DNA of 64,000 nucleotides from positions 62,001 through 126,000 of the forward strand of contig CANOCU010000004.1 in the NCBI GenBank assembly GCA_947564645.1, read 5' to 3'. The position numbers and the translations under genes are program-made. Positions 1-64,000 of this stretch are shown piece by piece. Numbering within the stretch: position 1 is the first letter of the stretch; each line of letters opens with the position of its first letter. Source of the DNA: an uncultured Lachnospiraceae bacterium. Lineage in GTDB: Bacteria; Bacillota; Clostridia; Lachnospirales; Lachnospiraceae. A model generated the notes under the pieces. The model did not search any database, was not told where the DNA came from, and saw only the letters and a list, made by a program, of their open reading frames with translations.

Positions 1-1
1 G

Positions 2-424
2 CTGGGGTTCGCCTTTCTGGATTCCGATCTGCTGATCCAGAGCAGGGAAGGAAAACTTTTGCATGAGATCATTGAAGAACAGGGGGTGGAGAAGTTCTGG
101 GCCATCGAGGAGGAGACGAATCTGTTGATCGATGCAGGACGTACCGTGATCGCCACCGGCGGCAGTGTGATCTATGGCAGCAGGGCCATGGAGCATCTGG
201 GGCAGAACGGTGTGATCGTATATCTGCAGCTGTCCTGTGAAGAGATTGCAAGAAGGCTCGGCGATCTGAGCGAGCGCGGCGTGACGCTGCGGGAAGGGCA
301 GACTTTGGAGACGCTTTATGCGGAGCGGGTTCCGTTATATGAAAAATATGCGCATGTGACGATGGCGTGTGAGGGATTGTCCATCCGCGAGATCGTGGAG
401 GAGATTGTCCGTAAAGTGCGATAA
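2..424 (+). CDS. aroK: Shikimate kinase, C-terminal part (5' end outside window)
   Basis: Phosphorylates shikimate at the 3-hydroxyl with ATP in chorismate synthesis, in the cytoplasm. The frame is open from base 2, so the start and the P-loop lie outside the window. Visible are the FLDSDLLIQ stretch (the family's DxD-type magnesium/shikimate motif), ATGGSVIYG (equivalent to the GGG shikimate-binding loop), and a C-terminal helix with LYAERVPLYEKYA, typical of the family after the lid. The lid reads TLREGQTLETL rather than the usual RPLL form, a small divergence. About 140 residues are present of a usual 165-175. It ends 140 bases before the next gene and shows no terminator of its own. Confidence 0.88.
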   Translation: MGFAFLDSDLLIQSREGKLLHEIIEEQGVEKFWAIEEETNLLIDAGRTVIATGGSVIYGSRAMEHLGQNGVIVYLQLSCEEIARRLGDLSERGVTLREGQTLETLYAERVPLYEKYAHVTMACEGLSIREIVEEIVRKVR

Positions 425-487
425 GATATCCGTATAGTTTCTCCCGGAAGTGCAGACAATAACCTTGACAGTCCATGCAGATGCTTT

Positions 488-517
488 GCGGCGGTGAGAC
501 CGGAGCCGGACCGCCGC
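488..517 (+). other. GC-rich stem-loop upstream of the SpoVA-family gene
   Basis: An 8-bp perfect stem, GCGGCGGT (488-495) with ACCGCCGC (510-517), lies 48 bases before the spoVAE-like start. No T-run follows, so it does not look like an ordinary terminator. Its role is unknown; an mRNA structure in the leader is one possibility. Confidence 0.35.
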
Positions 518-564
518 GATGTTCTGCGGATCTACAGAATGGAAGAGAAAGGTGTGGTGTCGGT

Positions 565-924
565 ATGATGGATTATTTCAATGCATTCTGGGTAGGCGGC
601 CTGATCTGTGCACTGGTGCAGATTCTGCTGGAGAAGACGAAGATGCTGCCGGGGCGCGTGATGGTGCTGCTTGTCTGCCTCGGGGCGGTGATCAGCTTTT
701 TTGGGTGGTACGAGCCTTTTATGGAATACGCGGGCGCGGGTGCCAGTGTGCCGCTGCTCGGCTATGGCAATATCCTGATGAAAGGCGTGAAGGAGGCAGT
801 CTCGGAGAACGGCTTTATCGGGCTTTTTCAGGGCGGATTCAAGACCGGGGCGGTGGGATGCTGTGCGGCGCTGGTGTTCGGGTATCTGGCCAGCCTGGTC
901 TTTAAGCCCAAGATGAAGGGATGA
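565..924 (+). CDS. spoVAE: SpoVA family membrane protein, SpoVAE-like
   Basis: SpoVA proteins form the inner forespore membrane channel that takes up calcium-dipicolinate during sporulation and releases it on germination. The 119-residue protein has the family's small all-membrane form: hydrophobic stretches near residues 8-20, 28-48 and 95-115, a conserved-looking GYGNILMKG segment mid-protein and a short basic C-terminus. The start is the first of two adjacent ATGs, after a purine-rich GGAAGAGAAAGG; reading further upstream gives a non-hydrophobic, poorly coding extension through the 488-517 hairpin, so the longer start is rejected. spoVAC and spoVAD are not adjacent, so this is a solitary copy. 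A strong terminator follows. It could be SpoVAE or the closely related SpoVAEb type. Confidence 0.8.
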   Translation: MMDYFNAFWVGGLICALVQILLEKTKMLPGRVMVLLVCLGAVISFFGWYEPFMEYAGAGASVPLLGYGNILMKGVKEAVSENGFIGLFQGGFKTGAVGCCAALVFGYLASLVFKPKMKG

Positions 925-974
925 GGTCCTGATCAGACGGAGATGGAAAGACCGGTGACAAAATAACGGAAGCG

Positions 975-1012
975 GAAAGAATGCCTGTACGTGGGTGTTC
1001 TTTCTTTTTTTT
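975..1012 (+). terminator. Rho-independent terminator after the SpoVA-family gene
   Basis: Stem GAAAGAA (975-981) pairs with TTCTTTC (998-1004), extended inward by CC/GG pairs, and runs into eight consecutive T residues. It sits 50 bases after the stop codon. Confidence 0.8.
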
Positions 1013-1057
1013 GTCCCGGGCTGCATATAATTGATGAACTAAAAATATAAATTCCAT

Positions 1058-1085
1058 TTGATTTTTATATGGTGTTTGTTATAAT
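1058..1085 (+). promoter_or_regulatory. Sigma-A-type promoter of the IclR regulator gene
   Basis: TTGATT (1058-1063), 16-bp spacer, TATAAT (1080-1085). The start codon lies 36 bases beyond the -10 box. A 7-bp inverted repeat ATATAAA/TTTATAT (1045-1051, 1064-1070) straddles the -35 element and could be an autoregulatory site, but it is AT-rich and weak. Confidence 0.65.
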
Positions 1086-1121
1086 GAATTTGTGAAAAAA
1101 TAGAAGGAATACGGAAATAAG

Positions 1122-1916
1122 ATGGAAAAAGCACAGAAAACAGGCACTCAGACAAATCAATCGGCCGAAAAAATGTTAGTCATGATGGAATATCTTGCCG
1201 GGCAGAGGGAACCGATACGTTTACTGGATATTTCGAAAGAGCTTGGGTTGAATGTGAGTACCGCCCTGCGTTTTCTCACGGCGCTGATCAACAAAGGATA
1301 TGTGACGCAGGAGGAGGGAACTTCCCGGTATTATCTGACCTATAAGATCTGCGCACTGGCAAGCCGGGTCAGCGTACATAGGGATCTTCGTTCGATCGTG
1401 AAGCCTTATATGGAGCAGCTTTCACAGATGTTCGGGGAATCGGCATGTCTGGCCATCGAAGAGAACAGGAAAGTTGTCTATATCGAAGTGGTGGAAGGAT
1501 CGGGCCAGATGCTGCGGACGATGCAGCGGATCGGGAATGTGGCGCCGCTTCATTGTACCGGTATCGGGAAGCTGCTGCTGCTTAACTATTCGGATACGGA
1601 ACTGGACCAGCTGATCGAAGCGGAAGGTCTGGAACGATATACGGAATATACGTTAGCCAGCAAATCGCAGCTGACGAGAGAACTTTCGAAGATCCGGAGA
1701 GAGGGGATCGCATATGATAATGAGGAATGTGAACTGGGGGCGCGCTGTGTGGCCGGGCCGGTTTATGATTCCGGCGGGAAGGTCGTTGCCGGGGTGAGTG
1801 TGACCGGGCCGACCAATCATCTTACGGACGAGTTTATTGCGGAGCGTCTGGGGGAATTTAGACGGATCATGGAAGAGATTTCTTTTAAGATGGGGTATAA
1901 GGCATTCGAACAATAA
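1122..1916 (+). CDS. IclR family transcriptional regulator
   Basis: A 264-residue DNA-binding regulator with the two-domain IclR layout. The N-terminal winged helix-turn-helix is at about residues 16-78 (LDISKELGLNVSTALRFLTAL is the recognition region). The C-terminal effector-binding domain, about 90-260, carries the typical MQRIGNVAPLHCTGIGKLLL and YDNEECELGARCVAGPVYD segments. IclR proteins act as dimers that bind short palindromes and respond to small metabolites, often glyoxylate, pyruvate or sugar acids. It lies at the edge of the catabolic island and probably controls it; a candidate palindromic operator is at 3510-3540. Its own promoter and terminator make it a single-gene unit. The effector cannot be predicted. 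Confidence 0.93.
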   Translation: MEKAQKTGTQTNQSAEKMLVMMEYLAGQREPIRLLDISKELGLNVSTALRFLTALINKGYVTQEEGTSRYYLTYKICALASRVSVHRDLRSIVKPYMEQLSQMFGESACLAIEENRKVVYIEVVEGSGQMLRTMQRIGNVAPLHCTGIGKLLLLNYSDTELDQLIEAEGLERYTEYTLASKSQLTRELSKIRREGIAYDNEECELGARCVAGPVYDSGGKVVAGVSVTGPTNHLTDEFIAERLGEFRRIMEEISFKMGYKAFEQ

Positions 1917-1941
1917 GCAGCAAGCTGTGAGGCAGAGCAGG

Positions 1942-1967
1942 GGGCCGGCATTTTGCCGGCCCTTTTT
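1942..1967 (+). terminator. Rho-independent terminator after the IclR regulator gene
   Basis: Perfect 9-bp GC-rich stem GGGCCGGCA (1942-1950) / TGCCGGCCC (1954-1962), three-base loop, then TTTTT. The hairpin is shared with the convergent LarA gene, but only the plus strand has a T-tract after the stem. Confidence 0.9.
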
Positions 1968-1988
1968 CTGTTTCCGGAGAGGGAAGCC

Positions 1989-3260
1989 CTATGCCACAAA
2001 TACGGAGATGCCGTTGGGGATCACCGTGATCCTGCCGGTATCTGTTGTTCCTGTCAGTCTTTTAGCCAAAGCGAGGGCTTCTTCGAGCGTTGGCGCATAG
2101 TCCATTTTCATGTCACGGATCACCTGCTCCCACTTTTCTTCCGTTACGTAGATCACCCGTTTCTTTTCCAGGATTCTTGCCAGAATCTGATACTGCCACT
2201 GGTCGGGCACCGTCGCATCCATGGGAGTGGCGCGGATATCCTCAAGCAGTTTGGGAATACTGCTACAGTTTTTCAGAGCCTGGTAGAAGTCTTCACCGCC
2301 TGTACCGTCCGCGCATTCCGCGCAGATAATGATAACGCCGCCTTCCTGCGCGGCCGCATCCGCCGTACATAATCCTTTAACGGTCTGATAGATATTCTGA
2401 TCCAAAGGTGCTCCGCCGTTGGAAGTTATAACGATGGGCGTCTTCTCTTTGACCGTGACCTGGCAGTAGGGTTTCAGGAAAGCACAGCCGGCCTCATGGG
2501 CCTGCACCGGATCTCCTGCAAAGGCCGCAGCCACCTTCTTATCCTCATCGATCACCACATTGACGATATAGGCAAGCCCTGCCATGGAGGCCGCAGCCAG
2601 CATGTCCCGGTGAATGGGGTTATTCTCCAGATTCCCGGTTCGGGCATGGGGGCTGTCGATAAAGGCCGCGCAGTGATTGCCAAGCACGGTCACCCGGCTG
2701 CAGATTCCCGGCAGCACGCTCTTACGACCACCAGAGAAGCCGGCAAAAAAGTGTGGTTCAATAAAGCCTTCCGCCACCAGAAGGTCTGCTTCCATAGCCG
2801 CCCGGTTGATCACCAGACGCGCACCGGAGGGCAGTGTGCCTAAATCTGCCAGCTGCAATTTGTCGTCGCAGTCGTGCACCAGGATACGCTCCTTCTCTAC
2901 GATCTCAGGGCCAAGTTTCCCGATCAATTCCTCCTGTCTGGTGCCCCGGTGACAGCCCGTGGCTACCAGAAGCGTGATCTTGATATCCGGATTCCCGAGC
3001 CGCAGTTGTTTCAGCATAAGGGGAATGATCTTTTTGCTGGGAACCGGCCTTGTATGATCGCTGATGATCACGGCAGCCGTGGCCTTGCCTCTTGCCAGTT
3101 CCCACAGGGGCGGCGTTCCTAAGGGATGCTCCATAGCCTGTCTTACCAGTTCTTCCTGCTCTTTGTCTCCTTTCAATTCTCCGATTCGGGATTCCAGTAT
3201 CTGCACGACGCCATCCTCGCTCATTTTCAGATTGGTATTTCCATAAGGAATCGAAATCAT
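1989..3260 (-). CDS. larA: LarA family nickel-dependent 2-hydroxyacid racemase
   Basis: Lactate racemase family enzyme; the characterised members interconvert D- and L-2-hydroxyacids using a nickel-pincer nucleotide cofactor in the cytoplasm. The 423-residue length fits the family (about 420-430). Residues H104 (ATGCHRGT), H170 (GFIEPHFF) and K180 (GFSGGRKSV) match in context and spacing the H108, H174 and K184 of Lactobacillus LarA that act in catalysis and cofactor attachment. The start is the ATG after AAAGGAGAGAAC; an upstream in-frame ATG would add 30 basic residues and lacks such a site. No larB, larC or larE (cofactor synthesis) is in the window. It is divergent from the importer operon, so it may act on a 2-hydroxyacid of that pathway rather than on lactate. 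Confidence 0.88.
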   Translation of the reverse strand: MISIPYGNTNLKMSEDGVVQILESRIGELKGDKEQEELVRQAMEHPLGTPPLWELARGKATAAVIISDHTRPVPSKKIIPLMLKQLRLGNPDIKITLLVATGCHRGTRQEELIGKLGPEIVEKERILVHDCDDKLQLADLGTLPSGARLVINRAAMEADLLVAEGFIEPHFFAGFSGGRKSVLPGICSRVTVLGNHCAAFIDSPHARTGNLENNPIHRDMLAAASMAGLAYIVNVVIDEDKKVAAAFAGDPVQAHEAGCAFLKPYCQVTVKEKTPIVITSNGGAPLDQNIYQTVKGLCTADAAAQEGGVIIICAECADGTGGEDFYQALKNCSSIPKLLEDIRATPMDATVPDQWQYQILARILEKKRVIYVTEEKWEQVIRDMKMDYAPTLEEALALAKRLTGTTDTGRITVIPNGISVFVA

Positions 3261-3349
3261 ATGTTCTCTCCTTTCCGTGGCCGCTTTAAGTTTGATGCCT
3301 CGTTGCCTGCGGCGGGGCATCTGACCGGACCAAAATGTGATTGTCTGCA

Positions 3350-3378
3350 ATTGTATCAGAAAAAGACTGCCTTATCAA
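3350..3378 (-). promoter_or_regulatory. Sigma-A-type promoter of the LarA-family gene
   Basis: On the minus strand TTGATA (3378-3373), 17-bp spacer, TACAAT (3355-3350). It lies 90 bases before the LarA start codon and points away from the importer operon. Confidence 0.65.
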
Positions 3379-3467
3379 TGAGAAACGTAAAGAGCGCATG
3401 ATATGGCAGTTTGCTGAAGTAAAAAGTTTTTTCCGGTAAGATTTCCGGAAGAATCTCCAAAAAGAGG

Positions 3468-3497
3468 TTGACAAATCTGAGCGGGGAGGGGTATAAT
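3468..3497 (+). promoter_or_regulatory. Sigma-A promoter of the catabolic/importer operon
   Basis: Perfect consensus boxes TTGACA (3468-3473) and TATAAT (3492-3497) with an 18-bp spacer. The predicted transcript starts near 3504, giving a leader of about 135 bases. A promoter this strong implies that expression is held down by a repressor, probably at the palindrome immediately downstream. Confidence 0.8.
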
Positions 3498-3509
3498 TAG
3501 CTAAACGAT

Positions 3510-3540
3510 TCAAATAATGAAATTGAATTTCAATATTTGA
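3510..3540. promoter_or_regulatory. 31-bp palindrome, candidate operator
   Basis: Two 15-base arms around a central G match at 14 of 15 positions. The inner 15 bp, TGAAATTGAATTTCA (3518-3532), is a perfect odd palindrome. It begins about six bases after the predicted transcription start, the right place for a repressor. The TG-AAAT-N-ATTT-CA architecture resembles sites described for IclR-family regulators, and an IclR gene lies 2 kb away; assignment to that protein is inference. Confidence 0.65.
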
Positions 3541-3551
3541 AATAAATGAAA

Positions 3552-3559
3552 AGGAGGGT
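3552..3559 (+). other. Orphan Shine-Dalgarno sequence in the importer leader
   Basis: AAGGAGGG with no usable start codon at normal spacing; the real start is 80 bases further on with its own AGGAGG. In some Bacillus leaders an untranslated ribosome-binding sequence stabilises the transcript; such a role here is only a possibility. Confidence 0.4.
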
Positions 3560-3638
3560 AATCAGTAAATTTAGAGTAATAAAAAGTGAATAAGATAACT
3601 GTTAATGAAAAATGATAAATTAAGTAGGAGGTATTCAA

Positions 3639-5093
3639 ATGAAAAAGAGACAAAAAATGTTGGCAGTGCTTTTGGCTTCAACGATGCTGGCGGCGACTCT
3701 TGTGGGTTGTGGGGGACAGGAGGCAGACAGCCAGGGAAGCAGCGGCGCTCAGGAAAGCGGCAGCGAACAGGAAGCGGCGGCATCTAACGAGAGTGAAGAG
3801 ACAGGAGCACAGGAGCAGGCTTCTTCCGGCGAGGTACAGCAGCTGAATTTCTATGCGTGGACGAGTCCGGAGAATATGGTTCCGTTGGTAGAAGCTTTTA
3901 ACGAAGATTATGCAGGCACATATGAGATGACCTACCAGAAGCTGGCGGACGCAGCGACGATGACGATCAACACGGCGCTTGGTTCCGGAGAACCGATCGA
4001 TGTCATGACGCAGGCCAGCGCGATGGATCTGCGTGTCCGTGCGGATGACGGCGTATACCTGGGTCTGAAGCAGTTCTTTGACAAAGAGGGTTGGACCTAT
4101 GAAGAAATCATGGGAAGCGCTATGGAAGAGACCATGAACATTGAAGGCGATTATTATGCGATCCCGTACTGCAACAACATCAATATGGTATGGTTCAACA
4201 AGAAGATGTTTGATGAAGCGGGAATGGAATATCCGCAGGCAGGATGGACCTGGGATGATTTCAGGGAAACAGCCATCGCCATGACTCATGGTGAAGGCGG
4301 CGACAAGGTCTATGGAGCAATGTTAGACTATGCCGACGGCGACGGCGACAACTACTGGGATCTGATCGCACGCCAGAAGCTGGGCGCTTTTACCTATTAT
4401 AATGACGACTTTACGGCAACTCAGTTCGACGCTCCGGAATTTAAGGAAAGCCTGGAGTATTTCTACAACCTGGCGATGGTAGATAAATGTATCGTTCCTC
4501 TTGAAGAGTATACGGCATTACAGTATCACAAGGATCCGACCGGTATGGCAGGTCTGTACAACGGCAAGTATGCGATGTGGATCGCGCCGGTATACGGTTG
4601 TCTGTATCTGAATGAAAGTTACGGTGAGATTCCGGAAGGCACCGATATTGGCGTAGTTGATATGCCTACCACTGATGGTGGTGCGACGGTTACGACTTGT
4701 TATACATCTACGGCAAGTATTCCGGCGACCTGTAAGGATCCGGATGCGGCATGGGAAGCGCTTAAATATGCCTGCATCGAGCGTGCCGATCTGTTTGCAG
4801 GACCGAAGGCGATGCATCCCGGATATGCATTCCAGTCGGATGAGGACAGAGACGCGTTCAACCACATTATCTTCGACGGCAAGCCGGGTCTGGATGTAGA
4901 CATGGCGATGGAAGTTATGGCTCTGGACCGCACATTGGTCAGCAAGGACAATACGGTCAGACAGGGACAGGTGGGAATCAATGAAGCGATCAAGAACAAC
5001 ATGACGCTGGTATTCTCCGGTGAGATGAGCGTGGATGAAGCGTTGGCAAATCTGAAGGAACAAGGAGACGCCGCTATTGCAGCCGATCAATAA
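3639..5093 (+). CDS. ABC transporter sugar-binding lipoprotein (family 1)
   Basis: The extracellular receptor of a carbohydrate importer, tethered to the outer face of the membrane. The 484-residue precursor has a basic N-terminus, a hydrophobic core and the lipobox LVGC with Cys24 as the lipidated residue. A linker rich in Gly, Ser, Gln and Glu (about 25-66) leads into the binding domain, where LNFYAWTSPENMVPLVEAFN and the GEPIDVMTQASAMDLRVRADDG region are typical of family 1 solute-binding proteins; PVYGCLYLNES and TCYTSTASIPATCKDPDAA are in the C-terminal lobe. The start follows TAGGAGGTATTCAA. It is first in the operon and is followed by a stable stem-loop, consistent with excess synthesis of the receptor. 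The ligand is not predictable. Confidence 0.93.
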   Translation: MKKRQKMLAVLLASTMLAATLVGCGGQEADSQGSSGAQESGSEQEAAASNESEETGAQEQASSGEVQQLNFYAWTSPENMVPLVEAFNEDYAGTYEMTYQKLADAATMTINTALGSGEPIDVMTQASAMDLRVRADDGVYLGLKQFFDKEGWTYEEIMGSAMEETMNIEGDYYAIPYCNNINMVWFNKKMFDEAGMEYPQAGWTWDDFRETAIAMTHGEGGDKVYGAMLDYADGDGDNYWDLIARQKLGAFTYYNDDFTATQFDAPEFKESLEYFYNLAMVDKCIVPLEEYTALQYHKDPTGMAGLYNGKYAMWIAPVYGCLYLNESYGEIPEGTDIGVVDMPTTDGGATVTTCYTSTASIPATCKDPDAAWEALKYACIERADLFAGPKAMHPGYAFQSDEDRDAFNHIIFDGKPGLDVDMAMEVMALDRTLVSKDNTVRQGQVGINEAIKNNMTLVFSGEMSVDEALANLKEQGDAAIAADQ

Positions 5094-5120
5094 GATACAT
5101 GGTGTAAGTCAGATGGCCGG

Positions 5121-5154
5121 AATATCCCCTGTGTCTTTTGACACGGGGGATATT
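5121..5154 (+). other. Stable intercistronic stem-loop after the binding-protein gene
   Basis: A 15-bp stem (5121-5135 with 5140-5154) with one G-T wobble and a TTTT loop. The bases after it are TATTCTGAGC, not a T-run, so it is unlikely to terminate fully. Such structures after binding-protein genes protect the upstream mRNA and reduce expression of the permease genes. Confidence 0.7.
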
Positions 5155-5202
5155 TATTCTGAGCGTCAGATTACATCAGCCGTAAGTATAGTTTAGAAAG
5201 GA

Positions 5203-6123
5203 GTGAGTACGATAACTAATGCAATAACCAAAAACAAAATGACAAGAAGAGAAGCTAAGGAAAATTTAATGGGTTGGGCATTTATCGGTCTGAATCTGGC
5301 CGGCTACCTGCTGTTTAAGCTTCTGCCGCTTGTTCTGGCAGGGGTGCTTAGCTTTACAAAGTGGAACATAGCGGCGAGCCTTGATAAGATGCAGTTCGTA
5401 GGTTTTGATAATTTTGCCCGGATATTCCGTGATTCTGTTTTCTGGGAATCTTTCTGGAATACGATTCTCTATGCAGTCGTCATGGTGCCGATCGCAATAG
5501 GGCTTTCGCTGATCCTGGCAGTGATCTTAGACACTCATGTGTTTGGCAAGGGCTTACTGCGGCTGGCGTTTTATCTGCCGAATATTTCCTCGATGGTAGC
5601 GGTATCCATTGTGTGGATGATCTTGTTTATCCCTTCATATGGACCGATCAACTCGATCCTGATGTCGCTTGGGATCGATAATCCGCCCAAATGGCTGAAT
5701 GCCACATCGACTTCCCTGATCTCGATCATCATTATCGGTGTCTGGCAGAGGCTTGGTTATAATATCATCATCATACTGGCAGGTCTTCAGGGTGTGTCGA
5801 AGTCGTTGTATGAAGCGGCAGAGATCGACGGGGCGAATGCAGTCCAGAAGTTCTTCTATATTACGATCCCGTCGTTGTCGAATACGATGTTCTTCCTGAC
5901 CATGATCTCCTTTATCAGTTCGTTCCAGATGTTTACGCCGGTACAGGTCATGACCAAGGGCGGTCCGGGAACATCCTCATCGGTGCTGGTTTATTACATT
6001 TATAAGGCGGCATTTCAGAATAATGATATTGGCGGCGCCAGCGCTATGGCCTGGGTACTGTTTCTGTTGGTATTTGTTTTTTCGGCGGCACGGATGATCG
6101 TCTCGCGGAAAAAAGAATCCTGA
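5203..6123 (+). CDS. ABC sugar transporter permease (MalF/UgpA type)
   Basis: First membrane subunit of the importer. About six membrane segments are visible, the first at roughly residues 25-50. The cytoplasmic loop EAAEIDGANAVQKFFYITIP is the EAA motif that docks with the ATPase. The start is uncertain: GTG at 5203 directly abuts the strong site AAAGGAG, leaving no spacer. The next in-frame ATG at 5239 has no ribosome-binding site, and the ATG at 5219 is out of frame and stops at once. The GTG is kept by default. It is 109 bases after the binding-protein gene and 17 before the second permease gene. No ATP-binding subunit gene is nearby, so a shared ATPase encoded elsewhere is expected. Confidence 0.9.
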   Translation: MSTITNAITKNKMTRREAKENLMGWAFIGLNLAGYLLFKLLPLVLAGVLSFTKWNIAASLDKMQFVGFDNFARIFRDSVFWESFWNTILYAVVMVPIAIGLSLILAVILDTHVFGKGLLRLAFYLPNISSMVAVSIVWMILFIPSYGPINSILMSLGIDNPPKWLNATSTSLISIIIIGVWQRLGYNIIIILAGLQGVSKSLYEAAEIDGANAVQKFFYITIPSLSNTMFFLTMISFISSFQMFTPVQVMTKGGPGTSSSVLVYYIYKAAFQNNDIGGASAMAWVLFLLVFVFSAARMIVSRKKES

Positions 6124-6140
6124 CGGCAAGGAGGTGTGGT

Positions 6141-6977
6141 ATGGGTTATCAAAAGAAAAGATTGATTACAAAAATAGTCCTCACGGTGATCATGGCAGTG
6201 ATCTCGATCATCATGCTGCTGCCGTTTGTCTGGATGTTGTCGGCTTCTTTTAAGCCGGATAACCAGATCTTTAATTTCCCCATCGAGTGGATCCCCAAGG
6301 ATTTCACGTGGGCCAATTATGACAGGGTATGGAATTCGGACGTTCCGTTCTCACGGTTTTTTACAAATTCCCTGAAAGTCACCCTGTTGTCTGTTACCGG
6401 TGAAGTGCTGACCAGCGCCCTGGCGGCATACGCTTTTGCCAAGATCAAGTTCAAGGGCAGAGAGGTCATCTTCCTCATCTATCTGTCAACGCTGGCTTTT
6501 CCGGCTCAGATGATGCTGATCCCCAGATATGTCCTCTTTAAGGCGTTTGGGATCTACAACACGCATCTGGCGCTGATCTTACCGGGTATGTTCACGGCGT
6601 TTGGTACGTTTATGCTGCGGCAGTTCTTCATGTCGATTCCGGATGAGCTGTGTGAGTCGGCGAAGATCGACGGCGCCGGGCATTTCACGATATTTTCAAA
6701 GATTGTCGTGCCGCTTGCGATACCGGCGTTCAGTGCACTGATTATCTTCCAGTTCGTAGGATCCTGGAATGATTATGAGGCGCCGCTTGTCTATATCAGA
6801 AGTAAGGAACTGGCAACGATCCCTCTGGGCCTGAATTTCTTCCGGGATGAAAATTCCGCCAGCTATGGTGCGATCATGGCGGCATCCGTCTGTTCGCTGC
6901 TGCCGATCTTTGCAGTATTTCTGGCCTTCCAGAAACAGTTCGTGGCAGGGATCGCAACGTCGGGGCTGAAAGAATAG
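6141..6977 (+). CDS. ABC sugar transporter permease (MalG/UgpE type)
   Basis: Second membrane subunit, pairing with the preceding permease to form the translocation pore. At 278 residues with six predicted membrane segments it matches the MalG/UgpE family. The EAA-type loop ESAKIDGAGHFTIFSKIVVP sits in the second half. The start follows AAGGAGGTGTGGT at ideal spacing. The segment GSWNDYEAPLVYIRS, ahead of the last membrane helices, is characteristic of this subunit type. It ends 53 bases before the large hydrolase-like gene, so import and intracellular processing are probably co-transcribed. Confidence 0.93.
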   Translation: MGYQKKRLITKIVLTVIMAVISIIMLLPFVWMLSASFKPDNQIFNFPIEWIPKDFTWANYDRVWNSDVPFSRFFTNSLKVTLLSVTGEVLTSALAAYAFAKIKFKGREVIFLIYLSTLAFPAQMMLIPRYVLFKAFGIYNTHLALILPGMFTAFGTFMLRQFFMSIPDELCESAKIDGAGHFTIFSKIVVPLAIPAFSALIIFQFVGSWNDYEAPLVYIRSKELATIPLGLNFFRDENSASYGAIMAASVCSLLPIFAVFLAFQKQFVAGIATSGLKE

Positions 6978-7030
6978 TGTGAGAAAAACTTCTAAAGCGT
7001 GAGAAGAAATAGAGTGAAAGGAAGAAAAAA

Positions 7031-9592
7031 ATGGATCAAAATTACAGGATTGCGATATGCAGTTTTGGAGTAAAGAACGGGGCCGTTTTCGGTCGTGAAG
7101 AACTGATCACAGCCCTGCAGGATGCGCAGGTATGTGTGTGGCAAAAGAGCCACTGGACGACGGATGTGCAAAAGGACGAGGTCATGGTTGCGATCGGGAC
7201 ATCGTCGGATATCCGGATCCGGACATTGCTTGCCGGCGCCGGTAAGGAAGCGCCGCACAAGCCGGAGAGTCTGTTGTGCTGCTATGTGCCGGTGCGGGAA
7301 GGCAGCGTTCTGGTGCTTGCCGGTGCGGATGATGCGGGTCTTATGTATCTGCTCCTGGAGATGGCGCGCCGGGTGCAGGAGAAAGGGCCGCAGGCTCTTA
7401 CCATGGCGGAAGAATATTATGAGGAGCCGGAGAATGCGGTGCGCTGTATGGACCGCTACATAGTCGGACACTTGGACAATGAATGGTTCCTGTCCGAGGA
7501 GTTCTGGCAGTATTATCTGAAACGGCTGGCAAGGGCGAGGTTTAACCGTCTGTGTCTGATCGTCGGATTTGATACGCCGTATATGGCGCCGCCCTATCCG
7601 TTCTTCCTGCAGGAAGTGGAAGGATATGAGAAGATCAGGCCGCTGCGGTTTACGAAGGAAGAGGCGCAGGCAAATCTTGTGGCGCTGCGGCGGGTGATCG
7701 ACCTGTGCCATCAGTACAGTATACAGTTTGTATTTGCGACCTGGCAGCAGCGGCCCTGGACCGCGGAGCAGGATATGCTGGTGGAAGGACTTCCGGAAGA
7801 CGAGAGGGAGCTTTCCGATTACTGCTATGCCGGACTGAAAGCGCTGCTTAGAGAAGCGCCGGATATCGATATCGTATCGTTTCGGGTGAACCATGAGTCC
7901 GGTGTGGGCACACAGGTGTCGGCCGCTGATTTCTGGAACCACTGTGCGGATGCGGTGGCGGATGTGGGTGAAGAACTGGGACGTGACTATGTTCTCGATC
8001 TGCGGGCCAAGGGGCTTACGGAGGAGATGGTGAATCATGCGCATTCCCGGGGGCTGCAGGTGGAGGTGCCGACCAAATACTGGTGCGAACATGCGGCGCT
8101 GCCTTATCATCTGTCGATCATGCGGACCGAGGAACTGGACCGGCTTGACAATTATAATCATTCCAGAAGATATTCTTATGCGGATATGTTGGAGAAGCCT
8201 CTGCGCTATCCGGTGATCTTCCGTCTCTGGAATTATGGTTCCACGAATCTGTTCCTGTGGGGAGACGCCGATTATGCCAGACGGTTCTCACAAAGCTGTT
8301 CCCTGTCCGGTTCCGGCGGGTTCCAGGTAAACGCGCCGTTAGCTTTGAAATACGGCTATGAGCAGTCTCACAAGGAGGCATGGCAGACTTTTGCGGATCC
8401 TTCCCTGCGCTCGGGCAGATGGGAGGATGAGAGATTCTTCTCCTGGTATACGATGTTCGGTCGCCTGGGGTACAATACGCAGACAGATCCGGAAGTGTGG
8501 AGCAGTGAGTTTGTCCGTCATTTCGGGAAGAAGGCCGGGACTGCACAGCGTGCCCTGGCGGTGGCAAGTAAGATCGTTCCTTTCGTCACCACGGTACATA
8601 TGCCGGTACATCCTTCCCTGCGGTACTGGACGGAGCTGAACACCGGGTGGGCGTTGTTTCCGGAGAACAATATTTACAAGATGGAGCATTTTGACTGCGT
8701 GCCGTTCCTGACCTACGGCAGTTCGGAACCGAGCGATCACGGTCTGTTCTACGGAATCGACGAATATGCTGCGGACCTGACAGGTGGTAAGTTACAGGGC
8801 AAATATACGCCTCTGCAGTATGCCGATATGTTGTTCGATCTGGCAAACGAAGCGGAAAACGAGATAAAGGCGATGCCCATGGAGGAGCTGTCCGGAAAGC
8901 CGGAGGCGCTTGCGCTTCATGTAGATGTGACGATGCTCGTATCCTTCGCGCGTTATCATGGAGCGAAGATTCGTGCCGCGTTTGCACTGGCAATGTTTGA
9001 CCGGACGAAGGAGAGAACATGGCTTTCGGATGCCGCCCTGCATATGGAGGAGGCGCTTGGACATTGGAATGCGCTTTCCGATGCCGGATGTAAATATTAT
9101 TATCATGATCTGGATTTCAGTACCGCCGGCACGAAGACCAGGCGGGGAACCTGGAAAGATCTGACGAAAGAACTGCTGGCGGATCAGGCTACCTTGCAGA
9201 AGATGCTGAAGGAAGAAGGGGCTGCAGAGAAAGAACTTTTGCATGATGTAACGGCGAAAGCCGCACCGGGGCTGTACGGCGACTGGCCCGGGACTGTCAA
9301 GGCAGGGGAAGCGGTGACGATTCGCGTGGAGCCGGAGGCAGCAGCTTCCCTGAGGGAGGCGCCGGTACTGCATTACCGGCATGTTGACCAGACGGAAGGG
9401 CTGTTTCATGAGCTGCCGATGACGTATGCGGCGGAAGGTTATGAGGCGACGATTCCGGCTTCCTATGTGACGGATCACTGGGATCTGATGGTCTACGTGA
9501 CGGCAAGGACGGATGAGAGTTCCTGCAGGGTATATCCCGGCATCTATCATCCGAAGTACCCGTATCCGTATCATGTGATCGAGATAAAATAA
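7031..9592 (+). CDS. Glycoside-hydrolase-like protein, large, cytoplasmic, specificity unknown
   Basis: An 853-residue protein with no signal peptide or membrane segment, so intracellular. I do not recognise the exact family. The first 130 residues (VLVLAGADDAGLMYLLLEM is the clearest part) look like the small alpha/beta domain that precedes the barrel in GH20 and GH67 enzymes. Residues about 145-480 resemble a TIM barrel, with RYIVGHLDNEWF, ARFNRLCLIVGFDTPY, VSFRVNHESG and RLWNYGSTNLFLWGD; Asp/Glu residues in these strands are catalytic candidates. A helical region and a beta-rich C-terminus (about 750-853) follow. It follows the permease genes and precedes the flavoenzyme genes, so it probably acts on the imported compound. 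It may be a hydrolase, a lyase or a catalytically divergent relative. Confidence 0.6.
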   Translation: MDQNYRIAICSFGVKNGAVFGREELITALQDAQVCVWQKSHWTTDVQKDEVMVAIGTSSDIRIRTLLAGAGKEAPHKPESLLCCYVPVREGSVLVLAGADDAGLMYLLLEMARRVQEKGPQALTMAEEYYEEPENAVRCMDRYIVGHLDNEWFLSEEFWQYYLKRLARARFNRLCLIVGFDTPYMAPPYPFFLQEVEGYEKIRPLRFTKEEAQANLVALRRVIDLCHQYSIQFVFATWQQRPWTAEQDMLVEGLPEDERELSDYCYAGLKALLREAPDIDIVSFRVNHESGVGTQVSAADFWNHCADAVADVGEELGRDYVLDLRAKGLTEEMVNHAHSRGLQVEVPTKYWCEHAALPYHLSIMRTEELDRLDNYNHSRRYSYADMLEKPLRYPVIFRLWNYGSTNLFLWGDADYARRFSQSCSLSGSGGFQVNAPLALKYGYEQSHKEAWQTFADPSLRSGRWEDERFFSWYTMFGRLGYNTQTDPEVWSSEFVRHFGKKAGTAQRALAVASKIVPFVTTVHMPVHPSLRYWTELNTGWALFPENNIYKMEHFDCVPFLTYGSSEPSDHGLFYGIDEYAADLTGGKLQGKYTPLQYADMLFDLANEAENEIKAMPMEELSGKPEALALHVDVTMLVSFARYHGAKIRAAFALAMFDRTKERTWLSDAALHMEEALGHWNALSDAGCKYYYHDLDFSTAGTKTRRGTWKDLTKELLADQATLQKMLKEEGAAEKELLHDVTAKAAPGLYGDWPGTVKAGEAVTIRVEPEAAASLREAPVLHYRHVDQTEGLFHELPMTYAAEGYEATIPASYVTDHWDLMVYVTARTDESSCRVYPGIYHPKYPYPYHVIEIK

Positions 9593-9655
9593 GAACGATT
9601 CTATAGGGACGCAGGAATATAGAGAATGGAATGCAGAAAGGAATGAATAGCAGGC

Positions 9656-11023
9656 ATGAGAACAATAAAAGAGACATTGGAAACTCCCATACGTTATGAA
9701 TGTGACGTGCTGGTATGCGGCGGCGGTACGGCAGGCTTCGTAGCTGCCCTGGCGGCGGCAAGGACCGGTGCAAAGACGATGTTAGTGGAGCGGTACGGGT
9801 ATATCGGCGGTTCGCTGATCAACGGCGCCGGTCCGCTGCACAGCTTTTTTAACTTATATAAGGCATTTCCGAATGCAGAGAAGATCCAGGTGATACGCGG
9901 GATCCCGCAGGAGATCGTGTCAAGGATGCAGGAGGCAGGCGCATCGCCGGGACATCTGGAGCAGGATAAGGGCGGCAGCTATGATTCCATGATCACCCTG
10001 ATGGATTGGGAAGAGTTTAAGGACATGGCATTTACGATGCTGGAGGAGTGCAACGTCAAGGTGCTGTTACACACGATGGCTGTGGGAGCTGTGATGGACG
10101 GCGGCTGTATCAAGGGTGTGGTCATTGAAGGCAAATCCGGACGTGAAGTGATCGAGGCCAAAACGGTGATCGATACGACCGGAGACGGCGACATTGCCGC
10201 ATTTTCCGGGGCGGAGTTTATCAAGAAGCATGATACGACGACTGCCGGATTCCCCTTCGGCATGACGGGCGTCGATATGGAACGGCTGGTGGCGTTCCTG
10301 AAAGAGAAGGACATGGTCACACAGCTAATCGAGGGTGACAAGGGAAGCGATACAGACCATATCATACGGCTGGGCTTCGATCTCCATAAGATCCCGCTGT
10401 TTGCCGAATTTATGGATAAGAGCGGTATGTGGGGCCCGCTTGGATTCTCGCTGCACGAGAACAATTACAGCTATATCAACTCGGCGACATTAAGAAGCGT
10501 GGATGCCACGGATACGGAGGCCTTGTCGGAAGCGGAGATCATCTTAAGACATCAGGCCATGACACTGTCCAGGATGCTCAGAGAACATATTCCGGGCTTC
10601 GAGAAGGCATATGTAAGCTGGACGCCGGCAAGTATCGGCGTGCGTTACACGAGAGTGGTCCGCTGTGAACATGATATGTCACTGGAGGAGATCGTGAACT
10701 GTGCCCGGTTCGACGACGAGGTAATGCTGTACGGCTTCCATGACTGTGCACCGCGCATTATGATCAGGGACGGCGGCTATTATGGCCTTCCATATCGCGC
10801 ATTACTGCCTGTCAAGGTGGACGGTCTGCTGGTTGCGGGACGCCTGATCACCAGCGAGTGGGATGCCCATATGTCGACCAGGAACACCGCATCCTGCATG
10901 GCACAGGGGCAGGCAGTGGGAACGGCGGCTGCGCTTTGTGCAAGGATGGGCGTAGTTCCTCGGAAACTGGATACGGATCTGCTGCGCGGGGAATTGAAGA
11001 AGCAGGGTGTATTTTTAGGTTAA
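9656..11023 (+). CDS. FAD-dependent oxidoreductase (FAD_oxidored family), copy 1
   Basis: A 455-residue flavoprotein. The N-terminal Rossmann motif VCGGGTAGFVAALAAARTG (from residue 20) followed by an acidic strand end (LVE) and GYIGG is the FAD-binding signature. DTTGDGDIAAFSGA mid-protein is the second FAD contact motif, and a C-terminal HMSTRNTASCMAQGQAVGTA block closes the site. No signal peptide or membrane helix is seen. Proteins of this PF12831-like group oxidise sugars, sugar acids or related compounds; the substrate is unknown here. The start ATG is preceded by GAAAGGAA about 13 bases upstream. It is a clear paralogue of the next gene, 21 bases downstream, suggesting a tandem duplication and perhaps a heteromeric or two-step enzyme. 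Confidence 0.85.
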   Translation: MRTIKETLETPIRYECDVLVCGGGTAGFVAALAAARTGAKTMLVERYGYIGGSLINGAGPLHSFFNLYKAFPNAEKIQVIRGIPQEIVSRMQEAGASPGHLEQDKGGSYDSMITLMDWEEFKDMAFTMLEECNVKVLLHTMAVGAVMDGGCIKGVVIEGKSGREVIEAKTVIDTTGDGDIAAFSGAEFIKKHDTTTAGFPFGMTGVDMERLVAFLKEKDMVTQLIEGDKGSDTDHIIRLGFDLHKIPLFAEFMDKSGMWGPLGFSLHENNYSYINSATLRSVDATDTEALSEAEIILRHQAMTLSRMLREHIPGFEKAYVSWTPASIGVRYTRVVRCEHDMSLEEIVNCARFDDEVMLYGFHDCAPRIMIRDGGYYGLPYRALLPVKVDGLLVAGRLITSEWDAHMSTRNTASCMAQGQAVGTAAALCARMGVVPRKLDTDLLRGELKKQGVFLG

Positions 11024-11044
11024 CAGAAAGGTACAGGTATCGTT

Positions 11045-12439
11045 ATGGATTATGTAATTCGCCCGGAAGTACGGGTTAATACGAAAGAATTTGATGTGAT
11101 CGTCTGTGGCGCCGGAACGGGCGGCGTGATTGCGGCTCTGGCGGCGGCAAGAACAGGCGCCAGGACGGCGGTAGTGGAATATAAGGGATATGTAGGCGGT
11201 ATCGCGGCGGAAGGCGGCTGCGGCCTGCACAGCTTCTATAATCTCTGGAAACCGTTTCCGGGAGTCGAGAAGAAGAAGATCGTCAGAGGTATTCCGGAAG
11301 AATTTATCGATCGTCTGACCAAAGTCGGCGGCGCTTCCGGCCACAATGAGACGATGATGAATTACGGATACGATTCCGACGCTCTCTGCGTGGATGTGGA
11401 GCTTTATAAATATGTGGCGCTGCAGATGCTGCGGGAGGCCGGCGTACAGGTATACTTAAACACGATGGTGGTGGATGCCGTGACGGAAGGGAACCGTATG
11501 AAAGGGATCATCACGGAATCCCATGAAGGATGCAGCGCACTGATGGGCCGAATGTTCATCGACGCTACAGGATACGGCGATCTGTCGGCACGCGCCGGCG
11601 CGTCTTATACGGAGCCGAACGACTATGCGGTAGCCAACAGCATGGGAATCGGCGGGATCGATATTGACCGGTATTATGAGTTCCTGAAGGAAAGCGGAGC
11701 CCTCAAGGAGTACGCTTACGGACCGAGAGACGGCCGGGACGGCAAGCTGATCCGTGTGGACGGAAGCTGGGAGAAACTGCCCGGGGATTTCGGGGCACGT
11801 GCCCGCGCCCTTGGAATGCATACGGTTACGACCACGCTGCATGACAATTACTTTATGTTCATCAAGCTTAACTATATGATGCCGAAGAGTCCGACCGATG
11901 CGGAGGCGCTTTCGGATGCGGAGTTTGAGCTGCGCAGAAGACAGCAGGAGGCATTAAAGCTGCTCAAGGAGGTGATTCCGGGGAGTGAGGATGCGTTTAT
12001 TGCCAGGACCGCTCCGGCGATCACGATCCGCCGTGCGCGCTGCATCGAATGTGAGTATGATCTGAGCAATGACGAGATCATCAATGCGACGCATTTTGCG
12101 GATGATATCTTTACTTATGGTTTCCATGATGAAGCGCCTAAGTTCCAGGTGAAGAACGGCGGCACCTATGGGATTCCGTATCGGGCGATCGTGCCGAAGA
12201 AGCTGGAGAATCTGTTCTCCATCGGTATGATGATCACGTCCGATCATGATGCCCATATGTCAACCAGAAATACGGTGTCCTGTATGGGACAGGGGCAGGC
12301 AGCAGGAACGGCGGCAGCGCTTTGTGCACTGCAGGGTATTACCGATGTGAGGGGACTGCCCTATGCGACATTGCGGGCGGCGTTGGAGAAGGGCAATGTC
12401 TGGTTTGAGACAGAGCCTGCTATACTGAGCGCCAGATAA
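11045..12439 (+). CDS. FAD-dependent oxidoreductase (FAD_oxidored family), copy 2
   Basis: A 464-residue paralogue of the preceding flavoprotein, alignable along its whole length. Shared blocks include the dinucleotide motif VCGAGTGGVIAALAAARTG, the LHSF-NL-K-FP segment near residues 60-75, RGIPEE, DATGYGDLSARAGA and the C-terminal DAHMSTRNTVSCMGQGQA. The two differ in the central substrate region (about 180-300), where this copy has an extra PRDGRDGKLIRVDGSW segment, so they may act on different intermediates. The ribosome-binding site is weak (AAAGGT, far from the ATG). Position between copy 1 and the ThDP enzyme gene supports a role in the same pathway. Electron acceptor and substrate cannot be read from sequence. 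Confidence 0.85.
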   Translation: MDYVIRPEVRVNTKEFDVIVCGAGTGGVIAALAAARTGARTAVVEYKGYVGGIAAEGGCGLHSFYNLWKPFPGVEKKKIVRGIPEEFIDRLTKVGGASGHNETMMNYGYDSDALCVDVELYKYVALQMLREAGVQVYLNTMVVDAVTEGNRMKGIITESHEGCSALMGRMFIDATGYGDLSARAGASYTEPNDYAVANSMGIGGIDIDRYYEFLKESGALKEYAYGPRDGRDGKLIRVDGSWEKLPGDFGARARALGMHTVTTTLHDNYFMFIKLNYMMPKSPTDAEALSDAEFELRRRQQEALKLLKEVIPGSEDAFIARTAPAITIRRARCIECEYDLSNDEIINATHFADDIFTYGFHDEAPKFQVKNGGTYGIPYRAIVPKKLENLFSIGMMITSDHDAHMSTRNTVSCMGQGQAAGTAAALCALQGITDVRGLPYATLRAALEKGNVWFETEPAILSAR

Positions 12440-12514
12440 AGCTGTTACGCAGTAAAACTTCCGTTACATATTCACATAGAGGTAAAAACGAAAAGAGATA
12501 GGAGAGGAAAATAT

Positions 12515-14200
12515 ATGAAGATCACAGCAGCAGAAGCTGTAGTACAGATTATGGTCAAAGAAGGGATCACCGACGCGTTCGGGATTCCGGGGGCCGGGAT
12601 CAATCCGGTGTATAAATATCTGGAGAACGCACCCATCAGCCATTATGGCATGAGGCATGAGGAGGCTTGTACGCATGCGGCGGATGCTTACTATCGGGCA
12701 AGCCATAAGATCGCGTTGGCGATCTGTACCGCAGGTCCCGGGGCAACTAATTTCGTGACAGGACTGTATACGGCCAATATTGATTCAATCCCGATGTTGG
12801 CGATGGTGGGGCAGGCCAATACCTGGCAGCTTTCCATGGATCCCTTCCAGTGTGTGGACATGGTAAGTATCGCCGAGACGGTGACGAAGAAGGTGTTTCG
12901 CCCGATGAAGGCGGAGGATGTGCCGGAGATGATGCGGGAGGCGTTCTATCTGATGCGTGCGGGGAAACCTGGTCCGGTGTTGATCGACTTCCCATTGGAT
13001 GTACAGATGGCAGAGTTGGAGTTTGACATTGAGCAGTATACGGGGAAGGAAGCAGAACAGGTGTTGCCGGATTCGGCAAAGATCGATCAGGCCATCGATC
13101 TTCTGGCGTCCGCCAAGAGCCCGGTCATCATCATGGGCGGCGGTGTGATCTTGTCGGAATCCGAGCAGGAGCTGACGGCATTTGCAGAGCGTTATCAGAT
13201 TCCTGTGATAACGACTTATATGGCCAAGGGCGGCCTTCCGTCGGATCATCCTTTGAATGCCGGTCATGCCGGGATTCAGGTAGGCCAGCCGATCGGCAAT
13301 AAGTACATGTTGGAATCGGATGTTGTACTGGCCATCGGATGCCGCTTCTCCGACAGACATACCGGTGATCTGAAGGTTTACCGTGGAGAGCGCAAATTCA
13401 TACATATTGATATTGAAGAAAAGCAGATCGGCAAGGTGTTCGAACCTGATCTGGGGATCGTTTCCGATGCGGCGCTTGCAATCCGTGCCTTGATGCAGGC
13501 GGCAGAGAAGAAGGGACTGACACCGTCCGGCAATCCTCGTGTGGAGGAGCTTCCGGCGCTGCGTAAGCAGATGGCGCGCAAGACCGATTATGATACGACA
13601 CCGATCATGCCCCATCGTGTGTTCCATGAGATCAACAAGGCTTTTGACGCGGATACGATGTTCACTACCGGCTGCGGTATCGTGCAGATCTGGTCCGGAC
13701 AGCTGCAGCAGATCGATAAGCCGCGCAGGTATCTTCCTTCCGGCGGCGCGGGAACGCTCGGCTTTGATATTCCGGCGGCTTTCGGTGCGAAGGTGGCTCA
13801 TCCGGAGCGCTGCAGCGTGACGGTGCTGGGAGATTTCGGGTTTACCTTTATGGTGGAAGAGATCGCGGTCTGCGCGGTGTTTGATAAGCCCATCATCGTG
13901 GTGATCGTCAACAACGCGAACCTGGGACTGATCCGGCAGAATCAGAAGGGTGCGTACGGATATGAGTATGCGGTGTCGATGCCTTATAATCAGGACGGCA
14001 CGATGGATTACGTGAAGGTGGCGGAAGGATTCGGATGCAGAGGCGAGCGTGTCTTCACACCACAGGAACTGGAGGCGGCACTTGTGCGCGCGAAGGAATC
14101 CGGCAAGACTTATATCATCGATGCGATCTGTGTGAAAGAACAGCTCTGCGATATGGGCGGTTCGATCGCTGCGGTGAAATCCTGGGCGCCGGAGGCGTAA
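12515..14200 (+). CDS. ThDP-dependent enzyme, glyoxylate carboligase / acetolactate synthase-like
   Basis: A 561-residue enzyme with the three-domain layout of the acetohydroxyacid synthase superfamily: PYR domain (1-170), central domain (about 190-325) and PP domain (about 365-540). The ThDP/magnesium motif runs from GDF at 439-441 to NN at 466-467. Overall it reads most like glyoxylate carboligase (IPGAGINPVY, RPGPVL-type segment, NNANLGLIRQNQKGAYGYEY, MDYVKVAEGFGC). However, Glu49 in GMRHEEA stands where E. coli glyoxylate carboligase has its unusual Val51; glutamate is the normal residue in other ThDP enzymes. It may therefore perform another carboligation or decarboxylation. The next genes (isomerase, hydroxyacid dehydrogenase) resemble the tartronate-semialdehyde route. 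Start after GATAGGAGAGGAAAATAT. Confidence 0.8.
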   Translation: MKITAAEAVVQIMVKEGITDAFGIPGAGINPVYKYLENAPISHYGMRHEEACTHAADAYYRASHKIALAICTAGPGATNFVTGLYTANIDSIPMLAMVGQANTWQLSMDPFQCVDMVSIAETVTKKVFRPMKAEDVPEMMREAFYLMRAGKPGPVLIDFPLDVQMAELEFDIEQYTGKEAEQVLPDSAKIDQAIDLLASAKSPVIIMGGGVILSESEQELTAFAERYQIPVITTYMAKGGLPSDHPLNAGHAGIQVGQPIGNKYMLESDVVLAIGCRFSDRHTGDLKVYRGERKFIHIDIEEKQIGKVFEPDLGIVSDAALAIRALMQAAEKKGLTPSGNPRVEELPALRKQMARKTDYDTTPIMPHRVFHEINKAFDADTMFTTGCGIVQIWSGQLQQIDKPRRYLPSGGAGTLGFDIPAAFGAKVAHPERCSVTVLGDFGFTFMVEEIAVCAVFDKPIIVVIVNNANLGLIRQNQKGAYGYEYAVSMPYNQDGTMDYVKVAEGFGCRGERVFTPQELEAALVRAKESGKTYIIDAICVKEQLCDMGGSIAAVKSWAPEA

Positions 14201-14241
14201 CAGCCTGAAAAGAAATAACAGAAGGGAGAACAGAGACAGCG

Positions 14242-15144
14242 ATGAAAGATTCAATCCATAAATATTTTCAGATCGGTACAATCCAGTGGATGAGCCATCC
14301 GCCGGTGGATTATGAGGTACTATCGTCTATTAAGACGATCGGCTGCGACGATTATTTCGATGCCCTTGAGGTAACGCAGTTTAAGGATGACGAGACGCGA
14401 AAGAAAGCGAAGGAGATGTTGGAGCAGGCTCATATGAGAGTGTGTTACGGCGCTCAGCCAAGACTCCTTGGCCCGGGACTCAATCCCAACGATATTGAGG
14501 AAGAAGGCAGGAAAAAGGCCGAACAGACACTGCTCGAGGCGGTGGATGAGGCGGAATATCTCGGAGCGAAGGGGATCGCTTTCCTGGCCGGCAAGTGGGA
14601 GGAAGCGACGAAGGAGGAAGCTTATAAGCAGCTTTTAAAGACGACGCAGAACGTATGTGATTACGCTGCCACGAAGGGAATGAGCGTGGAACTTGAGGTG
14701 TTCGACTATGATATGGATAAGGCTTCCCTGATCGGACCGGCGCCCTATGCGGCTGCTTTTGCGGCCGATATGAGAAGCAGATGCAGTAATTTCGGGCTAA
14801 TCGTAGACCTGTCCCATTTCCCGACTACTTATGAGACGTCGCGTTTCGTGGTGCGCACGCTGCGCCCCTATATTACTCATTTCCATATCGGCAATGCGGT
14901 GGTGAAGAAGGGATGCGAAGCTTACGGCGACCAGCATCCGAGATTCGGATTTCCGGAGAGCGCCAATGACACGGAGCAGCTGCTTGACTTCTTCCGCGTG
15001 CTGAAGGAGGAAGGTTTCTTCGATGCCGCAGACCCGTATGTGCTGTCTTTCGAGGTAAAGCCCTGGACGGGAGAGGACGGGGATCTGATCCTTGCCGGAA
15101 CGAAGCGGGTGATCAACAGGGCCTGGGCACTGTTGGAAGACTGA
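14242..15144 (+). CDS. Sugar phosphate isomerase/epimerase-type TIM barrel (hydroxypyruvate isomerase-like)
   Basis: A 300-residue protein of the xylose isomerase-like / AP endonuclease 2 superfamily. Candidate metal ligands fall at strand ends: E152 (VELEVFD), D189 and H192 (LIVDLSHFP), H213/H215 (ITHFHIGN) and E271 (SFEVKPW). This pattern supports a divalent-metal aldose-ketose isomerase or epimerase. It is longer than E. coli hydroxypyruvate isomerase (258 residues) and not closely similar, so that name rests on its place after a glyoxylate carboligase-like gene and before a hydroxyacid dehydrogenase gene. Start ATG after AGAAGGGAGAACAGAGACAGCG. Other candidates are a 3-keto-sugar epimerase or lyase, which also belong to this superfamily. 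Confidence 0.72.
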   Translation: MKDSIHKYFQIGTIQWMSHPPVDYEVLSSIKTIGCDDYFDALEVTQFKDDETRKKAKEMLEQAHMRVCYGAQPRLLGPGLNPNDIEEEGRKKAEQTLLEAVDEAEYLGAKGIAFLAGKWEEATKEEAYKQLLKTTQNVCDYAATKGMSVELEVFDYDMDKASLIGPAPYAAAFAADMRSRCSNFGLIVDLSHFPTTYETSRFVVRTLRPYITHFHIGNAVVKKGCEAYGDQHPRFGFPESANDTEQLLDFFRVLKEEGFFDAADPYVLSFEVKPWTGEDGDLILAGTKRVINRAWALLED

Positions 15145-15194
15145 GGTAAACAAGGGCGTTATTTGCAGCATCATGTATGCAAGGAGGAACAGAA

Positions 15195-16148
15195 ATGAAA
15201 ATAGTAATCTTAGACGGATATACGGAGAACCCGGGAGATTTAAGCTGGAGCGGCTTCGAGGCGCTTGGAGACCTGACGGTCTATGACAGGACGGCCAGGG
15301 AAGATGTGATAGCGCGGATCGGAGACGCGGAGGCGGTCATCGTCAACAAGACCCCTCTGGACCGGGAAGTGTTTGAGAAGTGCGACAAGATCAGGTATGT
15401 GGGCGTGCTTGCCACCGGCTATAATGTGGTGGACGTGAAGGCGGCAAGAGAACATGACATTCCGGTCTGCAATATACCGACCTACGGTACCACGGCGGTA
15501 GCGCAGATGGTATTTGCCCTGCTTCTTGAGGTCTGCCATCATGTGGCGGAGCATTCGGACGCAGTGAAGCGGGGAGAGTGGTCGAATAACAGTGACTGGT
15601 GCTTCTGGAAGTATCCGCTGATGGAGCTGTCCGGAAAGACGATGGGAATCGTCGGCTTTGGCCGTATCGGCCAGGCTGTGGGCAGACTGGCTGCAGCGTT
15701 TGGTATGGAAGTGTTGGCTTATGATGCTTTTCAGAGTGAGGAAGGAAGTAAAATCGCCCGTTATGTATCGCTTGACGAGTTGCTTGCACAGTCGGATGTG
15801 ATCTCCCTGCACTGCCCGCTGTTCCCGGAGACGGAAGGGATGATCAATGCGGAGAGCATTGCGAAGATGAAGGACGGCGTGATCCTGATCAACACCAGCC
15901 GCGGGCCGCTGATCAATGAGGCGGATCTGGCGAAAGCGCTGCGGGAGAAAAAGGTATATGCGGCAGCCTGCGACGTGGTATCCACGGAGCCGATCCTGCC
16001 CGATAATCCGCTGCTCGGCTGCTATAACAGTATCCTTACGCCCCATATCGCCTGGGCGCCGAAGGAAAGCCGGCAGAGGCTTATGGATATTGCGGTCTCC
16101 AACATGAAGGCGTTCATGGACGGAAAACCGGTGAATGTTGTCAATTAG
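15195..16148 (+). CDS. D-2-hydroxyacid dehydrogenase (glycerate dehydrogenase-like)
   Basis: A 317-residue NAD(P)H-dependent enzyme that reduces 2-oxoacids such as hydroxypyruvate to D-2-hydroxyacids. The Rossmann motif is GIVGFGRIG (151-159), and Asp177 (LAYDAF) at the end of the second strand favours NADH. The catalytic triad is R236 (NTSRGPLI), E265 (VVSTEPI) and H284 (LTPHIAW). The start is the ATG after AAGGAGGAACAGAA; an upstream ATG at 15177 contains the ribosome-binding site itself and is rejected. It is the last gene of the island and is followed by a terminator. With the preceding two genes it could complete conversion of a two-carbon unit to glycerate; this is inference. Confidence 0.87.
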   Translation: MKIVILDGYTENPGDLSWSGFEALGDLTVYDRTAREDVIARIGDAEAVIVNKTPLDREVFEKCDKIRYVGVLATGYNVVDVKAAREHDIPVCNIPTYGTTAVAQMVFALLLEVCHHVAEHSDAVKRGEWSNNSDWCFWKYPLMELSGKTMGIVGFGRIGQAVGRLAAAFGMEVLAYDAFQSEEGSKIARYVSLDELLAQSDVISLHCPLFPETEGMINAESIAKMKDGVILINTSRGPLINEADLAKALREKKVYAAACDVVSTEPILPDNPLLGCYNSILTPHIAWAPKESRQRLMDIAVSNMKAFMDGKPVNVVN

Positions 16149-16223
16149 ATATGGCAAGGTTGTGGAAAATTTCTTTGATTTGAGTCTATAGCTTTATCAG
16201 CTTTATGCTGCGTGGTATCTGTG

Positions 16224-16266
16224 CCGGATCTTGTTAGCAGGACTGTTGGGGGCAGTCCTGATCCGG
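16224..16266 (+). repeat. Long interrupted hairpin after the island
   Basis: An inner 8-bp perfect stem CAGGACTG/CAGTCCTG (16238-16245, 16253-16260) is flanked by CCGGAT/ATCCGG, with a seven-base bulge on the left side. There is no T-run after it; the T-run terminator lies 40 bases further on. It may protect the 3' end of the operon mRNA. Confidence 0.5.
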
Positions 16267-16301
16267 TGCAGGGTCTGCGCAGAGTAAAAAGCGTGTCGGT
16301 T

Positions 16302-16336
16302 ATGCGATCTTCCAATGGGGGATGGCATTCTTTTTT
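16302..16336 (+). terminator. Rho-independent terminator of the catabolic operon
   Basis: Stem ATGCGATCTTCC (16302-16313) with GGGGGATGGCAT (16317-16328), a three-base loop, two wobble pairs and one mismatch, followed by TCTTTTTT. It is the first T-tailed hairpin after the importer genes. Confidence 0.65.
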
Positions 16337-16418
16337 GATTTCTGTTAAAATACAATAGAATATGACAAAAAGCTGTTATGGAAAGCAGCATGTGGGGAAA
16401 CGGGAGTGAGAACCGAAG

Positions 16419-17402
16419 ATGATATTTAAATGTAAGAACTGCGGCGGTAATGTGGTCTATGAGCCGGGCAGGGGCAGGATGTACTGTCCGCATTGTGAGG
16501 GCGAAGACAGCGAGGAGAAAATTCAGGGAGAGTCTCTGACGCAGTGTGTCAACTGTGGCGCGCCCCTGGAAATACAGGAGTATACGTCGGCGAGCCGGTG
16601 CGGCCACTGCGGGTGTTACATCGTGTTTCAGGAGCGGGTGGAAGGAGAATACGAACCGCATATGCTGCTTCCCTTCCATATTAATAAGAATGCGGCTGTG
16701 CAGGCGTTAAACAGGGAGTTTTCCAGACGGCTCTTTACGCCTTCGGATTTCCTGTCGGAGAAGAGTCTGGAGAAAATGGAAGGGATCTATGTGCCATTCT
16801 GGCTATATGATTATCAGGCCTGCTATGATTTTACGGGCGAGGGCGTGCGGATCAGAACCTGGGTTGCGGGCAATACGGAATATACGGAGAGATCCTACTT
16901 TGAAGTGGTGCGTAAGATGGATCTGGATTTCGATAAGGTGCCGGTGGACGCTTCCTATGCCATGGAAGACGGGATCATGGATCTGATGGAACCTTACGAC
17001 TACGGGCAGCTGCAGGGCTTTGATCCTAAGTATATGTCCGGTTTCTACGGGGAAGTGTACAATCAGGCGGCGGCAGAATTAGAAGACAGGGCGAAGGAGA
17101 AATCCCGCGGCGCGTCGGAAGAGCTGCTGCAGGGATCCATGCAGGGTTACAATACGATCAGGCCCATTTACAAGAATCTTGATCTGCGGGGGAGGGGTGT
17201 CCGCTATGCGCTGATGCCGGTGTGGCAGTATGTATACCGGTATAAGGGGAAGACTTATCAGTATCATGTCAACGGACAGACCGGTAAAGTGATCGGCACG
17301 ACGCCGGTGTCGATGGAGAAAGTCTTAAGCTACAGCGTGTCCGTATTTGCGGCGGTAACGGCCATGTGTTATCTGGCGATACGGGTGCTTGAGATCTTGT
17401 GA
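16419..17402 (+). CDS. Zinc-ribbon protein with C-terminal membrane anchor, function unknown
   Basis: A 327-residue protein with two N-terminal zinc ribbons: Cys5/Cys8 with Cys23/Cys26, and Cys43/Cys46 with Cys61/Cys64. A middle region of about 220 residues follows, rich in aromatic strands (GIYVPFWLYDYQACYDF, YALMPVWQYVYRYKGKTYQYHVNGQTG), and one hydrophobic segment at about 305-325 near the C-terminus. I know this arrangement from Firmicutes proteins encoded beside TPM-domain proteins, as here, but not its biochemical role. The zinc ribbons are expected in the cytoplasm. A promoter may overlap the tail of the upstream terminator (TAGAAT at 16356). The next gene starts 23 bases after the stop, so the pair is probably co-expressed. 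Confidence 0.7.
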   Translation: MIFKCKNCGGNVVYEPGRGRMYCPHCEGEDSEEKIQGESLTQCVNCGAPLEIQEYTSASRCGHCGCYIVFQERVEGEYEPHMLLPFHINKNAAVQALNREFSRRLFTPSDFLSEKSLEKMEGIYVPFWLYDYQACYDFTGEGVRIRTWVAGNTEYTERSYFEVVRKMDLDFDKVPVDASYAMEDGIMDLMEPYDYGQLQGFDPKYMSGFYGEVYNQAAAELEDRAKEKSRGASEELLQGSMQGYNTIRPIYKNLDLRGRGVRYALMPVWQYVYRYKGKTYQYHVNGQTGKVIGTTPVSMEKVLSYSVSVFAAVTAMCYLAIRVLEIL

Positions 17403-17425
17403 GAAAAGGCGGGAAAAGAGAAGAC

Positions 17426-18295
17426 ATGAGAGAATATTTCCGGTATTTTAAATGGATGTATATTGTACTTGGCGCATTGCTTTTGGTGTATGGGTTCTTA
17501 AATGCAGGGCATCTGGCGCTGGCCAAAGCGTCCGGTCATGACAGGGACAATCAGTCCTGCACGACGACAGAGCGGGTCTTTGACTACGGGGATGTGCTGA
17601 CGGACGAAGAGGAGGAGAAGCTGCGCAGGCTGATCGCGAAGCGGGAGAAGCAGACGCGATGCGATATCGTGTTGATCACGCTGCAGGAGTCGTTGAAGGA
17701 GTATGCCAGACAGATCGAGCCGGGTGTCGGCTATGATGAGTTCGTGCGTGTCTATGCGGAACGGTTCTATGAAGAGCATAACTTCGGCTATGACAGGCCA
17801 AACGGGGACGGCATTGTGCTGGTGGACAACTGGTACAGAGAGGATGACGGGCGGATCTATACGTGGCTGTGCACTACGGGTCGGGTGAAGGAGAAGTATA
17901 CGGACGCAGCGGTGGATCATATTCTGGACAATGTGTACCGGTATGTGGAGAAGAATCCCTACAGGGCTTATAAGACCTATATCAATGATTTCTATCATGA
18001 TATGTTGGGGATACGGATCTTTACGTTCTATGTGCCGGGATATGTGCCATGGATTGTCGGATTTCTGGCGGCCGCCTTATTTGTGATCTGTAACAGGAGG
18101 TCGAAGAAGGGGGAGAAGACTACCACGGCGCTCACTTATACAGGAGGCGTGCAGCCTCGTTTCCGGGTAAGGCAGGACAGATTCCTGCGCAAGTCCGTGG
18201 TGACCCGTAAGATTCAGACAAGCAGCAGCGGCGGCGGAGGCGGACGAAGCGGCGGAGGCGGCGGCAGCCATGGCGGGGGCGGGCACAGCCGCTAG
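17426..18295 (+). CDS. TPM-domain membrane protein with glycine-rich tail
   Basis: A 289-residue protein. A hydrophobic segment near residues 9-28 serves as signal anchor, and the TPM domain (PF04536 type) covers about 45-195: VFDYGDVLTDEEEEKLRRLI opens it, and GIVLVDNWYREDDGRIYTWLCTTG is its core. A second membrane helix at about 200-225 leads to a basic tail ending in a Gly/Ser/His-rich stretch (about 265-289). TPM domains sit outside the cytoplasm and are linked to membrane-protein maturation or phosphatase-like activity; the role here is unknown. The ATG at 17426 is preferred; a GTG at 17399 overlapping the previous stop codon is possible. The pairing with the zinc-ribbon gene suggests a joint membrane function. 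Confidence 0.78.
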   Translation: MREYFRYFKWMYIVLGALLLVYGFLNAGHLALAKASGHDRDNQSCTTTERVFDYGDVLTDEEEEKLRRLIAKREKQTRCDIVLITLQESLKEYARQIEPGVGYDEFVRVYAERFYEEHNFGYDRPNGDGIVLVDNWYREDDGRIYTWLCTTGRVKEKYTDAAVDHILDNVYRYVEKNPYRAYKTYINDFYHDMLGIRIFTFYVPGYVPWIVGFLAAALFVICNRRSKKGEKTTTALTYTGGVQPRFRVRQDRFLRKSVVTRKIQTSSSGGGGGRSGGGGGSHGGGGHSR

Positions 18296-18369
18296 GCGCC
18301 TGCCCATCTTTTTGCCGCGCCGCCCGCACGTTGCGTCAGCAACAATATTCCCTGTGCGGGCGTGTGTAT

Positions 18370-18404
18370 AAAAAAACACTTCCCATGACGGCAGGAAGTG
18401 TTTT
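18370..18404 (-). terminator. Rho-independent terminator of rpsT
   Basis: Perfect 9-bp stem AACACTTCC (18375-18383) / GGAAGTGTT (18394-18402). Read on the minus strand it is followed by TTTTTT. The plus strand has a shorter TTTT tail, so it may also stop transcripts from the TPM gene. Confidence 0.85.
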
Positions 18405-18443
18405 CGTTACTATAATGCATTTATACAGAAATCGATTCTCCGA

Positions 18444-18707
18444 TTATGCCATCTTATTCACAGCAAGAGCAAGACGGGATATTTTTCTGGCAGAAGTATT
18501 CTTGTGATAAACGCCCTTCTTGGCAGCCTTGTCCAGAGCGGATGTTGCAGCAGTCAGTGCAGACTTGGCAGCTTCCTTGTCGCCCGTCTCGATGGCAGCG
18601 TATACCTTCTTGATCTGTGTCTTCACGCTGGACTTGACAGACTTGTTTCTCTCAGCCTTGGTTCTGTTCACTAAGATTCTCTTCTTGGCAGATTTGATAT
18701 TAGCCAT
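18444..18707 (-). CDS. rpsT: 30S ribosomal protein S20
   Basis: An 87-residue basic protein that binds 16S rRNA early in assembly of the small subunit. The N-terminus MANIKSAKKRILVNRTKAER and the internal ALDKAAKKGVYHKNTSARKISRLA are diagnostic for bS20. The start is ATG at 18707 after GGAGGTG; an upstream in-frame GTG at 18713 lies too close to that site. It is a single-gene unit on the minus strand with its own promoter and terminator, divergent from gpr, an arrangement often seen in Firmicutes, where rpsT sits beside gpr. Confidence 0.97.
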   Translation of the reverse strand: MANIKSAKKRILVNRTKAERNKSVKSSVKTQIKKVYAAIETGDKEAAKSALTAATSALDKAAKKGVYHKNTSARKISRLALAVNKMA

Positions 18708-19012
18708 GATCACACCTCCGATTGAATTTTCTTTACTTTATTAGGACGTGTCTCATTAAAGCCGGACACGGACGTTTTAATGGAAACACACGCATATTAT
18801 TGTAGTTTATGAGATTGATGATGTCAATACATATTTTGTTTATTTTTGCAAAAAATAGAAAAGAGTTTCTTATGGAAAAAAGCAATTTAATAAGATACGC
18901 ATATTAATAGTAGTAAGAGATAGTAAACGGAATTTTTAATATCGGCCCGCCAGGCAGCAGGTTGTGCATCATGAGAGTTTACTATAAAAATGCGGGAAAT
19001 GAGGAGAAGGAT
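18708..19012. other. Divergent rpsT / gpr intergenic region
   Basis: About 305 bases without a gene. It contains the rpsT promoter (18799-18827) and, in the rpsT leader, a small hairpin CGTGTC (18747-18752) / GACACG (18765-18770) that could take part in autogenous control by S20, though that is unproven. I could not find a convincing forespore (sigma-F/G) promoter for gpr. Confidence 0.5.
18799..18827 (-). promoter_or_regulatory. Sigma-A promoter of rpsT
   Basis: Minus strand: TTGACA (18827-18822), 17-bp spacer, TACAAT (18804-18799), 92 bases before the start codon. The boxes are near-perfect consensus, as expected for a ribosomal protein gene. Confidence 0.85.
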
Positions 19013-19882
19013 ATGGACAGCTGGTCAACAGTCAGGACTGACTTGGCGTTGGAAGCCAGAGAAAGTGTGGAAGAGAAGGCGGAGGGACTGCATGGCGTCA
19101 CGGTGGAAGAGGAGTATGATAAGGCCGGGGACGTGCATATCACGAAAGTGGTGATCGAGACGAAGAACGGCGCGAAGATGCTGGGAAAACCGATGGGTAT
19201 CTATATTACGCTGGAAGCGCCGACCATGACGGAACCGGAAGAAGACTATCATCAGGAGATATCGGAAGTACTGGCGAGGCAGCTTCGGAGCGTGCTGCCG
19301 GATCCGGACAAAGAACAGTCGATCCTGGTAGTTGGCCTGGGCAACCGGGAGGTGACGGCAGATTCCCTGGGACCGAATGTGGTCGATAATCTGTTAGTCA
19401 ACCGGCATATCGTGAAGGAGTACGGCAAGGTGGCCTACAACCGTTCGAAGATGCATCAGGTCAGCAGTCTGGTACCCGGGGTTATGGCGAAGACGGGTAT
19501 GGAATCGGCGGAGATCATCCGCGGTGTCATCGGTGAGACCAAACCGGATTTGGTGATCGTGATCGATGCCCTGGCGGCGCGTTCCACGAAGCGGCTTAAC
19601 CGCACGATCCAGATTACCAATACGGGCATTCACCCGGGATCGGGGGTGGGGAATCACCGCAATGCCATCACCCAGGAAAGTCTTCATGTGCCGGTGCTGG
19701 CGCTTGGGGTACCGACGGTGGTGGATGCGGCGACGATCGTCGGGGATGCCATGGGAGAGCGGCCGGTGGCGCTTAAGGAACTGAATAATATGTATGTTAC
19801 GACCAAGGACGTGGATCAGCAGATCCAGCAGATCAGTCATATTATCTGTGACGGTATCAATAAGGCGCTGGACACCGTTTAA
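19013..19882 (+). CDS. gpr: GPR endopeptidase (spore protease)
   Basis: Degrades small acid-soluble spore proteins during germination; made in the forespore as an inactive zymogen and activated by autoprocessing near the N-terminus. The 289-residue product begins MDSWSTVRTDLALEARE, matching the propeptide/mature boundary region of the family (xxxRTDLAxE). VVGLGNREVTADSLGPNVV and VIVIDALAARS contain the conserved acidic residues of this atypical aspartic protease, and GIHPGSGVGNHRNAI is a further family block. The start is the ATG after GAGGAGAAGGAT; an ATG 51 bases upstream gives a non-family extension. It is followed after 45 bases by spoIIP, the same order as in Bacillus. Confidence 0.95.
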   Translation: MDSWSTVRTDLALEARESVEEKAEGLHGVTVEEEYDKAGDVHITKVVIETKNGAKMLGKPMGIYITLEAPTMTEPEEDYHQEISEVLARQLRSVLPDPDKEQSILVVGLGNREVTADSLGPNVVDNLLVNRHIVKEYGKVAYNRSKMHQVSSLVPGVMAKTGMESAEIIRGVIGETKPDLVIVIDALAARSTKRLNRTIQITNTGIHPGSGVGNHRNAITQESLHVPVLALGVPTVVDAATIVGDAMGERPVALKELNNMYVTTKDVDQQIQQISHIICDGINKALDTV

Positions 19883-19927
19883 TCTTATGGCATGAAGTCC
19901 TATTGGGAACGCATATAATATTTTAGT

Positions 19928-21232
19928 ATGAATAAGAAAAAATTTTTAATGCGACTTATTATAATAGCGCTTGTTATTGTATCTGCGTTTCTTGTTCTGT
20001 CAGAGGTTCTGGAGAGTATGTCCGGGTCAAAAGACAGGGAAAAAACGTTTCCGGGGTGGCTGCAGGGCATCATAATGGAGCCATATCTCCCCGGTATACA
20101 TAGAATGAACCGGGGAGCGGAGGGACAGATCGCCGGGACGATCAGGGAACGGTGGCTGTTTAACGAGTATCCTGTTTTTTTGTACAAGATGGAGACGAAG
20201 GACGATGAGCTTGCGATGGAGAGCGACTATGAAAGGCTGATGATGCTGGAAGGGAGTGATGAGGACAATAAGGCGATCGCACAGGACGATCTGGAATATG
20301 GTGAGGATGCAATGCATTTGGAGCAGGGGCTTGCGGATGCGCTTCTTGCGGAGAACGGTATGTATCTGGAGAACCAGTCGGCCATGCAGGATGTGCCGGA
20401 AGTCGAAGAGCAGATGTCTGCAAACACGCCGGAGGGATTTATGCCGGTAGGAACGAAGAGCTACAGCTACCGATGGGAGGATCTGCAGGAATATACGGAT
20501 CTGGTCAAGGCTTTCTATGCCATAGACAGTACGACGAAGGCAGGCGGAGAACTTCTGAATGCCAAAGACCTGCTTTCTAAGGACATGCGTCTGACGACGG
20601 GAACGGATGGCCCGCAGATCCTGATCTATCATACCCATGCCCAGGAGGCGTTTACGGATTCCGTGCCGGGTGACGAATCTACCAGTATCGTCGGGGTGGG
20701 GGAATACCTGGCATCGATCCTCAGGGAGCGTTATGGATATCAGGTGATGCATCATACGGAGAGTTTCGATCAGGAGTCGAGAGATTATGCCTACGGGAAT
20801 GCCCTGCCTGTCATCGAACAGCTGCTGGCGCAGCATCCGACCATAGAGGTGGTGATCGATCTGCACAGGGACGCCATGCCGGAGGATCGAAGACTGGTCA
20901 TGGAGCTGCAGGGAAGGCCCACGGCACAGATCATGTTCTTTAACGGCTTAAGTCGTACGGCCAAGGGGGAGATCGAGTATCTGGAGAATCCGTATCTTGC
21001 CGATAATCTGGCCTTTTCCTTTCAGATGCAGGCGGCCTGTAATGAGTATTATCCGGGACTTGCCAGGAGGATCTATCTGAAAGCGTACCGCTATAACATG
21101 CATCTTTGCCCGAAGACGCTGCTGATCGAGCTGGGGGCACAGAATAATACCGTGGAGGAGATGAAGAACGCCTGCGAGCCGCTGGCGCATGTGCTCGATC
21201 TGGTCCTTAGCGGGGAGGAACCGAAGCGCTGA
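19928..21232 (+). CDS. spoIIP: Stage II sporulation protein P
   Basis: Cell-wall amidase/endopeptidase acting with SpoIID and SpoIIM to thin septal peptidoglycan and drive engulfment of the forespore. The 434-residue protein has an N-terminal membrane anchor (about 8-28) and an extracytoplasmic catalytic domain from about 225. Metal-binding residues are suggested by LIYHTHAQEAFTDS, IDLHRDAMPEDRR and the C-terminal LIELGAQNNTVEEM glutamate. No Shine-Dalgarno sequence precedes the ATG. A CATATAAT element at 19912-19919, close to a sigma-E -10 box, ends only eight bases before the start, so a very short or absent leader is possible. Otherwise it may be translated from a gpr-spoIIP transcript. 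Confidence 0.92.
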   Translation: MNKKKFLMRLIIIALVIVSAFLVLSEVLESMSGSKDREKTFPGWLQGIIMEPYLPGIHRMNRGAEGQIAGTIRERWLFNEYPVFLYKMETKDDELAMESDYERLMMLEGSDEDNKAIAQDDLEYGEDAMHLEQGLADALLAENGMYLENQSAMQDVPEVEEQMSANTPEGFMPVGTKSYSYRWEDLQEYTDLVKAFYAIDSTTKAGGELLNAKDLLSKDMRLTTGTDGPQILIYHTHAQEAFTDSVPGDESTSIVGVGEYLASILRERYGYQVMHHTESFDQESRDYAYGNALPVIEQLLAQHPTIEVVIDLHRDAMPEDRRLVMELQGRPTAQIMFFNGLSRTAKGEIEYLENPYLADNLAFSFQMQAACNEYYPGLARRIYLKAYRYNMHLCPKTLLIELGAQNNTVEEMKNACEPLAHVLDLVLSGEEPKR

Positions 21233-21327
21233 CGTCCTGTCTTTCATAAAACTGGCTGCTTGGAGTAGACAGCATTTCAACGATTTGATATACTGTTTCC
21301 TGTGTTACAGTTTGTAAGGAGGACAAT

Positions 21328-23142
21328 ATGGCAGCCATAGACCAGAGCAAGATCAGAAATTTTTGTATAGTAGCCCATATCGACCATGGTAAATCCACGC
21401 TGGCAGACAGGATCATAGAGCAGACGGGACTTCTGACCAGCAGAGAGATGCAGGCCCAGGTCCTGGACAATATGGAACTGGAACGGGAGCGCGGCATTAC
21501 GATCAAGGCGCAGACGGTGCGCATTATCTACAATGCCAAGGACGGAAACGAATATATCTTCAACTTGATCGATACCCCCGGTCATGTAGATTTCAATTAC
21601 GAGGTGAGTCGTTCACTGGCGGCCTGTGACGGCGCCATTCTGGTGGTGGATGCGGCCCAGGGCATTGAGGCGCAGACGCTGGCCAATGTCTATCTGGCAT
21701 TAGACCACGACCTGGACGTGTTCCCGGTCATCAATAAGATCGATCTGCCCAGTGCGGATCCGGAGCGGGTCAGGAACGAGATCGAGGATGTGATCGGCAT
21801 CGAGGCGCAGGATGCGCCGCTGATCTCGGCGAAGAACGGAATCGGGATCGAGGAAGTGTTAGAGGCGGTGGTGGAGAAGATACCGGCACCGGGCGGCAGT
21901 CCGGACAACCCGCTCCAGGCGCTTATCTTTGACTCCGTGTATGACTCCTATAAGGGCGTGATCGTCTTCTGCCGTATCATGGAAGGGCGGGTGTCAAAAG
22001 GTACTTCCATCCGGATGATGGCTACGAATGCCACGGCGGAGGTAGTGGAAGTGGGCTATTTCGGAGCCGGACAGTTTATCCCCTGTGAAGAACTCTCGGC
22101 AGGCATGGTGGGGTACCTGACAGCCTCGATCAAGAATGTCAAGGACACCGCGGTGGGTGATACGATAACGGATGTGAGCCGTCCCTGCGCGGAACCGCTT
22201 CCCGGATATAAGAAGGTCAACTCCATGGTATTCTGCGGCATGTATCCGGCGGACGGAGCCAAATATCCGGATCTTCGGGACGCGCTTGAGAAGCTGCAGC
22301 TCAATGACGCTTCCCTGCACTATGAGCCGGAGACATCCATTGCGCTTGGATTCGGGTTTCGCTGCGGCTTCCTGGGGCTTCTGCATCTGGAGATCATACA
22401 GGAGCGGCTGGAGCGGGAATATAATCTGGACCTGGTGACGACCGCACCGGGTGTTATTTACAGAGTGCACAAGACGGACGGGGAAATGATTGAACTGACC
22501 AATCCCTCGAATCTGCCGGATCCGGCGCAGATCGAATTTATGGAAGAACCGGTAGTCAGCGCAGAGATCATGGTGACGACCGAGTTTATCGGTTCGATCA
22601 TGCAGCTTTGTCAGGAGAGACGGGGCCGCTACATCAGCACCGAATATATCGAGGCTTCGAGAGCGCTGCTTAAGTATGAACTGCCCTTAAACGAGATCAT
22701 CTATGATTTCTTCGACGCGCTGAAGTCACGTTCCAGGGGGTATGCTTCTTTTGACTATGAGCTGAAGGGCTATGAGGAGTCGAAACTGGTGAAGCTTGAT
22801 ATTCTCATCAATCATGACGAGGTGGATGCACTGTCTTTTATCGTCCACGCGGACAGCGCCTATGAGAGGGGCCGGCGGATGTGTGAGAAGTTAAAGGATG
22901 AGATTCCCAGACACCTGTTTGAGATCCCGATCCAGGCGGCGGTAGGCGGCAAGATCATCGCCAGGGAGACCGTGAAGGCCATGCGTAAGGATGTGCTTGC
23001 CAAGTGTTATGGCGGTGATATCACCCGTAAGAAGAAGCTTCTCGAGAAGCAGAAGGAAGGTAAGAAGCGTATGCGGCAGGTAGGTAATGTGGAGATTCCG
23101 CAGAGCGCCTTCATGAGCGTATTGAAGCTGGATGACAAGTAG
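21328..23142 (+). CDS. lepA: Elongation factor 4 (LepA), ribosomal back-translocase GTPase
   Basis: A 604-residue translational GTPase that acts on the ribosome, implicated in reversing faulty translocation and in 30S assembly. GTPase motifs are visible: G1 AHIDHGKST, switch [14 protein letters not shown] and [13 protein letters not shown]. Domains II and III follow ([18 protein letters not shown] is a LepA signature), then the elongation-factor G-like V domain and the LepA-specific C-terminal domain ([25 protein letters not shown]). It lacks the EF-G domain IV, as expected. Start after AAGGAGGACAAT. It is followed within 60 bases by hemW, a common Gram-positive neighbourhood. Confidence 0.98.
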
Positions 23143-23200
23143 GGACCGCAGTAGGACAAGGCGTATACTTTTAAGGCAAACGATCAGACAGGAGCAGCAG

Positions 23201-24406
23201 ATGAGAGAGCTGAGCATTTATATTCACATTCCGTTTTGTGTCAGGAAATGCCTCTACTGTGATTTCCTGTCTTTTCCTGTGTCGGAAGAACGGGATGCGG
23301 GAAAGATTGAAAGTTATGTAAACCTATTGAAACGTGAGATCGAAGAGCAGGCTGTCCGGTACAGGGATCATCGGGTCATTTCCGTCTTCTGGGGCGGCGG
23401 AACGCCGTCGCTTCTTAAGACAGAGGCGATAGCCGGGATCATGGAGACATTGTATGGCAGCTATCACATGGCGGCGGATGCGGAGATCACGATCGAGGCT
23501 AACCCGGGTACCGTGACGCCGGACAGGATGCAGGGATACATAACAGCTGGTATTAATCGTATCAGTATCGGTCTGCAGTCTGCAGACGACGAGGAGCTTG
23601 CGCGGATCGGCCGGATCCATGACTACCGGATGTTTCTGGAGACCTATGGACTGGCGCGTGCGGCGGGATTTCGGAATATCAACATCGATCTGATGGCGGC
23701 GCTGCCGGGACAGAGCGTGGCGTCTTACCGGAATACGCTTGAGCGGGCGGCGGCGCTTGAGCCGGAGCATATCTCCGCCTACAGCCTGATCCTCGAGGAG
23801 GGCACGCACCTTTATGAGAGGCAGGAGGATTACCGGTTCCCCACGGAGGAAGAAGACAGACAGATGTATCTGCTAACGGAAGCATATCTTTCTTCCCGGG
23901 GCTATCACAGATACGAGATCTCCAATTACGCGCTGGACGGGTATGAGTGCAGACATAATAAGGTGTACTGGCAGCGCGGGGATTATGTGGGATTCGGGCT
24001 GGGGGCGGCTTCCATGGCAGGGAATGTGCGGTGGAGCAATCCGGCGGACTTCGGGGCATATGAGGCATATATCGCAGGCATGAGGCATGGAGACGTCCGG
24101 ACGGTCTGCCACGAAGAACGGCAGGAGTATAAGGAAGAGACAGGCAGTTTCCAGGAGCAGCAGATTCTGACGAAGAAGGAACAGATGGAAGAATTCATGT
24201 TTCTGGGACTGCGTCTGATGTGCGGGGTCAGCAGAACGGAATTTGCAGCGCAGTTCGGATGGCAGATCGAGGATGTGTACGGGGATGTACTGAGCCGGTT
24301 GTACAGACAGGAACTGCTTGTGCGCGCATCCGACCGTATCCGGCTGACGGCAAGGGGCATCGATGTGAGCAATTATGTGATGGCCGAATTTTTATTGGAT
24401 CCGTGA
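23201..24406 (+). CDS. hemW: HemW-like radical SAM protein (coproporphyrinogen III oxidase-related)
   Basis: A 401-residue radical SAM protein. The cluster motif CVRKCLYC (Cys13, Cys17, Cys20) binds a 4Fe-4S cluster, and SAM-binding segments such as FWGGGTPSLL and ITIEANPGTV follow. HemW proteins bind haem and insert it into targets; many are annotated as oxygen-independent coproporphyrinogen oxidase but lack the extra cysteine of true HemN (CxxxCxxC without the following CxC), as here. The C-terminal HemN domain covers about 290-395. The ATG follows GACAGGAGCAGCAG; the frame is open upstream into the lepA end, but that extension is not family-like. It probably shares the lepA transcript. Confidence 0.9.
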   Translation: MRELSIYIHIPFCVRKCLYCDFLSFPVSEERDAGKIESYVNLLKREIEEQAVRYRDHRVISVFWGGGTPSLLKTEAIAGIMETLYGSYHMAADAEITIEANPGTVTPDRMQGYITAGINRISIGLQSADDEELARIGRIHDYRMFLETYGLARAAGFRNINIDLMAALPGQSVASYRNTLERAAALEPEHISAYSLILEEGTHLYERQEDYRFPTEEEDRQMYLLTEAYLSSRGYHRYEISNYALDGYECRHNKVYWQRGDYVGFGLGAASMAGNVRWSNPADFGAYEAYIAGMRHGDVRTVCHEERQEYKEETGSFQEQQILTKKEQMEEFMFLGLRLMCGVSRTEFAAQFGWQIEDVYGDVLSRLYRQELLVRASDRIRLTARGIDVSNYVMAEFLLDP

Positions 24407-24457
24407 GCGTAATACCGAAAGCGGCGCGATAGGCATGGGCTATTTTCAGGTGGAAAG

Positions 24458-24487
24458 GCACTTAAGATACCAACGGTTCATAGAATA
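24458..24487 (+). promoter_or_regulatory. Candidate mother-cell (sigma-E/sigma-K) promoter of sigK
   Basis: The -10-like element CATAGAATA (24479-24487) fits CATAnnnTA perfectly. Upstream GCACTTA (24458-24464) provides a sigma-E-like -35 at 14 bp, and its AC (24460-24461) a sigma-K-like -35 at 17 bp. The predicted start, near 24494, leaves a short leader containing the ribosome-binding site. Confidence 0.5.
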
Positions 24488-24513
24488 GAGTAAATGAACT
24501 TTGGGGGCTTCTT

Positions 24514-25149
24514 TTGAAGACATTTAAGCAACCGTTAACTGCGAAGGAAGAGGCCGTATACTTAAATCTAATGGAGACAGGCAGCGAAGCGGAGCGGGCA
24601 TGGGCCAAGGAGACGCTGATCGAACATAACCTTCGCCTGGTTGCCCATATAGCCAAGAAGTATCAGAATGTGGACGAAGAGACGGAAGATATGATATCGA
24701 TCGGCACGATCGGTCTGATCAAGGCAATCGATTCTTTCGATTCCGGCAAGGGAAAGCTGAGTACTTACGCATCGCGATGTATTGACAATGAGCTTTTGAT
24801 GTTCCTGCGCGCCCGCAAGAAGATTTCCAGAGAAGTTTCCTTGTATGAACCGATCGGGACGGACCGGGAAGGAAACGAGATCAATCTGTTGGATGTCATA
24901 GAGCAGGAGCAGGTTGACGTAGTCGACAGACTGGAGGCGGAGAGCAGGCTGAGCAGGTTGTCAGGACTGATCCATGATACGCTGAACGAGAGAGAGCGGG
25001 AGATCATCATACTGCGGTATGGGCTGACGAGTGAATATGAAGTGACACAGCGGGAGATCGGCCGCAAGCTCGGGATTTCCAGAAGCTACGTCTCGCGGAT
25101 CGAGAAAAGGGCGCTTGAAAAACTGCGGGAGGCATACGAGACACCATAG
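24514..25149 (+). CDS. sigK: Sporulation sigma factor SigK, without pro-sequence
   Basis: Late mother-cell RNA polymerase sigma factor. At 211 residues, region 2 is LIEHNLRLVAHIAKKYQN ... DMISIGTIGLIKAIDSFD ... YASRCIDNELLMFLRARKK, and region 4 is REREIIILRYGLTSEYEVTQREIGRKLGISRSYVSRIEKRA. The KTFKQPLTAKEEAVYL N-terminus matches mature SigK. The start is TTG, with GGGGG six bases upstream; no ATG lies between the upstream in-frame stop at 24481 and this codon. So there is no room for the roughly 20-residue membrane pro-sequence of Bacillus pro-sigma-K. The gene is intact, with no skin-type insertion. Close relatives SigE and SigG are less likely because of the N-terminus and the absence of spoIIGA or sigE neighbours. 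Confidence 0.85.
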   Translation: MKTFKQPLTAKEEAVYLNLMETGSEAERAWAKETLIEHNLRLVAHIAKKYQNVDEETEDMISIGTIGLIKAIDSFDSGKGKLSTYASRCIDNELLMFLRARKKISREVSLYEPIGTDREGNEINLLDVIEQEQVDVVDRLEAESRLSRLSGLIHDTLNEREREIIILRYGLTSEYEVTQREIGRKLGISRSYVSRIEKRALEKLREAYETP

Positions 25150-25262
25150 AAGGAGAGACAAAAGAGCAATAAAAAGAGATGCGAGAGCGGTCATAAGAAG
25201 ACGAAAAGGGGAGGCTGACAGCCGGCCGGGGCAAAGAGAAAGCCGGCGGACATGAAATTCGA

Positions 25263-25302
25263 AAGAACCTCGTTAAGTGCGGCGCTTTCAGGAGGTTCTT
25301 TT
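25263..25302 (+). terminator. Possible terminator after sigK
   Basis: A 9-bp stem AAGAACCTC (25263-25271) / GAGGTTCTT (25292-25300), 20-base loop, then a short TT continuation (four Ts in all). The weak T-tract keeps confidence low. Confidence 0.45.
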
Positions 25303-25338
25303 GGAGTATGTTCCGGGATTCAGGGGTCCGAAAATGTG

Positions 25339-25367
25339 CACAATACAAGATATTGTGTATTTTTTTG
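25339..25367 (+). terminator. Inverted repeat with T-tract, second possible terminator
   Basis: CACAATA (25339-25345), five-base loop, TATTGTG (25351-25357), then TATTTTTTT. The stem is perfect but AT-rich; it may instead be a repressor site. Confidence 0.45.
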
Positions 25368-25462
25368 TGCCTTTTTTAATATTATACTATATACAGAGTT
25401 TGATCCGGATAGCGGCGCAGGAGGGCGGGAGAACTTTTTACACCGGGCAGGCAAAACGGGGC

Positions 25463-25491
25463 TTGCCCGTCAACCTTTTGTGTGGTATAAA
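25463..25491 (+). promoter_or_regulatory. Possible sigma-A promoter for comM
   Basis: TTGCCC (25463-25468), 17-bp spacer, TATAAA (25486-25491), about 107 bases upstream of the comM start codon. The -35 box is poor, so this is a weak call. Confidence 0.4.
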
Positions 25492-25597
25492 AGCAGTAAA
25501 TCATTTATTCAGGCAGGGTATCCTGCGTCTTACATAAAGTCATTTACCTGTTTTCGGGTGATTTACCATGACGATCGGAAGAAAAGGAGGCAGAGCA

Positions 25598-27145
25598 TTG
25601 TTCAGTGCGATAATATCGGGGACTGTCTGCGGCATCGGCAGCCATTTGGTGCAGGTCGAAGTTGATCTGTCGAAAGGACTGCCATGCTTTCAGATGGTAG
25701 GACTTCTGAGTTCTGAGGTACGGGAAGCGAGGGAACGGGTGCGGGTTGCCCTGAAAAATTCCGGGATCACACTGCCGCCCATGTGCATCAACGTAAATCT
25801 GTCGCCGGCGGATCTGCGCAAGGAAGGAACCGTGTTTGACCTGCCGGTGGCGGTGGGGATCCTCACTTGCCTTGGCAGGATCCCGAAGGAGAGCATTGCC
25901 GGTACGATCTTTTTGGGTGAACTGGGGTTAAACGGGGAGGTAAAGCCGGTCCGCGGCATTTTGCCAATCGTGACCCGGGCAAAGGAGAGCGGTATGCACA
26001 GATGCATTCTGCCAAGAGACAATGCACCGGAGGGGGCGGTGGTGGACGGGATCGAGGTGATCGGTGTTGTCAGCATCGCGGAGACCATAGCCTATCTGCA
26101 GGCGCTTGCGGAGGGAGACGAAGGGCTGATCGAACCTGCGCAGACGGATGTACGGTCCTTGTGGGAGCGAAGACCGGAGCAGGCGCCTGACTTTGCGGAT
26201 ATCAGCGGACAGGAGACGGTGAAGAGGGCGATCGAGGTGGCAGCGGCAGGGTTTCACCATCTGTTAATGATCGGACCGCCGGGTTCCGGTAAGACCATGC
26301 TCGCAAAACGGATCCCGTCGATCTTGCCGCCGCTTTCCCTGCAGGAGAGCCTGGAGGTATCGACGATTTACAGCGTGTCCGGTCTGCTGCACACTGCCAG
26401 GGAGATCCTGATTACGGAAAGGCCGTTTCTCAATCCGCACCATACGATCACCGGCCAGGCGCTTGCGGGAGGCGGCAGGGTGCCGGTTCCGGGGATTGTC
26501 AGTCTGTCCCACCGCGGCATTCTCTTCCTGGATGAGCTGCCGGAGTTCAAACGTGAGACGCTGGACATCCTGCGCCAGCCCCTGGAAGATAAGGTGGTGC
26601 AGATTGCCAGGAGCAGCGGCGTCTATGTGTTTCCGGCAGACTTTATGCTGGTGGGAGCCATGAATCCCTGTCCCTGCGGTTACTATCCGGATATGGCCAG
26701 GTGTCATTGTACCCCTTATGAGGTCAAGCGTTACCTTGGCAGGATATCCGGCCCCATCTTAGACCGGATCGATATCTGTGTGGAGGCTGCGCCGCTGCGG
26801 TTTCAGGATCTTGAGAAGGAGCATGTGGGAGAAAGCAGCGCCAGGATCAGAGAAAGGGTTCTGCGGGCGAGACAGAGGCAGGCGCAGCGCTTTATGGATT
26901 TGCCCCTGAGATTCAATGCGGATATGGGAGCGGCGGATGTGGAACGGTTCTGTGGACTGGGAAGGGGAGAGAGAACGTACATGGAGCGCATGTTCCGGGT
27001 CATGCATCTGTCGGCCAGGGGATATCACAGGATCCTGAAGGTGGCGCGCACGATAGCGGATCTGGCCGGAGAGGATGTGATACGGGAAGAGCATCTGGCG
27101 GAGGCGATCTGTTATCGCCAGATGAATATCCGGGAAGCGGGTTGA
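25598..27145 (+). CDS. comM: YifB/ComM family Mg-chelatase-like AAA+ ATPase
   Basis: In transforming bacteria ComM is a hexameric helicase that promotes branch migration during recombination. The 515-residue protein has an N-terminal Lon-substrate-like ChlI domain (FSAIISGTVCGIGSHLVQVEVD ...), then the AAA+ module: Walker A GPPGSGKTM (about residue 228), Walker B GILFLDELPEF, AMNPCPCGYYPD, and a C-terminal Mg-chelatase domain. The start is TTG at 25598, seven bases after a perfect AAAAGGAGG; the ATG at 25568 lies upstream of that site and gives an atypical N-terminus, whereas family members begin MFS-. It is followed after 43 bases by dprA, fitting a DNA-processing operon. Confidence 0.92.
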   Translation: MFSAIISGTVCGIGSHLVQVEVDLSKGLPCFQMVGLLSSEVREARERVRVALKNSGITLPPMCINVNLSPADLRKEGTVFDLPVAVGILTCLGRIPKESIAGTIFLGELGLNGEVKPVRGILPIVTRAKESGMHRCILPRDNAPEGAVVDGIEVIGVVSIAETIAYLQALAEGDEGLIEPAQTDVRSLWERRPEQAPDFADISGQETVKRAIEVAAAGFHHLLMIGPPGSGKTMLAKRIPSILPPLSLQESLEVSTIYSVSGLLHTAREILITERPFLNPHHTITGQALAGGGRVPVPGIVSLSHRGILFLDELPEFKRETLDILRQPLEDKVVQIARSSGVYVFPADFMLVGAMNPCPCGYYPDMARCHCTPYEVKRYLGRISGPILDRIDICVEAAPLRFQDLEKEHVGESSARIRERVLRARQRQAQRFMDLPLRFNADMGAADVERFCGLGRGERTYMERMFRVMHLSARGYHRILKVARTIADLAGEDVIREEHLAEAICYRQMNIREAG

Positions 27146-27188
27146 CAGGGAAGGGCAGTGCGAAGAGAAAACGATAGGAAGGCGTAAT

Positions 27189-28361
27189 TTGGATATGACA
27201 AAACAGGAAAGGGAGAAGGCTTACATACACTGGCTGTACCAGGCAGCGGGAATGGGAAACAGGGCGTTCTTAAGAGATCTGGAACAGGCAGGTACGGCAC
27301 GCAGTGTGTATGAGATGGCTGCACGCGGCGTGCTTGCGGACAAACTTCATGAAAGATACAGGAAGAAGGCCGAGAGGCTGCACAATGCGGTAAAGGATTA
27401 TGACGTTATCGGAAGATACGAGGAGATGACGGCCAGGGGCATTTCCATGGTCACCCTTGGGGAAGCAGGCTATCCGAAACGTCTGGCGGCGATTCATGAT
27501 GCGCCTTATGTCCTATACTATGCAGGCAGCCTGCCGGAAGACGGAAGAAGGTCCGTGGCCGTGATCGGTGCCAGGAACTGTACGGAATATGGCAGGGTCA
27601 TGGCGGAAACGTTCGGAACGATACTGGCCAGGGCCGGGATACTTGTCATAAGCGGGATGGCAAGAGGAATAGACGGGATCGGACAGAACGCGGCGCTTAG
27701 AGCAGGCGGGTATTCCATGGGGGTTCTGGGATGCGGGGTGGATCTTTGTTATCCGCAGGAAAACAGAGGTCTGTATGAGCGGCTGCTTACGCAGGGCGGC
27801 GTATGTTCGGAATACCCGCCGGGAACGGCGCCCCGGGCCATGCTCTTTCCGCCCAGGAACCGGATCATCAGCGGATTATGCGACGCAGTCTTAGTCCTTG
27901 AGGCGAAGGAGCGCAGCGGAACGCTGATCACGGTGGATATGGCCCTGGAACAGGGCAGGGAGGTGTATGCGGTTCCCGGCAGGGCGACCGATGCCCTGAG
28001 TGCAGGATGTAATAAGCTGATCAGGCAGGGCGCAGGACTTGTGACGACACCGGAAGAACTCCTGGAAGATCTGCAGGCACAGCTGACCGGCACTCCGGGA
28101 CAGACCTTTTTTGCCGGTCAGCTGTCTTTGCCGATAGAAGATACATGCATGGAAACAACGCAGATACAAGGGAAAGGGATGGAACTGCTGGGGCTGCTGG
28201 ACTTTCAGCCAAGATCCATGGAGACGCTGCAGGAGGCATATCGGAACGCTTATGGGAGGGCCATAGGCATTCCACAGCTGTGTCATACGCTGGTGCAGCT
28301 ATGCGCGGACGGATATGCCGGGCAGATCGGCGGTAGTTATTATTTGAAAAAAAGGAACTGA
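27189..28361 (+). CDS. dprA: DNA-processing protein DprA
   Basis: Binds incoming single-stranded DNA and loads RecA during natural transformation; also widespread in species not known to be competent. The 390-residue protein has the extended Rossmann domain with SVAVIGARNCTEYG, VISGMARGIDGIGQNAAL, GVLGCGVDLCYPQEN and SEYPPGTAPRAMLFPPRNRIISGL, all diagnostic. A helical N-terminal region and a C-terminal winged-helix-like segment (about 320-390) flank it. The TTG at 27189 has AGGAAGG six bases upstream; the ATG at 27195 is an alternative two codons in. It lies between comM and topA, the usual Firmicutes order. Confidence 0.95.
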   Translation: MDMTKQEREKAYIHWLYQAAGMGNRAFLRDLEQAGTARSVYEMAARGVLADKLHERYRKKAERLHNAVKDYDVIGRYEEMTARGISMVTLGEAGYPKRLAAIHDAPYVLYYAGSLPEDGRRSVAVIGARNCTEYGRVMAETFGTILARAGILVISGMARGIDGIGQNAALRAGGYSMGVLGCGVDLCYPQENRGLYERLLTQGGVCSEYPPGTAPRAMLFPPRNRIISGLCDAVLVLEAKERSGTLITVDMALEQGREVYAVPGRATDALSAGCNKLIRQGAGLVTTPEELLEDLQAQLTGTPGQTFFAGQLSLPIEDTCMETTQIQGKGMELLGLLDFQPRSMETLQEAYRNAYGRAIGIPQLCHTLVQLCADGYAGQIGGSYYLKKRN

Positions 28362-28400
28362 CCGCAAACTGTTTTTTAATTTTTTTTAATTTTTTTCCTC

Positions 28401-28429
28401 TTGTCAGCGTAAAAAATATAGTGTATAGT
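28401..28429 (+). promoter_or_regulatory. Sigma-A-type promoter of topA
   Basis: TTGTCA (28401-28406), 17-bp spacer, TATAGT (28424-28429). It lies in the 201-bp dprA-topA gap, after a T-rich stretch, leaving a leader of about 125 bases. A second pair, TTGACG (28438) and TATAAT (28465), has a 21-bp spacer and is probably not functional. Confidence 0.6.
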
Positions 28430-28562
28430 GTTTCACGTTGACGGATCCTATTTAAGAAACGGCATATAATAAAGGAGTCTTTTGCGGTATCCGGAAGGAA
28501 TATCCGCAGGATGAATTTACAGGTATGTCTATTAAATTAAGGAAGAAACAGGGGAATATTCT

Positions 28563-30638
28563 ATGGCAAAGTATCTGGTAATTGTGGAATCACCGGCTAA
28601 GGTGAAGACGATCAAGAAGTTTTTGGGAGCGAATTATGAGGTGGCTGCCAGCAACGGGCATGTGCGGGATCTGCCGCGCAGCGTGCTGGGCATCGATGTA
28701 GAGCATGATTTTGAACCGAAATATATCACGATCCGGGGAAAGGGAGATATCCTGGCGAATCTCCGCAAGGAGGTTAAGAAGGCCGAGAAGATCTATCTGG
28801 CAACGGACCCTGACCGTGAGGGTGAGGCGATTTCGTGGCATCTTCTGGCAGCTTTGAAACTGGAAAATAAGAAGGTATATCGGATCACATTTAATGAAAT
28901 CACGAAGACGGCTGTGAAAGAGTCCCTGAAGAACGCCAGAGAGATCGATATGGATCTGGTGGATGCACAGCAGGCCAGGCGCTGTCTGGACCGCATGGTG
29001 GGATATAAGATCTCACCGGTGCTGTGGGCCAAGGTAAAGAGAGGATTGAGCGCCGGACGTGTCCAGTCGGTGGCGCTGCGCATCATCTGTGACCGGGAGG
29101 AAGAGATCAACGCCTTTATCCCGGAAGAGTACTGGACGTTAGATGCTTCCTTTGCGGTGGCAGGGGAGAAGAAACCTCTGCTGGCCAAATATTACGGGAC
29201 GGTGGAGGAGAAGAGGACGATCTCGTCCAGGGAAGAGCTTGATCAGATCAAGAAGCAGCTTGATCAGGCTGATTATCAGGTGTCTTCCGTGAAGAGCGGG
29301 GAGCGGATCAAGAAAGCGCCCCTGCCTTTTACAACCTCGACATTACAGCAGGAGGCCAGCAAGGTGCTTAATTTTTCCACCCAGAAGACCATGCGTCTGG
29401 CCCAACAGCTGTATGAGGGCGTCGAGATCAAGGGAAGCGGTACGGCAGGCATCATTACTTATCTGCGTACGGATTCCACAAGAGTGTCGGAGGAAGCGGC
29501 GAAGACGGCAGAGGCTTTTGTCAGGGAGAAATACGGAGAGGCTTATGCGGCCGGAGCGAAACAGGAACAGAAGAGCGGCAAGAAGATTCAGGATGCCCAT
29601 GAGGCGATCCGGCCTACCGATATCAGCCGGATTCCGTCAGAGATCAAGGAGTCTCTGTCCAGAGACCAGTTCAGACTGTATCAGCTGATCTGGAAACGGT
29701 TTGTGGCCAGCTGTATGGCTCCGGCCGTCTATGAGACCACGTCGGTGAAGATCGACGCTGCCGGACACCGGTTCAGCGTGGCGGCGTCCAAGGTGAAGTT
29801 TGACGGATTTATGAGCGTCTATACCGAGGAGGAAGAGAAGGAAGAGAACAATACCCTGATGAAGGGGATCAGCAGGGATACTGCACTTACGCTGAAAAGC
29901 CTGGAGGAGAAGCAGCATTTTACCCAGCCTGCGCCGCACTATACGGAGGCTTCCCTTGTCCGTGCCATGGAGGAGCTGGGGATCGGACGGCCAAGTACCT
30001 ATGCTCCCACGATCACGACCATACTTGCCAGAAGGTATATCGTGAAGGAGAACAGGAATCTCTATGTAACAGAGCTTGGCGAAGTGGTGAACAATATGAT
30101 GAAGGAGGCGTTCCCGTCTATCGTCGATGTGAATTTCACGGCCACGATGGAGGCGCTTTTAGACGGTGTGGAAGAGGGCAGTGTGAAATGGAAGACCGTG
30201 GTGTCCAATTTCTATCCGGATCTGGAAGAAGCTGTGGATAAGGCGGAGAAAGAGCTGGATCAGGTGGAGATCGCGGATGAGCTTTCAGACGAGTTCTGTG
30301 ATAACTGCGGCAGACAGATGGTCATCAAGTACGGGCCGCACGGCAGGTTCCTGGCATGTCCGGGATTTCCGGAATGCCGCAGTACGAAGCCCTATTTCGA
30401 GAAGATCGGCGTGGCATGTCCGAAGTGCGGCAAGGATATCGTGTTGAAGAAGACGAAGAAAGGCCGGAAATATTACGGCTGTATCGATAATCCCGAGTGT
30501 GATTTCATGGTATGGCAGAAACCGGTGGAGGACAGATGTGACCGTTGCGGATCCATTATGCTGCAGAAGGGGAATAAGCTGGTGTGCGCCGATGAGAACT
30601 GCGGATTCGTCAAGGATGCCCAGAAACAGGAGATATAG
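28563..30638 (+). CDS. topA: DNA topoisomerase I (type IA)
   Basis: Relaxes negatively supercoiled DNA through a transient 5'-phosphotyrosine link. The 691-residue protein has an N-terminal Toprim domain (VESPAKVKTIKKFLG and the acidic DPDREGEAISWHL), the active-site motif GIITYLRTDSTRVSEEA with the catalytic Tyr, and ELGIGRPSTYAPTI. At the C-terminus are three zinc-finger repeats: CDNCGRQMV...CPGFPEC, CPKCGKDIV...CIDNPEC and CDRCGSIML...CADENC. Length and domain order are normal for Firmicutes. The start ATG follows a purine-rich AGGAAGAAACAGGGG. Confidence 0.98.
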   Translation: MAKYLVIVESPAKVKTIKKFLGANYEVAASNGHVRDLPRSVLGIDVEHDFEPKYITIRGKGDILANLRKEVKKAEKIYLATDPDREGEAISWHLLAALKLENKKVYRITFNEITKTAVKESLKNAREIDMDLVDAQQARRCLDRMVGYKISPVLWAKVKRGLSAGRVQSVALRIICDREEEINAFIPEEYWTLDASFAVAGEKKPLLAKYYGTVEEKRTISSREELDQIKKQLDQADYQVSSVKSGERIKKAPLPFTTSTLQQEASKVLNFSTQKTMRLAQQLYEGVEIKGSGTAGIITYLRTDSTRVSEEAAKTAEAFVREKYGEAYAAGAKQEQKSGKKIQDAHEAIRPTDISRIPSEIKESLSRDQFRLYQLIWKRFVASCMAPAVYETTSVKIDAAGHRFSVAASKVKFDGFMSVYTEEEEKEENNTLMKGISRDTALTLKSLEEKQHFTQPAPHYTEASLVRAMEELGIGRPSTYAPTITTILARRYIVKENRNLYVTELGEVVNNMMKEAFPSIVDVNFTATMEALLDGVEEGSVKWKTVVSNFYPDLEEAVDKAEKELDQVEIADELSDEFCDNCGRQMVIKYGPHGRFLACPGFPECRSTKPYFEKIGVACPKCGKDIVLKKTKKGRKYYGCIDNPECDFMVWQKPVEDRCDRCGSIMLQKGNKLVCADENCGFVKDAQKQEI

Positions 30639-30646
30639 TGTAATTT

Positions 30647-30674
30647 TTGTGAATGTCAGAAAATTCAATATAAT
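30647..30674 (+). promoter_or_regulatory. Candidate codY promoter with CodY-box-like site between its boxes
   Basis: TTGTGA (30647-30652), 16-bp spacer, TATAAT (30669-30674). The sequence GAATGTCAGAAAATT (30651-30665) matches the CodY box AATTTTCWGAAAATT at 12 of 15 positions and lies across this spacer, suggesting autoregulation. Confidence 0.5.
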
Positions 30675-30720
30675 TTGTATAAATTGTTAAGAAAACGGCG
30701 CGAAATGTGCTCGATAGACA

Positions 30721-30749
30721 TTGATTATACTCCGATGTTGTGCTAGAAT
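30721..30749 (+). promoter_or_regulatory. Second candidate codY promoter
   Basis: TTGATT (30721-30726), 17-bp spacer, TAGAAT (30744-30749), 75 bases before the codY start. Spacing is ideal; both boxes deviate slightly from consensus. Confidence 0.55.
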
Positions 30750-30824
30750 CATTTTAGATAGAATTGTGTAACTATTTAGGATATTCAGGCTGCCGGTTTT
30801 TGCGGCGGGGTTAAGGAGAGATTC

Positions 30825-31610
30825 ATGGGCAGTGTTCAACTGTTGGATAAGACAAGAAAGATCGGGAAGCTTCTGCACAACAATAATTCGGGCAAAGTCG
30901 TGTTCAATGATATCTGTGACGTGCTTAAAGACATTCTCGAATCCAATGTGCTGGTGATCAGCAGGAAGGGGAAGGTGCTCGGGATCGGGGATCTGGATAT
31001 GGTGGAGTCCATCATGGAACTGATCGTGGATCACGTAGGCGGTTTTATCGATCCGATGCTGAATGAGAGGCTGCTTTCCGTCCTGTCTACGAAAGAGAAT
31101 GTGAACCTGGAGACTTTAGGGTTTGAGAGCATTGATACGAAGAAATACAGAGCCGTGATCACGCCCATAGAGATCTCGGGGGAGCGGCTTGGAACGCTGT
31201 TTCTCTATAAATGCAATGAACAGTATGACATAGACGATATCATACTGTGTGAATACGGCACGACAGTGGTGGGTCTGGAGATGCTGCGTGCGGTGAGCGA
31301 GGAGAATGCGGAGGAGAACCGTAAGCTCGCGGTCGTAAAGTCGGCGATCGGCACACTGTCCTTCTCCGAGATGGAAGCGATCACGCATATATTTGATGAG
31401 CTGGGCGGCATGGAGGGAATCCTCGTGGCCAGCAAGATCGCGGACAAGGTGGGCATAACGCGGTCCGTGATCGTCAACGCGCTTCGCAAGTTCGAGAGTG
31501 CGGGCGTGATCGAATCCCGGTCTTCCGGCATGAAGGGAACCTACATCAAGGTATTGAACGATGTGGTCTTCGAGGAAGTGGAGAAGCTGAAAGAACAGGG
31601 ACGGTTCTGA
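30825..31610 (+). CDS. codY: GTP- and branched-chain amino acid-sensing regulator CodY
   Basis: Global repressor of nutrient-limitation genes in low-GC Gram-positives; DNA binding is enhanced by isoleucine/valine/leucine and GTP. At 261 residues the length is standard. The N-terminal GAF domain (about 1-155) includes NVLVISRKGKVLGIGD, and the C-terminal winged helix has ASKIADKVGITRSVIVNALRKFESAGVIESRSSGMKGTYIKV, the highly conserved recognition segment. Start after TAAGGAGAGATTC. It is followed by a terminator and then the flagellar operon; CodY represses the fla/che operon in Bacillus, so the adjacency may be meaningful. Confidence 0.97.
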   Translation: MGSVQLLDKTRKIGKLLHNNNSGKVVFNDICDVLKDILESNVLVISRKGKVLGIGDLDMVESIMELIVDHVGGFIDPMLNERLLSVLSTKENVNLETLGFESIDTKKYRAVITPIEISGERLGTLFLYKCNEQYDIDDIILCEYGTTVVGLEMLRAVSEENAEENRKLAVVKSAIGTLSFSEMEAITHIFDELGGMEGILVASKIADKVGITRSVIVNALRKFESAGVIESRSSGMKGTYIKVLNDVVFEEVEKLKEQGRF

Positions 31611-31654
31611 CGGCAGTAAGAAGAAAAGAAAGAATACAGGAGATTTCGAAAGGT

Positions 31655-31701
31655 AAAAGGATTTACGATCGGGCGGTTATGGCTGTGTGAATCCTTTTTT
31701 T
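31655..31701 (+). terminator. Rho-independent terminator of codY
   Basis: Stem AAAAGGATT (31655-31663) with AATCCTTTT (31690-31698), long loop, running into a seven-base T-tract. It separates codY from the flagellar operon. Confidence 0.7.
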
Positions 31702-31767
31702 CGGTTTTGACCGGTTTTGCTTCCAGATATTACTGCTAATTATTTGCGAAAAATGACTCGAAAAACC

Positions 31768-31795
31768 TTGTTTTTTTTCTCAATATCTTTATAAT
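31768..31795 (+). promoter_or_regulatory. Candidate sigma-A promoter of the fla/che operon
   Basis: TTGTTT (31768-31773), 16-bp spacer, TATAAT (31790-31795). The transcript would start about 30 bases ahead of the flgB start, and no other promoter of comparable quality is seen before flgE. I saw no sigma-28-type sequence here. Confidence 0.6.
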
Positions 31796-31832
31796 GGATT
31801 ATGGATTCTATTATTATAGGAGGGTTATGAGT

Positions 31833-32237
31833 ATGAGTACCTTAGCAAATACGAATGCGTTTGATTATATTAATGTGTTGGATAAGGCTGCAGATGCGTC
31901 ATGGCTTCGCAATAACGTTATTTCCAACAATATCTCCAATGCGGATACGCCTGGATTTAAGAGGAGCGACGTGAATTTCGAGACGCAGCTTGCGAAAGCG
32001 CTTGGGCAGTCCAGATACACATCCATGGACGCCAAGATGTCCGGGCTTAACCGGTGCCTTGGCCGCCTCAAGCCTGTTACCTACAGCGACTATTCAGGGT
32101 ACTCTTATCGTATAGACGGCAATAACGTAGATCCGGATACGGAAGGCGTATATCTGGCCAAGAACCAGGTGGTGTATCAGGGATTGATGGCGGCGATCAG
32201 GCAGGAGTTTAAGAATCTGCAGATGGTCATGAAGTAA
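31833..32237 (+). CDS. flgB: Flagellar basal-body rod protein FlgB
   Basis: Proximal rod component, exported by the flagellar type III system. The product has 134 residues and the rod-family N-terminal motif NNVISNNISNADTPGFKRSDVNFE; the C-terminus ends in a heptad-like helix (YQGLMAAIRQEFKNLQMVMK). There are two nearby ATGs, at 31827 and 31833; the second is preferred because AGGAGGG at 31818 gives eight-base spacing, against two for the first. It is the first gene of the fla/che operon, 31-38 bases after the -10 box. Confidence 0.95.
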   Translation: MSTLANTNAFDYINVLDKAADASWLRNNVISNNISNADTPGFKRSDVNFETQLAKALGQSRYTSMDAKMSGLNRCLGRLKPVTYSDYSGYSYRIDGNNVDPDTEGVYLAKNQVVYQGLMAAIRQEFKNLQMVMK

Positions 32238-32314
32238 GAGGATCCCTGGCACTGTGTGCCGGGAGTCGGTTTGCCTGCATTTTTGCTGTGCAATAAGGAA
32301 TAAGGAGAAGAACT

Positions 32315-32764
32315 ATGGGAATGTTTACGGCTTTTGACATTAATGCGACGGGTATGACTGCAGAGCGTTACCGCATGGATATTATTTCCCAGAACGTAGC
32401 GAATGCGAATACGACGCGTACACAGGACGGTACACCATACCGCAGGAAGGTAGTTGTCTTTGAGGAGAAGAACTCCCAGGCGCCTTTCCACCAGGTGCTG
32501 AGCAAGGCGAGGGGCCGTTACAACGGTACAGGCGTTAAGGTGACCGGCGTTTATGAGGATACATGGACGGAGGGCAATATGGTATACGATCCTTCCCATC
32601 CGGATGCGGATGAGAACGGATATGTGATGTATCCCAATGTCAGTACGATCACGGAGATGACGAACCTGATCGATGCGAGCCGCGCTTACCAGGCGAATGC
32701 TACCGCATTTAATGCCAGCAAGAGCATTGCAACCACGGGACTGAATCTGTTAAACGGCCAGTAA
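32315..32764 (+). CDS. flgC: Flagellar basal-body rod protein FlgC
   Basis: Second proximal rod subunit, 149 residues. The N-terminal motif FDINATGMTAERYRMDIISQNVANANTTRTQDG is the rod/hook family signature, and the C-terminal EMTNLIDASRAYQANATAFNASKSI is typical of FlgC. It assembles with FlgB and FliE between the MS-ring and the distal rod. Start after AATAAGGAGAAGAACT. The spacing to flgB (77 bases) and fliE (36 bases), without terminators, supports one transcript. Confidence 0.97.
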   Translation: MGMFTAFDINATGMTAERYRMDIISQNVANANTTRTQDGTPYRRKVVVFEEKNSQAPFHQVLSKARGRYNGTGVKVTGVYEDTWTEGNMVYDPSHPDADENGYVMYPNVSTITEMTNLIDASRAYQANATAFNASKSIATTGLNLLNGQ

Positions 32765-32800
32765 GATAGAGGTGCCAGCACATAATTTGGAGGAAGAGAG

Positions 32801-33127
32801 ATGGCTTTGGATATTACAGCGCTTCATAATGTGTCTTCGGAGGCGATCAAGGAGGCTGCCAGGACTGCGGCGACCAACAAACCGGATACCTATAAGGAAA
32901 CAGGATTTGACAAGCTGCTACATACGGCGATCGAGAATTTGAATACGACGAACAACTATCTGTCGGATGCGGAGAATGAAGAGGTCAAATGGATGCTCGG
33001 TGAGACCGAGAATACGCATGATCTCAGTATTGCTTTACAGAAAGCGTCTACCGCACTGCAGTATACAGTCGCGATCAGAGACAGACTGTTGGATGCATAC
33101 AAAGAGCTTCTTCAGATGCAGGTCTAG
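32801..33127 (+). CDS. fliE: Flagellar hook-basal body complex protein FliE
   Basis: Small rod-MS-ring junction protein of 108 residues, largely helical. The segment GFDKLLHTAIENLNTTNNYLSDAENEEVKWMLGETENTHDLSIALQKASTAL is family-typical, and the C-terminus ends with the rod-like VAIRDRLLDAYKELLQMQV. It is thought to be the first substrate of the export apparatus and to anchor the rod in the FliF ring. Start after TTGGAGGAAGAGAG; it lies directly ahead of fliF, as in Bacillus. Confidence 0.95.
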   Translation: MALDITALHNVSSEAIKEAARTAATNKPDTYKETGFDKLLHTAIENLNTTNNYLSDAENEEVKWMLGETENTHDLSIALQKASTALQYTVAIRDRLLDAYKELLQMQV

Positions 33128-33168
33128 TTTGATGAGAATATGGGTGGGGCTGAAGGAGATAAGTAGCT

Positions 33169-34779
33169 GTGGATAAATTAGTAGTTAGATTAAGAGAGTT
33201 AGGCAATAGAATATTAGAATGGTGGAACCGCTTTACGGCAAAGCAGAGGACGCTGCTGATCTGTGGTATGGCGGTGGTGGTGGTGGCGATCGTTGCTGTT
33301 GTGACGATGCTGACCAAACCGCAGTATGTACTGCTTCGTGAATGTGAGACGGCGTCGGAAGCGTCGGAGGTCAAGGAGCTGTTAGACGAAGAAAACATGA
33401 AATATACGGTTTCGGATGACGCGCTGACCTTCCGGATCCTGAAGGACCAACAGTCCGATGCCCGTATGCTTCTGGCATCCAACAACATTCAGGCGGACGG
33501 TTACGGCATTGATAAAGTTACGGAAGGCAGCTTTTCCACGACGGAATCGGATAAACAGAAGAAGAATGTGGTATATCTGGAGAAGTATCTGGCGCATGAC
33601 ATGATCGAGACCTTCTCAGCCATCAAGACTGCCAGAGTAAAGCTGAGCATTCCGGAGAATGACGGCACCTTACTTGCCACGGAAGAAGAATCCTATGCCT
33701 GGATCCAGCTGGAGCTTAAGGATGATTTTACGACCGAGAATGCGGCAGCGCTGGCGCGTGCCGTGGCGACCGGTATCGGTAATGAGACGACGGAACATAT
33801 CGTGATCCTGGATACCAATGGAAATATGCTTTTTACCGGTGATCAGGAATACAGCGTGTCCGGTGCGGCCAATGCTCAGCTGTCCGTGAAGGCGGAGGCC
33901 GAGAAGCTGCTCAAGAATGAAGTGCGCAGGGTCCTGCTTGGCACGAACGAGTTCGATAACGTGGAAGTGGCGACCAATCTTGCAGTGGATTTCTCGACGA
34001 CGGATTCGACCATACATAGATATTCCGCTCCCGACGGGCGGACGGAAGGTATGCTTTCCCATGAGGATATCTTTAACTCCGAGAACGAGAGTACGATAGC
34101 CGGTATTCCCGGTACCGATTCCAATGATGATGACAGTACCTATGTACTGCCGGATAATGGCGGCGGCAATTCTTCCCAGTCCGAGGAAAGCAGGGATTAT
34201 CTGCCGGATGAGGAGATCACGAGCAAAAGCACGCCGGCGGGGGCGATCGATTACGGCCGTTCTTCGCTTATGGCATCCATGATCCAGTACAATGTGATTC
34301 GCGAGGAGGATGCGCGGACACGCGGAGAGTTGGAGGGAGTCACCTGGGAGGAATATAAGCTGGCGAATGCGGAGCGCACAAGACTGGAAGTGGATGAGGA
34401 TCTTGTCACAGCTGTGGCCAATGCTACAGGCATCTCATCCGAGAGTATTTCACTTGTCGCTTACAGGGAGAATATCTTCTTTGATGCGGAAGGTTCGGCC
34501 ATTACCGTAACGGATATTATACAGATCGTGCTGATCGTCGTGATCCTGGCGCTGCTTGCGTTCGTCGTGCTCAGAAGCATGCGCGGAGAGAAACACGAGG
34601 AGGAGGAAGAAGAGATTTCAGTGGAGACACTGCTCCAGTCTAATCCTGAAATGCAGCTGGAGGATATCACCGTAGAGAATGAGTCCGAGGAAAGAAAGCT
34701 GATCAATAAGTTCGTAGACGAGAATCCGGAGGCGGCGGCGAACCTGCTGCGCAACTGGTTAAACGAAGACTGGGGGTAA
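33169..34779 (+). CDS. fliF: Flagellar MS-ring protein FliF
   Basis: Forms the membrane-embedded MS-ring that houses the export gate and carries the FliG rotor ring. The 536-residue protein has membrane helices at about 24-46 (LLICGMAVVVVAIVAVVTML) and about 440-465, with a large extracytoplasmic ring-building domain between. The C-terminal cytoplasmic tail includes NKFVDENPEAAANLLRNWLNED, the FliG-binding segment. An acidic, Ser-rich insertion (about 300-355) is the variable region. The start is GTG with AAGGAG ten bases upstream. It is followed five bases later by fliG, suggesting translational coupling. Confidence 0.97.
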   Translation: MDKLVVRLRELGNRILEWWNRFTAKQRTLLICGMAVVVVAIVAVVTMLTKPQYVLLRECETASEASEVKELLDEENMKYTVSDDALTFRILKDQQSDARMLLASNNIQADGYGIDKVTEGSFSTTESDKQKKNVVYLEKYLAHDMIETFSAIKTARVKLSIPENDGTLLATEEESYAWIQLELKDDFTTENAAALARAVATGIGNETTEHIVILDTNGNMLFTGDQEYSVSGAANAQLSVKAEAEKLLKNEVRRVLLGTNEFDNVEVATNLAVDFSTTDSTIHRYSAPDGRTEGMLSHEDIFNSENESTIAGIPGTDSNDDDSTYVLPDNGGGNSSQSEESRDYLPDEEITSKSTPAGAIDYGRSSLMASMIQYNVIREEDARTRGELEGVTWEEYKLANAERTRLEVDEDLVTAVANATGISSESISLVAYRENIFFDAEGSAITVTDIIQIVLIVVILALLAFVVLRSMRGEKHEEEEEEISVETLLQSNPEMQLEDITVENESEERKLINKFVDENPEAAANLLRNWLNEDWG

Positions 34780-34784
34780 GATAA

Positions 34785-35798
34785 ATGTCTAAGGAGACTG
34801 ACAACATCAGCGGATTGCAGAAGGCGGCTATTTTACTGATCGCTTTGGGCCCCGAGAGATCCGCCAATGTTTTTAAACATCTGAAAGAGGAGGAGATCGA
34901 GGAACTGACGTTAGAGATCGCCAATACCAGAAATATTACGCCGAAGGTGAAGGATGATGTGATCTCCGAATTTTATCAGGTATGTCTGGCTCAACAATAT
35001 ATTGCAGAAGGCGGCATCAATTATGCGAAGGAAGTTCTGGAGAAGTCTTTCGGAGCAGACAAGGCTATGGATGTGATCGGCAAGCTGACGGCATCCTTGC
35101 AGGTGAAGCCGTTCGAGTTTATCAGGAAGACAGATGCCTCGCAGCTGCTTAACTTTATACAGGACGAACATCCGCAGACGATCGCTTTGATCCTGTCATA
35201 TCTGTCTGCGGCGCAGTCGGCGCTGATCTTATCGGCGCTTCCGCCTGACAGGCAGGCTGACGTGGCGAAGCGTATAGCGATCATGGACAGAACAAGTCCG
35301 GAGGTGATCAAGGAAGTGGAGAAAGTACTGGAATCCAAATTGTCATCCCTGGTCAATCAGGATTACACCATTATCGGTGGCGTGGACGCCGTCGTGGAGA
35401 TCCTGAATACGGTAGACCGTGGTACGGAGAAACATATTATGGAAACATTGGAGATCGAGGAGCCGGAACTGGCGGACGAGATCAGAAAGAAGATGTTTGT
35501 ATTCGAAGATATCCTGCTTCTGGACGACAGGGCGATCCAACGTGTGCTGCGTGATGTGGATAACGGAGATCTGGCAACCGCACTGAAAGGTTCCAACGAA
35601 GAAGTACAGAATGCGATCTTCAACAATCTGTCCAAGCGTCTTGCAGCCATGATCAAGGAAGATATGGAATTCATGGGTCCTGTACGTATGAAGGATGTGG
35701 AGGAAGCACAGCAGAAGATTGTCAACGTGATCAGAAAGCTGGAGGATTCCGCAGAGATCGTTATCTCCAGAGGTGGAGGTGACGAGATCGTTGTCTAG
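34785..35798 (+). CDS. fliG: Flagellar motor switch protein FliG
   Basis: C-ring subunit that couples the MotA stator to rotation. The 337-residue protein has the N-terminal FliF-binding domain (ISGLQKAAILLIALGPERSANVFKHL), the middle domain with the EHPQTIALILSYL motif, and the C-terminal domain with charged residues that contact MotA (LLLDDRAIQRVLRDVDNGDLATALKG). Length is standard. Its 3' end overlaps the probable fliH start by eight bases, and the fliH ribosome-binding site lies inside fliG. Confidence 0.98.
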   Translation: MSKETDNISGLQKAAILLIALGPERSANVFKHLKEEEIEELTLEIANTRNITPKVKDDVISEFYQVCLAQQYIAEGGINYAKEVLEKSFGADKAMDVIGKLTASLQVKPFEFIRKTDASQLLNFIQDEHPQTIALILSYLSAAQSALILSALPPDRQADVAKRIAIMDRTSPEVIKEVEKVLESKLSSLVNQDYTIIGGVDAVVEILNTVDRGTEKHIMETLEIEEPELADEIRKKMFVFEDILLLDDRAIQRVLRDVDNGDLATALKGSNEEVQNAIFNNLSKRLAAMIKEDMEFMGPVRMKDVEEAQQKIVNVIRKLEDSAEIVISRGGGDEIVV

Positions 35799-36672
35799 GA
35801 ATTTATATAAGGCGAGTTGGGTTGTTGTATCCGGGGAGGAGAAGCACGTTATTGATTCGAATCCCCTGGTTGAGAAAAGGATCGGTGAACTGGAGGCTCT
35901 CAAAAGAGCCAGGGAAAGAGCACAGTCGGAAGACGGTGACGAGGAAGGCGGATTTGTCAGCGGCCTCGGCGGAGAAGAGATAGATGTTCTGCTGCGGGAC
36001 GTGGGCGATGATCCGGGCAGTATTATCAAAGCCGTAGAGGAAGAGGGTCCCGATCCGGAGGAGCTCAGGGCCGAAGCCCAGAGAATACTGGAAGAGGCGA
36101 AAGAGCAGGCCGATGAGATCGTGGCGGCGGCTCAGGGAGAGATCGAAGCCAAACGGCGCTGGGCGGTCGAAGAGGGAAAGAAAGAAGGACATGAGGAAGG
36201 CTATCGGCAGGGAATCCTGGAAGCGGATGAGATGAAACGTCAGCTGATGGTCGAGAGACGGCGGCTGAAAGCAGAGTATGAGCAGCTGTTGGAAGAACTG
36301 GAACCGAAATTTATTGATACGATTACAGAGATCTACAGTCATATCTTCGGGGTCGAATTGGCGGGTAATAGAGATATCCTGGTGCATTTAATAGATTCCA
36401 CATTAAGGCAGGTGGAGAGCAGCAGGACTTTTATTGTTCATGTTTCCAAGGTGGATTATCCTTTTGTCAACATGCAGAAACAGGCATTTGCAGACGGGGC
36501 GGCAGCGGGAAGAGGCACGGTTGAGATCATAGAAGATATCGCATTGTCACAGGGCGAGTGTATGATCGAAACGGACGGCGGTATTTTTGATTGTGGTGTG
36601 GACACCCAGCTGACGGAACTGACGAGCAAATTGCGCCTGTTATCTTATGAAAAAGTCGGAAAGAGTGAATGA
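35791..36672 (+). CDS. fliH: Flagellar export ATPase regulator FliH
   Basis: Peripheral stator of the export ATPase: binds FliI and links it to the C-ring. The 293-residue protein has a long, Glu/Arg-rich coiled coil (about 80-175, EEAKEQADEIVAAAQGEIEA ...) containing the GHEEGYRQG-type glycine repeats, and a C-terminal domain similar to the peripheral stalk of F-ATPases. The start is proposed as TTG at 35791 because GGAGGTGA lies eight bases upstream and the product then begins MSRNLYKAS-, as relatives do. GTG at 35773 would place the start ahead of that site. It overlaps fliG and sits nine bases before fliI. Confidence 0.9.
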   Translation: MSRNLYKASWVVVSGEEKHVIDSNPLVEKRIGELEALKRARERAQSEDGDEEGGFVSGLGGEEIDVLLRDVGDDPGSIIKAVEEEGPDPEELRAEAQRILEEAKEQADEIVAAAQGEIEAKRRWAVEEGKKEGHEEGYRQGILEADEMKRQLMVERRRLKAEYEQLLEELEPKFIDTITEIYSHIFGVELAGNRDILVHLIDSTLRQVESSRTFIVHVSKVDYPFVNMQKQAFADGAAAGRGTVEIIEDIALSQGECMIETDGGIFDCGVDTQLTELTSKLRLLSYEKVGKSE

Positions 36673-36681
36673 CAGCGGTTG

Positions 36682-37992
36682 ATGAATACAGCGATTGATT
36701 TTCATAAATACAGCAGAATAATGGATGAAACCTTTTTCAAGAGGAAAGGCAGAGTCGAGAATGTGGTCGGGCTGACGATAGAGTCTGCCGGTCCGGAGGC
36801 GAAATTAGGCGATCTGTGCAGGATCTATCCGGCACAGGAGGAATATAAGCCGATCATGGCGGAAGTGGTAGGGTTCAAAGACCGCAAGACACTGCTGATG
36901 CCCTGTGACAAGACAGACGGCATAGGGCTTGGATGTATTGTAGAGAATGTAGGAAAGCCGCTGAGCGTACCGGTGAGCAACGACCTTCTCGGTAAGGTGT
37001 TGGACGGTCTTGGCAGGATTGACGGTGAATATCTTGCAGGAACGCCTTACAGCGTGGAAGCGCAGCCGCCCGATCCCATGGATCGCAAGATCATTGCGGA
37101 GGTTCTGCCGCTTGGCGTTAAGGCGATAGACGGCCTGATGACGGTGGGTAAGGGACAGCGTATCGGTATCTTTGCCGGTTCCGGCGTGGGTAAGTCTACG
37201 CTGATGGGAATGTTTGCGCGCAATACCAAGGCGGATATCAACGTGATCGCCCTGATCGGAGAGCGAGGCAGGGAAGTGCGTGAATTTGTGGAGCGTGACC
37301 TGGGCGAAGAGGGAATGAAGCGTTCCGTAGTAGTGGTGGCCACTTCCGATAAGTCGGCTCTTGAGAGAAACAAGGCGGCCAAGACGGCGACGGCGATCGC
37401 GGAATATTTCCGTGATCAGGGGAAGGATGTTCTTCTCATGATGGATTCGCTTACGCGATTTTCCATGGCCCAAAGAGAGATCGGACTGGCCAGCGGCGAG
37501 CCGCCGGTGTCGAGAGGATATCCGCCCAGCGTGTATTCCGAGATGCCGAAGCTGCTTGAGCGGGCAGGCTGTGCACAGACGGGTTCCATCACGGGACTCT
37601 ATACGGTTCTGGTGGATGGTGACGATATGAATGAACCGATTACGGACACGGCCAGAAGCATTCTGGATGGTCATATCATGCTGAACCGTAAGCTAGCCCA
37701 TCAGAATCATTACCCGGCGATCGATGTCCTGCAGAGCATATCCCGCTGCATGGCACAGATCGTGGATAAGGAGCATAAGATGTTAGCCGGTAAGTTGAAG
37801 AATGTGCTTGCGACCTATAACGAGGCGGAGGATCTGATCAATATCGGCGCTTATAAGAGCGGCAGCAATCCCAAGATTGACTATGCGATCGCCAAGATCG
37901 ATGCGGTTAATGAATATCTGATGCAGGAAGTGGATGCGAAATTTGATTATGAGCAGGCAGTCGGAAAACTGCGGGAACTGTTTGCGGAGTAA
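36682..37992 (+). CDS. fliI: Flagellum-specific export ATPase FliI
   Basis: Hexameric ATPase energising early steps of flagellar protein export; homologous to F1-ATPase beta. The 436-residue protein has Walker [14 protein letters not shown] (about 162-174), Walker [13 protein letters not shown], and the FliI/YscN signature [15 protein letters not shown]. The start is the ATG directly after an in-frame TTG at 36679; either is possible and differs by one residue. The ribosome-binding site is weak (GGAAAGAG), so translation may be coupled to fliH, nine bases away. Confidence 0.97.
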
Positions 37993-38031
37993 ACGCCGCA
38001 TTGACTGTTTCCATAGCAGGGAGTGACCGGT

Positions 38032-38493
38032 ATGGCAAAATTTGTATACAGAATGCAGAGTCTTTTGAACATCCAGTACCAGTTGGAGAATCAGGCTAAG
38101 ATGGAACTTGGCAGGGCGCAGATGCGTCTGAATCAGGAGGAAGAGAAGCTTAAGGTCCTGATTGACAGAAAGGCTTTCTATCTGGAGGAAGGACGCAGGA
38201 TGCGCAATGACATACTGCATATTATGGATCTGAAAGATAACAGGAACGCCATGCTGATCATGGATGATATGATAGAGGCGCAGCGTGTTCAGGTGGCGAT
38301 CGCCGAGGAACATGTGGAAGAAGCCAGAATGAAATTACAGGAAGTCATGCAGAACAGGAAGATGCACGAGAAACTGCGCGAGAAAGCATTCGTTGAGTTT
38401 GTGCGGGAAGAAAATGCCGCGGAGCATAAGGCGGTGGATGAACTCACCAGTTATACTTATGGGCAGCGCGGCAAAATAAAAGGGGAGCAGTAA
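38032..38493 (+). CDS. fliJ: Flagellar export chaperone FliJ
   Basis: Small coiled-coil protein that sits in the FliI hexamer like the gamma subunit of F1 and helps engage the export gate. The product has 153 residues and is almost entirely helical and charged, beginning MAKFVYRMQSLLNIQYQLENQAK, the usual FliJ opening. The ATG lies six bases after GGGAGTG; an in-frame GTG nine bases upstream overlaps that site. Its stop codon overlaps the next start by one base (TAATG), indicating coupling. Confidence 0.92.
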   Translation: MAKFVYRMQSLLNIQYQLENQAKMELGRAQMRLNQEEEKLKVLIDRKAFYLEEGRRMRNDILHIMDLKDNRNAMLIMDDMIEAQRVQVAIAEEHVEEARMKLQEVMQNRKMHEKLREKAFVEFVREENAAEHKAVDELTSYTYGQRGKIKGEQ

Positions 38494-39362
38494 TGGCAGA
38501 AGAACTTGTAAACGCAAATACCGGAGCGGACGGCGAGGTTGATAAGAAAAAATTAAAAGAAGAGCGCAAGAGGCTGAAAGAAGAGCAGAAAGCTCAGAAA
38601 AAAGAAGCAAAACAGCGTGCCAGAGAGCTTTCTGAACAGATTTCCGGAGACGATGAGCCGGGTGGTGTTTCCGTCTTTTTGGTAACGATTGTTATTGTTG
38701 CAATATGGCTTGCGATCCTGTGTCTGCTTGTGAAGCTGGACGTGGGCGGATTCGGTTCCAATGTACTGGCTCCGGTCTTAAAGGACGTGCCGGTGATCAA
38801 TAAGATCCTGCCGGAGGAAGCGGTATCCCAGACGGAGGAGGAATCTTATGGCGGCTACACCAGCCTGCGGGAGGCGGTTGACTATATTACGGAGCTCGAG
38901 CTTGAGCTTGAGCGGGCGCAGTCTGCCAGCAACAGTGATTCCGAGGAGATGGATCAGCTGCGCGCCGAGATTGAGAGATTACAGACATTCGAAGACGCCC
39001 AGATCGATTTCGACAGAATCAGGACCGAATTCTATAATGAGGTTGTTTATGCAGAGAAGGGACCGGGGGCAGAAGAATATCAGAAATATTATGAGTCAAT
39101 GGATCCGACTACGGCGGAATATCTGTATAAGCAGGTCGTGGAGCAGGTGCAGGAAGATAAGGAAGCGAAGGAATATGCGCAGACTTATGTGGACATGAAG
39201 CCGAAGGAAGCGGCATCCATTTTCGAGACAATGACGGATGACCTGGATCTGGTGGCAAGGATCCTGAGCCAGATGAGTTCACAGGACCGCGGTAAAATAA
39301 TGGGTGTTATGGATCCGGAGATCGCAGCCAGACTTACGAAAATCATGGATCCGGAATCCTGA
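38493..39362 (+). CDS. MotE/FlbB-type coiled-coil membrane protein
   Basis: A 289-residue protein in the position of the fliJ-fliK intergenic gene (ylxF) of Bacillus. A highly charged N-terminal cytoplasmic part (KKLKEERKRLKEEQKAQKKE) precedes one membrane helix at about 58-82. A coiled coil (about 130-170) and a C-terminal domain follow: YVDMKPKEAASIFETMTDDLDLVARILSQM and GKIMGVMDPEIAARLTKIM resemble the N-terminal domain of MgtE and of MotE. MotE-type proteins chaperone or regulate stator components outside the membrane. The assignment is by architecture and context, not a proven function. It is translationally coupled to fliJ. Confidence 0.72.
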   Translation: MAEELVNANTGADGEVDKKKLKEERKRLKEEQKAQKKEAKQRARELSEQISGDDEPGGVSVFLVTIVIVAIWLAILCLLVKLDVGGFGSNVLAPVLKDVPVINKILPEEAVSQTEEESYGGYTSLREAVDYITELELELERAQSASNSDSEEMDQLRAEIERLQTFEDAQIDFDRIRTEFYNEVVYAEKGPGAEEYQKYYESMDPTTAEYLYKQVVEQVQEDKEAKEYAQTYVDMKPKEAASIFETMTDDLDLVARILSQMSSQDRGKIMGVMDPEIAARLTKIMDPES

Positions 39363-39516
39363 AGAATTTCCTTATGGAAAGCTGTAAGGATGCCGATATA
39401 GAAAGCAGACAGTGCTATATACTGTGCCGGAGGAAGATGAAAGTTTTCTGACGGAGCATTTATATAGATGCCTTAACAGGCAGGAACCTTGAAAATTGAA
39501 GAAAGGAGGAAGGAGT

Positions 39517-40974
39517 ATGACTGTAAACAATGTGAACGCGCTGCTCACTTATGCGAAGAGCCAGCCGGATCTTGTCAGCGGTAAGACAGGCGAGACTGCA
39601 CAGGGAAGCTTCGAGCAGGTTATGTCGAAAGTGAATGGCGGTGCGGAGTCGGCGCAGACAAAAACGCCGGTCAGTAACGCTCAGACGACCCAGACGGCAG
39701 TTCCTGTCGATACGTCAAAGAACATGCCGACATCGGTTAAGACAGGACAACAGGGAACAGACAGTTCCGGTAAGAGTGAGAGCGCAGTCCACAGGGAAGA
39801 AGGCGGAAGCATTACCGGGGATACCGGGGCAAGCCAGGAAGCGAATGCCGGGGAGGCTGCCGCAGAGAAGCTGCAGAAGTCCGGCGAGGAACTTGTTCAG
39901 GATATTGCGGATGAGATGGATGTGACGCCGGAAGAGGTGGAAGCAGCCATGGCGTTTCTTGGACTGACGGCAGTGCAGTTATTCGATCCCGCTAACTTAA
40001 GACAACTTTTGCTGACGATTTCAGGCAGTCAGGATGAACTGGTGCTTTTGACGGACGCGACGCTTTACGGAAACTTACAGGAGCTTCTGGAAACGGCAGG
40101 AGAGAGTCTTGAGATGCTGCAGCAGGAACTGGGACTGAGCGAGGAAGAGCTGAAAGAGCTTATGAACCGGCTGATCCCGGGACAGGAAGGATCCGAAGCG
40201 GCAGATGGTGTGACAGAGCCGGAAGTGAATCTGGAAGGTATGAAGGACTATACCGTTTCGGTTCATAAAGACGGTGAGACGGTGCAGATGAAGGTGACTG
40301 TCGATGATGCCAGTGGAGACAGAAGTGTTCAGGAGTCCGTGACGGGCACATCCAAAGCGGAAGCTCAGACAACACAGAAGATGCAGCAGGAGACATCGGC
40401 GGACAGCGGCAAGGAGGGCAATTCGGCAGGCAATGCCATGTTGCAGGCGCCGGAAGTACCGGTACAGGCGAATGAAGCGCCGGAAGCAGCCGCGATGGAG
40501 TACCGCTCATTGCAGACAGAGCAGATCATGAATCAGATCGTGGAGTACATGAAGATCAACCTGAAGGCTGATACGCAGACAATGGAGCTGCAGCTTCACC
40601 CGGCCAGTTTAGGGACGGTCAATGTACAGCTCATGGCAAAAGAAGGCGGACTTACGGCACATTTCACAACGCAGAATGAGGCGGTCCGTGCGGTGATAGA
40701 GACTCAGCTGATCCAGCTGAAGAACCAGTTCGAAGAGCAGGGGATCAAGGTGGATGCAGTGGAAGTCACGGTTGCCAATCATGCATACGGACAGCAGTTT
40801 TCGCAGGAGAATGAGAATGCGGGACAGGAGCAGGCGAAAGCCGGCAAGGGCCGCAGAAGGATCAATCTGGATCAGATCGAAGGCGAAGATGATCTGGAAG
40901 AGATGGAAGACTCCGAGCGGATCGCAGTGGAGATGATGCAGGCAAGCGGCAGCACGGTAGATTATACGGTATAG
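39517..40974 (+). CDS. fliK: Flagellar hook-length control protein FliK
   Basis: Secreted ruler that ends hook growth and switches export specificity by contacting FlhB. The 485-residue protein has a long, low-complexity, Gln/Ser/Glu-rich N-terminal and middle region, typical of fast diverging FliK. The conserved C-terminal domain (about 345-425) has LQLHPASLGTVNVQLMAKEG, LTAHFTTQNEAVRAVIE and QFEEQGIKVDAVEVTVA. The ATG follows GAAAGGAGGAAGGAGT; an in-frame ATG seven codons upstream is part of that purine run and is rejected. A 154-bp gap without a clear terminator precedes it. Confidence 0.93.
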   Translation: MTVNNVNALLTYAKSQPDLVSGKTGETAQGSFEQVMSKVNGGAESAQTKTPVSNAQTTQTAVPVDTSKNMPTSVKTGQQGTDSSGKSESAVHREEGGSITGDTGASQEANAGEAAAEKLQKSGEELVQDIADEMDVTPEEVEAAMAFLGLTAVQLFDPANLRQLLLTISGSQDELVLLTDATLYGNLQELLETAGESLEMLQQELGLSEEELKELMNRLIPGQEGSEAADGVTEPEVNLEGMKDYTVSVHKDGETVQMKVTVDDASGDRSVQESVTGTSKAEAQTTQKMQQETSADSGKEGNSAGNAMLQAPEVPVQANEAPEAAAMEYRSLQTEQIMNQIVEYMKINLKADTQTMELQLHPASLGTVNVQLMAKEGGLTAHFTTQNEAVRAVIETQLIQLKNQFEEQGIKVDAVEVTVANHAYGQQFSQENENAGQEQAKAGKGRRRINLDQIEGEDDLEEMEDSERIAVEMMQASGSTVDYTV

Positions 40975-40989
40975 GAAAGGAGCGAAAAC

Positions 40990-41694
40990 ATGGGTGTAGT
41001 ACAGGAAGTAAAAGACGGTAAATTTGTAGAGAACAGTTCGGTACAGTCCCTGGCAAAAGAGAAGGCAAAGAAGAAAGCGGGCAATTCCAATCTGGATAAG
41101 GACGCATTCCTGCAGCTTCTGGTGGCGCAGATGAAGTACCAGGATCCTCTGGAGCCTACTTCAAATACGGAGTATATTTCGCAGTTCGCGACGTTTTCCG
41201 AACTGGAGCAGATGCAGAACATGAGCGCGACACTGGAGCTTTCGAGAGCATCGGCCCTGGTAGGACAGACGGTACTGATGAAGGTGACTGACAGTTCCGG
41301 TAATCAGAAGACAGTGCAGGGAAATGTGGACTATGTAATCTATGAAGGCGGCAAGGCATATCTGTCTATCGGCGGAGAACCTTATTCTCTGGATGATCTT
41401 GACACCGTGGCGGATAAGAAGTATCTGGATGCTTATAAAGTGGCGGTAGACTTTATGAATATTTATAAGAAGCTGCCGAAGCTGGAATTACTTTCACTGG
41501 CGGATCAGGAGAACGTGGAGAAGCTTGAAGAGATCCTGAACGGTATGAACGAGTACCAGAAGTCCATGCTGACAGACGAGGATCTGGAGAACGCAGAGAA
41601 GTATATCAAAGAGATGAAAGACATCGTTGCGAAGCAGGAAGGCGATAAGGATCCGGAGCCAACCGATCCCGATGAAGACGGAGATGACAAGTAA
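40990..41694 (+). CDS. flgD: Flagellar hook assembly scaffold protein FlgD
   Basis: Hook cap that guides polymerisation of FlgE, removed once the hook is complete. The 234-residue protein has the conserved N-terminal core KDAFLQLLVAQMKYQDPLEPTSNTEYISQFATFSELEQM and a shorter beta domain (VGQTVLMKV ... VQGNVDYVIYEGGKAYLSIGG). The C-terminus carries an extra helical, acidic extension ending in repeats of Asp and Pro, longer than the core family. Start after AAAGGAGCGAAAAC. It sits 15 bases after fliK, so it is part of the same transcript. Confidence 0.95.
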   Translation: MGVVQEVKDGKFVENSSVQSLAKEKAKKKAGNSNLDKDAFLQLLVAQMKYQDPLEPTSNTEYISQFATFSELEQMQNMSATLELSRASALVGQTVLMKVTDSSGNQKTVQGNVDYVIYEGGKAYLSIGGEPYSLDDLDTVADKKYLDAYKVAVDFMNIYKKLPKLELLSLADQENVEKLEEILNGMNEYQKSMLTDEDLENAEKYIKEMKDIVAKQEGDKDPEPTDPDEDGDDK

Positions 41695-41784
41695 GATTCC
41701 GTACAGGGTATCGTGTAGGAGGCAGACGGAGCTGCCGGTAAAGCACAGCCGGAGTGGCGGTGGTCATCTCAAGGAGGAGAGAAG

Positions 41785-42186
41785 ATGAAGATTCAGGGAA
41801 ATCAATTCCTTTCCATGGAGCGGCTGCAGGATCAGTATTTAAATGCGGGCAGGCAGGCAGAAGCTCTCAAACAGAACGGACTGAGCTTTCAGGATATCCT
41901 GTCAGGAAAGACTGAGGGGATACGGTCGGAGAGTGAAGTCAGATTCTCCAAGCATGCGGCGAACCGCCTGATCGACAGAAACATTGAGTTGACAAGGGAG
42001 CAGGTGGAGCGCTTGAACATGGGGGCAGCCAAAGCGGGAGCGAAAGGGATCAACGAGTCACTGGTTATTGTTGATTCACTGGCATTTATCGTGAATGTGC
42101 CGAATCAGACGGTCATTACGGCGATGGATCAGACAGAAACCAACGAGAATGTATTTACCAATATTGACGGAGCCGTTATCATGTAA
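41785..42186 (+). CDS. Flagellar operon protein, TIGR02530 type
   Basis: A 133-residue protein of the small family that nearly always lies between flgD and flgE in Gram-positive flagellar operons. The core VRFSKHAANRLIDRNIELTREQVERLNMGAAKAGAKGINESLVIVDSLAFIVNVPN is characteristic, and the C-terminus ends VFTNIDGAVIM. No signal peptide or membrane segment is seen. A role in hook assembly or hook-protein handling is assumed from position only. Start after CAAGGAGGAGAGAAG. Confidence 0.85.
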   Translation: MKIQGNQFLSMERLQDQYLNAGRQAEALKQNGLSFQDILSGKTEGIRSESEVRFSKHAANRLIDRNIELTREQVERLNMGAAKAGAKGINESLVIVDSLAFIVNVPNQTVITAMDQTETNENVFTNIDGAVIM

Positions 42187-42272
42187 CAGCCGGACCTTTA
42201 TGGAGGCTTGTGTCCATGACTGACAGAATGGACAGACGGTTTCGCAACAGATATTAAGGAGGTCATTTTACT

Positions 42273-44276
42273 ATGATGAGATCATTGTTCTCTGGTGTGG
42301 CAGGTCTTAGAACACATCAGACGAGAATGGACGTTATCGGTAATAATATCGCTAACGTTAACACAACAGCATATAAGTCACAGAATATGGTATTCAGCGA
42401 TCTGCTGTACCAGACAACGCAGGCAGCATCCGGCGCCAACGGCAATACCGGCCGCGGCGGTATCAACCCCAGGCAGATCGGTCTGGGTTCCAAGACGGGC
42501 GCGATCTCCACTGCTATCACACAGCAGGGGTCCGCACAGTCTACGAATAATCCCTGGGATATCATGATCGAAGGTTCTTCCTTCTTCGTTGTAAGCGACG
42601 GATCCCAGAATTTCTTCACGAGAGACGGTTCCTTTACGGTGGACGGCGCAGGTAACCTGGTTATGGCCAATACCGGTTATACGGTTATGGGATGGCAGGT
42701 TGACCCGGAGACGGGCGATATCAGACAGGATATCGTATCCGCACTGCGTGTGATGCATCCCGACAATCTGAACTCTGAGCCGGAAGCGACGACGAAGGGT
42801 TATGTGTCCGGTATTCTGGATGCGAATGATCCGAAGATCAACAGTACGGCCGGCTGTATCCGTACCATGACGATCTTCGATTCCAAGGGATATGCGTACA
42901 CCTGTAAGTTCAGTTTCCATGGTATCGGCAGTGAGAATCAGTACCGCGTGCAGTTGGATGATATCCAGGATGCGGACGGCGTATCTCTTGTTAAGAAGTA
43001 CGGTCTGAGCAATATCGATCAGATCGCAACCTTCGGTTCCACGGAGAATAAGGTCACGACCAGTAAGTACAACATGGCAGAGAATGCCAAGTATGATGCG
43101 ACGACTGACAGCTTCCTGATCAATATGGCAATGTCGGAGATCCTGGACGGTTATAAGAATAATGCGATGATCGTCGCGGCGGGAACCGACGTTAAGGTGA
43201 CAACACCTGCAGGCGCCGGAGCGGTTACCGCAGGGACGGATGTTACCGTGCAGGGTAAAGTGACACTGACGAAGGCGCAGCTTGAGGCGGAGCCCTATAA
43301 CCTGATCTATGATAACGGTGAATATTATATGAAAGGCGCTGACGGTAAACCACAGCAGGTAACCGACTGGGGAGCAGCCCTGAAGGACATGAAGGGCTTA
43401 GAAACCGTGACCAATGTCACTGCAGCGAAAGGAAACCCGCCTGAGAATATCGAGATCAGTTTTGACGCCACCTTCAAGACCACTTCGGATGCCGATTATG
43501 ACGGCAACGGCAATTTCAGTGTGACATTGGAGAATACCGAGGCCAATGAGAAGGCGATTTTAGAGCAGATCTATCAGATCAAGGACGGTGACGGTAAGAC
43601 CTATACCATCGATTTTGTCGGCCCGGACGGCACGGCGCAGATCAATATGACGGAGAGCAACAGAGGCTTTATCATCTCCTTTGATCAGGAATTTGGTAAG
43701 TTCGAGTTTATTGGCAGCCAGGGCAATGATTCGGCTATGCTGGCTTTCAACAGTTCGGCTTCTTCCCTGGACGGACAGACGATCGACCTGTCACAGTTCA
43801 GCAGTGTCGATATCGACTTCTCGTCCGTTAATAACTACGGTAACGGCGGTAAATGTACGCTGGATATGCTGAACGGCTCCAAGGATGAGAGCACGATCGG
43901 CGCCGGCAGGAAACAGGGTGAGCTGATCGGTATCGAAGTAGGTCAGGACGGCAAGATCACCGCAGCGTACGACAACGGCCTGACGAAGCTGTTGGGACAG
44001 ATCGCGGTGGCGGAATTTGCCAATCCTTCCGGTCTGGCGAAGGCAGGTAACAACCTGTATTCCGCGACCCAGAACTCCGGTGAGTTTAACGGTGTAGGCG
44101 TAGATATCACGGCCAACCAGGGCTCTATGACATCGGGCGTTCTGGAGATGAGTAATGTGGATCTGTCATCCGAATTCACGACCATGATCACAACCCAGCG
44201 TGGATTCCAGGCGAACAGCCGTATTATCACAACTTCCGATACGCTTCTCGAAGAGCTTGTTAATCTGAAGAGATAA
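42273..44276 (+). CDS. flgE: Flagellar hook protein FlgE
   Basis: Polymerises into the hook, the flexible joint outside the cell. The N-terminal SLFSGVAGLRTHQTRMDVIGNNIANVNTTAYKSQNMVF and the C-terminal EMSNVDLSSEFTTMITTQRGFQANSRIITTSDTLLEELVNLK are the conserved rod/hook helices. At 667 residues it is much longer than the roughly 400 of E. coli FlgE; the additional mass lies in the surface-exposed middle (about 190-520). Start: two adjacent ATGs, seven or more bases after AAGGAGG; the first is used. A perfect hairpin follows the gene (44308-44341). Confidence 0.95.
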   Translation: MMRSLFSGVAGLRTHQTRMDVIGNNIANVNTTAYKSQNMVFSDLLYQTTQAASGANGNTGRGGINPRQIGLGSKTGAISTAITQQGSAQSTNNPWDIMIEGSSFFVVSDGSQNFFTRDGSFTVDGAGNLVMANTGYTVMGWQVDPETGDIRQDIVSALRVMHPDNLNSEPEATTKGYVSGILDANDPKINSTAGCIRTMTIFDSKGYAYTCKFSFHGIGSENQYRVQLDDIQDADGVSLVKKYGLSNIDQIATFGSTENKVTTSKYNMAENAKYDATTDSFLINMAMSEILDGYKNNAMIVAAGTDVKVTTPAGAGAVTAGTDVTVQGKVTLTKAQLEAEPYNLIYDNGEYYMKGADGKPQQVTDWGAALKDMKGLETVTNVTAAKGNPPENIEISFDATFKTTSDADYDGNGNFSVTLENTEANEKAILEQIYQIKDGDGKTYTIDFVGPDGTAQINMTESNRGFIISFDQEFGKFEFIGSQGNDSAMLAFNSSASSLDGQTIDLSQFSSVDIDFSSVNNYGNGGKCTLDMLNGSKDESTIGAGRKQGELIGIEVGQDGKITAAYDNGLTKLLGQIAVAEFANPSGLAKAGNNLYSATQNSGEFNGVGVDITANQGSMTSGVLEMSNVDLSSEFTTMITTQRGFQANSRIITTSDTLLEELVNLKR

Positions 44277-44307
44277 TTGTCGATGATAAATTGAATGAAG
44301 TACCCTC

Positions 44308-44341
44308 AGGAGGGATTTTCTGTAAATGGAAAATCCCTCCT
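44308..44341 (+). other. Perfect 13-bp stem-loop after flgE
   Basis: AGGAGGGATTTTC (44308-44320), eight-base loop, GAAAATCCCTCCT (44329-44341). No T-run follows directly. It could stabilise the abundant hook mRNA or partly terminate transcription, making a boundary inside the fla/che operon. Confidence 0.7.
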
Positions 44342-44354
44342 GTGCATATTTGCT

Positions 44355-44383
44355 TTGCAGTTTTTCGGGATATGTGGTAAAAT
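44355..44383 (+). promoter_or_regulatory. Candidate internal promoter before flbD-motA-motB
   Basis: TTGCAG (44355-44360), 17-bp spacer, TAAAAT (44378-44383), 50 bases before flbD and directly after the flgE hairpin. It could restart transcription of the downstream operon. Confidence 0.45.
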
Positions 44384-44433
44384 TGATAAGTTGAATCGCA
44401 CAACAAAAACGGGAGGGGTGTGAGAGAAGGGAA

Positions 44434-44619
44434 ATGATAGAAGTTACGAAGATCAACGGGGTAAAAGTTCTGATCAATCCGGATCTGCTGGAATTGGCTG
44501 AGGAAACGCCGGATACGGTTTTGTCCTTTACCACAGGGCGGAAATTAATTGTAAAAGAAAGTAGACAAGAGATAAAAAATTTAGTAAAATCGTATAGAAA
44601 GGATATTTTTGCAGATTAG
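44434..44619 (+). CDS. flbD: Flagellar FlbD family protein (SwrD-like)
   Basis: A 61-residue protein beginning MIEVTKINGVKVLINPDLLELAEETPDTVLSFTTGRKLIVKES, the FlbD/SwrD signature. In Bacillus the equivalent SwrD increases flagellar torque, apparently via the stator; it is not the unrelated Caulobacter FlbD regulator. It sits between flgE and motA, 21 bases ahead of motA, in keeping with a stator-related role. The start follows GGGAGGGG at longer than usual spacing, with GAAGGGA nearer. Confidence 0.9.
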   Translation: MIEVTKINGVKVLINPDLLELAEETPDTVLSFTTGRKLIVKESRQEIKNLVKSYRKDIFAD

Positions 44620-44640
44620 TGTAAAGACAGGTGAATACAG

Positions 44641-45429
44641 ATGGATATAGCTTCAGTTATAGGATTGGTTCTATGTTTTGTATTGATGGTTTTCGGTATG
44701 TTGGTCGGCCAGGATATATCAGTGGTTATCGGCTTCCTGCATGCACCCTCGGCTCTTATTACATACGGCGGTGCCCTGGGATGTATGATGGCGAGCTGTA
44801 CCATGCCGGATTTTCTAGCGAACTTAAAGAGTATCGGTCTGATTTTCAAAATGTCAGCAATGAATGTTCCCGAGATTATTCAGAAGATTATAGACCTCTC
44901 CAATGTCGCCCGTAAGGAAGGACTTCTTTCGTTGGAAGAAGCGGCGGGTGAGATTGAAGATGAGTTTTTGAAGAAGGGTATCATGCTTGTAGTAGACGGT
45001 ACGGATCCAGAACTTGTGCGTGCGATCATGGAGACCGAGCTTGCCAGTGTGGAAGACAGACATAAGAGCAAGATCGATTTCTGGGACGGCCTGGGTGCCA
45101 TGGGCCCTGCATGGGGTATGATCGGTACGTTGATCGGTCTGATCAACATGCTGCGTGACTTGTCGGATTTTGCATCGATCGGACCTAATATGTCGACAGC
45201 CTTGATCACAACCTTCTACGGTTCCGTACTTGCCAACTGGATCTGTGCACCGGTATCCAGTAAGCTGAAGAGCAAGAACGCCGAAGAGATGATGGTGAAG
45301 GAGATAGAGATTGAAGGACTTCTTTCCATTCAGGCAGGTGAAAACCCGCGTGTGATCGAAGAGAAGCTGAAATCCTTCCTTGCGCCGAAGGACAGAGGTT
45401 CATTGGGCGATGATGGAGGTGAGGCGTAA
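44641..45429 (+). CDS. motA: Flagellar motor stator protein MotA
   Basis: Proton- or sodium-channel stator subunit that pushes FliG. The 262-residue protein has four membrane helices (about 3-22, 28-50, 145-170, 178-200) and a cytoplasmic loop carrying the charged residues that meet the rotor (VRAIMETELASVEDRHK). WGMIGTLIGLINML is the conserved third-helix block. The C-terminal tail is short and acidic. The motB start directly follows the motA stop; the motB ribosome-binding site lies within the end of motA. Confidence 0.97.
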   Translation: MDIASVIGLVLCFVLMVFGMLVGQDISVVIGFLHAPSALITYGGALGCMMASCTMPDFLANLKSIGLIFKMSAMNVPEIIQKIIDLSNVARKEGLLSLEEAAGEIEDEFLKKGIMLVVDGTDPELVRAIMETELASVEDRHKSKIDFWDGLGAMGPAWGMIGTLIGLINMLRDLSDFASIGPNMSTALITTFYGSVLANWICAPVSSKLKSKNAEEMMVKEIEIEGLLSIQAGENPRVIEEKLKSFLAPKDRGSLGDDGGEA

Positions 45430-46236
45430 ATGGCTAAGAAGAAGCAGGAAGAAGCACCGAAAGGTTCCCCGGCGTGGATGGCCACATTCTCGGACCTGAT
45501 GAATCTGCTGTTGTGTTTCTTCGTTTTGCTGTTTTCCATGTCCTCGATCGATGCGGCGAAATTTGAACAGGTGGTGGCATCTTTCAATGAAACTTTCTCC
45601 GTATTCAGCGGCGGCGCTACGGCGATCGGAGACGGTATCCTGATCAGCAACGGTGTCAGCCAGCTTAATGAGCTGGACGAATATATCAACAGTACCGGTA
45701 AGATGGATGAGGGCCAGATCGTTGACGATGATGTGGCCGCGGTGAAAGAGAAGATGGAAGAGGCACAGCTGGAAGAATCCGAGCAGCTTGCCGAGCAGAT
45801 TCAGGAAGCGGTAGATGAGAAGGAACTGGGCAGTGAGATCGATATCGAGTTTACGAGCCAGTATGTACAGCTGACACTCAAGGGTGCGCTGCTTTTCGAC
45901 TCGGGCAGTACTCTTCTGAAAGAGGAAGCCAAGCCGGTTTTGGATCAGGTGGGTCTTGTGTTGGAGCGGTATGCCGGCGGTACGATAGAGATCGAGGGAC
46001 ATACGGACAATGTGCCCATGTCCGGAGCGAAGTATGCCAATAATGACGAGTTGAGTTCGGGGCGTGCGTTGTCTGTGTTTGATTATCTGCTTTCGGTGAC
46101 AAACTTAGATCCGGCGAATATCAAACATGCAGGCAGAGGAGAATATGTTCCGATTGCAGATAACTCCACACCGGAGGGACGGACCAGAAACCGGCGCGTT
46201 GAGATCAAGATCTACAATTCGCTCAGCTCTTATTAG
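45430..46236 (+). CDS. motB: Flagellar motor stator protein MotB
   Basis: Anchors the stator to peptidoglycan and supplies the ion-carrying aspartate. The 268-residue protein has a short cytoplasmic N-terminus, one membrane helix (about 20-42) with the essential Asp22 in FSDLMNLLLCFFVLLF, a plug/linker region and a C-terminal OmpA-like peptidoglycan-binding domain (TIEIEGHTDNVPMSGAKYANNDELSSGRALSVFDYLL, then RRVEIKI). The adjacent motA and overlapping control signals mean the pair is made together. Confidence 0.97.
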   Translation: MAKKKQEEAPKGSPAWMATFSDLMNLLLCFFVLLFSMSSIDAAKFEQVVASFNETFSVFSGGATAIGDGILISNGVSQLNELDEYINSTGKMDEGQIVDDDVAAVKEKMEEAQLEESEQLAEQIQEAVDEKELGSEIDIEFTSQYVQLTLKGALLFDSGSTLLKEEAKPVLDQVGLVLERYAGGTIEIEGHTDNVPMSGAKYANNDELSSGRALSVFDYLLSVTNLDPANIKHAGRGEYVPIADNSTPEGRTRNRRVEIKIYNSLSSY

Positions 46237-46296
46237 AAAATGAAAAATCAAGACAGTTGCTTATATAATATAATGTAAAAGGAGAACAATACGGTT

Positions 46297-46812
46297 ATGA
46301 AAAAGAATCTGATTTCCATTATTATACTGGCATTATTGATCGTGAATATCGTCCTGACGGCGATCATGATGTTCAGTGTAACGGGTACCGCCAGAAAGAC
46401 CTCGGCACTGGTGGATAATATTACGAGGTCATTGAATCTGGAATTGACGTCTAAGGGTGATGCCGGCGCAGCAGCGGTACCGATGTCAGATATCGCAACT
46501 TATGATATTGAGAAGATGACGATTGAGCTGAAGCGGGGAGAGGGAGAGGAAGGCGATCCACATTTCTTCGTGGGAGCGATCACGTTATCCATGAATACGA
46601 AGCATGAGGATTATAAGACCTATGGCGAGGAGATGGAAGCCAAGCAGAGTCTGATCAAGAGTGAGATAACGGATGTGATTTCAAGCTATACGGCAGAGGA
46701 TGCGAGAAACAATCAGGATGGGATGAAGGCTGATATTCTGGAAAGAATCCAGACAATGTTTAACTCCGAGTTTATCTTTAACGTGGCGTTTAGTGACATT
46801 ATCATTCAGTAA
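46297..46812 (+). CDS. fliL: Flagellar basal-body-associated protein FliL
   Basis: Membrane protein that surrounds stator units and supports motor torque. The 171-residue protein has one N-terminal membrane helix (about 5-28) and an extracytoplasmic SPFH-like domain (MTIELKRGEGEEGDPHFFVGAITLSM, SLIKSEITDVISSYTAEDA). The C-terminus ends EFIFNVAFSDIIIQ, typical of FliL, where the last residues contact the stator. Start after AAAAGGAGAACAATACGGTT at the long end of normal spacing. It lies between motB and fliM. Confidence 0.9.
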   Translation: MKKNLISIIILALLIVNIVLTAIMMFSVTGTARKTSALVDNITRSLNLELTSKGDAGAAAVPMSDIATYDIEKMTIELKRGEGEEGDPHFFVGAITLSMNTKHEDYKTYGEEMEAKQSLIKSEITDVISSYTAEDARNNQDGMKADILERIQTMFNSEFIFNVAFSDIIIQ

Positions 46813-46846
46813 CTTTAATAAATCGTGCCACAGGAGGTGAACTTTC

Positions 46847-47827
46847 GTGGGAGAGGTACTGTCTCAAAATGAGATTGATAGTCTGCTAGCCGCACTGAAC
46901 AGCGGTGAGATCGATGCAGAAGAAATGAGCGATGCCAGTGACAAGCAGGTTAAGAACTATGATTTTAAGCGCCCTACTAAGTTCTCAAAAGAACATCTGC
47001 GGACACTGGAGATCATATATGAGCATTACGGACGGTTATTATCTACCAGCCTTCCGGTATACCTTAGAAAAAATGTACAGATTTCCGTGGTGAGTTCCGA
47101 GGCGATCGTATTTTCAGAGTTTACCAATGCACTTTTCAATCCCGTCATTCTGGGAGTCGTGAATTTCCAGCCTTTGGGTGGAAATATCATGGTGGAAATG
47201 GCAACCAGGCTTGGATATGCCATGATTGACAGGATGCTGGGCGGAGAGGGAGAACCCCTCGATAAGACCAGAGAATTTACGGAGATCGAGTTGACGATCG
47301 TTGAGAAGATGCTGGTGACGTGTATACAGCTTATGCGCGAGCCATGGAAGAATGTAGTGGATATTAATCCGGTTCTGGAGAGGATAGAGACCAATTCGCA
47401 GTTTGCACAGATCATCTCTCCCAATGATATGATCGCGATCGTGACATTGAATATGAAGATTGGAGATGTGGAGGGATTCATGAATATATGCCTCCCCTTC
47501 TTTACACTGGAATCGGTTATGGAGAGGCTGAATACCAAGTATTGGTATTCGAATATGCAGGAGCAGAAGGAAGATGAGCTTGAAGAGTATATCGAGTCTC
47601 TGATCAAGAGAGTGGATGTTCCTGTGAAAGCGCTTTTGGGCAAGACAGAGATAGCCATTACGGATTTTATCAATATACAGGTAGGAGATATCATACGATT
47701 AAATACCGATGTAGAACAGGATCTGAAAGTGTATGTCGGAAATATAGAGAAATTTACCGCTTTACCGGGTTCAAGCAAAGATAAATATGCTGTGCGTGTA
47801 ACGTCGGTAATAAGAGAGGAGGAATAG
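46847..47827 (+). CDS. fliM: Flagellar motor switch protein FliM
   Basis: C-ring switch protein that receives the CheY-P signal. The 326-residue protein opens with VLSQNEIDSLLAAL, the CheY-P-binding peptide, has the CheC-like middle domain (FKRPTKFSKEHLRTLEIIYEHYGRLLS ...), and a C-terminal SpoA/FliN-like domain (PVKALLGKTEIAITDFINIQVGDIIRL). The start is GTG after CAGGAGGTGAACTTTC. It is followed four bases later by fliY, suggesting coupled synthesis of C-ring parts. Confidence 0.97.
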   Translation: MGEVLSQNEIDSLLAALNSGEIDAEEMSDASDKQVKNYDFKRPTKFSKEHLRTLEIIYEHYGRLLSTSLPVYLRKNVQISVVSSEAIVFSEFTNALFNPVILGVVNFQPLGGNIMVEMATRLGYAMIDRMLGGEGEPLDKTREFTEIELTIVEKMLVTCIQLMREPWKNVVDINPVLERIETNSQFAQIISPNDMIAIVTLNMKIGDVEGFMNICLPFFTLESVMERLNTKYWYSNMQEQKEDELEEYIESLIKRVDVPVKALLGKTEIAITDFINIQVGDIIRLNTDVEQDLKVYVGNIEKFTALPGSSKDKYAVRVTSVIREEE

Positions 47828-47831
47828 AAGC

Positions 47832-49112
47832 ATGGACGGAATGTTATCACAGGATGAAATAAATGCACTCTTGAGCGGTATGGATGCACCGGCCGCCGGT
47901 GAAGGCGCGCCGGTCGAATCAGAGACTCCTGCTCCGGCGCCGGATATGGATCAGTATGATTCCCTCCTGACGGCAATGGAGAAGGATGCCATAGGTGAAG
48001 TGGCCAATATCAGCATGGGTTCTTCAGCGACGACCCTGTCTTCTCTGGTCAACCGCAGGGTTAATATTACCACTCCGGTTGTAACACTGGCCAGGTGGGA
48101 GAATGTGCTGAAAGACTATGAGAAGCCATGTGTGTTTATTCAGATCAAGTACACGGTCGGGTTGGACGGATCCAATATTCTTGTCTTAAAGGAGCATGAC
48201 GTCAAGGTCATCACGGATCTGATGATGGGCGGAGACGGGAGTAACACGGATGGGGAACTCGGCGAACTGCATCTGAGCGCGATCTCGGAGGCCATGAACC
48301 AGATGATGGGTTCTTCGGCTACGTCTCTTTCGACGATGCTTGATAAGATGATCGATATCAGCCCGCCGGAGGCAAGTTTTGTAGATTTGTCAGTGTTTAA
48401 GTCCGGTGGAGACATAGCGCCGTTTCTGGCAGATGTTTTTGTGAAGATCGCATTTCGTATGCAGATTGATGATCTGGTTGATTCCACGATCATGCAATTA
48501 TATCCGATAGACTTTGCGAAAGAATTGTGTAGCACTTTCTTGAAGAATCAATTAGGAGATAATACAGCATCTGAACCCGCTCCGCAGGCAGCAGCGCCGC
48601 AGGCGGCCCAGGCGCCCCAGATGGATATGAGCCAGATGGGGATGAATATGAACCAGATGGGAATGGGAATGCCACAGATGCAGATGGGAATGGGAATGCC
48701 GCAAATGGGAATGGATATGAATCAAATGGGAATGAACCAGATGCAGATGGGAATGCCACAGATGCAGATGGGAATGGGAATGCCACAAATGATGCCGCAG
48801 ATGCAGATGATGCCTAATATGAATATTCAGCCTGCGCAGTTCCAGAGTTTTTCCAAGGATAGCGGTGCGGTACCAGGACAGGAGAATATCGGGCTGATCA
48901 AGGATGTTCCGCTCGAGGTTACGGTAGAACTGGGCAGGACATCCAAGTCCATAGCGGAGATTCTGGACTTCACGCCGGGAACGATCATAGAGCTTGACAA
49001 GATTGCCGGCGAGCCGATAGATATACTGGTGAACGGTAAGCTTGTAGCGAAGGGTGAAGTTGTTGTAATCGAAGAGAGTTTCGGGGTTCGTGTAACAGAA
49101 ATTATCAAATAA
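47832..49112 (+). CDS. fliY: Flagellar motor switch phosphatase FliY with Met-rich linker
   Basis: C-ring protein combining a CheC-type CheY-P phosphatase domain and a FliN/SpoA domain. The 426-residue protein begins MDGMLSQDEINALLSGM, a CheY-P-binding peptide. Both phosphatase ExxN sites are intact: E56-N59 (GEVANIS) and E153-N156 (EAMNQMM). The C-terminal domain (about 350-426) has LEVTVELGRTSKSIAEILDFTPGTII. Between them, residues 264-330 contain 30 methionines among 67 residues, with Gln, Gly, Pro and Asn filling the rest. This linker includes an 84-bp-spaced direct repeat and is far from usual composition. The gene lies between fliM and cheY. Confidence 0.95.
   Translation: MDGMLSQDEINALLSGMDAPAAGEGAPVESETPAPAPDMDQYDSLLTAMEKDAIGEVANISMGSSATTLSSLVNRRVNITTPVVTLARWENVLKDYEKPCVFIQIKYTVGLDGSNILVLKEHDVKVITDLMMGGDGSNTDGELGELHLSAISEAMNQMMGSSATSLSTMLDKMIDISPPEASFVDLSVFKSGGDIAPFLADVFVKIAFRMQIDDLVDSTIMQLYPIDFAKELCSTFLKNQLGDNTASEPAPQAAAPQAAQAPQMDMSQMGMNMNQMGMGMPQMQMGMGMPQMGMDMNQMGMNQMQMGMPQMQMGMGMPQMMPQMQMMPNMNIQPAQFQSFSKDSGAVPGQENIGLIKDVPLEVTVELGRTSKSIAEILDFTPGTIIELDKIAGEPIDILVNGKLVAKGEVVVIEESFGVRVTEIIK
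48664..48790 (+). repeat. Direct repeat inside the fliY Met-rich linker
   Basis: A block of about 43 bases starting TGGGAATGCCACAGATGCAG at 48664 recurs at 48748 with one difference, an offset of 84 bases (28 codons). Shorter ATGGGAATG units repeat between them. Such repeats can change length by slippage or recombination without breaking the frame if in multiples of three. Confidence 0.8.
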
Positions 49113-49133
49113 TAGTATGATAGGAGAAAAGAG

Positions 49134-49496
49134 ATGGCAAAGAATATTTTAATATGTGATGATGCAGCGTTTATGCGCATGATGATTAAGGATATCCTGA
49201 CAAAGAACGGATATAATGTAGCCGGCGAGGCTGAGAATGGTGCAAAGGCTGTGGAACAGTATAACACACTGAAACCCGATCTTGTGTTGATGGACATTAC
49301 GATGCCTGAGATGGATGGTATCCAGGCATTAAAGAAGATCAAGGAGGCAGATCCCGGAGCAATGGTCATTATGTGTTCGGCCATGGGCCAGCAGGCTATG
49401 GTAATCGAGTCGATCCAGTCCGGCGCAAAGGACTTTATCGTTAAGCCGTTCCAGGCGGATCGTGTTATAGAGGCAGTTAAAAAGGTAGTGGGGTAA
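49134..49496 (+). CDS. cheY: Chemotaxis response regulator CheY
   Basis: Single-domain receiver of 120 residues that carries the phosphoryl signal from CheA to FliM/FliY. Visible are the acidic pair D9-D10 (ICDDAAFMR), phospho-acceptor D54 (LMDITMPEMDG), the switch serine in MCSAMGQ and the lysine in FIVKPFQ. There is no output domain. Start after ATAGGAGAAAAGAG. It lies between fliY and fliO, as in Bacillus, and shares one base with the fliO start. Confidence 0.97.
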   Translation: MAKNILICDDAAFMRMMIKDILTKNGYNVAGEAENGAKAVEQYNTLKPDLVLMDITMPEMDGIQALKKIKEADPGAMVIMCSAMGQQAMVIESIQSGAKDFIVKPFQADRVIEAVKKVVG

Positions 49497-49879
49497 TGAT
49501 GCTCACGATTTCCGAGGGAGCGGATTCTTATATACAGTTTATGACCGTACTGATCCTTTTTCTGCTGGTACTGGCAGTCACTTATTTCGTTACGAAATGG
49601 ATGGCCGGTTATCAGAAGAGCAGACTTTCCAATGCGAATCTGGAAATCATAGAGACGATCGGTCTGTCTAACAATAAATATGTGCAGATCATCCGCGTCG
49701 GGCAGAAATATTTGGCAGTAGCAATCTGTAAAGATACTGTTACAATGTTAACAGAGGTTTCAGAACAGGATTTGATTCTTTCGGATGGGAGCGTGCCTAA
49801 GACAATGGGTTTTAAGGATATTTTGGATAAAGTACAAAGAAAGACCATTCTGGAAAAAGAAGATGGGCGAGACGAATGA
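49496..49879 (+). CDS. fliO: Flagellar biosynthesis protein FliO
   Basis: Accessory membrane protein that helps assemble the FliP ring of the export gate. The 127-residue protein has one membrane helix (about 16-38) and a cytoplasmic beta-rich domain, NLEIIETIGLSNNKYVQIIRVGQKYLAVAICKDTVTMLTEV, which is the FliO signature. Its ATG overlaps the cheY stop by one base and its end overlaps fliP by four, so all three are translationally coupled. Confidence 0.9.
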   Translation: MMLTISEGADSYIQFMTVLILFLLVLAVTYFVTKWMAGYQKSRLSNANLEIIETIGLSNNKYVQIIRVGQKYLAVAICKDTVTMLTEVSEQDLILSDGSVPKTMGFKDILDKVQRKTILEKEDGRDE

Positions 49880-50757
49880 ATAGACATTTTTCCGGATATC
49901 GTTTGGTAAAGTTTGTATGCCTGCTGTTTCTGGCAGGCATACTGTATCTTGGGTATGGAACTACGGTCAGGGCTTCTTCGCTTGATACGCCGTATCGGGA
50001 TTCCAATCTTACCGGTACGGAGGATGAGCGGACGAATATACGGGAGCCGGGTTCTTCACAGGATGCCGATGAATTGGCAGAATTGAATATAGCAAATACG
50101 GTGACGGTTACGTATGGCAATGGGAATGGCAGTGTGAACGGAGCCCTGCGTGTTCTGATCATTTTAACATTGATCGCGATAGCGCCGTCATTGATCATAA
50201 TGCTGACCTCGTTTACCAGGATCATCATCGTTCTGCATTTTACGAGGCAGGCATTGAATACGCAGACGGCGCCGCCTAACACAGTTTTGATAGGTATTGC
50301 GCTCTTTTTGACGTTCTTTATTATGCAGCCCACACTGACCACCGTTTATAATGAGGCGGTAGTGCCTTATGAGGCCGGGGAATTGACGAATGAGGAAGCG
50401 CTTACCAAGGCCGCAGAACCTTTAAGAGCCTTTATGTATCGTCAGACGCAGAAGAAGGACGTCAGTCTTTTTATGGAGATCAGCCGTTTGGAATGGAGCG
50501 GTGAACTGGACGATATTCCGATGAGCGTACTGGTACCGAGTTTTATCGTCAGTGAACTGCGGACTGCATTTATCATAGGCTTTCTGATCTACATACCGTT
50601 TATCGTGATCGACATGGTAGTGGCGTCGACCTTGATGAGTATGGGTATGATGATGCTGCCGCCGACAACGATCTCCATGCCGTTTAAGATTCTGCTGTTT
50701 GTGATGGCTGATGGCTGGCACCTGATCATAACCAATCTGGTGAAAAGTTTTTATTAG
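49876..50757 (+). CDS. fliP: Flagellar export gate protein FliP
   Basis: Core of the FliPQR export gate at the centre of the MS-ring. The 293-residue precursor has an N-terminal signal sequence (about 8-33), as in other FliP proteins, followed by a polar stretch and the conserved membrane part: LIILTLIAIAPSLIIMLTSFTRIIIVLHFTRQALNTQTAPPNTVLIGIALFLTFF. The C-terminal half has SELRTAFIIGFLIYIPFIVIDMVVAS and MGMMMLPPTTISMPFK, both diagnostic. ATG start within an ATGA overlap with fliO. Confidence 0.97.
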   Translation: MNRHFSGYRLVKFVCLLFLAGILYLGYGTTVRASSLDTPYRDSNLTGTEDERTNIREPGSSQDADELAELNIANTVTVTYGNGNGSVNGALRVLIILTLIAIAPSLIIMLTSFTRIIIVLHFTRQALNTQTAPPNTVLIGIALFLTFFIMQPTLTTVYNEAVVPYEAGELTNEEALTKAAEPLRAFMYRQTQKKDVSLFMEISRLEWSGELDDIPMSVLVPSFIVSELRTAFIIGFLIYIPFIVIDMVVASTLMSMGMMMLPPTTISMPFKILLFVMADGWHLIITNLVKSFY

Positions 50758-50789
50758 CAGGAGCAGGATAAGAGAAAGGAAGGCTGCTT

Positions 50790-51059
50790 ATGGGAATAGA
50801 TGACGTTACAGCGATCGCCTCAACGGCAATATATACGATCATTAAGTGTGCGGCTCCGCTGCTGCTCGTGTCTCTGTGCGTAGGTCTTCTTGTCAGTATT
50901 TTTCAGACAGTAACCTCCATTCAGGAGCAGACGCTGACATTCGTCCCGAAGATACTTGCCATTTTTCTGGGATTGATCGTCATGGGGCATTGGATCATGA
51001 ATAATATGGTGGAGTTTATGAGCAATTTATGGTCCGATTTCAGCATTTACATCAGGTAA
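50790..51059 (+). CDS. fliQ: Flagellar export gate protein FliQ
   Basis: Small export-gate subunit with two membrane helices that wrap the FliP-FliR core. The 89-residue protein has helices at about 16-40 and 52-75; APLLLVSLCVGLLVSIFQTVTSIQEQTLTFVPKILAIF is highly conserved in this family. Start after GAGAAAGGAAGGCTGCTT. It sits 32 bases after fliP and 13 before fliR. Confidence 0.96.
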   Translation: MGIDDVTAIASTAIYTIIKCAAPLLLVSLCVGLLVSIFQTVTSIQEQTLTFVPKILAIFLGLIVMGHWIMNNMVEFMSNLWSDFSIYIR

Positions 51060-51072
51060 AGCAGGTTGCGGC

Positions 51073-51852
51073 ATGATAGATATTACTTTTACGTATGCGG
51101 ATTTAGAATATTTTTTGCTTGTTCTGGTGCGGATCACCTGCTTTGTCTATGCGGCTCCGTTTTTTTCGATGAGCAATACACCCAGAGTTATCAGGGTTGG
51201 TTTTAGTATTTTTTTGAGTTATCTGGTCTATATGACAGTAGATCGTAATGAAGTTGTGTATGAGACACTTTTGGGCTATGCGGTGATCGTGATGAAAGAA
51301 GCCCTGACGGGTTTCCTGATCGGCTGGGGCGCACAGATCTGTACCACGGTGACGTCTCTGGCCGGAAGCGTGGCGGATATGGAGATCGGTATCTCCATGG
51401 TATCGCTGATGGATCCGACTACCAGACAGCAGGCTACTTTTACAGGGGTGTTTTATCAATATATTTTCACATTGTTTTTTATGATCACGGGCATGTATCA
51501 GTATTTACTGCGTGCCCTGGTTGACAGTTTTACTTTGATACCCGTTAACGGGGCAGTGTTTAAAACGGAAGCTCTGACAGAGTCTGTTATCACGTTCATG
51601 GGGAATTATCTGGCAATGGGTTTTCGGATTATTCTGCCGATCTTCTGTACCATGATCCTGTTAAATTGTGTTCTTGGTATTCTTGCCAAGGTATCGCCTC
51701 AGCTTAACATGTTTGCAGTCGGTATGCAGCTCAAGGTCCTGGTGGGACTGGGCATATTGTTTCTGACTGTCAGGATGCTTCCGAGTGCATCAGATTATAT
51801 CGTTAATGGGATGAAGACAATGATCGTATCCTTTGTGGAGGGGATGACGTGA
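51073..51852 (+). CDS. fliR: Flagellar export gate protein FliR
   Basis: Single-copy gate subunit that completes the FliP5-FliQ4-FliR1 channel. The 259-residue protein has about six membrane segments; LVRITCFVYAAPFFSMSNTPRVIRVGFSIFLS and NMFAVGMQLKVLVGLGILFLTVRMLPSA are typical. Start ATG has only a weak site (CAGGTTG), so it may depend on coupling with fliQ. Its end overlaps flhB by four bases. Confidence 0.95.
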   Translation: MIDITFTYADLEYFLLVLVRITCFVYAAPFFSMSNTPRVIRVGFSIFLSYLVYMTVDRNEVVYETLLGYAVIVMKEALTGFLIGWGAQICTTVTSLAGSVADMEIGISMVSLMDPTTRQQATFTGVFYQYIFTLFFMITGMYQYLLRALVDSFTLIPVNGAVFKTEALTESVITFMGNYLAMGFRIILPIFCTMILLNCVLGILAKVSPQLNMFAVGMQLKVLVGLGILFLTVRMLPSASDYIVNGMKTMIVSFVEGMT

Positions 51853-52961
51853 TATTACAGTATGATCTTCAGTTCTTTGCCAAGGATGGACCGGGCGGAG
51901 AGAAGACAGAGCAGCCTACGTCCAAGAAACTGCAGGATGCCAGAAAAGAGGGCCAGGTTGCCAAGAGCAAGGAAGTGACCAATGCCTTTGAATTGCTGAC
52001 ATTTTTCCTTCTGCTTATGATCTGGATGGAGTTCATGGGAACCTTTTTTACAGGTAATATGTACGATATCTATTCCCAGATCCCGGAGTACATCAAGATG
52101 TACGACGGCCATATACAGGAGAAGACTTTCACGACGCTTTTTGTGAGGTCCATGCTTCGGGTCGTGCTTATCATGGCTCCCTTTTTGCTGTGCGGGTTTT
52201 TGGTATCATTCCTGACAAATCTGCTGCAGGTGAAGTGGCGTGTCACGACAAAGCCGCTGCAGCCCAAGTTTAGTAAATTAAATCCGGTCAATGGCTTCAA
52301 ACGTTTCTTCTCTGTAAATTCCCTGGTGGAATTGGTGAAGTCGCTCCTCAAGATAGGGCTGATCGGATATGTCGTGTATTCTTATCTGAAAAAGAACATG
52401 CCGCCGCTGTATCTGTTCTATGATATGTCCCTGAATCAGGGGCTTGCGCAGGTGGGCAGGCTGGTGATAAATCTGGGGTTTCGGATCTCGCTGTTTTATA
52501 TGCTGATCGCCCTGCTTGACTTCATTTATCAGAAAGTGAAGTTCAAGAAGGACATGAAGATGACGAAGCAGGAAGTAAAAGACGAGTTCAAGAACCAGGA
52601 AGGCGATCCGCAGATCAAGAGCAAACAGCGGCAGAGAATGCAGGAAGCGTCCAGGCGGCGTATGATGCAGCAGCTTCCGCAGGCGGATGTTGTCATTACG
52701 AATCCGACTCATTATGCGGTAGCGATCAAGTATGATCCCCAGATCTACGATGCACCGTATGTGATCGCAAAGGGCGCGGATTATCTTGCACAGAAGATCA
52801 AGGAGTCTGCCAGGGAGAATCATATTGAAATTGTAGAGAACAAACCGCTGGCCCGTATGCTTTATGCAAATGTGGATGTGGGCAGCGTAGTGCCTCCGGA
52901 ATTATACCAGGCAGTGGCAGAAGTGCTTGCCTTTGTATATCATCTGCAGGGAAAGGTTTGA
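51849..52961 (+). CDS. flhB: Flagellar export switch protein FlhB
   Basis: Controls substrate specificity of the export gate, switching from rod/hook to filament proteins after FliK contact. The 370-residue protein has four membrane helices and a cytoplasmic C-terminal domain containing the self-cleavage motif N285-P-T-H (VVITNPTHYAVAIKYD). The N-terminal GGEKTEQPTSKKLQDARKEGQVAKSKEV is the family start. Start is GTG, overlapping the fliR stop. A basic linker (SKQRQRMQEASRRRMMQQ) joins the membrane and cytoplasmic parts. Confidence 0.97.
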   Translation: MILQYDLQFFAKDGPGGEKTEQPTSKKLQDARKEGQVAKSKEVTNAFELLTFFLLLMIWMEFMGTFFTGNMYDIYSQIPEYIKMYDGHIQEKTFTTLFVRSMLRVVLIMAPFLLCGFLVSFLTNLLQVKWRVTTKPLQPKFSKLNPVNGFKRFFSVNSLVELVKSLLKIGLIGYVVYSYLKKNMPPLYLFYDMSLNQGLAQVGRLVINLGFRISLFYMLIALLDFIYQKVKFKKDMKMTKQEVKDEFKNQEGDPQIKSKQRQRMQEASRRRMMQQLPQADVVITNPTHYAVAIKYDPQIYDAPYVIAKGADYLAQKIKESARENHIEIVENKPLARMLYANVDVGSVVPPELYQAVAEVLAFVYHLQGKV

Positions 52962-52983
52962 GTGAAAGGAGAAAAGAGCAGTC

Positions 52984-55026
52984 ATGGGAAAGCTGAAAAA
53001 GGCTGATCTGGGCGTAACTTTATATGTGCTTTCTGCGTTTGTCATGTTGATCGTGCCTGTTCCGGCAGGACTTCTTGACGTCCTGCTTGGGTGTAATATT
53101 GCAGTGGCATTTACGGTTTTGTTCGGATGTATGTTTGCCAATGAAGTGTTAAGCATGTCGTACTTCCCGACGATTCTGCTTTTTACGACGATATTCAGGA
53201 TTGCGTTGAATGTTTCTTCGACCAAGCTGATCCTGACGACCGGTGATCCCGGTAATGTTGTGCGCACCTTCGGCAGTTATGTGGGCGGCAACAATCTTGT
53301 AGTAGGTACGATCGTATTTATCATTCTGATTATCGTACAGTTCATGATCATCAATAAAGGTTCCGAGCGTGTGGCTGAGGTTACGGCGAGATTTACGCTG
53401 GATGCCATGCCGGGTAAGCAGATGGCGATCGATGCCGATCTGAATACCGGTGCGATCACAGACGAGGAAGCGAAAAGGCGTCGTGAGAAGATCCAGGAGG
53501 AATCCAGCTTCTTCGGTTCCATGGATGGTGCCGTGAAGTATGTCAAAGGAGATGCGACTGCCGGTCTTCTCATTACCATGATCAATATTATCGGCGGAAT
53601 TACCATGGGAGTGCTGAGTCAGGGAATGGAGATCAGCGAAGCGTTGTCAACCTTTACGATCCTGACGATCGGTGACGGACTGGTCAGCCAGATTCCCTCC
53701 CTGCTGATCTCTCTGTCCACAGGTATTCTGGTCACCAAGGGCTCCAAGGATGCCGATTTCGGTACGGTACTGGTGGGACAGCTGTTTGGTGTGCCGAAGG
53801 TTCTGTATCTGGTGGGAGCGGTCATGGCCACCCTTGGTATTATCACCCCGCTTAATTCGGTGGTGTTTGTGGGACTTGGCATGTTGTTCATCGTATCCGG
53901 GCGGATCATGGCAGGTACGATCGAGACGGCAGAGATCGAGCATGAAGCGGATGAGGAAGAGGCGGCTGCGGAAGAGATCAGGCAGCCGGAGAATGTCACA
54001 TCACTGCTGCAGGTGGATCCGATCGAACTGGAATTTGGATACGGCATTATCCCGTTAGCCGACGTGAACCAGGGCGGTGACCTGTTAGACCGCGTCGTTA
54101 TGATCAGACGGCAGATCGCACTGGAGCTTGGAACGGTAGTGCCGATCATCAGGCTTCGTGATAACATACAGCTGAATCCGAATCAGTATATTATTAAGAT
54201 CAAGGGTGTACAGGTCAGTGAAGGAGAGATCCTCTTCGATCATTATATGGCCATGAATCCCGGATATGTGGAGGAGGAGATTACCGGTATCCCGACCTTC
54301 GAGCCTTCCTTCCATCTGCCGGCAATCTGGATCACGGAAGGACAGCGGGAGCGGGCAGAGAGCATGGGCTATACGGTGGTCGATCCGCCTTCCATCATCG
54401 CAACGCATCTGACAGAGATCATCAGGCAGTACATAGCGGAGCTGCTGACCAGACAGGATGTTCAGAATCTGGTCAACAACCTGCGGGAGTCCAATCCTTC
54501 CCTGGTGGAGGAACTGGTACCGAAGCTGCTTGGTCTTGGTGAGATACAGAAGGTATTGCAGAATCTGCTGCGGGAGGGTATTTCGATCAGGGATCTGCTT
54601 ACCATATTTGAAACGCTTGCCGATTATGCGGCGACGACCAGGGATACGGATATCCTGACGGAATATGCGAGACAGAGTCTTAAGCGGGCTATCTCGAATA
54701 AGTTCTTCCCGTCCAATGAGACGACCAGCGTGGTAACGCTGGATCCGAAGCTGGAGCAGGAGATCATGGCCAGCGTGAAGCAGACAGAGCAGGGAGCTTA
54801 TCTGACCCTGGATCCGGGCAAGACGAGGGCCATTATGGATTCCGTAGGGGTGGAGACGAAGAAACTGGAAGATCTGGGCAAGATGCCGGTCGTTATTACC
54901 TCACCGATCGTGAGGGTATACTTTAAGAAATTAACAGAAGATTATTTCAAGGATCTGGTCGTTGTATCCTACAATGAAGTGGAATCCAATATTGAATTAC
55001 AGTCTGTTGGGATGGTGACAGCATAA
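52984..55026 (+). CDS. flhA: Flagellar export gate protein FlhA
   Basis: Largest export-gate subunit; forms a nonameric cytoplasmic ring that receives chaperone-substrate complexes and uses the proton motive force. The 680-residue protein has about eight membrane helices in the first 320 residues, including the conserved loop RFTLDAMPGKQMAIDADLNTGAITDEEAKRRR (FHIPEP region), and a cytoplasmic domain from about 335 on. Start after TGAAAGGAGAAAAGAGCAGTC. Its stop overlaps the flhF start by one base (TAATG). Confidence 0.98.
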   Translation: MGKLKKADLGVTLYVLSAFVMLIVPVPAGLLDVLLGCNIAVAFTVLFGCMFANEVLSMSYFPTILLFTTIFRIALNVSSTKLILTTGDPGNVVRTFGSYVGGNNLVVGTIVFIILIIVQFMIINKGSERVAEVTARFTLDAMPGKQMAIDADLNTGAITDEEAKRRREKIQEESSFFGSMDGAVKYVKGDATAGLLITMINIIGGITMGVLSQGMEISEALSTFTILTIGDGLVSQIPSLLISLSTGILVTKGSKDADFGTVLVGQLFGVPKVLYLVGAVMATLGIITPLNSVVFVGLGMLFIVSGRIMAGTIETAEIEHEADEEEAAAEEIRQPENVTSLLQVDPIELEFGYGIIPLADVNQGGDLLDRVVMIRRQIALELGTVVPIIRLRDNIQLNPNQYIIKIKGVQVSEGEILFDHYMAMNPGYVEEEITGIPTFEPSFHLPAIWITEGQRERAESMGYTVVDPPSIIATHLTEIIRQYIAELLTRQDVQNLVNNLRESNPSLVEELVPKLLGLGEIQKVLQNLLREGISIRDLLTIFETLADYAATTRDTDILTEYARQSLKRAISNKFFPSNETTSVVTLDPKLEQEIMASVKQTEQGAYLTLDPGKTRAIMDSVGVETKKLEDLGKMPVVITSPIVRVYFKKLTEDYFKDLVVVSYNEVESNIELQSVGMVTA

Positions 55027-56243
55027 TGATTATCAAGAAATTTACAGCAAAAACAGAGAATGAGGCGATCGCCAATGCCAAGAAGGAATTGGGCGAAGGC
55101 GTAGTGGTCATGAATGTAAAGGATATCAAGCCCAAGGGTTTGTTTGCCTTCTTACGGCCGCATACGGTGGAAGTGACGGTAGCGCTGGAGGAAGAAAGTG
55201 AGAAGTACACGGCGGCGGTATCGGCGATCAATAATGTGATTGCGTCCAGTCAGCCGAAGGAGACGCCGGTGATAGCCGCACCTCCGGAACCGGCGGAGGA
55301 GAATACGAGAAAAGAGAGCAGCGCGATAGAGGAGAAGCTCGACAGCCTGCAGTCGCTGTTGGAACAGCAGCTGCAGAAACCGGATGAAGAGAAAGAAAAA
55401 GAGGAAAAGAAGGAAGAGAAGCAGGAGGAACCGAAGGAAGAGACGGAGATCGACAAGTTCATGAAGCTGCTCCAGGATACCATGCTGGACAACGAGGTGG
55501 ATGAGAAGTATGCGAAAGAGATCATTGAAGAGATCGGGCAGATCAATAAGCCCAATATGCCCTTCGACTATGCGCTTGCCAATATCTATCAGAAGATGAT
55601 CTTAAAGTTCGGCAAGCCCGACTGTATCACGCCGGCAGAGAACGGCATCAAGATCGTCTTCTTCATCGGGCCTACAGGGGTCGGCAAGACGACTACGATC
55701 GCCAAGCTCGCATCGATCTTCAGAGTGGACCAGAAGAAAAAGGTGGCGCTTCTGACTGCGGACACCTACCGGATCGCGGCGGCAGAACAGCTGCGTATCT
55801 ACGCCAATATTCTGGAGGTGCCTTTCCGTATCATTTATACGGTGGAGGAAGTGGGAAAGGCAATGGAGGATTTCAAGGATTATGACTATATTCTGGTAGA
55901 TACGGCCGGGCATTCCCATCAGAATACGACACAGAAAGAGAGTATGGGCAATTTTATTCATTCTGTGGACGGTAAGGTGGACCGGGAAGTCTATCTTGTC
56001 TTAAGCGCCACGACCAAATATCGCGATCTGATCAGCATTGCGGATTCCTATAAAGAGATAGCGGATTATAAGTTGATCTTCACGAAGCTGGATGAGACCA
56101 CTACGCTTGGGAATCTGCTGAATCTGAAGCTATATACGGGAGCGTCCCTGTCGTATGTGACATATGGACAGAATGTTCCGGACGACATTGAAGAGTTTAA
56201 TCCGCAGAGTACAGTTAAGAAACTGCTGGGAGGAAAGAACTAA
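55026..56243 (+). CDS. flhF: Flagellar SRP-type GTPase FlhF
   Basis: SRP-family GTPase that sets flagellar position and number, with FlhG as its regulator. The 405-residue protein has the N-terminal B domain (KKFTAKTENEAIANAKKELGEGVVVMNVKDIKPKG), a Glu/Lys-rich linker (about 110-145), and the NG domain with P-loop GPTGVGKTTTIAKLA from residue 215, DTAGHSHQN and TKLDETTTLGNLLNL. The G3 region has His where many relatives have Arg. It overlaps flhA by one base and lies 12 bases before flhG. Confidence 0.97.
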   Translation: MIIKKFTAKTENEAIANAKKELGEGVVVMNVKDIKPKGLFAFLRPHTVEVTVALEEESEKYTAAVSAINNVIASSQPKETPVIAAPPEPAEENTRKESSAIEEKLDSLQSLLEQQLQKPDEEKEKEEKKEEKQEEPKEETEIDKFMKLLQDTMLDNEVDEKYAKEIIEEIGQINKPNMPFDYALANIYQKMILKFGKPDCITPAENGIKIVFFIGPTGVGKTTTIAKLASIFRVDQKKKVALLTADTYRIAAAEQLRIYANILEVPFRIIYTVEEVGKAMEDFKDYDYILVDTAGHSHQNTTQKESMGNFIHSVDGKVDREVYLVLSATTKYRDLISIADSYKEIADYKLIFTKLDETTTLGNLLNLKLYTGASLSYVTYGQNVPDDIEEFNPQSTVKKLLGGKN

Positions 56244-56255
56244 GGAGGAAGGCTG

Positions 56256-57131
56256 ATGGATCAGGCTGAACAATTAAGAAATATAATCAAGGCAAACAGT
56301 CAGCCGCAGCGACCTTTAGCAAGAGTGATCACCGTTACAAGCGGTAAAGGCGGCGTAGGGAAATCCAATACGGCAATCAATCTGGCCATACAGTTTCGAA
56401 AGATGGGACAGAGAGTTATTATACTGGATGCGGATTTTGGTTTGGCCAATATTGAGATCATGTTTGGCGCGGTACCCAAACATAACTTGTGTGATTTAAT
56501 CTATCAGGGTAAAAATATCAAAGATATCATTACCTGGGGACCGATGGAGGTCGGGTTTATCTCGGGAGGGTCCGGCATTGCGGGGATGTCTAACTTAAGC
56601 AGGGATTACCTTAATTATATTGTCCAGAATCTGGTGCAGCTGGATGAAATGGCAGATGTTATTATTGTGGATACCGGGGCGGGCATCTCGGATGCAGTGT
56701 TGGAGTTTCTGGTGGCAAGCGGCGAGATTCTGCTGGTGACGACACCGGAGCCGACGTCGATTACCGATTCTTATTCGCTGCTTAAGGCTTTGAACAGACA
56801 TCCGCGGTATTCTAACGAAACAACATCGGTCAAGGTGATCGCAAACAAGGTGGCGGATGAGGCGGAGGCGGAGGCATTGTTCTCCAAGCTGAAATCGGTG
56901 GTGGTGCGTTATTTGAGAGTGCCGATCACCTATCTTGGAATGATACCGCAGGATCAGCTGCTTGCGAAGGCAGTGATGCAGCAGATGCCGGTATCCTTGG
57001 ATAATCCGCGCGCCAGGGCGACGCTCGCCTATGAGGCGCTGGCGGCGAAGCTTATGAACAAGGAGTCAAACAGCAATCTGACAAAGCGTGGTATGGCTGC
57101 ATTTTTCTCTCATATCATAGGAAAGAGGTAG
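56256..57131 (+). CDS. flhG: Flagellar number regulator FlhG (YlxH, MinD-like ATPase)
   Basis: MinD/ParA-type ATPase that stimulates FlhF GTPase activity and controls the site and number of flagella. The 291-residue protein has the deviant Walker A GKGGVGKSN at residues 30-38, DADFGLANIEIMFG and IVDTGAGISDAVLEFLVAS. The N-terminal DQAEQLRNIIKANSQ is the FlhF-activating helix common to this family. The C-terminus is polar, ending KRGMAAFFSHIIGKR. Start after TAAGGAGGAAGGCTG. Confidence 0.96.
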   Translation: MDQAEQLRNIIKANSQPQRPLARVITVTSGKGGVGKSNTAINLAIQFRKMGQRVIILDADFGLANIEIMFGAVPKHNLCDLIYQGKNIKDIITWGPMEVGFISGGSGIAGMSNLSRDYLNYIVQNLVQLDEMADVIIVDTGAGISDAVLEFLVASGEILLVTTPEPTSITDSYSLLKALNRHPRYSNETTSVKVIANKVADEAEAEALFSKLKSVVVRYLRVPITYLGMIPQDQLLAKAVMQQMPVSLDNPRARATLAYEALAAKLMNKESNSNLTKRGMAAFFSHIIGKR

Positions 57132-57196
57132 AGAGAAGATAAGTGATATAGAAACAGGATCTGTGGCAGTTGAAGGTGCCCAGAGAGGAGGAGAGT

Positions 57197-57955
57197 ATGG
57201 CAAATCTTTTGTCTAAATATGTTGTTCCGGGGTGTCGTGTGGACCTGCAGGAAATCGAGCATTCCGAGACGGATGAGATGGAGGAACGCGAAGAGATCAA
57301 AACAAGTAACAAGGGCTATCAGAGCAAGGTGATCGATATTCTATCCGAGGACAGGATCGAGATCACGATGCCGATGGAGAAGTCAAAGGTCGTTCCGCTG
57401 CCGGTAGACGGCGAATATGATCTGTATTTCTTTACGGAGAGCGGTCTGTATCAGTGCTATGCCAGGATCGTAGACCGTTATAAGGATAACAATGTCTTTG
57501 TACTGGCCATGGATCTGATCAGCAATCTGCGCAAATACCAGAGAAGGGAATATTACCGGTTAAGCTGTGCCCTGGAGATGAGTTCAAGGCCTCTTCAGGC
57601 AGAAGAAGTGAGAATGGCCGAAGCCGGAAGGAAGGAAGTGCGGATTCCGGAGCTTCCTCTTAAGGGAAGCGTTATCGTGGACATCAGCGGAGGCGGACTC
57701 AGGTTTATCGCCGATTACGCTTACGAGGCAGACAGCCTGATCATGTGCAAGTATCGTCTGATGAACGGTAAGGAGAGCAAGGAATATAATCTGGTCGGCA
57801 AGGTATTGTCCGTAAAGGAAGTGGAAAACCGTCCCGGCACTTTCGAGCACAGAGTACAATATCTGAATGTAGATATGGAAGAAAGGGAAGAGATCATAAA
57901 ATATATTTTTGATGAAGAACGGAGAACGCTCAGGAATCAGAAAAGAAGCTGGTAA
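57197..57955 (+). CDS. PilZ-domain flagellar brake protein (YcgR-like)
   Basis: A 252-residue c-di-GMP receptor likely to slow or stop the motor. The N-terminal YcgR-type domain (about 1-105) precedes a PilZ domain with the two ligand motifs: RREYYR (RxxxR type, about residue 117) and DISGGGLRF (D/NxSxxG, about 162). The ATG lies after GAGGAGGAGAGT; an in-frame ATG 27 bases upstream precedes that site and is rejected. Placement between flhG and cheB joins second-messenger control to the motility operon. DgrA/MotI is the equivalent in Bacillus, at a different locus. Confidence 0.88.
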   Translation: MANLLSKYVVPGCRVDLQEIEHSETDEMEEREEIKTSNKGYQSKVIDILSEDRIEITMPMEKSKVVPLPVDGEYDLYFFTESGLYQCYARIVDRYKDNNVFVLAMDLISNLRKYQRREYYRLSCALEMSSRPLQAEEVRMAEAGRKEVRIPELPLKGSVIVDISGGGLRFIADYAYEADSLIMCKYRLMNGKESKEYNLVGKVLSVKEVENRPGTFEHRVQYLNVDMEEREEIIKYIFDEERRTLRNQKRSW

Positions 57956-57976
57956 ACAGGCAGGGAGGTATGGACG

Positions 57977-59050
57977 ATGAAAAAAATACTGGTTGTTGAT
58001 GACTCTGCACTCATGAGAAGGGTTCTTTGTGATATAATAAACAGCGACAGCAGGTTCCATGTGGAAGACAGGGCAGTCAACGGTCTGGAAGCGCTGGATC
58101 TGCTTGGCAGGAAGACATATGACGCAGTCGTGTTGGATGTCAACATGCCGCAGATGAACGGTTTGGAGCTGTTAAAAGAACTGCATGACCGCAAGATTGC
58201 GGCCAGAGTTATGATGGCCAGTACCGATACCAGGGAAGGCGCGAAGATCACCTTGGATGCGTTGGAGCTGGGGGCACTGGATTTTATTCATAAACCGAAT
58301 AATGCAATGGACTGCAGAGGCGACGAGTTTAAGACGAAGATGCTGAATATCCTCATAACGGTGGCGGAATCCAAGGCTCCGTCTTTCAGAAGCAAGATAT
58401 TCACGGCGGAGGACGTGAAGGCTTCCAAGAAGATGCTGGAGCTGGTCGGGAAGCATACTTCCACTGTTATGGGAAACAAGGTGGTTGCTCTTGCAAGTTC
58501 TACAGGAGGTCCCAAGGCATTACAGTCGGTGGTTCCAAGACTGCCTAAGAATCTGAACGCACCGGTCGTGATCGTACAACATATGCCTGCCGGGTTTACG
58601 GCGTCTTTGGCGGAACGCCTGAATACTCTGAGCGAGATCGAAGTCAGAGAGGCGGCGGAAGGCGATGCCGTGGAAGCGGGTAAGGTATACATAGCCAAGG
58701 GCGGCAAACATTTGAATGTGCTATGCTCCGGAGGAAGACATGTCATTCATTATTCGGATGAACCTTCCAGGGAAGGGGTGAAGCCCTGTGCCAACTATAT
58801 GTATGAATCCTTAAGGGACAGCCGGTACGATCAGGTTGTCTGTGTTGTCATGACAGGTATGGGAGCCGACGGTACACAGGGTATCCGCAATCTGAAGGCG
58901 AAGAAGAAGATCCATGTGATTGCACAGGAGGAAAGCACATGTGCGGTGTACGGGATGCCAAAGAGCATCGTGAAGGCCGGCGTTACGGACCAAATCGTAC
59001 CACTTGAGCAAATTGCGCAGGAAATAATAATGAACGTGGGGGTAAAATAA
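57977..59050 (+). CDS. cheB: Chemotaxis methylesterase/deamidase CheB
   Basis: Removes methyl groups from receptor glutamates and deamidates glutamines; activated by phosphorylation. The 357-residue protein has an N-terminal receiver with D8-D9 and phospho-site D54 (VLDVNMPQMNG), a linker, and the catalytic domain with the Ser/His/Asp triad suggested by ALASSTGGPKALQ, VQHMPAGFTASLAERLN and MTGMGADGTQGIR. Start after CAGGGAGGTATGGACG. The partner methyltransferase gene cheR is not in the window. It is directly followed by cheA. Confidence 0.97.
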   Translation: MKKILVVDDSALMRRVLCDIINSDSRFHVEDRAVNGLEALDLLGRKTYDAVVLDVNMPQMNGLELLKELHDRKIAARVMMASTDTREGAKITLDALELGALDFIHKPNNAMDCRGDEFKTKMLNILITVAESKAPSFRSKIFTAEDVKASKKMLELVGKHTSTVMGNKVVALASSTGGPKALQSVVPRLPKNLNAPVVIVQHMPAGFTASLAERLNTLSEIEVREAAEGDAVEAGKVYIAKGGKHLNVLCSGGRHVIHYSDEPSREGVKPCANYMYESLRDSRYDQVVCVVMTGMGADGTQGIRNLKAKKKIHVIAQEESTCAVYGMPKSIVKAGVTDQIVPLEQIAQEIIMNVGVK

Positions 59051-59051
59051 T

Positions 59052-61145
59052 ATGGACGTTAGTCAGTATCTTGAAATTTTCCTTGATGAAACAGATGAGC
59101 ACTTGCAGAACCTGAATACGCAGATTCTCCTGTTAGAGCAGGAGCCGGATAACATGGATACGATCAATGAGATCTTCCGTGCTGCGCATTCCCTGAAAGG
59201 TATGGCAGGTACGATGGGTTACAAGAGAATGCAGACTCTGACCCATGATATGGAGAATGTATTCTCGGAAGTACGTAACGGCAACATCAAAGTGAAGGCG
59301 GAAATGATCGACGTGCTGTTCCAGTGTCTGGATGCGCTGGATGAATATAATGCCAATATCCGCGAAAGCGCCGATGAGGGAACCAACGACAATGAACCGC
59401 TGATTAAGCAGCTCAATGATATCATGAACGACGGCAAGGAAGGTAAAGAGGAGGCAGCTCCCGAGGCGGCGCCGGCTCCCGAACAGCAGGCAGCTTCGAC
59501 AGGCGGTAAGAAGTGGCTGGAGATCAAATTAGGTGACAGTGAGCGGACCGTTCTGAAAGAGGCGGTAAAGCAGGGTAAGAATGTATACGGTCTTACGGTC
59601 GTCATACAGGAGACCTGTATTCTGAAGGCAGCGAGGGCTTTCCTTGTATTTAAGGCGATTGAGGAGGATGGAGAGATCATTGTATCCGATCCGCCCACAC
59701 AGGAGATCGAGGATGAGAAGTTCGGATTTGACTTCAGTCTGATCGTGATCTCCGGAAGCTCTTTGGAGCAGGTGATCGCCGCTGCCAGCAACATATCCGA
59801 GATCCAGGAGGTGACGGGAGATGTGCTGGATCCGGATCATGAAGCGCCTGAGGCTGTGCAGGATGTAACGGAGAAGGCAGCGGAGGAGCCGGCGGAAGAA
59901 CCGGCAGCGATGGCTCCGGTATCTGCACCTGCGGCTCCGCCCAGCACAAATAAGAAAGCAGAAGAGAAGAAGCCGGCGGCCAATAAACCGGTAGTAAACA
60001 GGACTGTCAGAGTTGATATCGAGAAACTGGATACGCTGATGAATCTGGTGAGTGAGCTGATCATTGCCAAGAACTCGCTTGTTTCGGCATCTGCCGTATC
60101 CGGAACATCCAGCACGGCCGTGAATGAACAGATCGAGTATCTGGAGAGTGTCACCACATCCTTGCATGAGTCCGTGATGAAAGTGCGAATGGTACCCATC
60201 GAGAGCACAGTCAGCAAGTTCCCGCGTATGGTGCGTGACCTGCAGAAGAAGCTGGGCAAGAAGATGGAACTGTATATGACGGGTGAAGAGACAGAACTTG
60301 ACCGTACCGTGGTGGATGAGATTGGTGATCCGCTGATGCACCTTCTGCGTAATTCGGCAGACCATGGTCTGGAATCGGCAGAAGTCCGTAAGGAGAGAGG
60401 TAAGCCGGAAGTGGGTTCCATCTTCCTGGACGCTTATCAGGACGGTAATAACGTCGTGATCGAGGTACGTGACGACGGTAACGGTATTGATACGCAGGCT
60501 GTCAGAAATAAAGCGATCGAGCGTGGTGTGATCACACCGGAGCAGGCTGAGAATATGAGTGAGAAGGACAGTATTGAACTGCTGTTCAATGCAGGATTCT
60601 CTACAGCCAAGGTGGTCTCCGACGTATCCGGCCGAGGTGTGGGTCTTGACGTTGTGAAATCCAAGATCGAGGCTCTGAGCGGCGAAGTGGAAGTAAAGTC
60701 CAAGCTGGGCGAAGGCAGCTCCTGGATCATCAGACTGCCGCTTACACTGGCGATCATTCAGGCGCTCATGGTGGATATCGGCAACGAGAAGTATGCGATC
60801 TCGCTTGGCGCTATTCAGACGATCGAGGATATTCCGCCGCAGGATGTGAAACTTGTGCAGGCGAAAGAAGTGATCCAGCTGCGTGATCTGGTCATTCCGC
60901 TTATTCGTCTGAATGAGATTCTGGATATCGAGAGTAAGAAGAACCCGGAAGAAAATATGGTAGTTGTCATCGTGAAGAAGGGTGATAAGCTTGCTGGTCT
61001 GGTTGTGGATGAACTGATCGGACAGCAGGAGATCGTAATCAAACCGCTGGGCAAATATGTCAGCAAATGTAAGGTGATCAGCGGCGCAACCGTTCTGGGT
61101 GATGGTGAAGTAGCCCTGATCCTGGATGCCAATACATTGATTTAA
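59052..61145 (+). CDS. cheA: Chemotaxis histidine kinase CheA
   Basis: Receptor-coupled kinase that phosphorylates CheY and CheB. The 697-residue protein has P1 with the phosphorylated His46 (FRAAHSLKGMAGTMG), a P2 CheY-binding domain (about 155-260) after an Ala/Glu/Pro linker, a second linker (about 275-320), P3 dimer helices (RVDIEKLDTLMNLVSELIIAKNSL), the P4 ATP domain with N box HLLRNSADHGLE, DDGNGID and GRGVGLDVV, and P5, the CheW-like domain at the C-terminus. The start is one base after the cheB stop. Confidence 0.98.
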   Translation: MDVSQYLEIFLDETDEHLQNLNTQILLLEQEPDNMDTINEIFRAAHSLKGMAGTMGYKRMQTLTHDMENVFSEVRNGNIKVKAEMIDVLFQCLDALDEYNANIRESADEGTNDNEPLIKQLNDIMNDGKEGKEEAAPEAAPAPEQQAASTGGKKWLEIKLGDSERTVLKEAVKQGKNVYGLTVVIQETCILKAARAFLVFKAIEEDGEIIVSDPPTQEIEDEKFGFDFSLIVISGSSLEQVIAAASNISEIQEVTGDVLDPDHEAPEAVQDVTEKAAEEPAEEPAAMAPVSAPAAPPSTNKKAEEKKPAANKPVVNRTVRVDIEKLDTLMNLVSELIIAKNSLVSASAVSGTSSTAVNEQIEYLESVTTSLHESVMKVRMVPIESTVSKFPRMVRDLQKKLGKKMELYMTGEETELDRTVVDEIGDPLMHLLRNSADHGLESAEVRKERGKPEVGSIFLDAYQDGNNVVIEVRDDGNGIDTQAVRNKAIERGVITPEQAENMSEKDSIELLFNAGFSTAKVVSDVSGRGVGLDVVKSKIEALSGEVEVKSKLGEGSSWIIRLPLTLAIIQALMVDIGNEKYAISLGAIQTIEDIPPQDVKLVQAKEVIQLRDLVIPLIRLNEILDIESKKNPEENMVVVIVKKGDKLAGLVVDELIGQQEIVIKPLGKYVSKCKVISGATVLGDGEVALILDANTLI

Positions 61146-61165
61146 GCTAAGGGAGGAACGATGAC

Positions 61166-61618
61166 ATGGAAGAATTAAAAGCAACCGGAGAACACAAACA
61201 GTTTATCGTGATCAAGCTGGGAGAAGAACAATACGGCATTGATATCAAATACATCGAAAACATTGTCAGAATGCAGCATATTACCAGAGTGCCGAAGGTA
61301 GATTCCTATCTGAGAGGTGTAATCAATCTGCGCGGGGAAGTGATTCCGGTAATGAGCATTCGGATCAAGATGGGTCTGGAACCGGATCAAGAAACGAAGT
61401 CCAGCCGTATCATCATTTTGAAACTGGGAATGAACGGTTTGATCGGTATTATTGTAGATGAGGTGAAAGAGGTCGTGACTCTGGAGAGCGACCAGATCGA
61501 AAAGATCGCATATGATTCCAAGGATGATAAAGACAGTTTCCTGTGGGGTGTCGGCAAGTGTGCAGGCGGACTGATCTCCTTGCTTGATCTGAATTCGGTC
61601 GTTCTCGAAAACTTATAG
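61166..61618 (+). CDS. cheW: Chemotaxis coupling protein CheW
   Basis: Adaptor that joins receptors to CheA. The 150-residue protein is a single CheW domain: FIVIKLGEEQYGIDIKYIENIVRMQHITRVPKVDSYLRGVINLRGEVIPVMSIRIKMGL is the standard N-terminal half, and IGIIVDEVKEVVTLESDQIE the second. The start ATG follows AAGGGAGGAACGATGAC. It lies between cheA and cheC in the usual Firmicutes order. Confidence 0.97.
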   Translation: MEELKATGEHKQFIVIKLGEEQYGIDIKYIENIVRMQHITRVPKVDSYLRGVINLRGEVIPVMSIRIKMGLEPDQETKSSRIIILKLGMNGLIGIIVDEVKEVVTLESDQIEKIAYDSKDDKDSFLWGVGKCAGGLISLLDLNSVVLENL

Positions 61619-61629
61619 GAGGATGTACA

Positions 61630-62244
61630 GTGGGCGGGATTACATTAGAAGAAATGTCAGATGAATATTTTGATGTTTTGAAGGAACTGGGGAATATCGG
61701 AGCCGGCAATGCCACTACGGCATTGTCGCAGATGATGCAGTGCAAAGTGGATATGTCGGTTCCGCAGGTTAAATTAATGGAGTTTAAAGAACTTGGCCAT
61801 CTTATGGGCGGTGAGGAGATCATTATGGCCGGGATCTATCTCGGTATTGAGGGAGACATCGCCGGAAGCATCATGTTTCTTTTGGAAAAGCAGGCGGCCA
61901 GGCATCTTGTGAATAAGCTGATGGGCACTTCGGTGGAGGGAGAAGAGTTCTCGGAGATGGAATTTTCTGCTCTGAAGGAGGTCGGCAATATTATCACAGC
62001 CGCTTATCTGAATTCCCTTTCTAGCCTGACAAACCTGAAGATCCATCCGTCGGTTCCGGATCTGACAGTGGATATGGCAGGGGCAATCCTGAGCGTTCCG
62101 GCGATCGAGTTCGGAACGCTTGGCGATAAGATGTTATTGATCCAGACACAGTTTTTTGATGAGATGGTGTTGGATGGATATTTTATCCTGGTGCCGAATC
62201 TGGATTCTTATGGTAAGATCTTATCGGCGTTGGGGCTTGTATAG
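61630..62244 (+). CDS. cheC: CheY-P phosphatase CheC
   Basis: Dephosphorylates CheY-P and binds CheD in the adaptation system found in Bacillus and Clostridia. The 204-residue protein has two catalytic motifs of the ExxN type: KELGNIGAGNA near residue 22 and KEVGNIITAAYLNSL near residue 118. There is no FliN domain, separating it from FliY. The start is GTG after ATAGGAGGATGTACA. A 119-bp gap to cheD contains nothing recognisable. Confidence 0.95.
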   Translation: MGGITLEEMSDEYFDVLKELGNIGAGNATTALSQMMQCKVDMSVPQVKLMEFKELGHLMGGEEIIMAGIYLGIEGDIAGSIMFLLEKQAARHLVNKLMGTSVEGEEFSEMEFSALKEVGNIITAAYLNSLSSLTNLKIHPSVPDLTVDMAGAILSVPAIEFGTLGDKMLLIQTQFFDEMVLDGYFILVPNLDSYGKILSALGLV

Positions 62245-62363
62245 GCAGGCACAGATAACCTGCGTCGATGGCTCTGATGAAACATAATGGCAGTTTGGGC
62301 AGCTGAATTGTTACTGATAATGATAAATGTAATTTGATAAATAAAAACAGGAGATGTCATATT

Positions 62364-62849
62364 ATGGGCAATGTGATAAAGGTCGGTATGGCTGATTTGA
62401 ATGTGTGTGTCAGTCCTGACAGCATTACCACGTTGGGACTGGGATCCTGTGTCGGAATAGCGCTCCGTGATCCGGTTACCAAGATCGGCGGGCTGGCGCA
62501 TGTTATGCTTCCGGATAGCACTATTATTCGAAACAATACGAATATCCCGAAATTTGCAGATACTGGAATCGAGGAACTGGTAAAGCAGGTAGTAGCCAGA
62601 GGTGCAAACAGAGGGCGTTTGGTTGCCAAGATTGCGGGAGGCGCGCAGATGTTTGCTTTCCAAAGCAAGAATGATATGGTTCGTGTAGGGGAGAGGAATG
62701 TGGAAGCAAGCAAGAGAAAGCTGGCACAGCTTAGAATACCTGTTATAGCGCAGGATACAGGTAAAAATTATGGAAGAACCGTTATTTTCTATCCGGAGAC
62801 CGGAGATTTTGTGATACGTGCAGTGGGAAAACCGGAAAGTGTGATCTAG
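62364..62849 (+). CDS. cheD: Chemoreceptor glutamine deamidase CheD
   Basis: Deamidates receptor glutamines and forms the CheC-CheD regulatory complex. The 161-residue protein has the catalytic Cys/His region TTLGLGSCVGIALRDPVTKIGGLAHVMLPDS and the Thr/Gly region RLVAKIAGGAQMF, plus the C-terminal GRTVIFYPETGDFVIRAVG. The ATG is chosen because AGGAGATG lies in range; an in-frame ATG 30 bases upstream lies ahead of that site. It follows cheC in the operon. Confidence 0.96.
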   Translation: MGNVIKVGMADLNVCVSPDSITTLGLGSCVGIALRDPVTKIGGLAHVMLPDSTIIRNNTNIPKFADTGIEELVKQVVARGANRGRLVAKIAGGAQMFAFQSKNDMVRVGERNVEASKRKLAQLRIPVIAQDTGKNYGRTVIFYPETGDFVIRAVGKPESVI

Positions 62850-62882
62850 CAAGCCGGATAAAAGGTGTGAAAGGATTATAAG

Positions 62883-63263
62883 TTGGAGAACGAGACTGTA
62901 AATACCGTTGAAGAAATTGAAAATGAGCAGGAAATTTTGCCCGATGCGGAAAGCTCTGCGGAGCGGGAGGCACGGGAGAAGAGGGAAGCAAAAGCAAGGG
63001 CATTCAGAGCAAAGCAGCGCAAATTGATACCGCCTTTTGTAATGCTGCTTGCCGGTGCAGCCACCAGCATAACGCTTCGAATCCAACATTATGATACGAA
63101 GTCTATGCTGATCATTTTGTTGTGTGTGCTGATCGTGTTTTATATAGCGGGATGTGTTTACAAAGGTATGCTTGACAGATTCGAGCATCAGCTTGAAGAG
63201 GCCGACATGGAAGAAGGCGAAGTCATCGAGAAGGAACTCGCGGAAGAAGGTAAGACAAGATAG
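62883..63263 (+). CDS. Small membrane protein of unknown function in the che operon
   Basis: A 126-residue protein I do not recognise. The N-terminal 47 residues are highly charged with a predicted coiled coil (EREAREKREAKARAFRAKQRK). Two hydrophobic segments follow (about 49-63 and 73-92), then an acidic C-terminal tail (EEADMEEGEVIEKELAEEG). The start is TTG with AAAGGA nine bases upstream; the next ATG lies far inside. It sits between cheD and fliA, where a regulator of sigma-28 or of chemotaxis signalling would be plausible, but no function is shown. In Bacillus the membrane protein genes of this region (swrB) lie after sigD rather than before it. Confidence 0.7.
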   Translation: MENETVNTVEEIENEQEILPDAESSAEREAREKREAKARAFRAKQRKLIPPFVMLLAGAATSITLRIQHYDTKSMLIILLCVLIVFYIAGCVYKGMLDRFEHQLEEADMEEGEVIEKELAEEGKTR

Positions 63264-63372
63264 TTTCAGAAGCGGTCAGATAAGCCCGGAAGTATGATTC
63301 CAGGCATATATTCAGGGATACTGCAGATCAGTTGGCAGTATTCACGAAAAAGTAAGGATGAATAGAGCATAG

Positions 63373-64000
63373 ATGGATGAGGCAGGCAAGAAGAAACTTT
63401 GGGAGGAGTATGCAAAAGCAAAATCTCCTGAGATCAGAGAAAAAATCATATTGGAGTATGCCCCGCTTGTAAAGGTTGTGGCAGGTCGCTTGAGCATGTA
63501 TCTCGGATATAACGTAGAGTATGAGGATCTGGTCAGCTATGGTATATTCGGACTCATCGATGCCATAGATAAATTTGACTTCTTAAAAGACGTTAAATTC
63601 GAAACCTATGCGAGTCTGAGGATCAGAGGGTCCATTCTGGATCAGATCCGTAAGATGGACTGGATCCCGCGTACGATCAGGCAGAAGCAGAAGAAGATCG
63701 ATGCGGTGATCAGGGATATTGAGACAAAATATGGCAGGAGCGCTACCGACGAGGAGATTTCGACGGGGCTTGGCATTACCGGAGATGAGTATCTGGACTG
63801 GCAGTCTCAGATGAAGATCACGAATGTGGTCTCACTGAATGAGTTTCTGGAACAGGGAAGCGAGGTCCCTAATGAGGCCGGACAGAGCAGGAGCACACAG
63901 TTTGACAGTCCGGAAGAGGTGCTGGAGCGGGATGAACTGAAGAAGATGCTGACAGAATCCCTTGATATCCTGACGGAGAAGGAGCGCAAAGTTATTGTTC
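63373..64000 (+). CDS. fliA: RNA polymerase sigma factor FliA/SigD (3' end outside window)
   Basis: Flagellar sigma-28 factor that transcribes filament and chemoreceptor genes. The frame is open to the window end, with about 209 residues visible of an expected 240-260. Region 2 is EYAPLVKVVAGRLSMYLGYNVEYEDLVSYGIFGLIDAIDKFD ... FETYASLRIRGSILDQIRKMDWIPRTIRQ, characteristic of sigma-28; region 3 includes GRSATDEEISTGLGI; region 4 begins LDILTEKERKVIV. The start ATG at 63373 has AAGGATG about 15 bases upstream, a poor site. It ends the operon order seen in Bacillus (cheC-cheD-sigD), with one extra gene before it. Confidence 0.94.
   Translation, partial: MDEAGKKKLWEEYAKAKSPEIREKIILEYAPLVKVVAGRLSMYLGYNVEYEDLVSYGIFGLIDAIDKFDFLKDVKFETYASLRIRGSILDQIRKMDWIPRTIRQKQKKIDAVIRDIETKYGRSATDEEISTGLGITGDEYLDWQSQMKITNVVSLNEFLEQGSEVPNEAGQSRSTQFDSPEEVLERDELKKMLTESLDILTEKERKVIV

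Follow-up and report, generated by a model that had tools for sequence, protein, structure and literature searches.

The locus at 1122 to 16148 of the 64 kb window (the whole stretch of DNA that was analyzed), from an uncultured Lachnospiraceae bacterium, raises the question of which compound would call for a sugar importer, a large hydrolase-like protein (GHL), two paralogous flavoenzymes and a set of enzymes for C2 and C3 acids to be encoded side by side. Our answer, which is tentative and to which we give somewhat less than even chances, is that this is a catabolic cluster for an acidic alpha-glycoside, degraded via glyoxylate to glycerate. The enzymes are of familiar kinds and their combination is new: the literature on alpha-galacturonidase, alpha-glucuronidase, PF12831, Gcl and lactate racemase/glycerate, searched by titles and abstract openings, did not describe it, and the search found nothing linking Gcl, uronic acid and FAD oxidoreductase. 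The features are as follows.

1122..1916, + strand: IclR-family regulator; relatives at related loci
1939-1965: terminator-like stem behind the IclR gene; consensus only
1989..3350, - strand: LarA-family nickel-pincer racemase, lactate racemase group, from NPN/catalytic and pocket residues
3468..3497, + strand: promoter-like site TTGACA-18-TATAAT; 12/12 consensus positions, consensus match only
3518..3532, + strand: palindrome TGAAATTGAATTTCA, candidate IclR-type operator, directly after the -10 box
3639..5093, + strand: solute-binding protein of a sugar ABC importer; PF01547, lipoprotein-like N-terminus by eye, 12/12 loci
5203..6123, + strand: ABC importer permease 1; PF00528, 12/12 loci
6141..6977, + strand: ABC importer permease 2; PF00528, 12/12 loci
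7031..9592, + strand: GHL, 853 aa, GH138-like putative alpha-uronidase, from profile and hhalign matches
9656..11023, + strand: FAD1, PF12831 flavoenzyme; 280.5 bits, 11/12 loci
11045..12439, + strand: FAD2, PF12831 flavoenzyme, FAD1 paralogue; 265.8 bits, 9/12 loci
12515..14200, + strand: ThDP enzyme, predicted Glu51-type glyoxylate carboligase; 72% to the Enterococcus gilvus allantoin cluster
14242..15144, + strand: PF01261 TIM barrel, predicted hydroxypyruvate/tartronate-semialdehyde isomerase; 70% to E. gilvus
15177..16148, + strand: D-2-hydroxyacid dehydrogenase, predicted hydroxypyruvate reductase; 62% to E. gilvus

All genes named in the first-pass annotation are present, in the order and with the close spacing that it reported (intergenic gaps of 17-109 bp from the binding protein through the dehydrogenase). 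Its count of eight genes on one strand has to be corrected, as the plus-strand run comprises nine genes, or ten with the IclR gene, and the LarA gene, which was said to flank the set, lies inside it on the opposite strand. The word island finds no support in base composition, the G+C content of the region being within the range of its surroundings; with no tRNA found in the 64-kb window and no Rfam match in positions 1-20000, a mobile island was set aside as unsupported. The set is rare all the same, as GHL is encoded in two of the family's 299 genomes, one of them the window's own.

Conservation was analyzed across 12 related loci, defined by a GHL-like protein at least 55% identical; G215 (L002), to judge from contig number and identities the genome of L009, is not among them, and alignment A3 omits L043. 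The three importer genes and the GHL gene adjoin in one order at all 12 loci, accompanied by FAD1 at 11, FAD2 at nine (that of L009 being cut by a contig end), the ThDP enzyme at seven and LarA at five. The divergence patterns of the proteins agree with one another, with correlations of r 0.87 for GHL and FAD1, 0.93 for GHL and FAD2 and 0.91 for FAD1 and ThDP (each matched in 0/999 permutations), and of r 0.80 for GHL and ThDP (3/999). The common order and these agreeing patterns indicate that the gene set is more than chance, and the co-inheritance that a gene-neighbourhood check was meant to probe is thus borne out: the genes are a conserved, repeatedly inherited unit. The TIM barrel and the dehydrogenase, which had been counted in the core, occur at only two of the 12 loci, both close relatives. 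The genome of L009 (G681) carries on contig C112 the end of FAD2, then ThDP, then LarA. The complete Anaerocolumna genome G682 has importer, GHL and FAD1 without the ThDP enzyme (searched at E up to 1e-100) and without FAD2 proper; the ThDP enzyme is also absent from G685 and G687, FAD2 proper from G689, and LarA, at the limits used, from G679, G685, G687 and G689. The lack of the ThDP enzyme in G682, G685 and G687 means that glyoxylate carboligation is not obligatory. A Phycisphaerae locus (L034) encodes a remote GHL (30%) and, some 5 kb away, a relative of FAD2 (54%).

The nature of the imported compound is suggested by GHL. This protein gave no Pfam match up to an E value of 10, GH67 domains included, and no signal peptide was seen by eye. 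It matches a profile of the GH138 alpha-galacturonidase BPa0997 (PDB 6hze, 6hzf, 6hzg) at E 3.4e-28, in two stretches of 49.5 and 48.4 bits which cover profile positions 7-325 and 455-740, that is the catalytic and the C-terminal domain; the middle stretch, where the second catalytic Glu should lie, is skipped in this HMMER match. The NCBIfam alpha-galacturonidase model NF049878, which we guess stands for GH138, gives 40.4 bits, far below its cut-off of 1300. A comparison with GH67 by hhalign (probability 84, E 7.6e-6) aligns the N-terminal domain and the start of the barrel, and ends where E289 meets the KADSE-motif Glu. Both E289 and E353 are invariant in 37 of 37 GHL sequences. Glu294 of BPa0997, which we take to be catalytic, stands in the HMMER match opposite GHL residue 288, one before E289; E353 lies outside the GH138 match, and the two Glu residues are spaced by 64 positions versus 67 in BPa0997, where Glu361 is presumably the other catalytic residue, to judge from a mutant named in a PDB title. 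E289 and E353 are the best candidates for the catalytic pair. GHL is a distant GH138 relative, weakly related to GH67; it differs from BPa0997 by this distance, by having no visible signal peptide and by being encoded in an importer operon, and it may represent an intracellular lineage akin to GH138. GH67 alpha-glucuronidase can be aligned to it N-terminally, but GHL lacks a GH67 Pfam match, and its own genome encodes a separate true GH67. Kin of GHL occur in haloarchaea. The kinship to GH138 and GH67 makes an acidic alpha-glycoside the likely import.

At the other end of the cluster the ThDP enzyme is closer to glyoxylate carboligase (Gcl) than to AHAS and pyruvate oxidase, both by identity (41-46% to Nonomuraea and the four Val51 Gcl, as against 23-38% for four proteins of AHAS/PoxB type) and by model scores. 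It remains below the cut-offs of two Gcl models (619.5 bits vs 791 and 515.7 vs 711), which are still its best models, the best AHAS model reaching 479 bits against the 619 of Gcl; its nearest solved structures are Gcl, and the LGLIRQ loop of Gcl is retained. Val at standard position 51 is said to be characteristic of the whole glyoxylate carboligase family (PMC3534367). The window's enzyme has Glu51 and so does not carry this family mark. Across 24 sequences, position 51 is Glu in 16 Gcl-like proteins (the window's included), Val in four Gcl references and Glu in four AHAS/PoxB-type proteins; in an unrooted tree the Glu51 Firmicutes, the Val51 Gcl with Nonomuraea and the AHAS/PoxB group meet at one node, so that the tree alone leaves the matter undecided. 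We predict a Glu51-type glyoxylate carboligase. Such an enzyme would be a natural subject for testing why the Glu that nearly all ThDP decarboxylases keep has been lost from most enzymes of this kind.

This prediction is strengthened by the allantoin cluster on plasmid pCR1A of E. gilvus CR1 (L205), where the ThDP enzyme (72%), the TIM barrel (70%) and the dehydrogenase (62%) follow in the same order behind an IclR gene (37%) and are succeeded by a glycerate kinase gene, near AllB and an allantoin permease. The order and identities make it most likely that the C2/C3 half turns glyoxylate into glycerate. The E. gilvus cluster is unlike the window in that the source is allantoin and the glycerate kinase gene is part of the run; across the 29.7 kb covered neither GHL nor FAD1/FAD2 had a relative, and importer relatives occur only at a separate GH32 locus. 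In genome G473 the ThDP gene adjoins an IclR gene, two AllB genes (which pass the TIGR03178 cut-off and fall short of those of two further allantoinase models) and a pair of purine/allantoin-type permeases, while in two of six genomes other than the window's own no helpful gene stood among the ThDP neighbours examined. The conversion of glyoxylate units to glycerate, proposed from the start, is thus supported by the E. gilvus and G473 neighbourhoods, by a tartronate semialdehyde reductase in G606, and by Anaerocolumna, where a glycerate kinase and a CdaR-type regulator precede the importer. The gcl-hyi-glxR-glxK allantoin genes of E. coli serve the same overall conversion, glyoxylate to 2-phosphoglycerate (PMC12694930). 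The proteins differ: E. coli Gcl is 41-42% identical and has Val51, Hyi is 18% identical to the window's TIM barrel, and the GlxR-type dehydrogenase is of another family (PF03446 in the G606 relative). The TIM barrel alone matched no PDB chain, and sugar isomerases are matched by the profile of a mixed alignment, A7, to which E. coli Hyi and two remote TIM barrels also belong; no Hyi model was reported for it, and a 47% relative scores 21.9 bits against a cut-off of 353. A role as inositol/5-keto-gluconate epimerase, for which the only curated match was 27 bits vs 300, was dropped after the E. gilvus match. The window's own genome encodes a glycerate kinase of GlxK type and LarC, and no MOFRL-type glycerate kinase at E 0.001.

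LarA would fit at the same end of the route. The five NPN/catalytic residues of LarA1 (R75, H108, H174, K184, H200) are all kept, and the four specificity positions read F-F-W-Q, which fits the F-F-W-E/Q pocket of the lactate racemase group. The Q at position 359 is one of the two usual residues of the group (E/Q), and is shared with LarAH43, which has Q at the T359 position and is slightly better on glycerate than on lactate. We predict a glycerate racemase, with lactate a possible substrate, as position 359 favours glycerate weakly; the cluster thus suggests what a LarA of glycerate type is likely to do in vivo. LarA matches occur in seven of 11 genomes (the G682 copy has two in-frame stops and lies far from the cluster), and in most genomes examined the gene adjoins or neighbours the GHL or ThDP gene.

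Between the two ends stand FAD1 and FAD2, which are 41% identical (alignment A2) and score far above the PF12831 gathering cut-off of 27 bits. PF12831 is hardly mentioned in the literature searched; because the cluster connects two such flavoenzymes with an end product that can be recognised, their chemistry becomes testable with few purified enzymes. Genes of this type adjoin sugar genes in several genomes examined. In G528 and G603 they line up with genes for PF01261 TIM barrels, joined in G528 by a short-chain dehydrogenase. The row in G464 is aminotransferase-FAD2-FAD1-IclR, the best models of the aminotransferase being pyridoxamine-pyruvate and BhcA aspartate-glyoxylate, both below cut-off; in G606 a FAD2 relative lies three genes from the tartronate semialdehyde reductase (above its curated cut-off), with two permease genes between. 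On the best reading, FAD1 and FAD2 would start the conversion of a uronic-acid-like sugar to glyoxylate.

What has been observed is the genes themselves, the order in which they are conserved, their kinships and key residues, and the company that the C2/C3 half keeps with glyoxylate metabolism in other genomes. From this a route can be drawn in which all substrates, the whole flavoenzyme step, the regulation and what becomes of the other carbons are inferred. The ABC importer would take up an acidic alpha-glycoside, from which GHL would split off, inside the cell, an alpha-linked uronic-acid-type sugar. FAD1 and FAD2 would oxidise the product in a way that leads to glyoxylate, a simple possibility being oxidation at C3 followed by an aldol-type cleavage between C4 and C5, a position proposed because it would release C5-C6 of a hexuronate in the form of glyoxylate. 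The ThDP enzyme would join two glyoxylates to tartronate semialdehyde and CO2, the TIM barrel would convert this to hydroxypyruvate and the dehydrogenase would reduce the latter to glycerate, while LarA may interconvert L- and D-glycerate and so make the whole pool available to a glycerate kinase encoded elsewhere. In the cluster itself no aldolase, no enzyme for the remaining carbons and no glyoxylate-making enzyme was identified; the last half of the route is recognisable and the first half looks new. A bolder version appears unlikely to us and still worth stating: an undescribed anaerobic uronic-acid-type route in which twin PF12831 flavoenzymes lead to C4-C5 cleavage, C5-C6 becomes glyoxylate and is salvaged by a Glu51 carboligase and a nickel-pincer glycerate racemase, the whole having been passed around jointly between Clostridia and Spirochaetes.

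The main competitor, on the unlikely side and yet to be reckoned with, is that two independent routes have been joined, one for acidic glycosides and one for glyoxylate-to-glycerate conversion fed from ureides or glycine. The C2/C3 module is indeed found in allantoin clusters elsewhere, and importer, GHL and FAD1 occur without the ThDP enzyme in G682, G685 and G687; GHL nevertheless shares its locus with the ThDP gene in 7/12 cases and with LarA in 5/12, and the divergence of the ThDP protein tracks that of GHL as well as that of FAD1; in G464 and G606, moreover, FAD genes not accompanied by GHL stand close to glyoxylate-related genes. We consider it rather improbable that the aglycone (glycolate, glycerate or a similar small acid) is the glyoxylate source via the FADs, with the sugar entering glycolysis. 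This would explain why the cluster's genes serve small acids only, and it agrees with the kinase and regulator before the Anaerocolumna importer, with a LarA pocket like that of a glycerate-accepting racemase, and with the GHL kin in haloarchaea, a group in which glycosylglycerate solutes are known. Enzymes of GH138 and GH67, however, recognise the sugar carboxylate, so that the kinship of GHL points to the sugar; a simple alpha-hydroxyacid needs no two flavoenzymes, and we know of no abundant glycolate glycoside.

Lower still in probability is a keto-sugar route, modelled on 3-keto-glycoside pathways with their eliminase step, in which the intact glycoside is the substrate of FAD1 and FAD2 and the TIM barrel acts as eliminase; the rows in G528 and G603 would suit it, but the TIM barrel is missing at 10/12 loci and has a 70% identical counterpart in an allantoin cluster that showed no GHL and no FADs. 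Least probable of all, by a little, is cleavage of a cyclic or open-chain diketone or acyloin by the ThDP enzyme, instead of the joining of glyoxylates. Its Glu51, unlike known glyoxylate carboligases, and its score below the Gcl cut-off (619 vs 791 bits) leave room for this, against which stand two allantoin neighbourhoods of its relatives, Gcl as best model and nearest solved structures, and the retained loop.

In the favoured route through glyoxylate, the IclR protein would repress the operon at the palindrome 3518-3532, with release probably by glyoxylate or a near relative. A promoter-like site matching the consensus at 12/12 positions and followed by the palindrome favours one transcription unit; such sites are not enriched in the scan, with 11 observed vs 15.7 expected. 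At two or fewer mismatches TGAAATTGAATTTCA has its sole match in the 64 kb here, yet at least one match arises in 28/100 shuffles. Exact half-sites in the 200 bp 5' of the binding-protein gene were equalled in 0/200 shuffles. The operator scan covered 12 upstream regions, L014 being excluded because its upstream region is cut by a contig end. An operator common to all relatives was rejected, as only 6/12 regions carry such a site and the remaining six were equalled by 112-192/200 shuffles; TGAAA-N5/6-TTTCA is exact upstream in the window, L007, L008, L016 and L017 (equalled by 0 to 2/200 shuffles), and L009 has a similar site with one mismatch (8/200). The best curated models for the regulator scored BhcR 179, PcaR/PcaU type 156, KdgR 153, IclR 140 and AllR 125 bits, none above cut-off. 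An IclR relative (44-91%) is present at seven of the 12 related loci, and others stand next to the ThDP genes of E. gilvus (37%) and G473 (46%).

The cluster is a new combination of known kinds of enzyme. Two of these were surprises, a carboligase with Glu51 and a glycerate racemase (both predicted), and the chemistry of the PF12831 flavoenzyme pair, FAD1 and FAD2, is the third point of interest. The window covers positions 62001-126000 of contig C4 in a 4.1 Mb draft genome, where the following features were recorded:

475-924, SpoVAC/SpoVAEB, sporulation genes on one side of the cluster
1122-1916, + strand, IclR regulator
1989-3350, - strand, LarA, predicted glycerate racemase
3468-3497, TTGACA-18-TATAAT promoter-like site (consensus match) ahead of the nine-gene run
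3518-3532, palindrome TGAAATTGAATTTCA, candidate operator ahead of the nine-gene run
3639-16148, + strand, run of nine genes from the sugar-binding protein through the hydroxyacid dehydrogenase
18962-21232, germination protease and SpoIIP, sporulation genes on the other side of the cluster

Gaps within the nine-gene run measure 17-109 bp. Allowing up to two mismatches, nowhere else in the window matches the palindrome, yet at least one match was present in 28 of 100 shuffles. Operators of the TGAAA-N5/6-TTTCA kind are used by IclR-family repressors; this motif occurs exactly at the corresponding place in the window and in the related loci L007, L008, L016 and L017 (0-2 of 200 shuffles as good), and with one mismatch in L009 (8 of 200), while the same scan found none upstream in L010, L011, L012, L013, L015 and L021. 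Flagellar and chemotaxis genes (FlgE/F/G-like, FHIPEP/FlhA, CheA-like) lie downstream of the cluster at 42273-61145.

A profile of GHL, the large hydrolase-like protein, was scanned against 84,980 species and gave 116 confirmed stretches, from which 79 loci were kept. Twelve of these (L007-L017 and L021; GHL identity 55-89%) form the related set, hosted by Lachnospiraceae, Oscillospiraceae, Anaerocolumna, other Clostridia, a Firmicutes bacterium, Mahella, a Spirochaetia bacterium and Treponema. The first-pass annotation had treated these genes as one island, and the gene set itself was confirmed. Importer and GHL occur together in 12/12 loci, FAD1 in 11, FAD2 in nine, the ThDP enzyme and IclR in seven each, LarA in five, and the PF01261 TIM barrel with the dehydrogenase in two, some loci ending at a contig edge. 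No relative of the ThDP enzyme or the TIM barrel was found in the other 67 GHL loci, which held one LarA (36%, L048) and a sole FAD2 relative (54%), about 5 kb from a 30% GHL in a Phycisphaerae locus (L034:3480-12448). This last genome does not belong to the Clostridia/Spirochaete clade in which the cluster occurs. Whole-genome searches in 11 of the 12 genomes (that of L012 was left out) detected ThDP (at least 56%) in eight, FAD2 proper (at least 58%) in nine and a LarA match in seven, one carrying two in-frame stops. In the genome of L009 (G681) the end of FAD2, the ThDP gene and LarA follow in succession on contig C112, and in G686, which by coordinates is the same as G593, FAD2, a TIM barrel (49%) and a dehydrogenase (72%) are on a different contig from GHL. 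Pairwise divergences correlate for GHL-FAD1 (r 0.87, n 12), GHL-FAD2 (0.93, n 9) and FAD1-ThDP (0.91, n 8), each with 0 of 999 permutations, and for GHL-ThDP (r 0.80, 3 of 999), a test which cannot tell co-inheritance from shared species history; IclR fits less well (r 0.53-0.65, 18 to 53 of 999). GHL is rare in the family (2/299 genomes, the window's own included), and a search of one more genome from the genus did not find it.

The first-pass guess that the lower half of the cluster leads from glyoxylate to glycerate is most likely right, the ThDP gene being present in two allantoin neighbourhoods. At the Enterococcus gilvus pCR1A locus the order is IclR, ThDP (72%), TIM barrel (70%), dehydrogenase (62%) and glycerate kinase, with AllB, an allantoin permease and an alanine-glyoxylate aminotransferase family gene close by; unlike the window, this locus has no GHL or FAD relative. 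pCR1A is a 919 kb plasmid, and its allantoin-to-glycerate row with a Glu51 carboligase spans L205:2966-19139 (pCR1A 813327-829500), where the ThDP gene is annotated merely as 'thiamine pyrophosphate-dependent enzyme'. In genome G473 the ThDP gene (58%) adjoins IclR, two purine/allantoin-type permeases and two allantoinases, which exceed the TIGR03178 cut-off (420 vs 358 bits) and fall below those of two narrower models. Among six ThDP-carrying genomes compared, the window's own aside, two hold the gene in GHL clusters, one is the allantoin case and one has a TIM barrel, dehydrogenase and partial FAD gene (36%); the remaining two had no informative neighbour among the genes inspected. The reducing step is filled by other genes elsewhere: in L008 and L012 an iron-dependent alcohol dehydrogenase separates ThDP from LarA, and in genome G606 a tartronate semialdehyde reductase (GlxR) that scores above cut-off is three genes away from FAD2. 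The importer of Anaerocolumna is preceded by a glycerate kinase and a CdaR-type regulator.

For the ThDP enzyme the best-scoring curated model is glyoxylate carboligase (Gcl), with a score under the cut-off, and residue 51 is Glu. Val at this position is said to mark the entire Gcl family (PMC3534367). Among 24 compared sequences Glu was present in 16 Gcl-like proteins and in four of AHAS/PoxB type, and Val in four Gcl references. In an unrooted tree the Glu51 proteins of Firmicutes form one group and AHAS/PoxB another; the third consists of the Val51 Gcl sequences and a Glu51 protein from Nonomuraea. This Gcl-like Nonomuraea protein (L206:6001-7680) clusters beside the Val51 carboligases, a grouping which suggests that Val51 may have arisen inside the Gcl family. 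From the two allantoin neighbourhoods, genuine glyoxylate carboligase activity is the most likely function of the Glu51 enzymes, because ThDP adjoins allantoin genes, allantoin breakdown yields glyoxylate and the Gcl route onward to glycerate is established (PMC12694930).

LarA fell among the lactate racemases, its best PDB match being 2yjg, and retains R75, H108, H174, K184 and H200 in LarA1 numbering; its four specificity positions read F-F-W-Q. The characterised LarAH43, with Q at the same position, reportedly favours glycerate slightly over lactate (114 vs 83 x 10^3 per M per s; PMC11770544). Q is present in 9/10 LarA proteins compared, the window's included, the tenth (G682, from Anaerocolumna) being unreadable there. 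Since E or Q is usual in the lactate racemase group, this residue is weak evidence that glycerate may be the substrate. The window's own genome has genes for LarC, which inserts the nickel, and for a glycerate kinase of the GlxK type.

GHL (853 aa, 7031-9592) has no Pfam match. A profile built from 37 relatives matches GH138 BPa0997 in the PDB (E 3.4e-28) over the N-terminal and the helical C-terminal portions, placing E289 one residue past Glu294 in the HMMER match; GH138 releases galacturonic acid from rhamnogalacturonan II chain A. With hhalign, GHL aligned to GH67 (probability 84, E 7.6e-6), in an alignment that stops where E289 meets the KADSE Glu. E353, the other invariant Glu, has about the right spacing, yet lies outside the HMMER match. 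Enolase-superfamily enzymes commonly work on acid sugars, and their genes accompany some remote GHL relatives (10/79 loci, eight within 6 kb). The Haladaptatus sp. YSMS36 plasmid carries three GHL paralogues (39-41%) and four genes annotated as enolase-superfamily (L003:14955-38193).

Should the sugar be a hexuronate, C3 oxidation together with an aldol cleavage between C4 and C5 would, on chemical grounds, free C5-C6 as glyoxylate, and this would explain the joint travel of an acid-sugar hydrolase, the flavoenzymes and the glyoxylate module. No aldolase turned up, and the reading leaves the remaining four carbons unaccounted for. Running counter to this reading, Anaerocolumna has GHL and FAD1 without ThDP or FAD2 at the limits used, and two further genomes are without the ThDP enzyme.

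FAD1 and FAD2 match known structures solely over the N-terminal FAD-binding part. Outside the cluster they are again close to glyoxylate-related genes, as with FAD2 and GlxR in G606 and in genome G464, where the order is aminotransferase-FAD2-FAD1-IclR; the top two models for this aminotransferase are pyridoxamine-pyruvate (243 bits vs a cut-off of 600) and BhcA aspartate-glyoxylate (228 vs 650). In G593, FAD2 stands alongside a Zn-alcohol dehydrogenase, a dehydrogenase, a TIM barrel and a transketolase half; an apiosidase-like gene lies about 15 kb off, and this locus on contig C34 may be a branched-sugar (apiose) locus. The same stretch of about 17 kb (L134, L162) also holds HMG-CoA-reductase-like and HMGL-like genes and an importer. 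A further pair of FAD1-like genes (30-32%, BLAST) was seen in G528 with LacI, a sugar importer, a TIM barrel and a short-chain dehydrogenase (L163:5699-14647), and in G342 a GH67 alpha-glucuronidase gene lies near a TIM barrel, a Zn-alcohol dehydrogenase, FAD1-like genes (29-32%, BLAST) and a short-chain dehydrogenase (L160:6284-18643).
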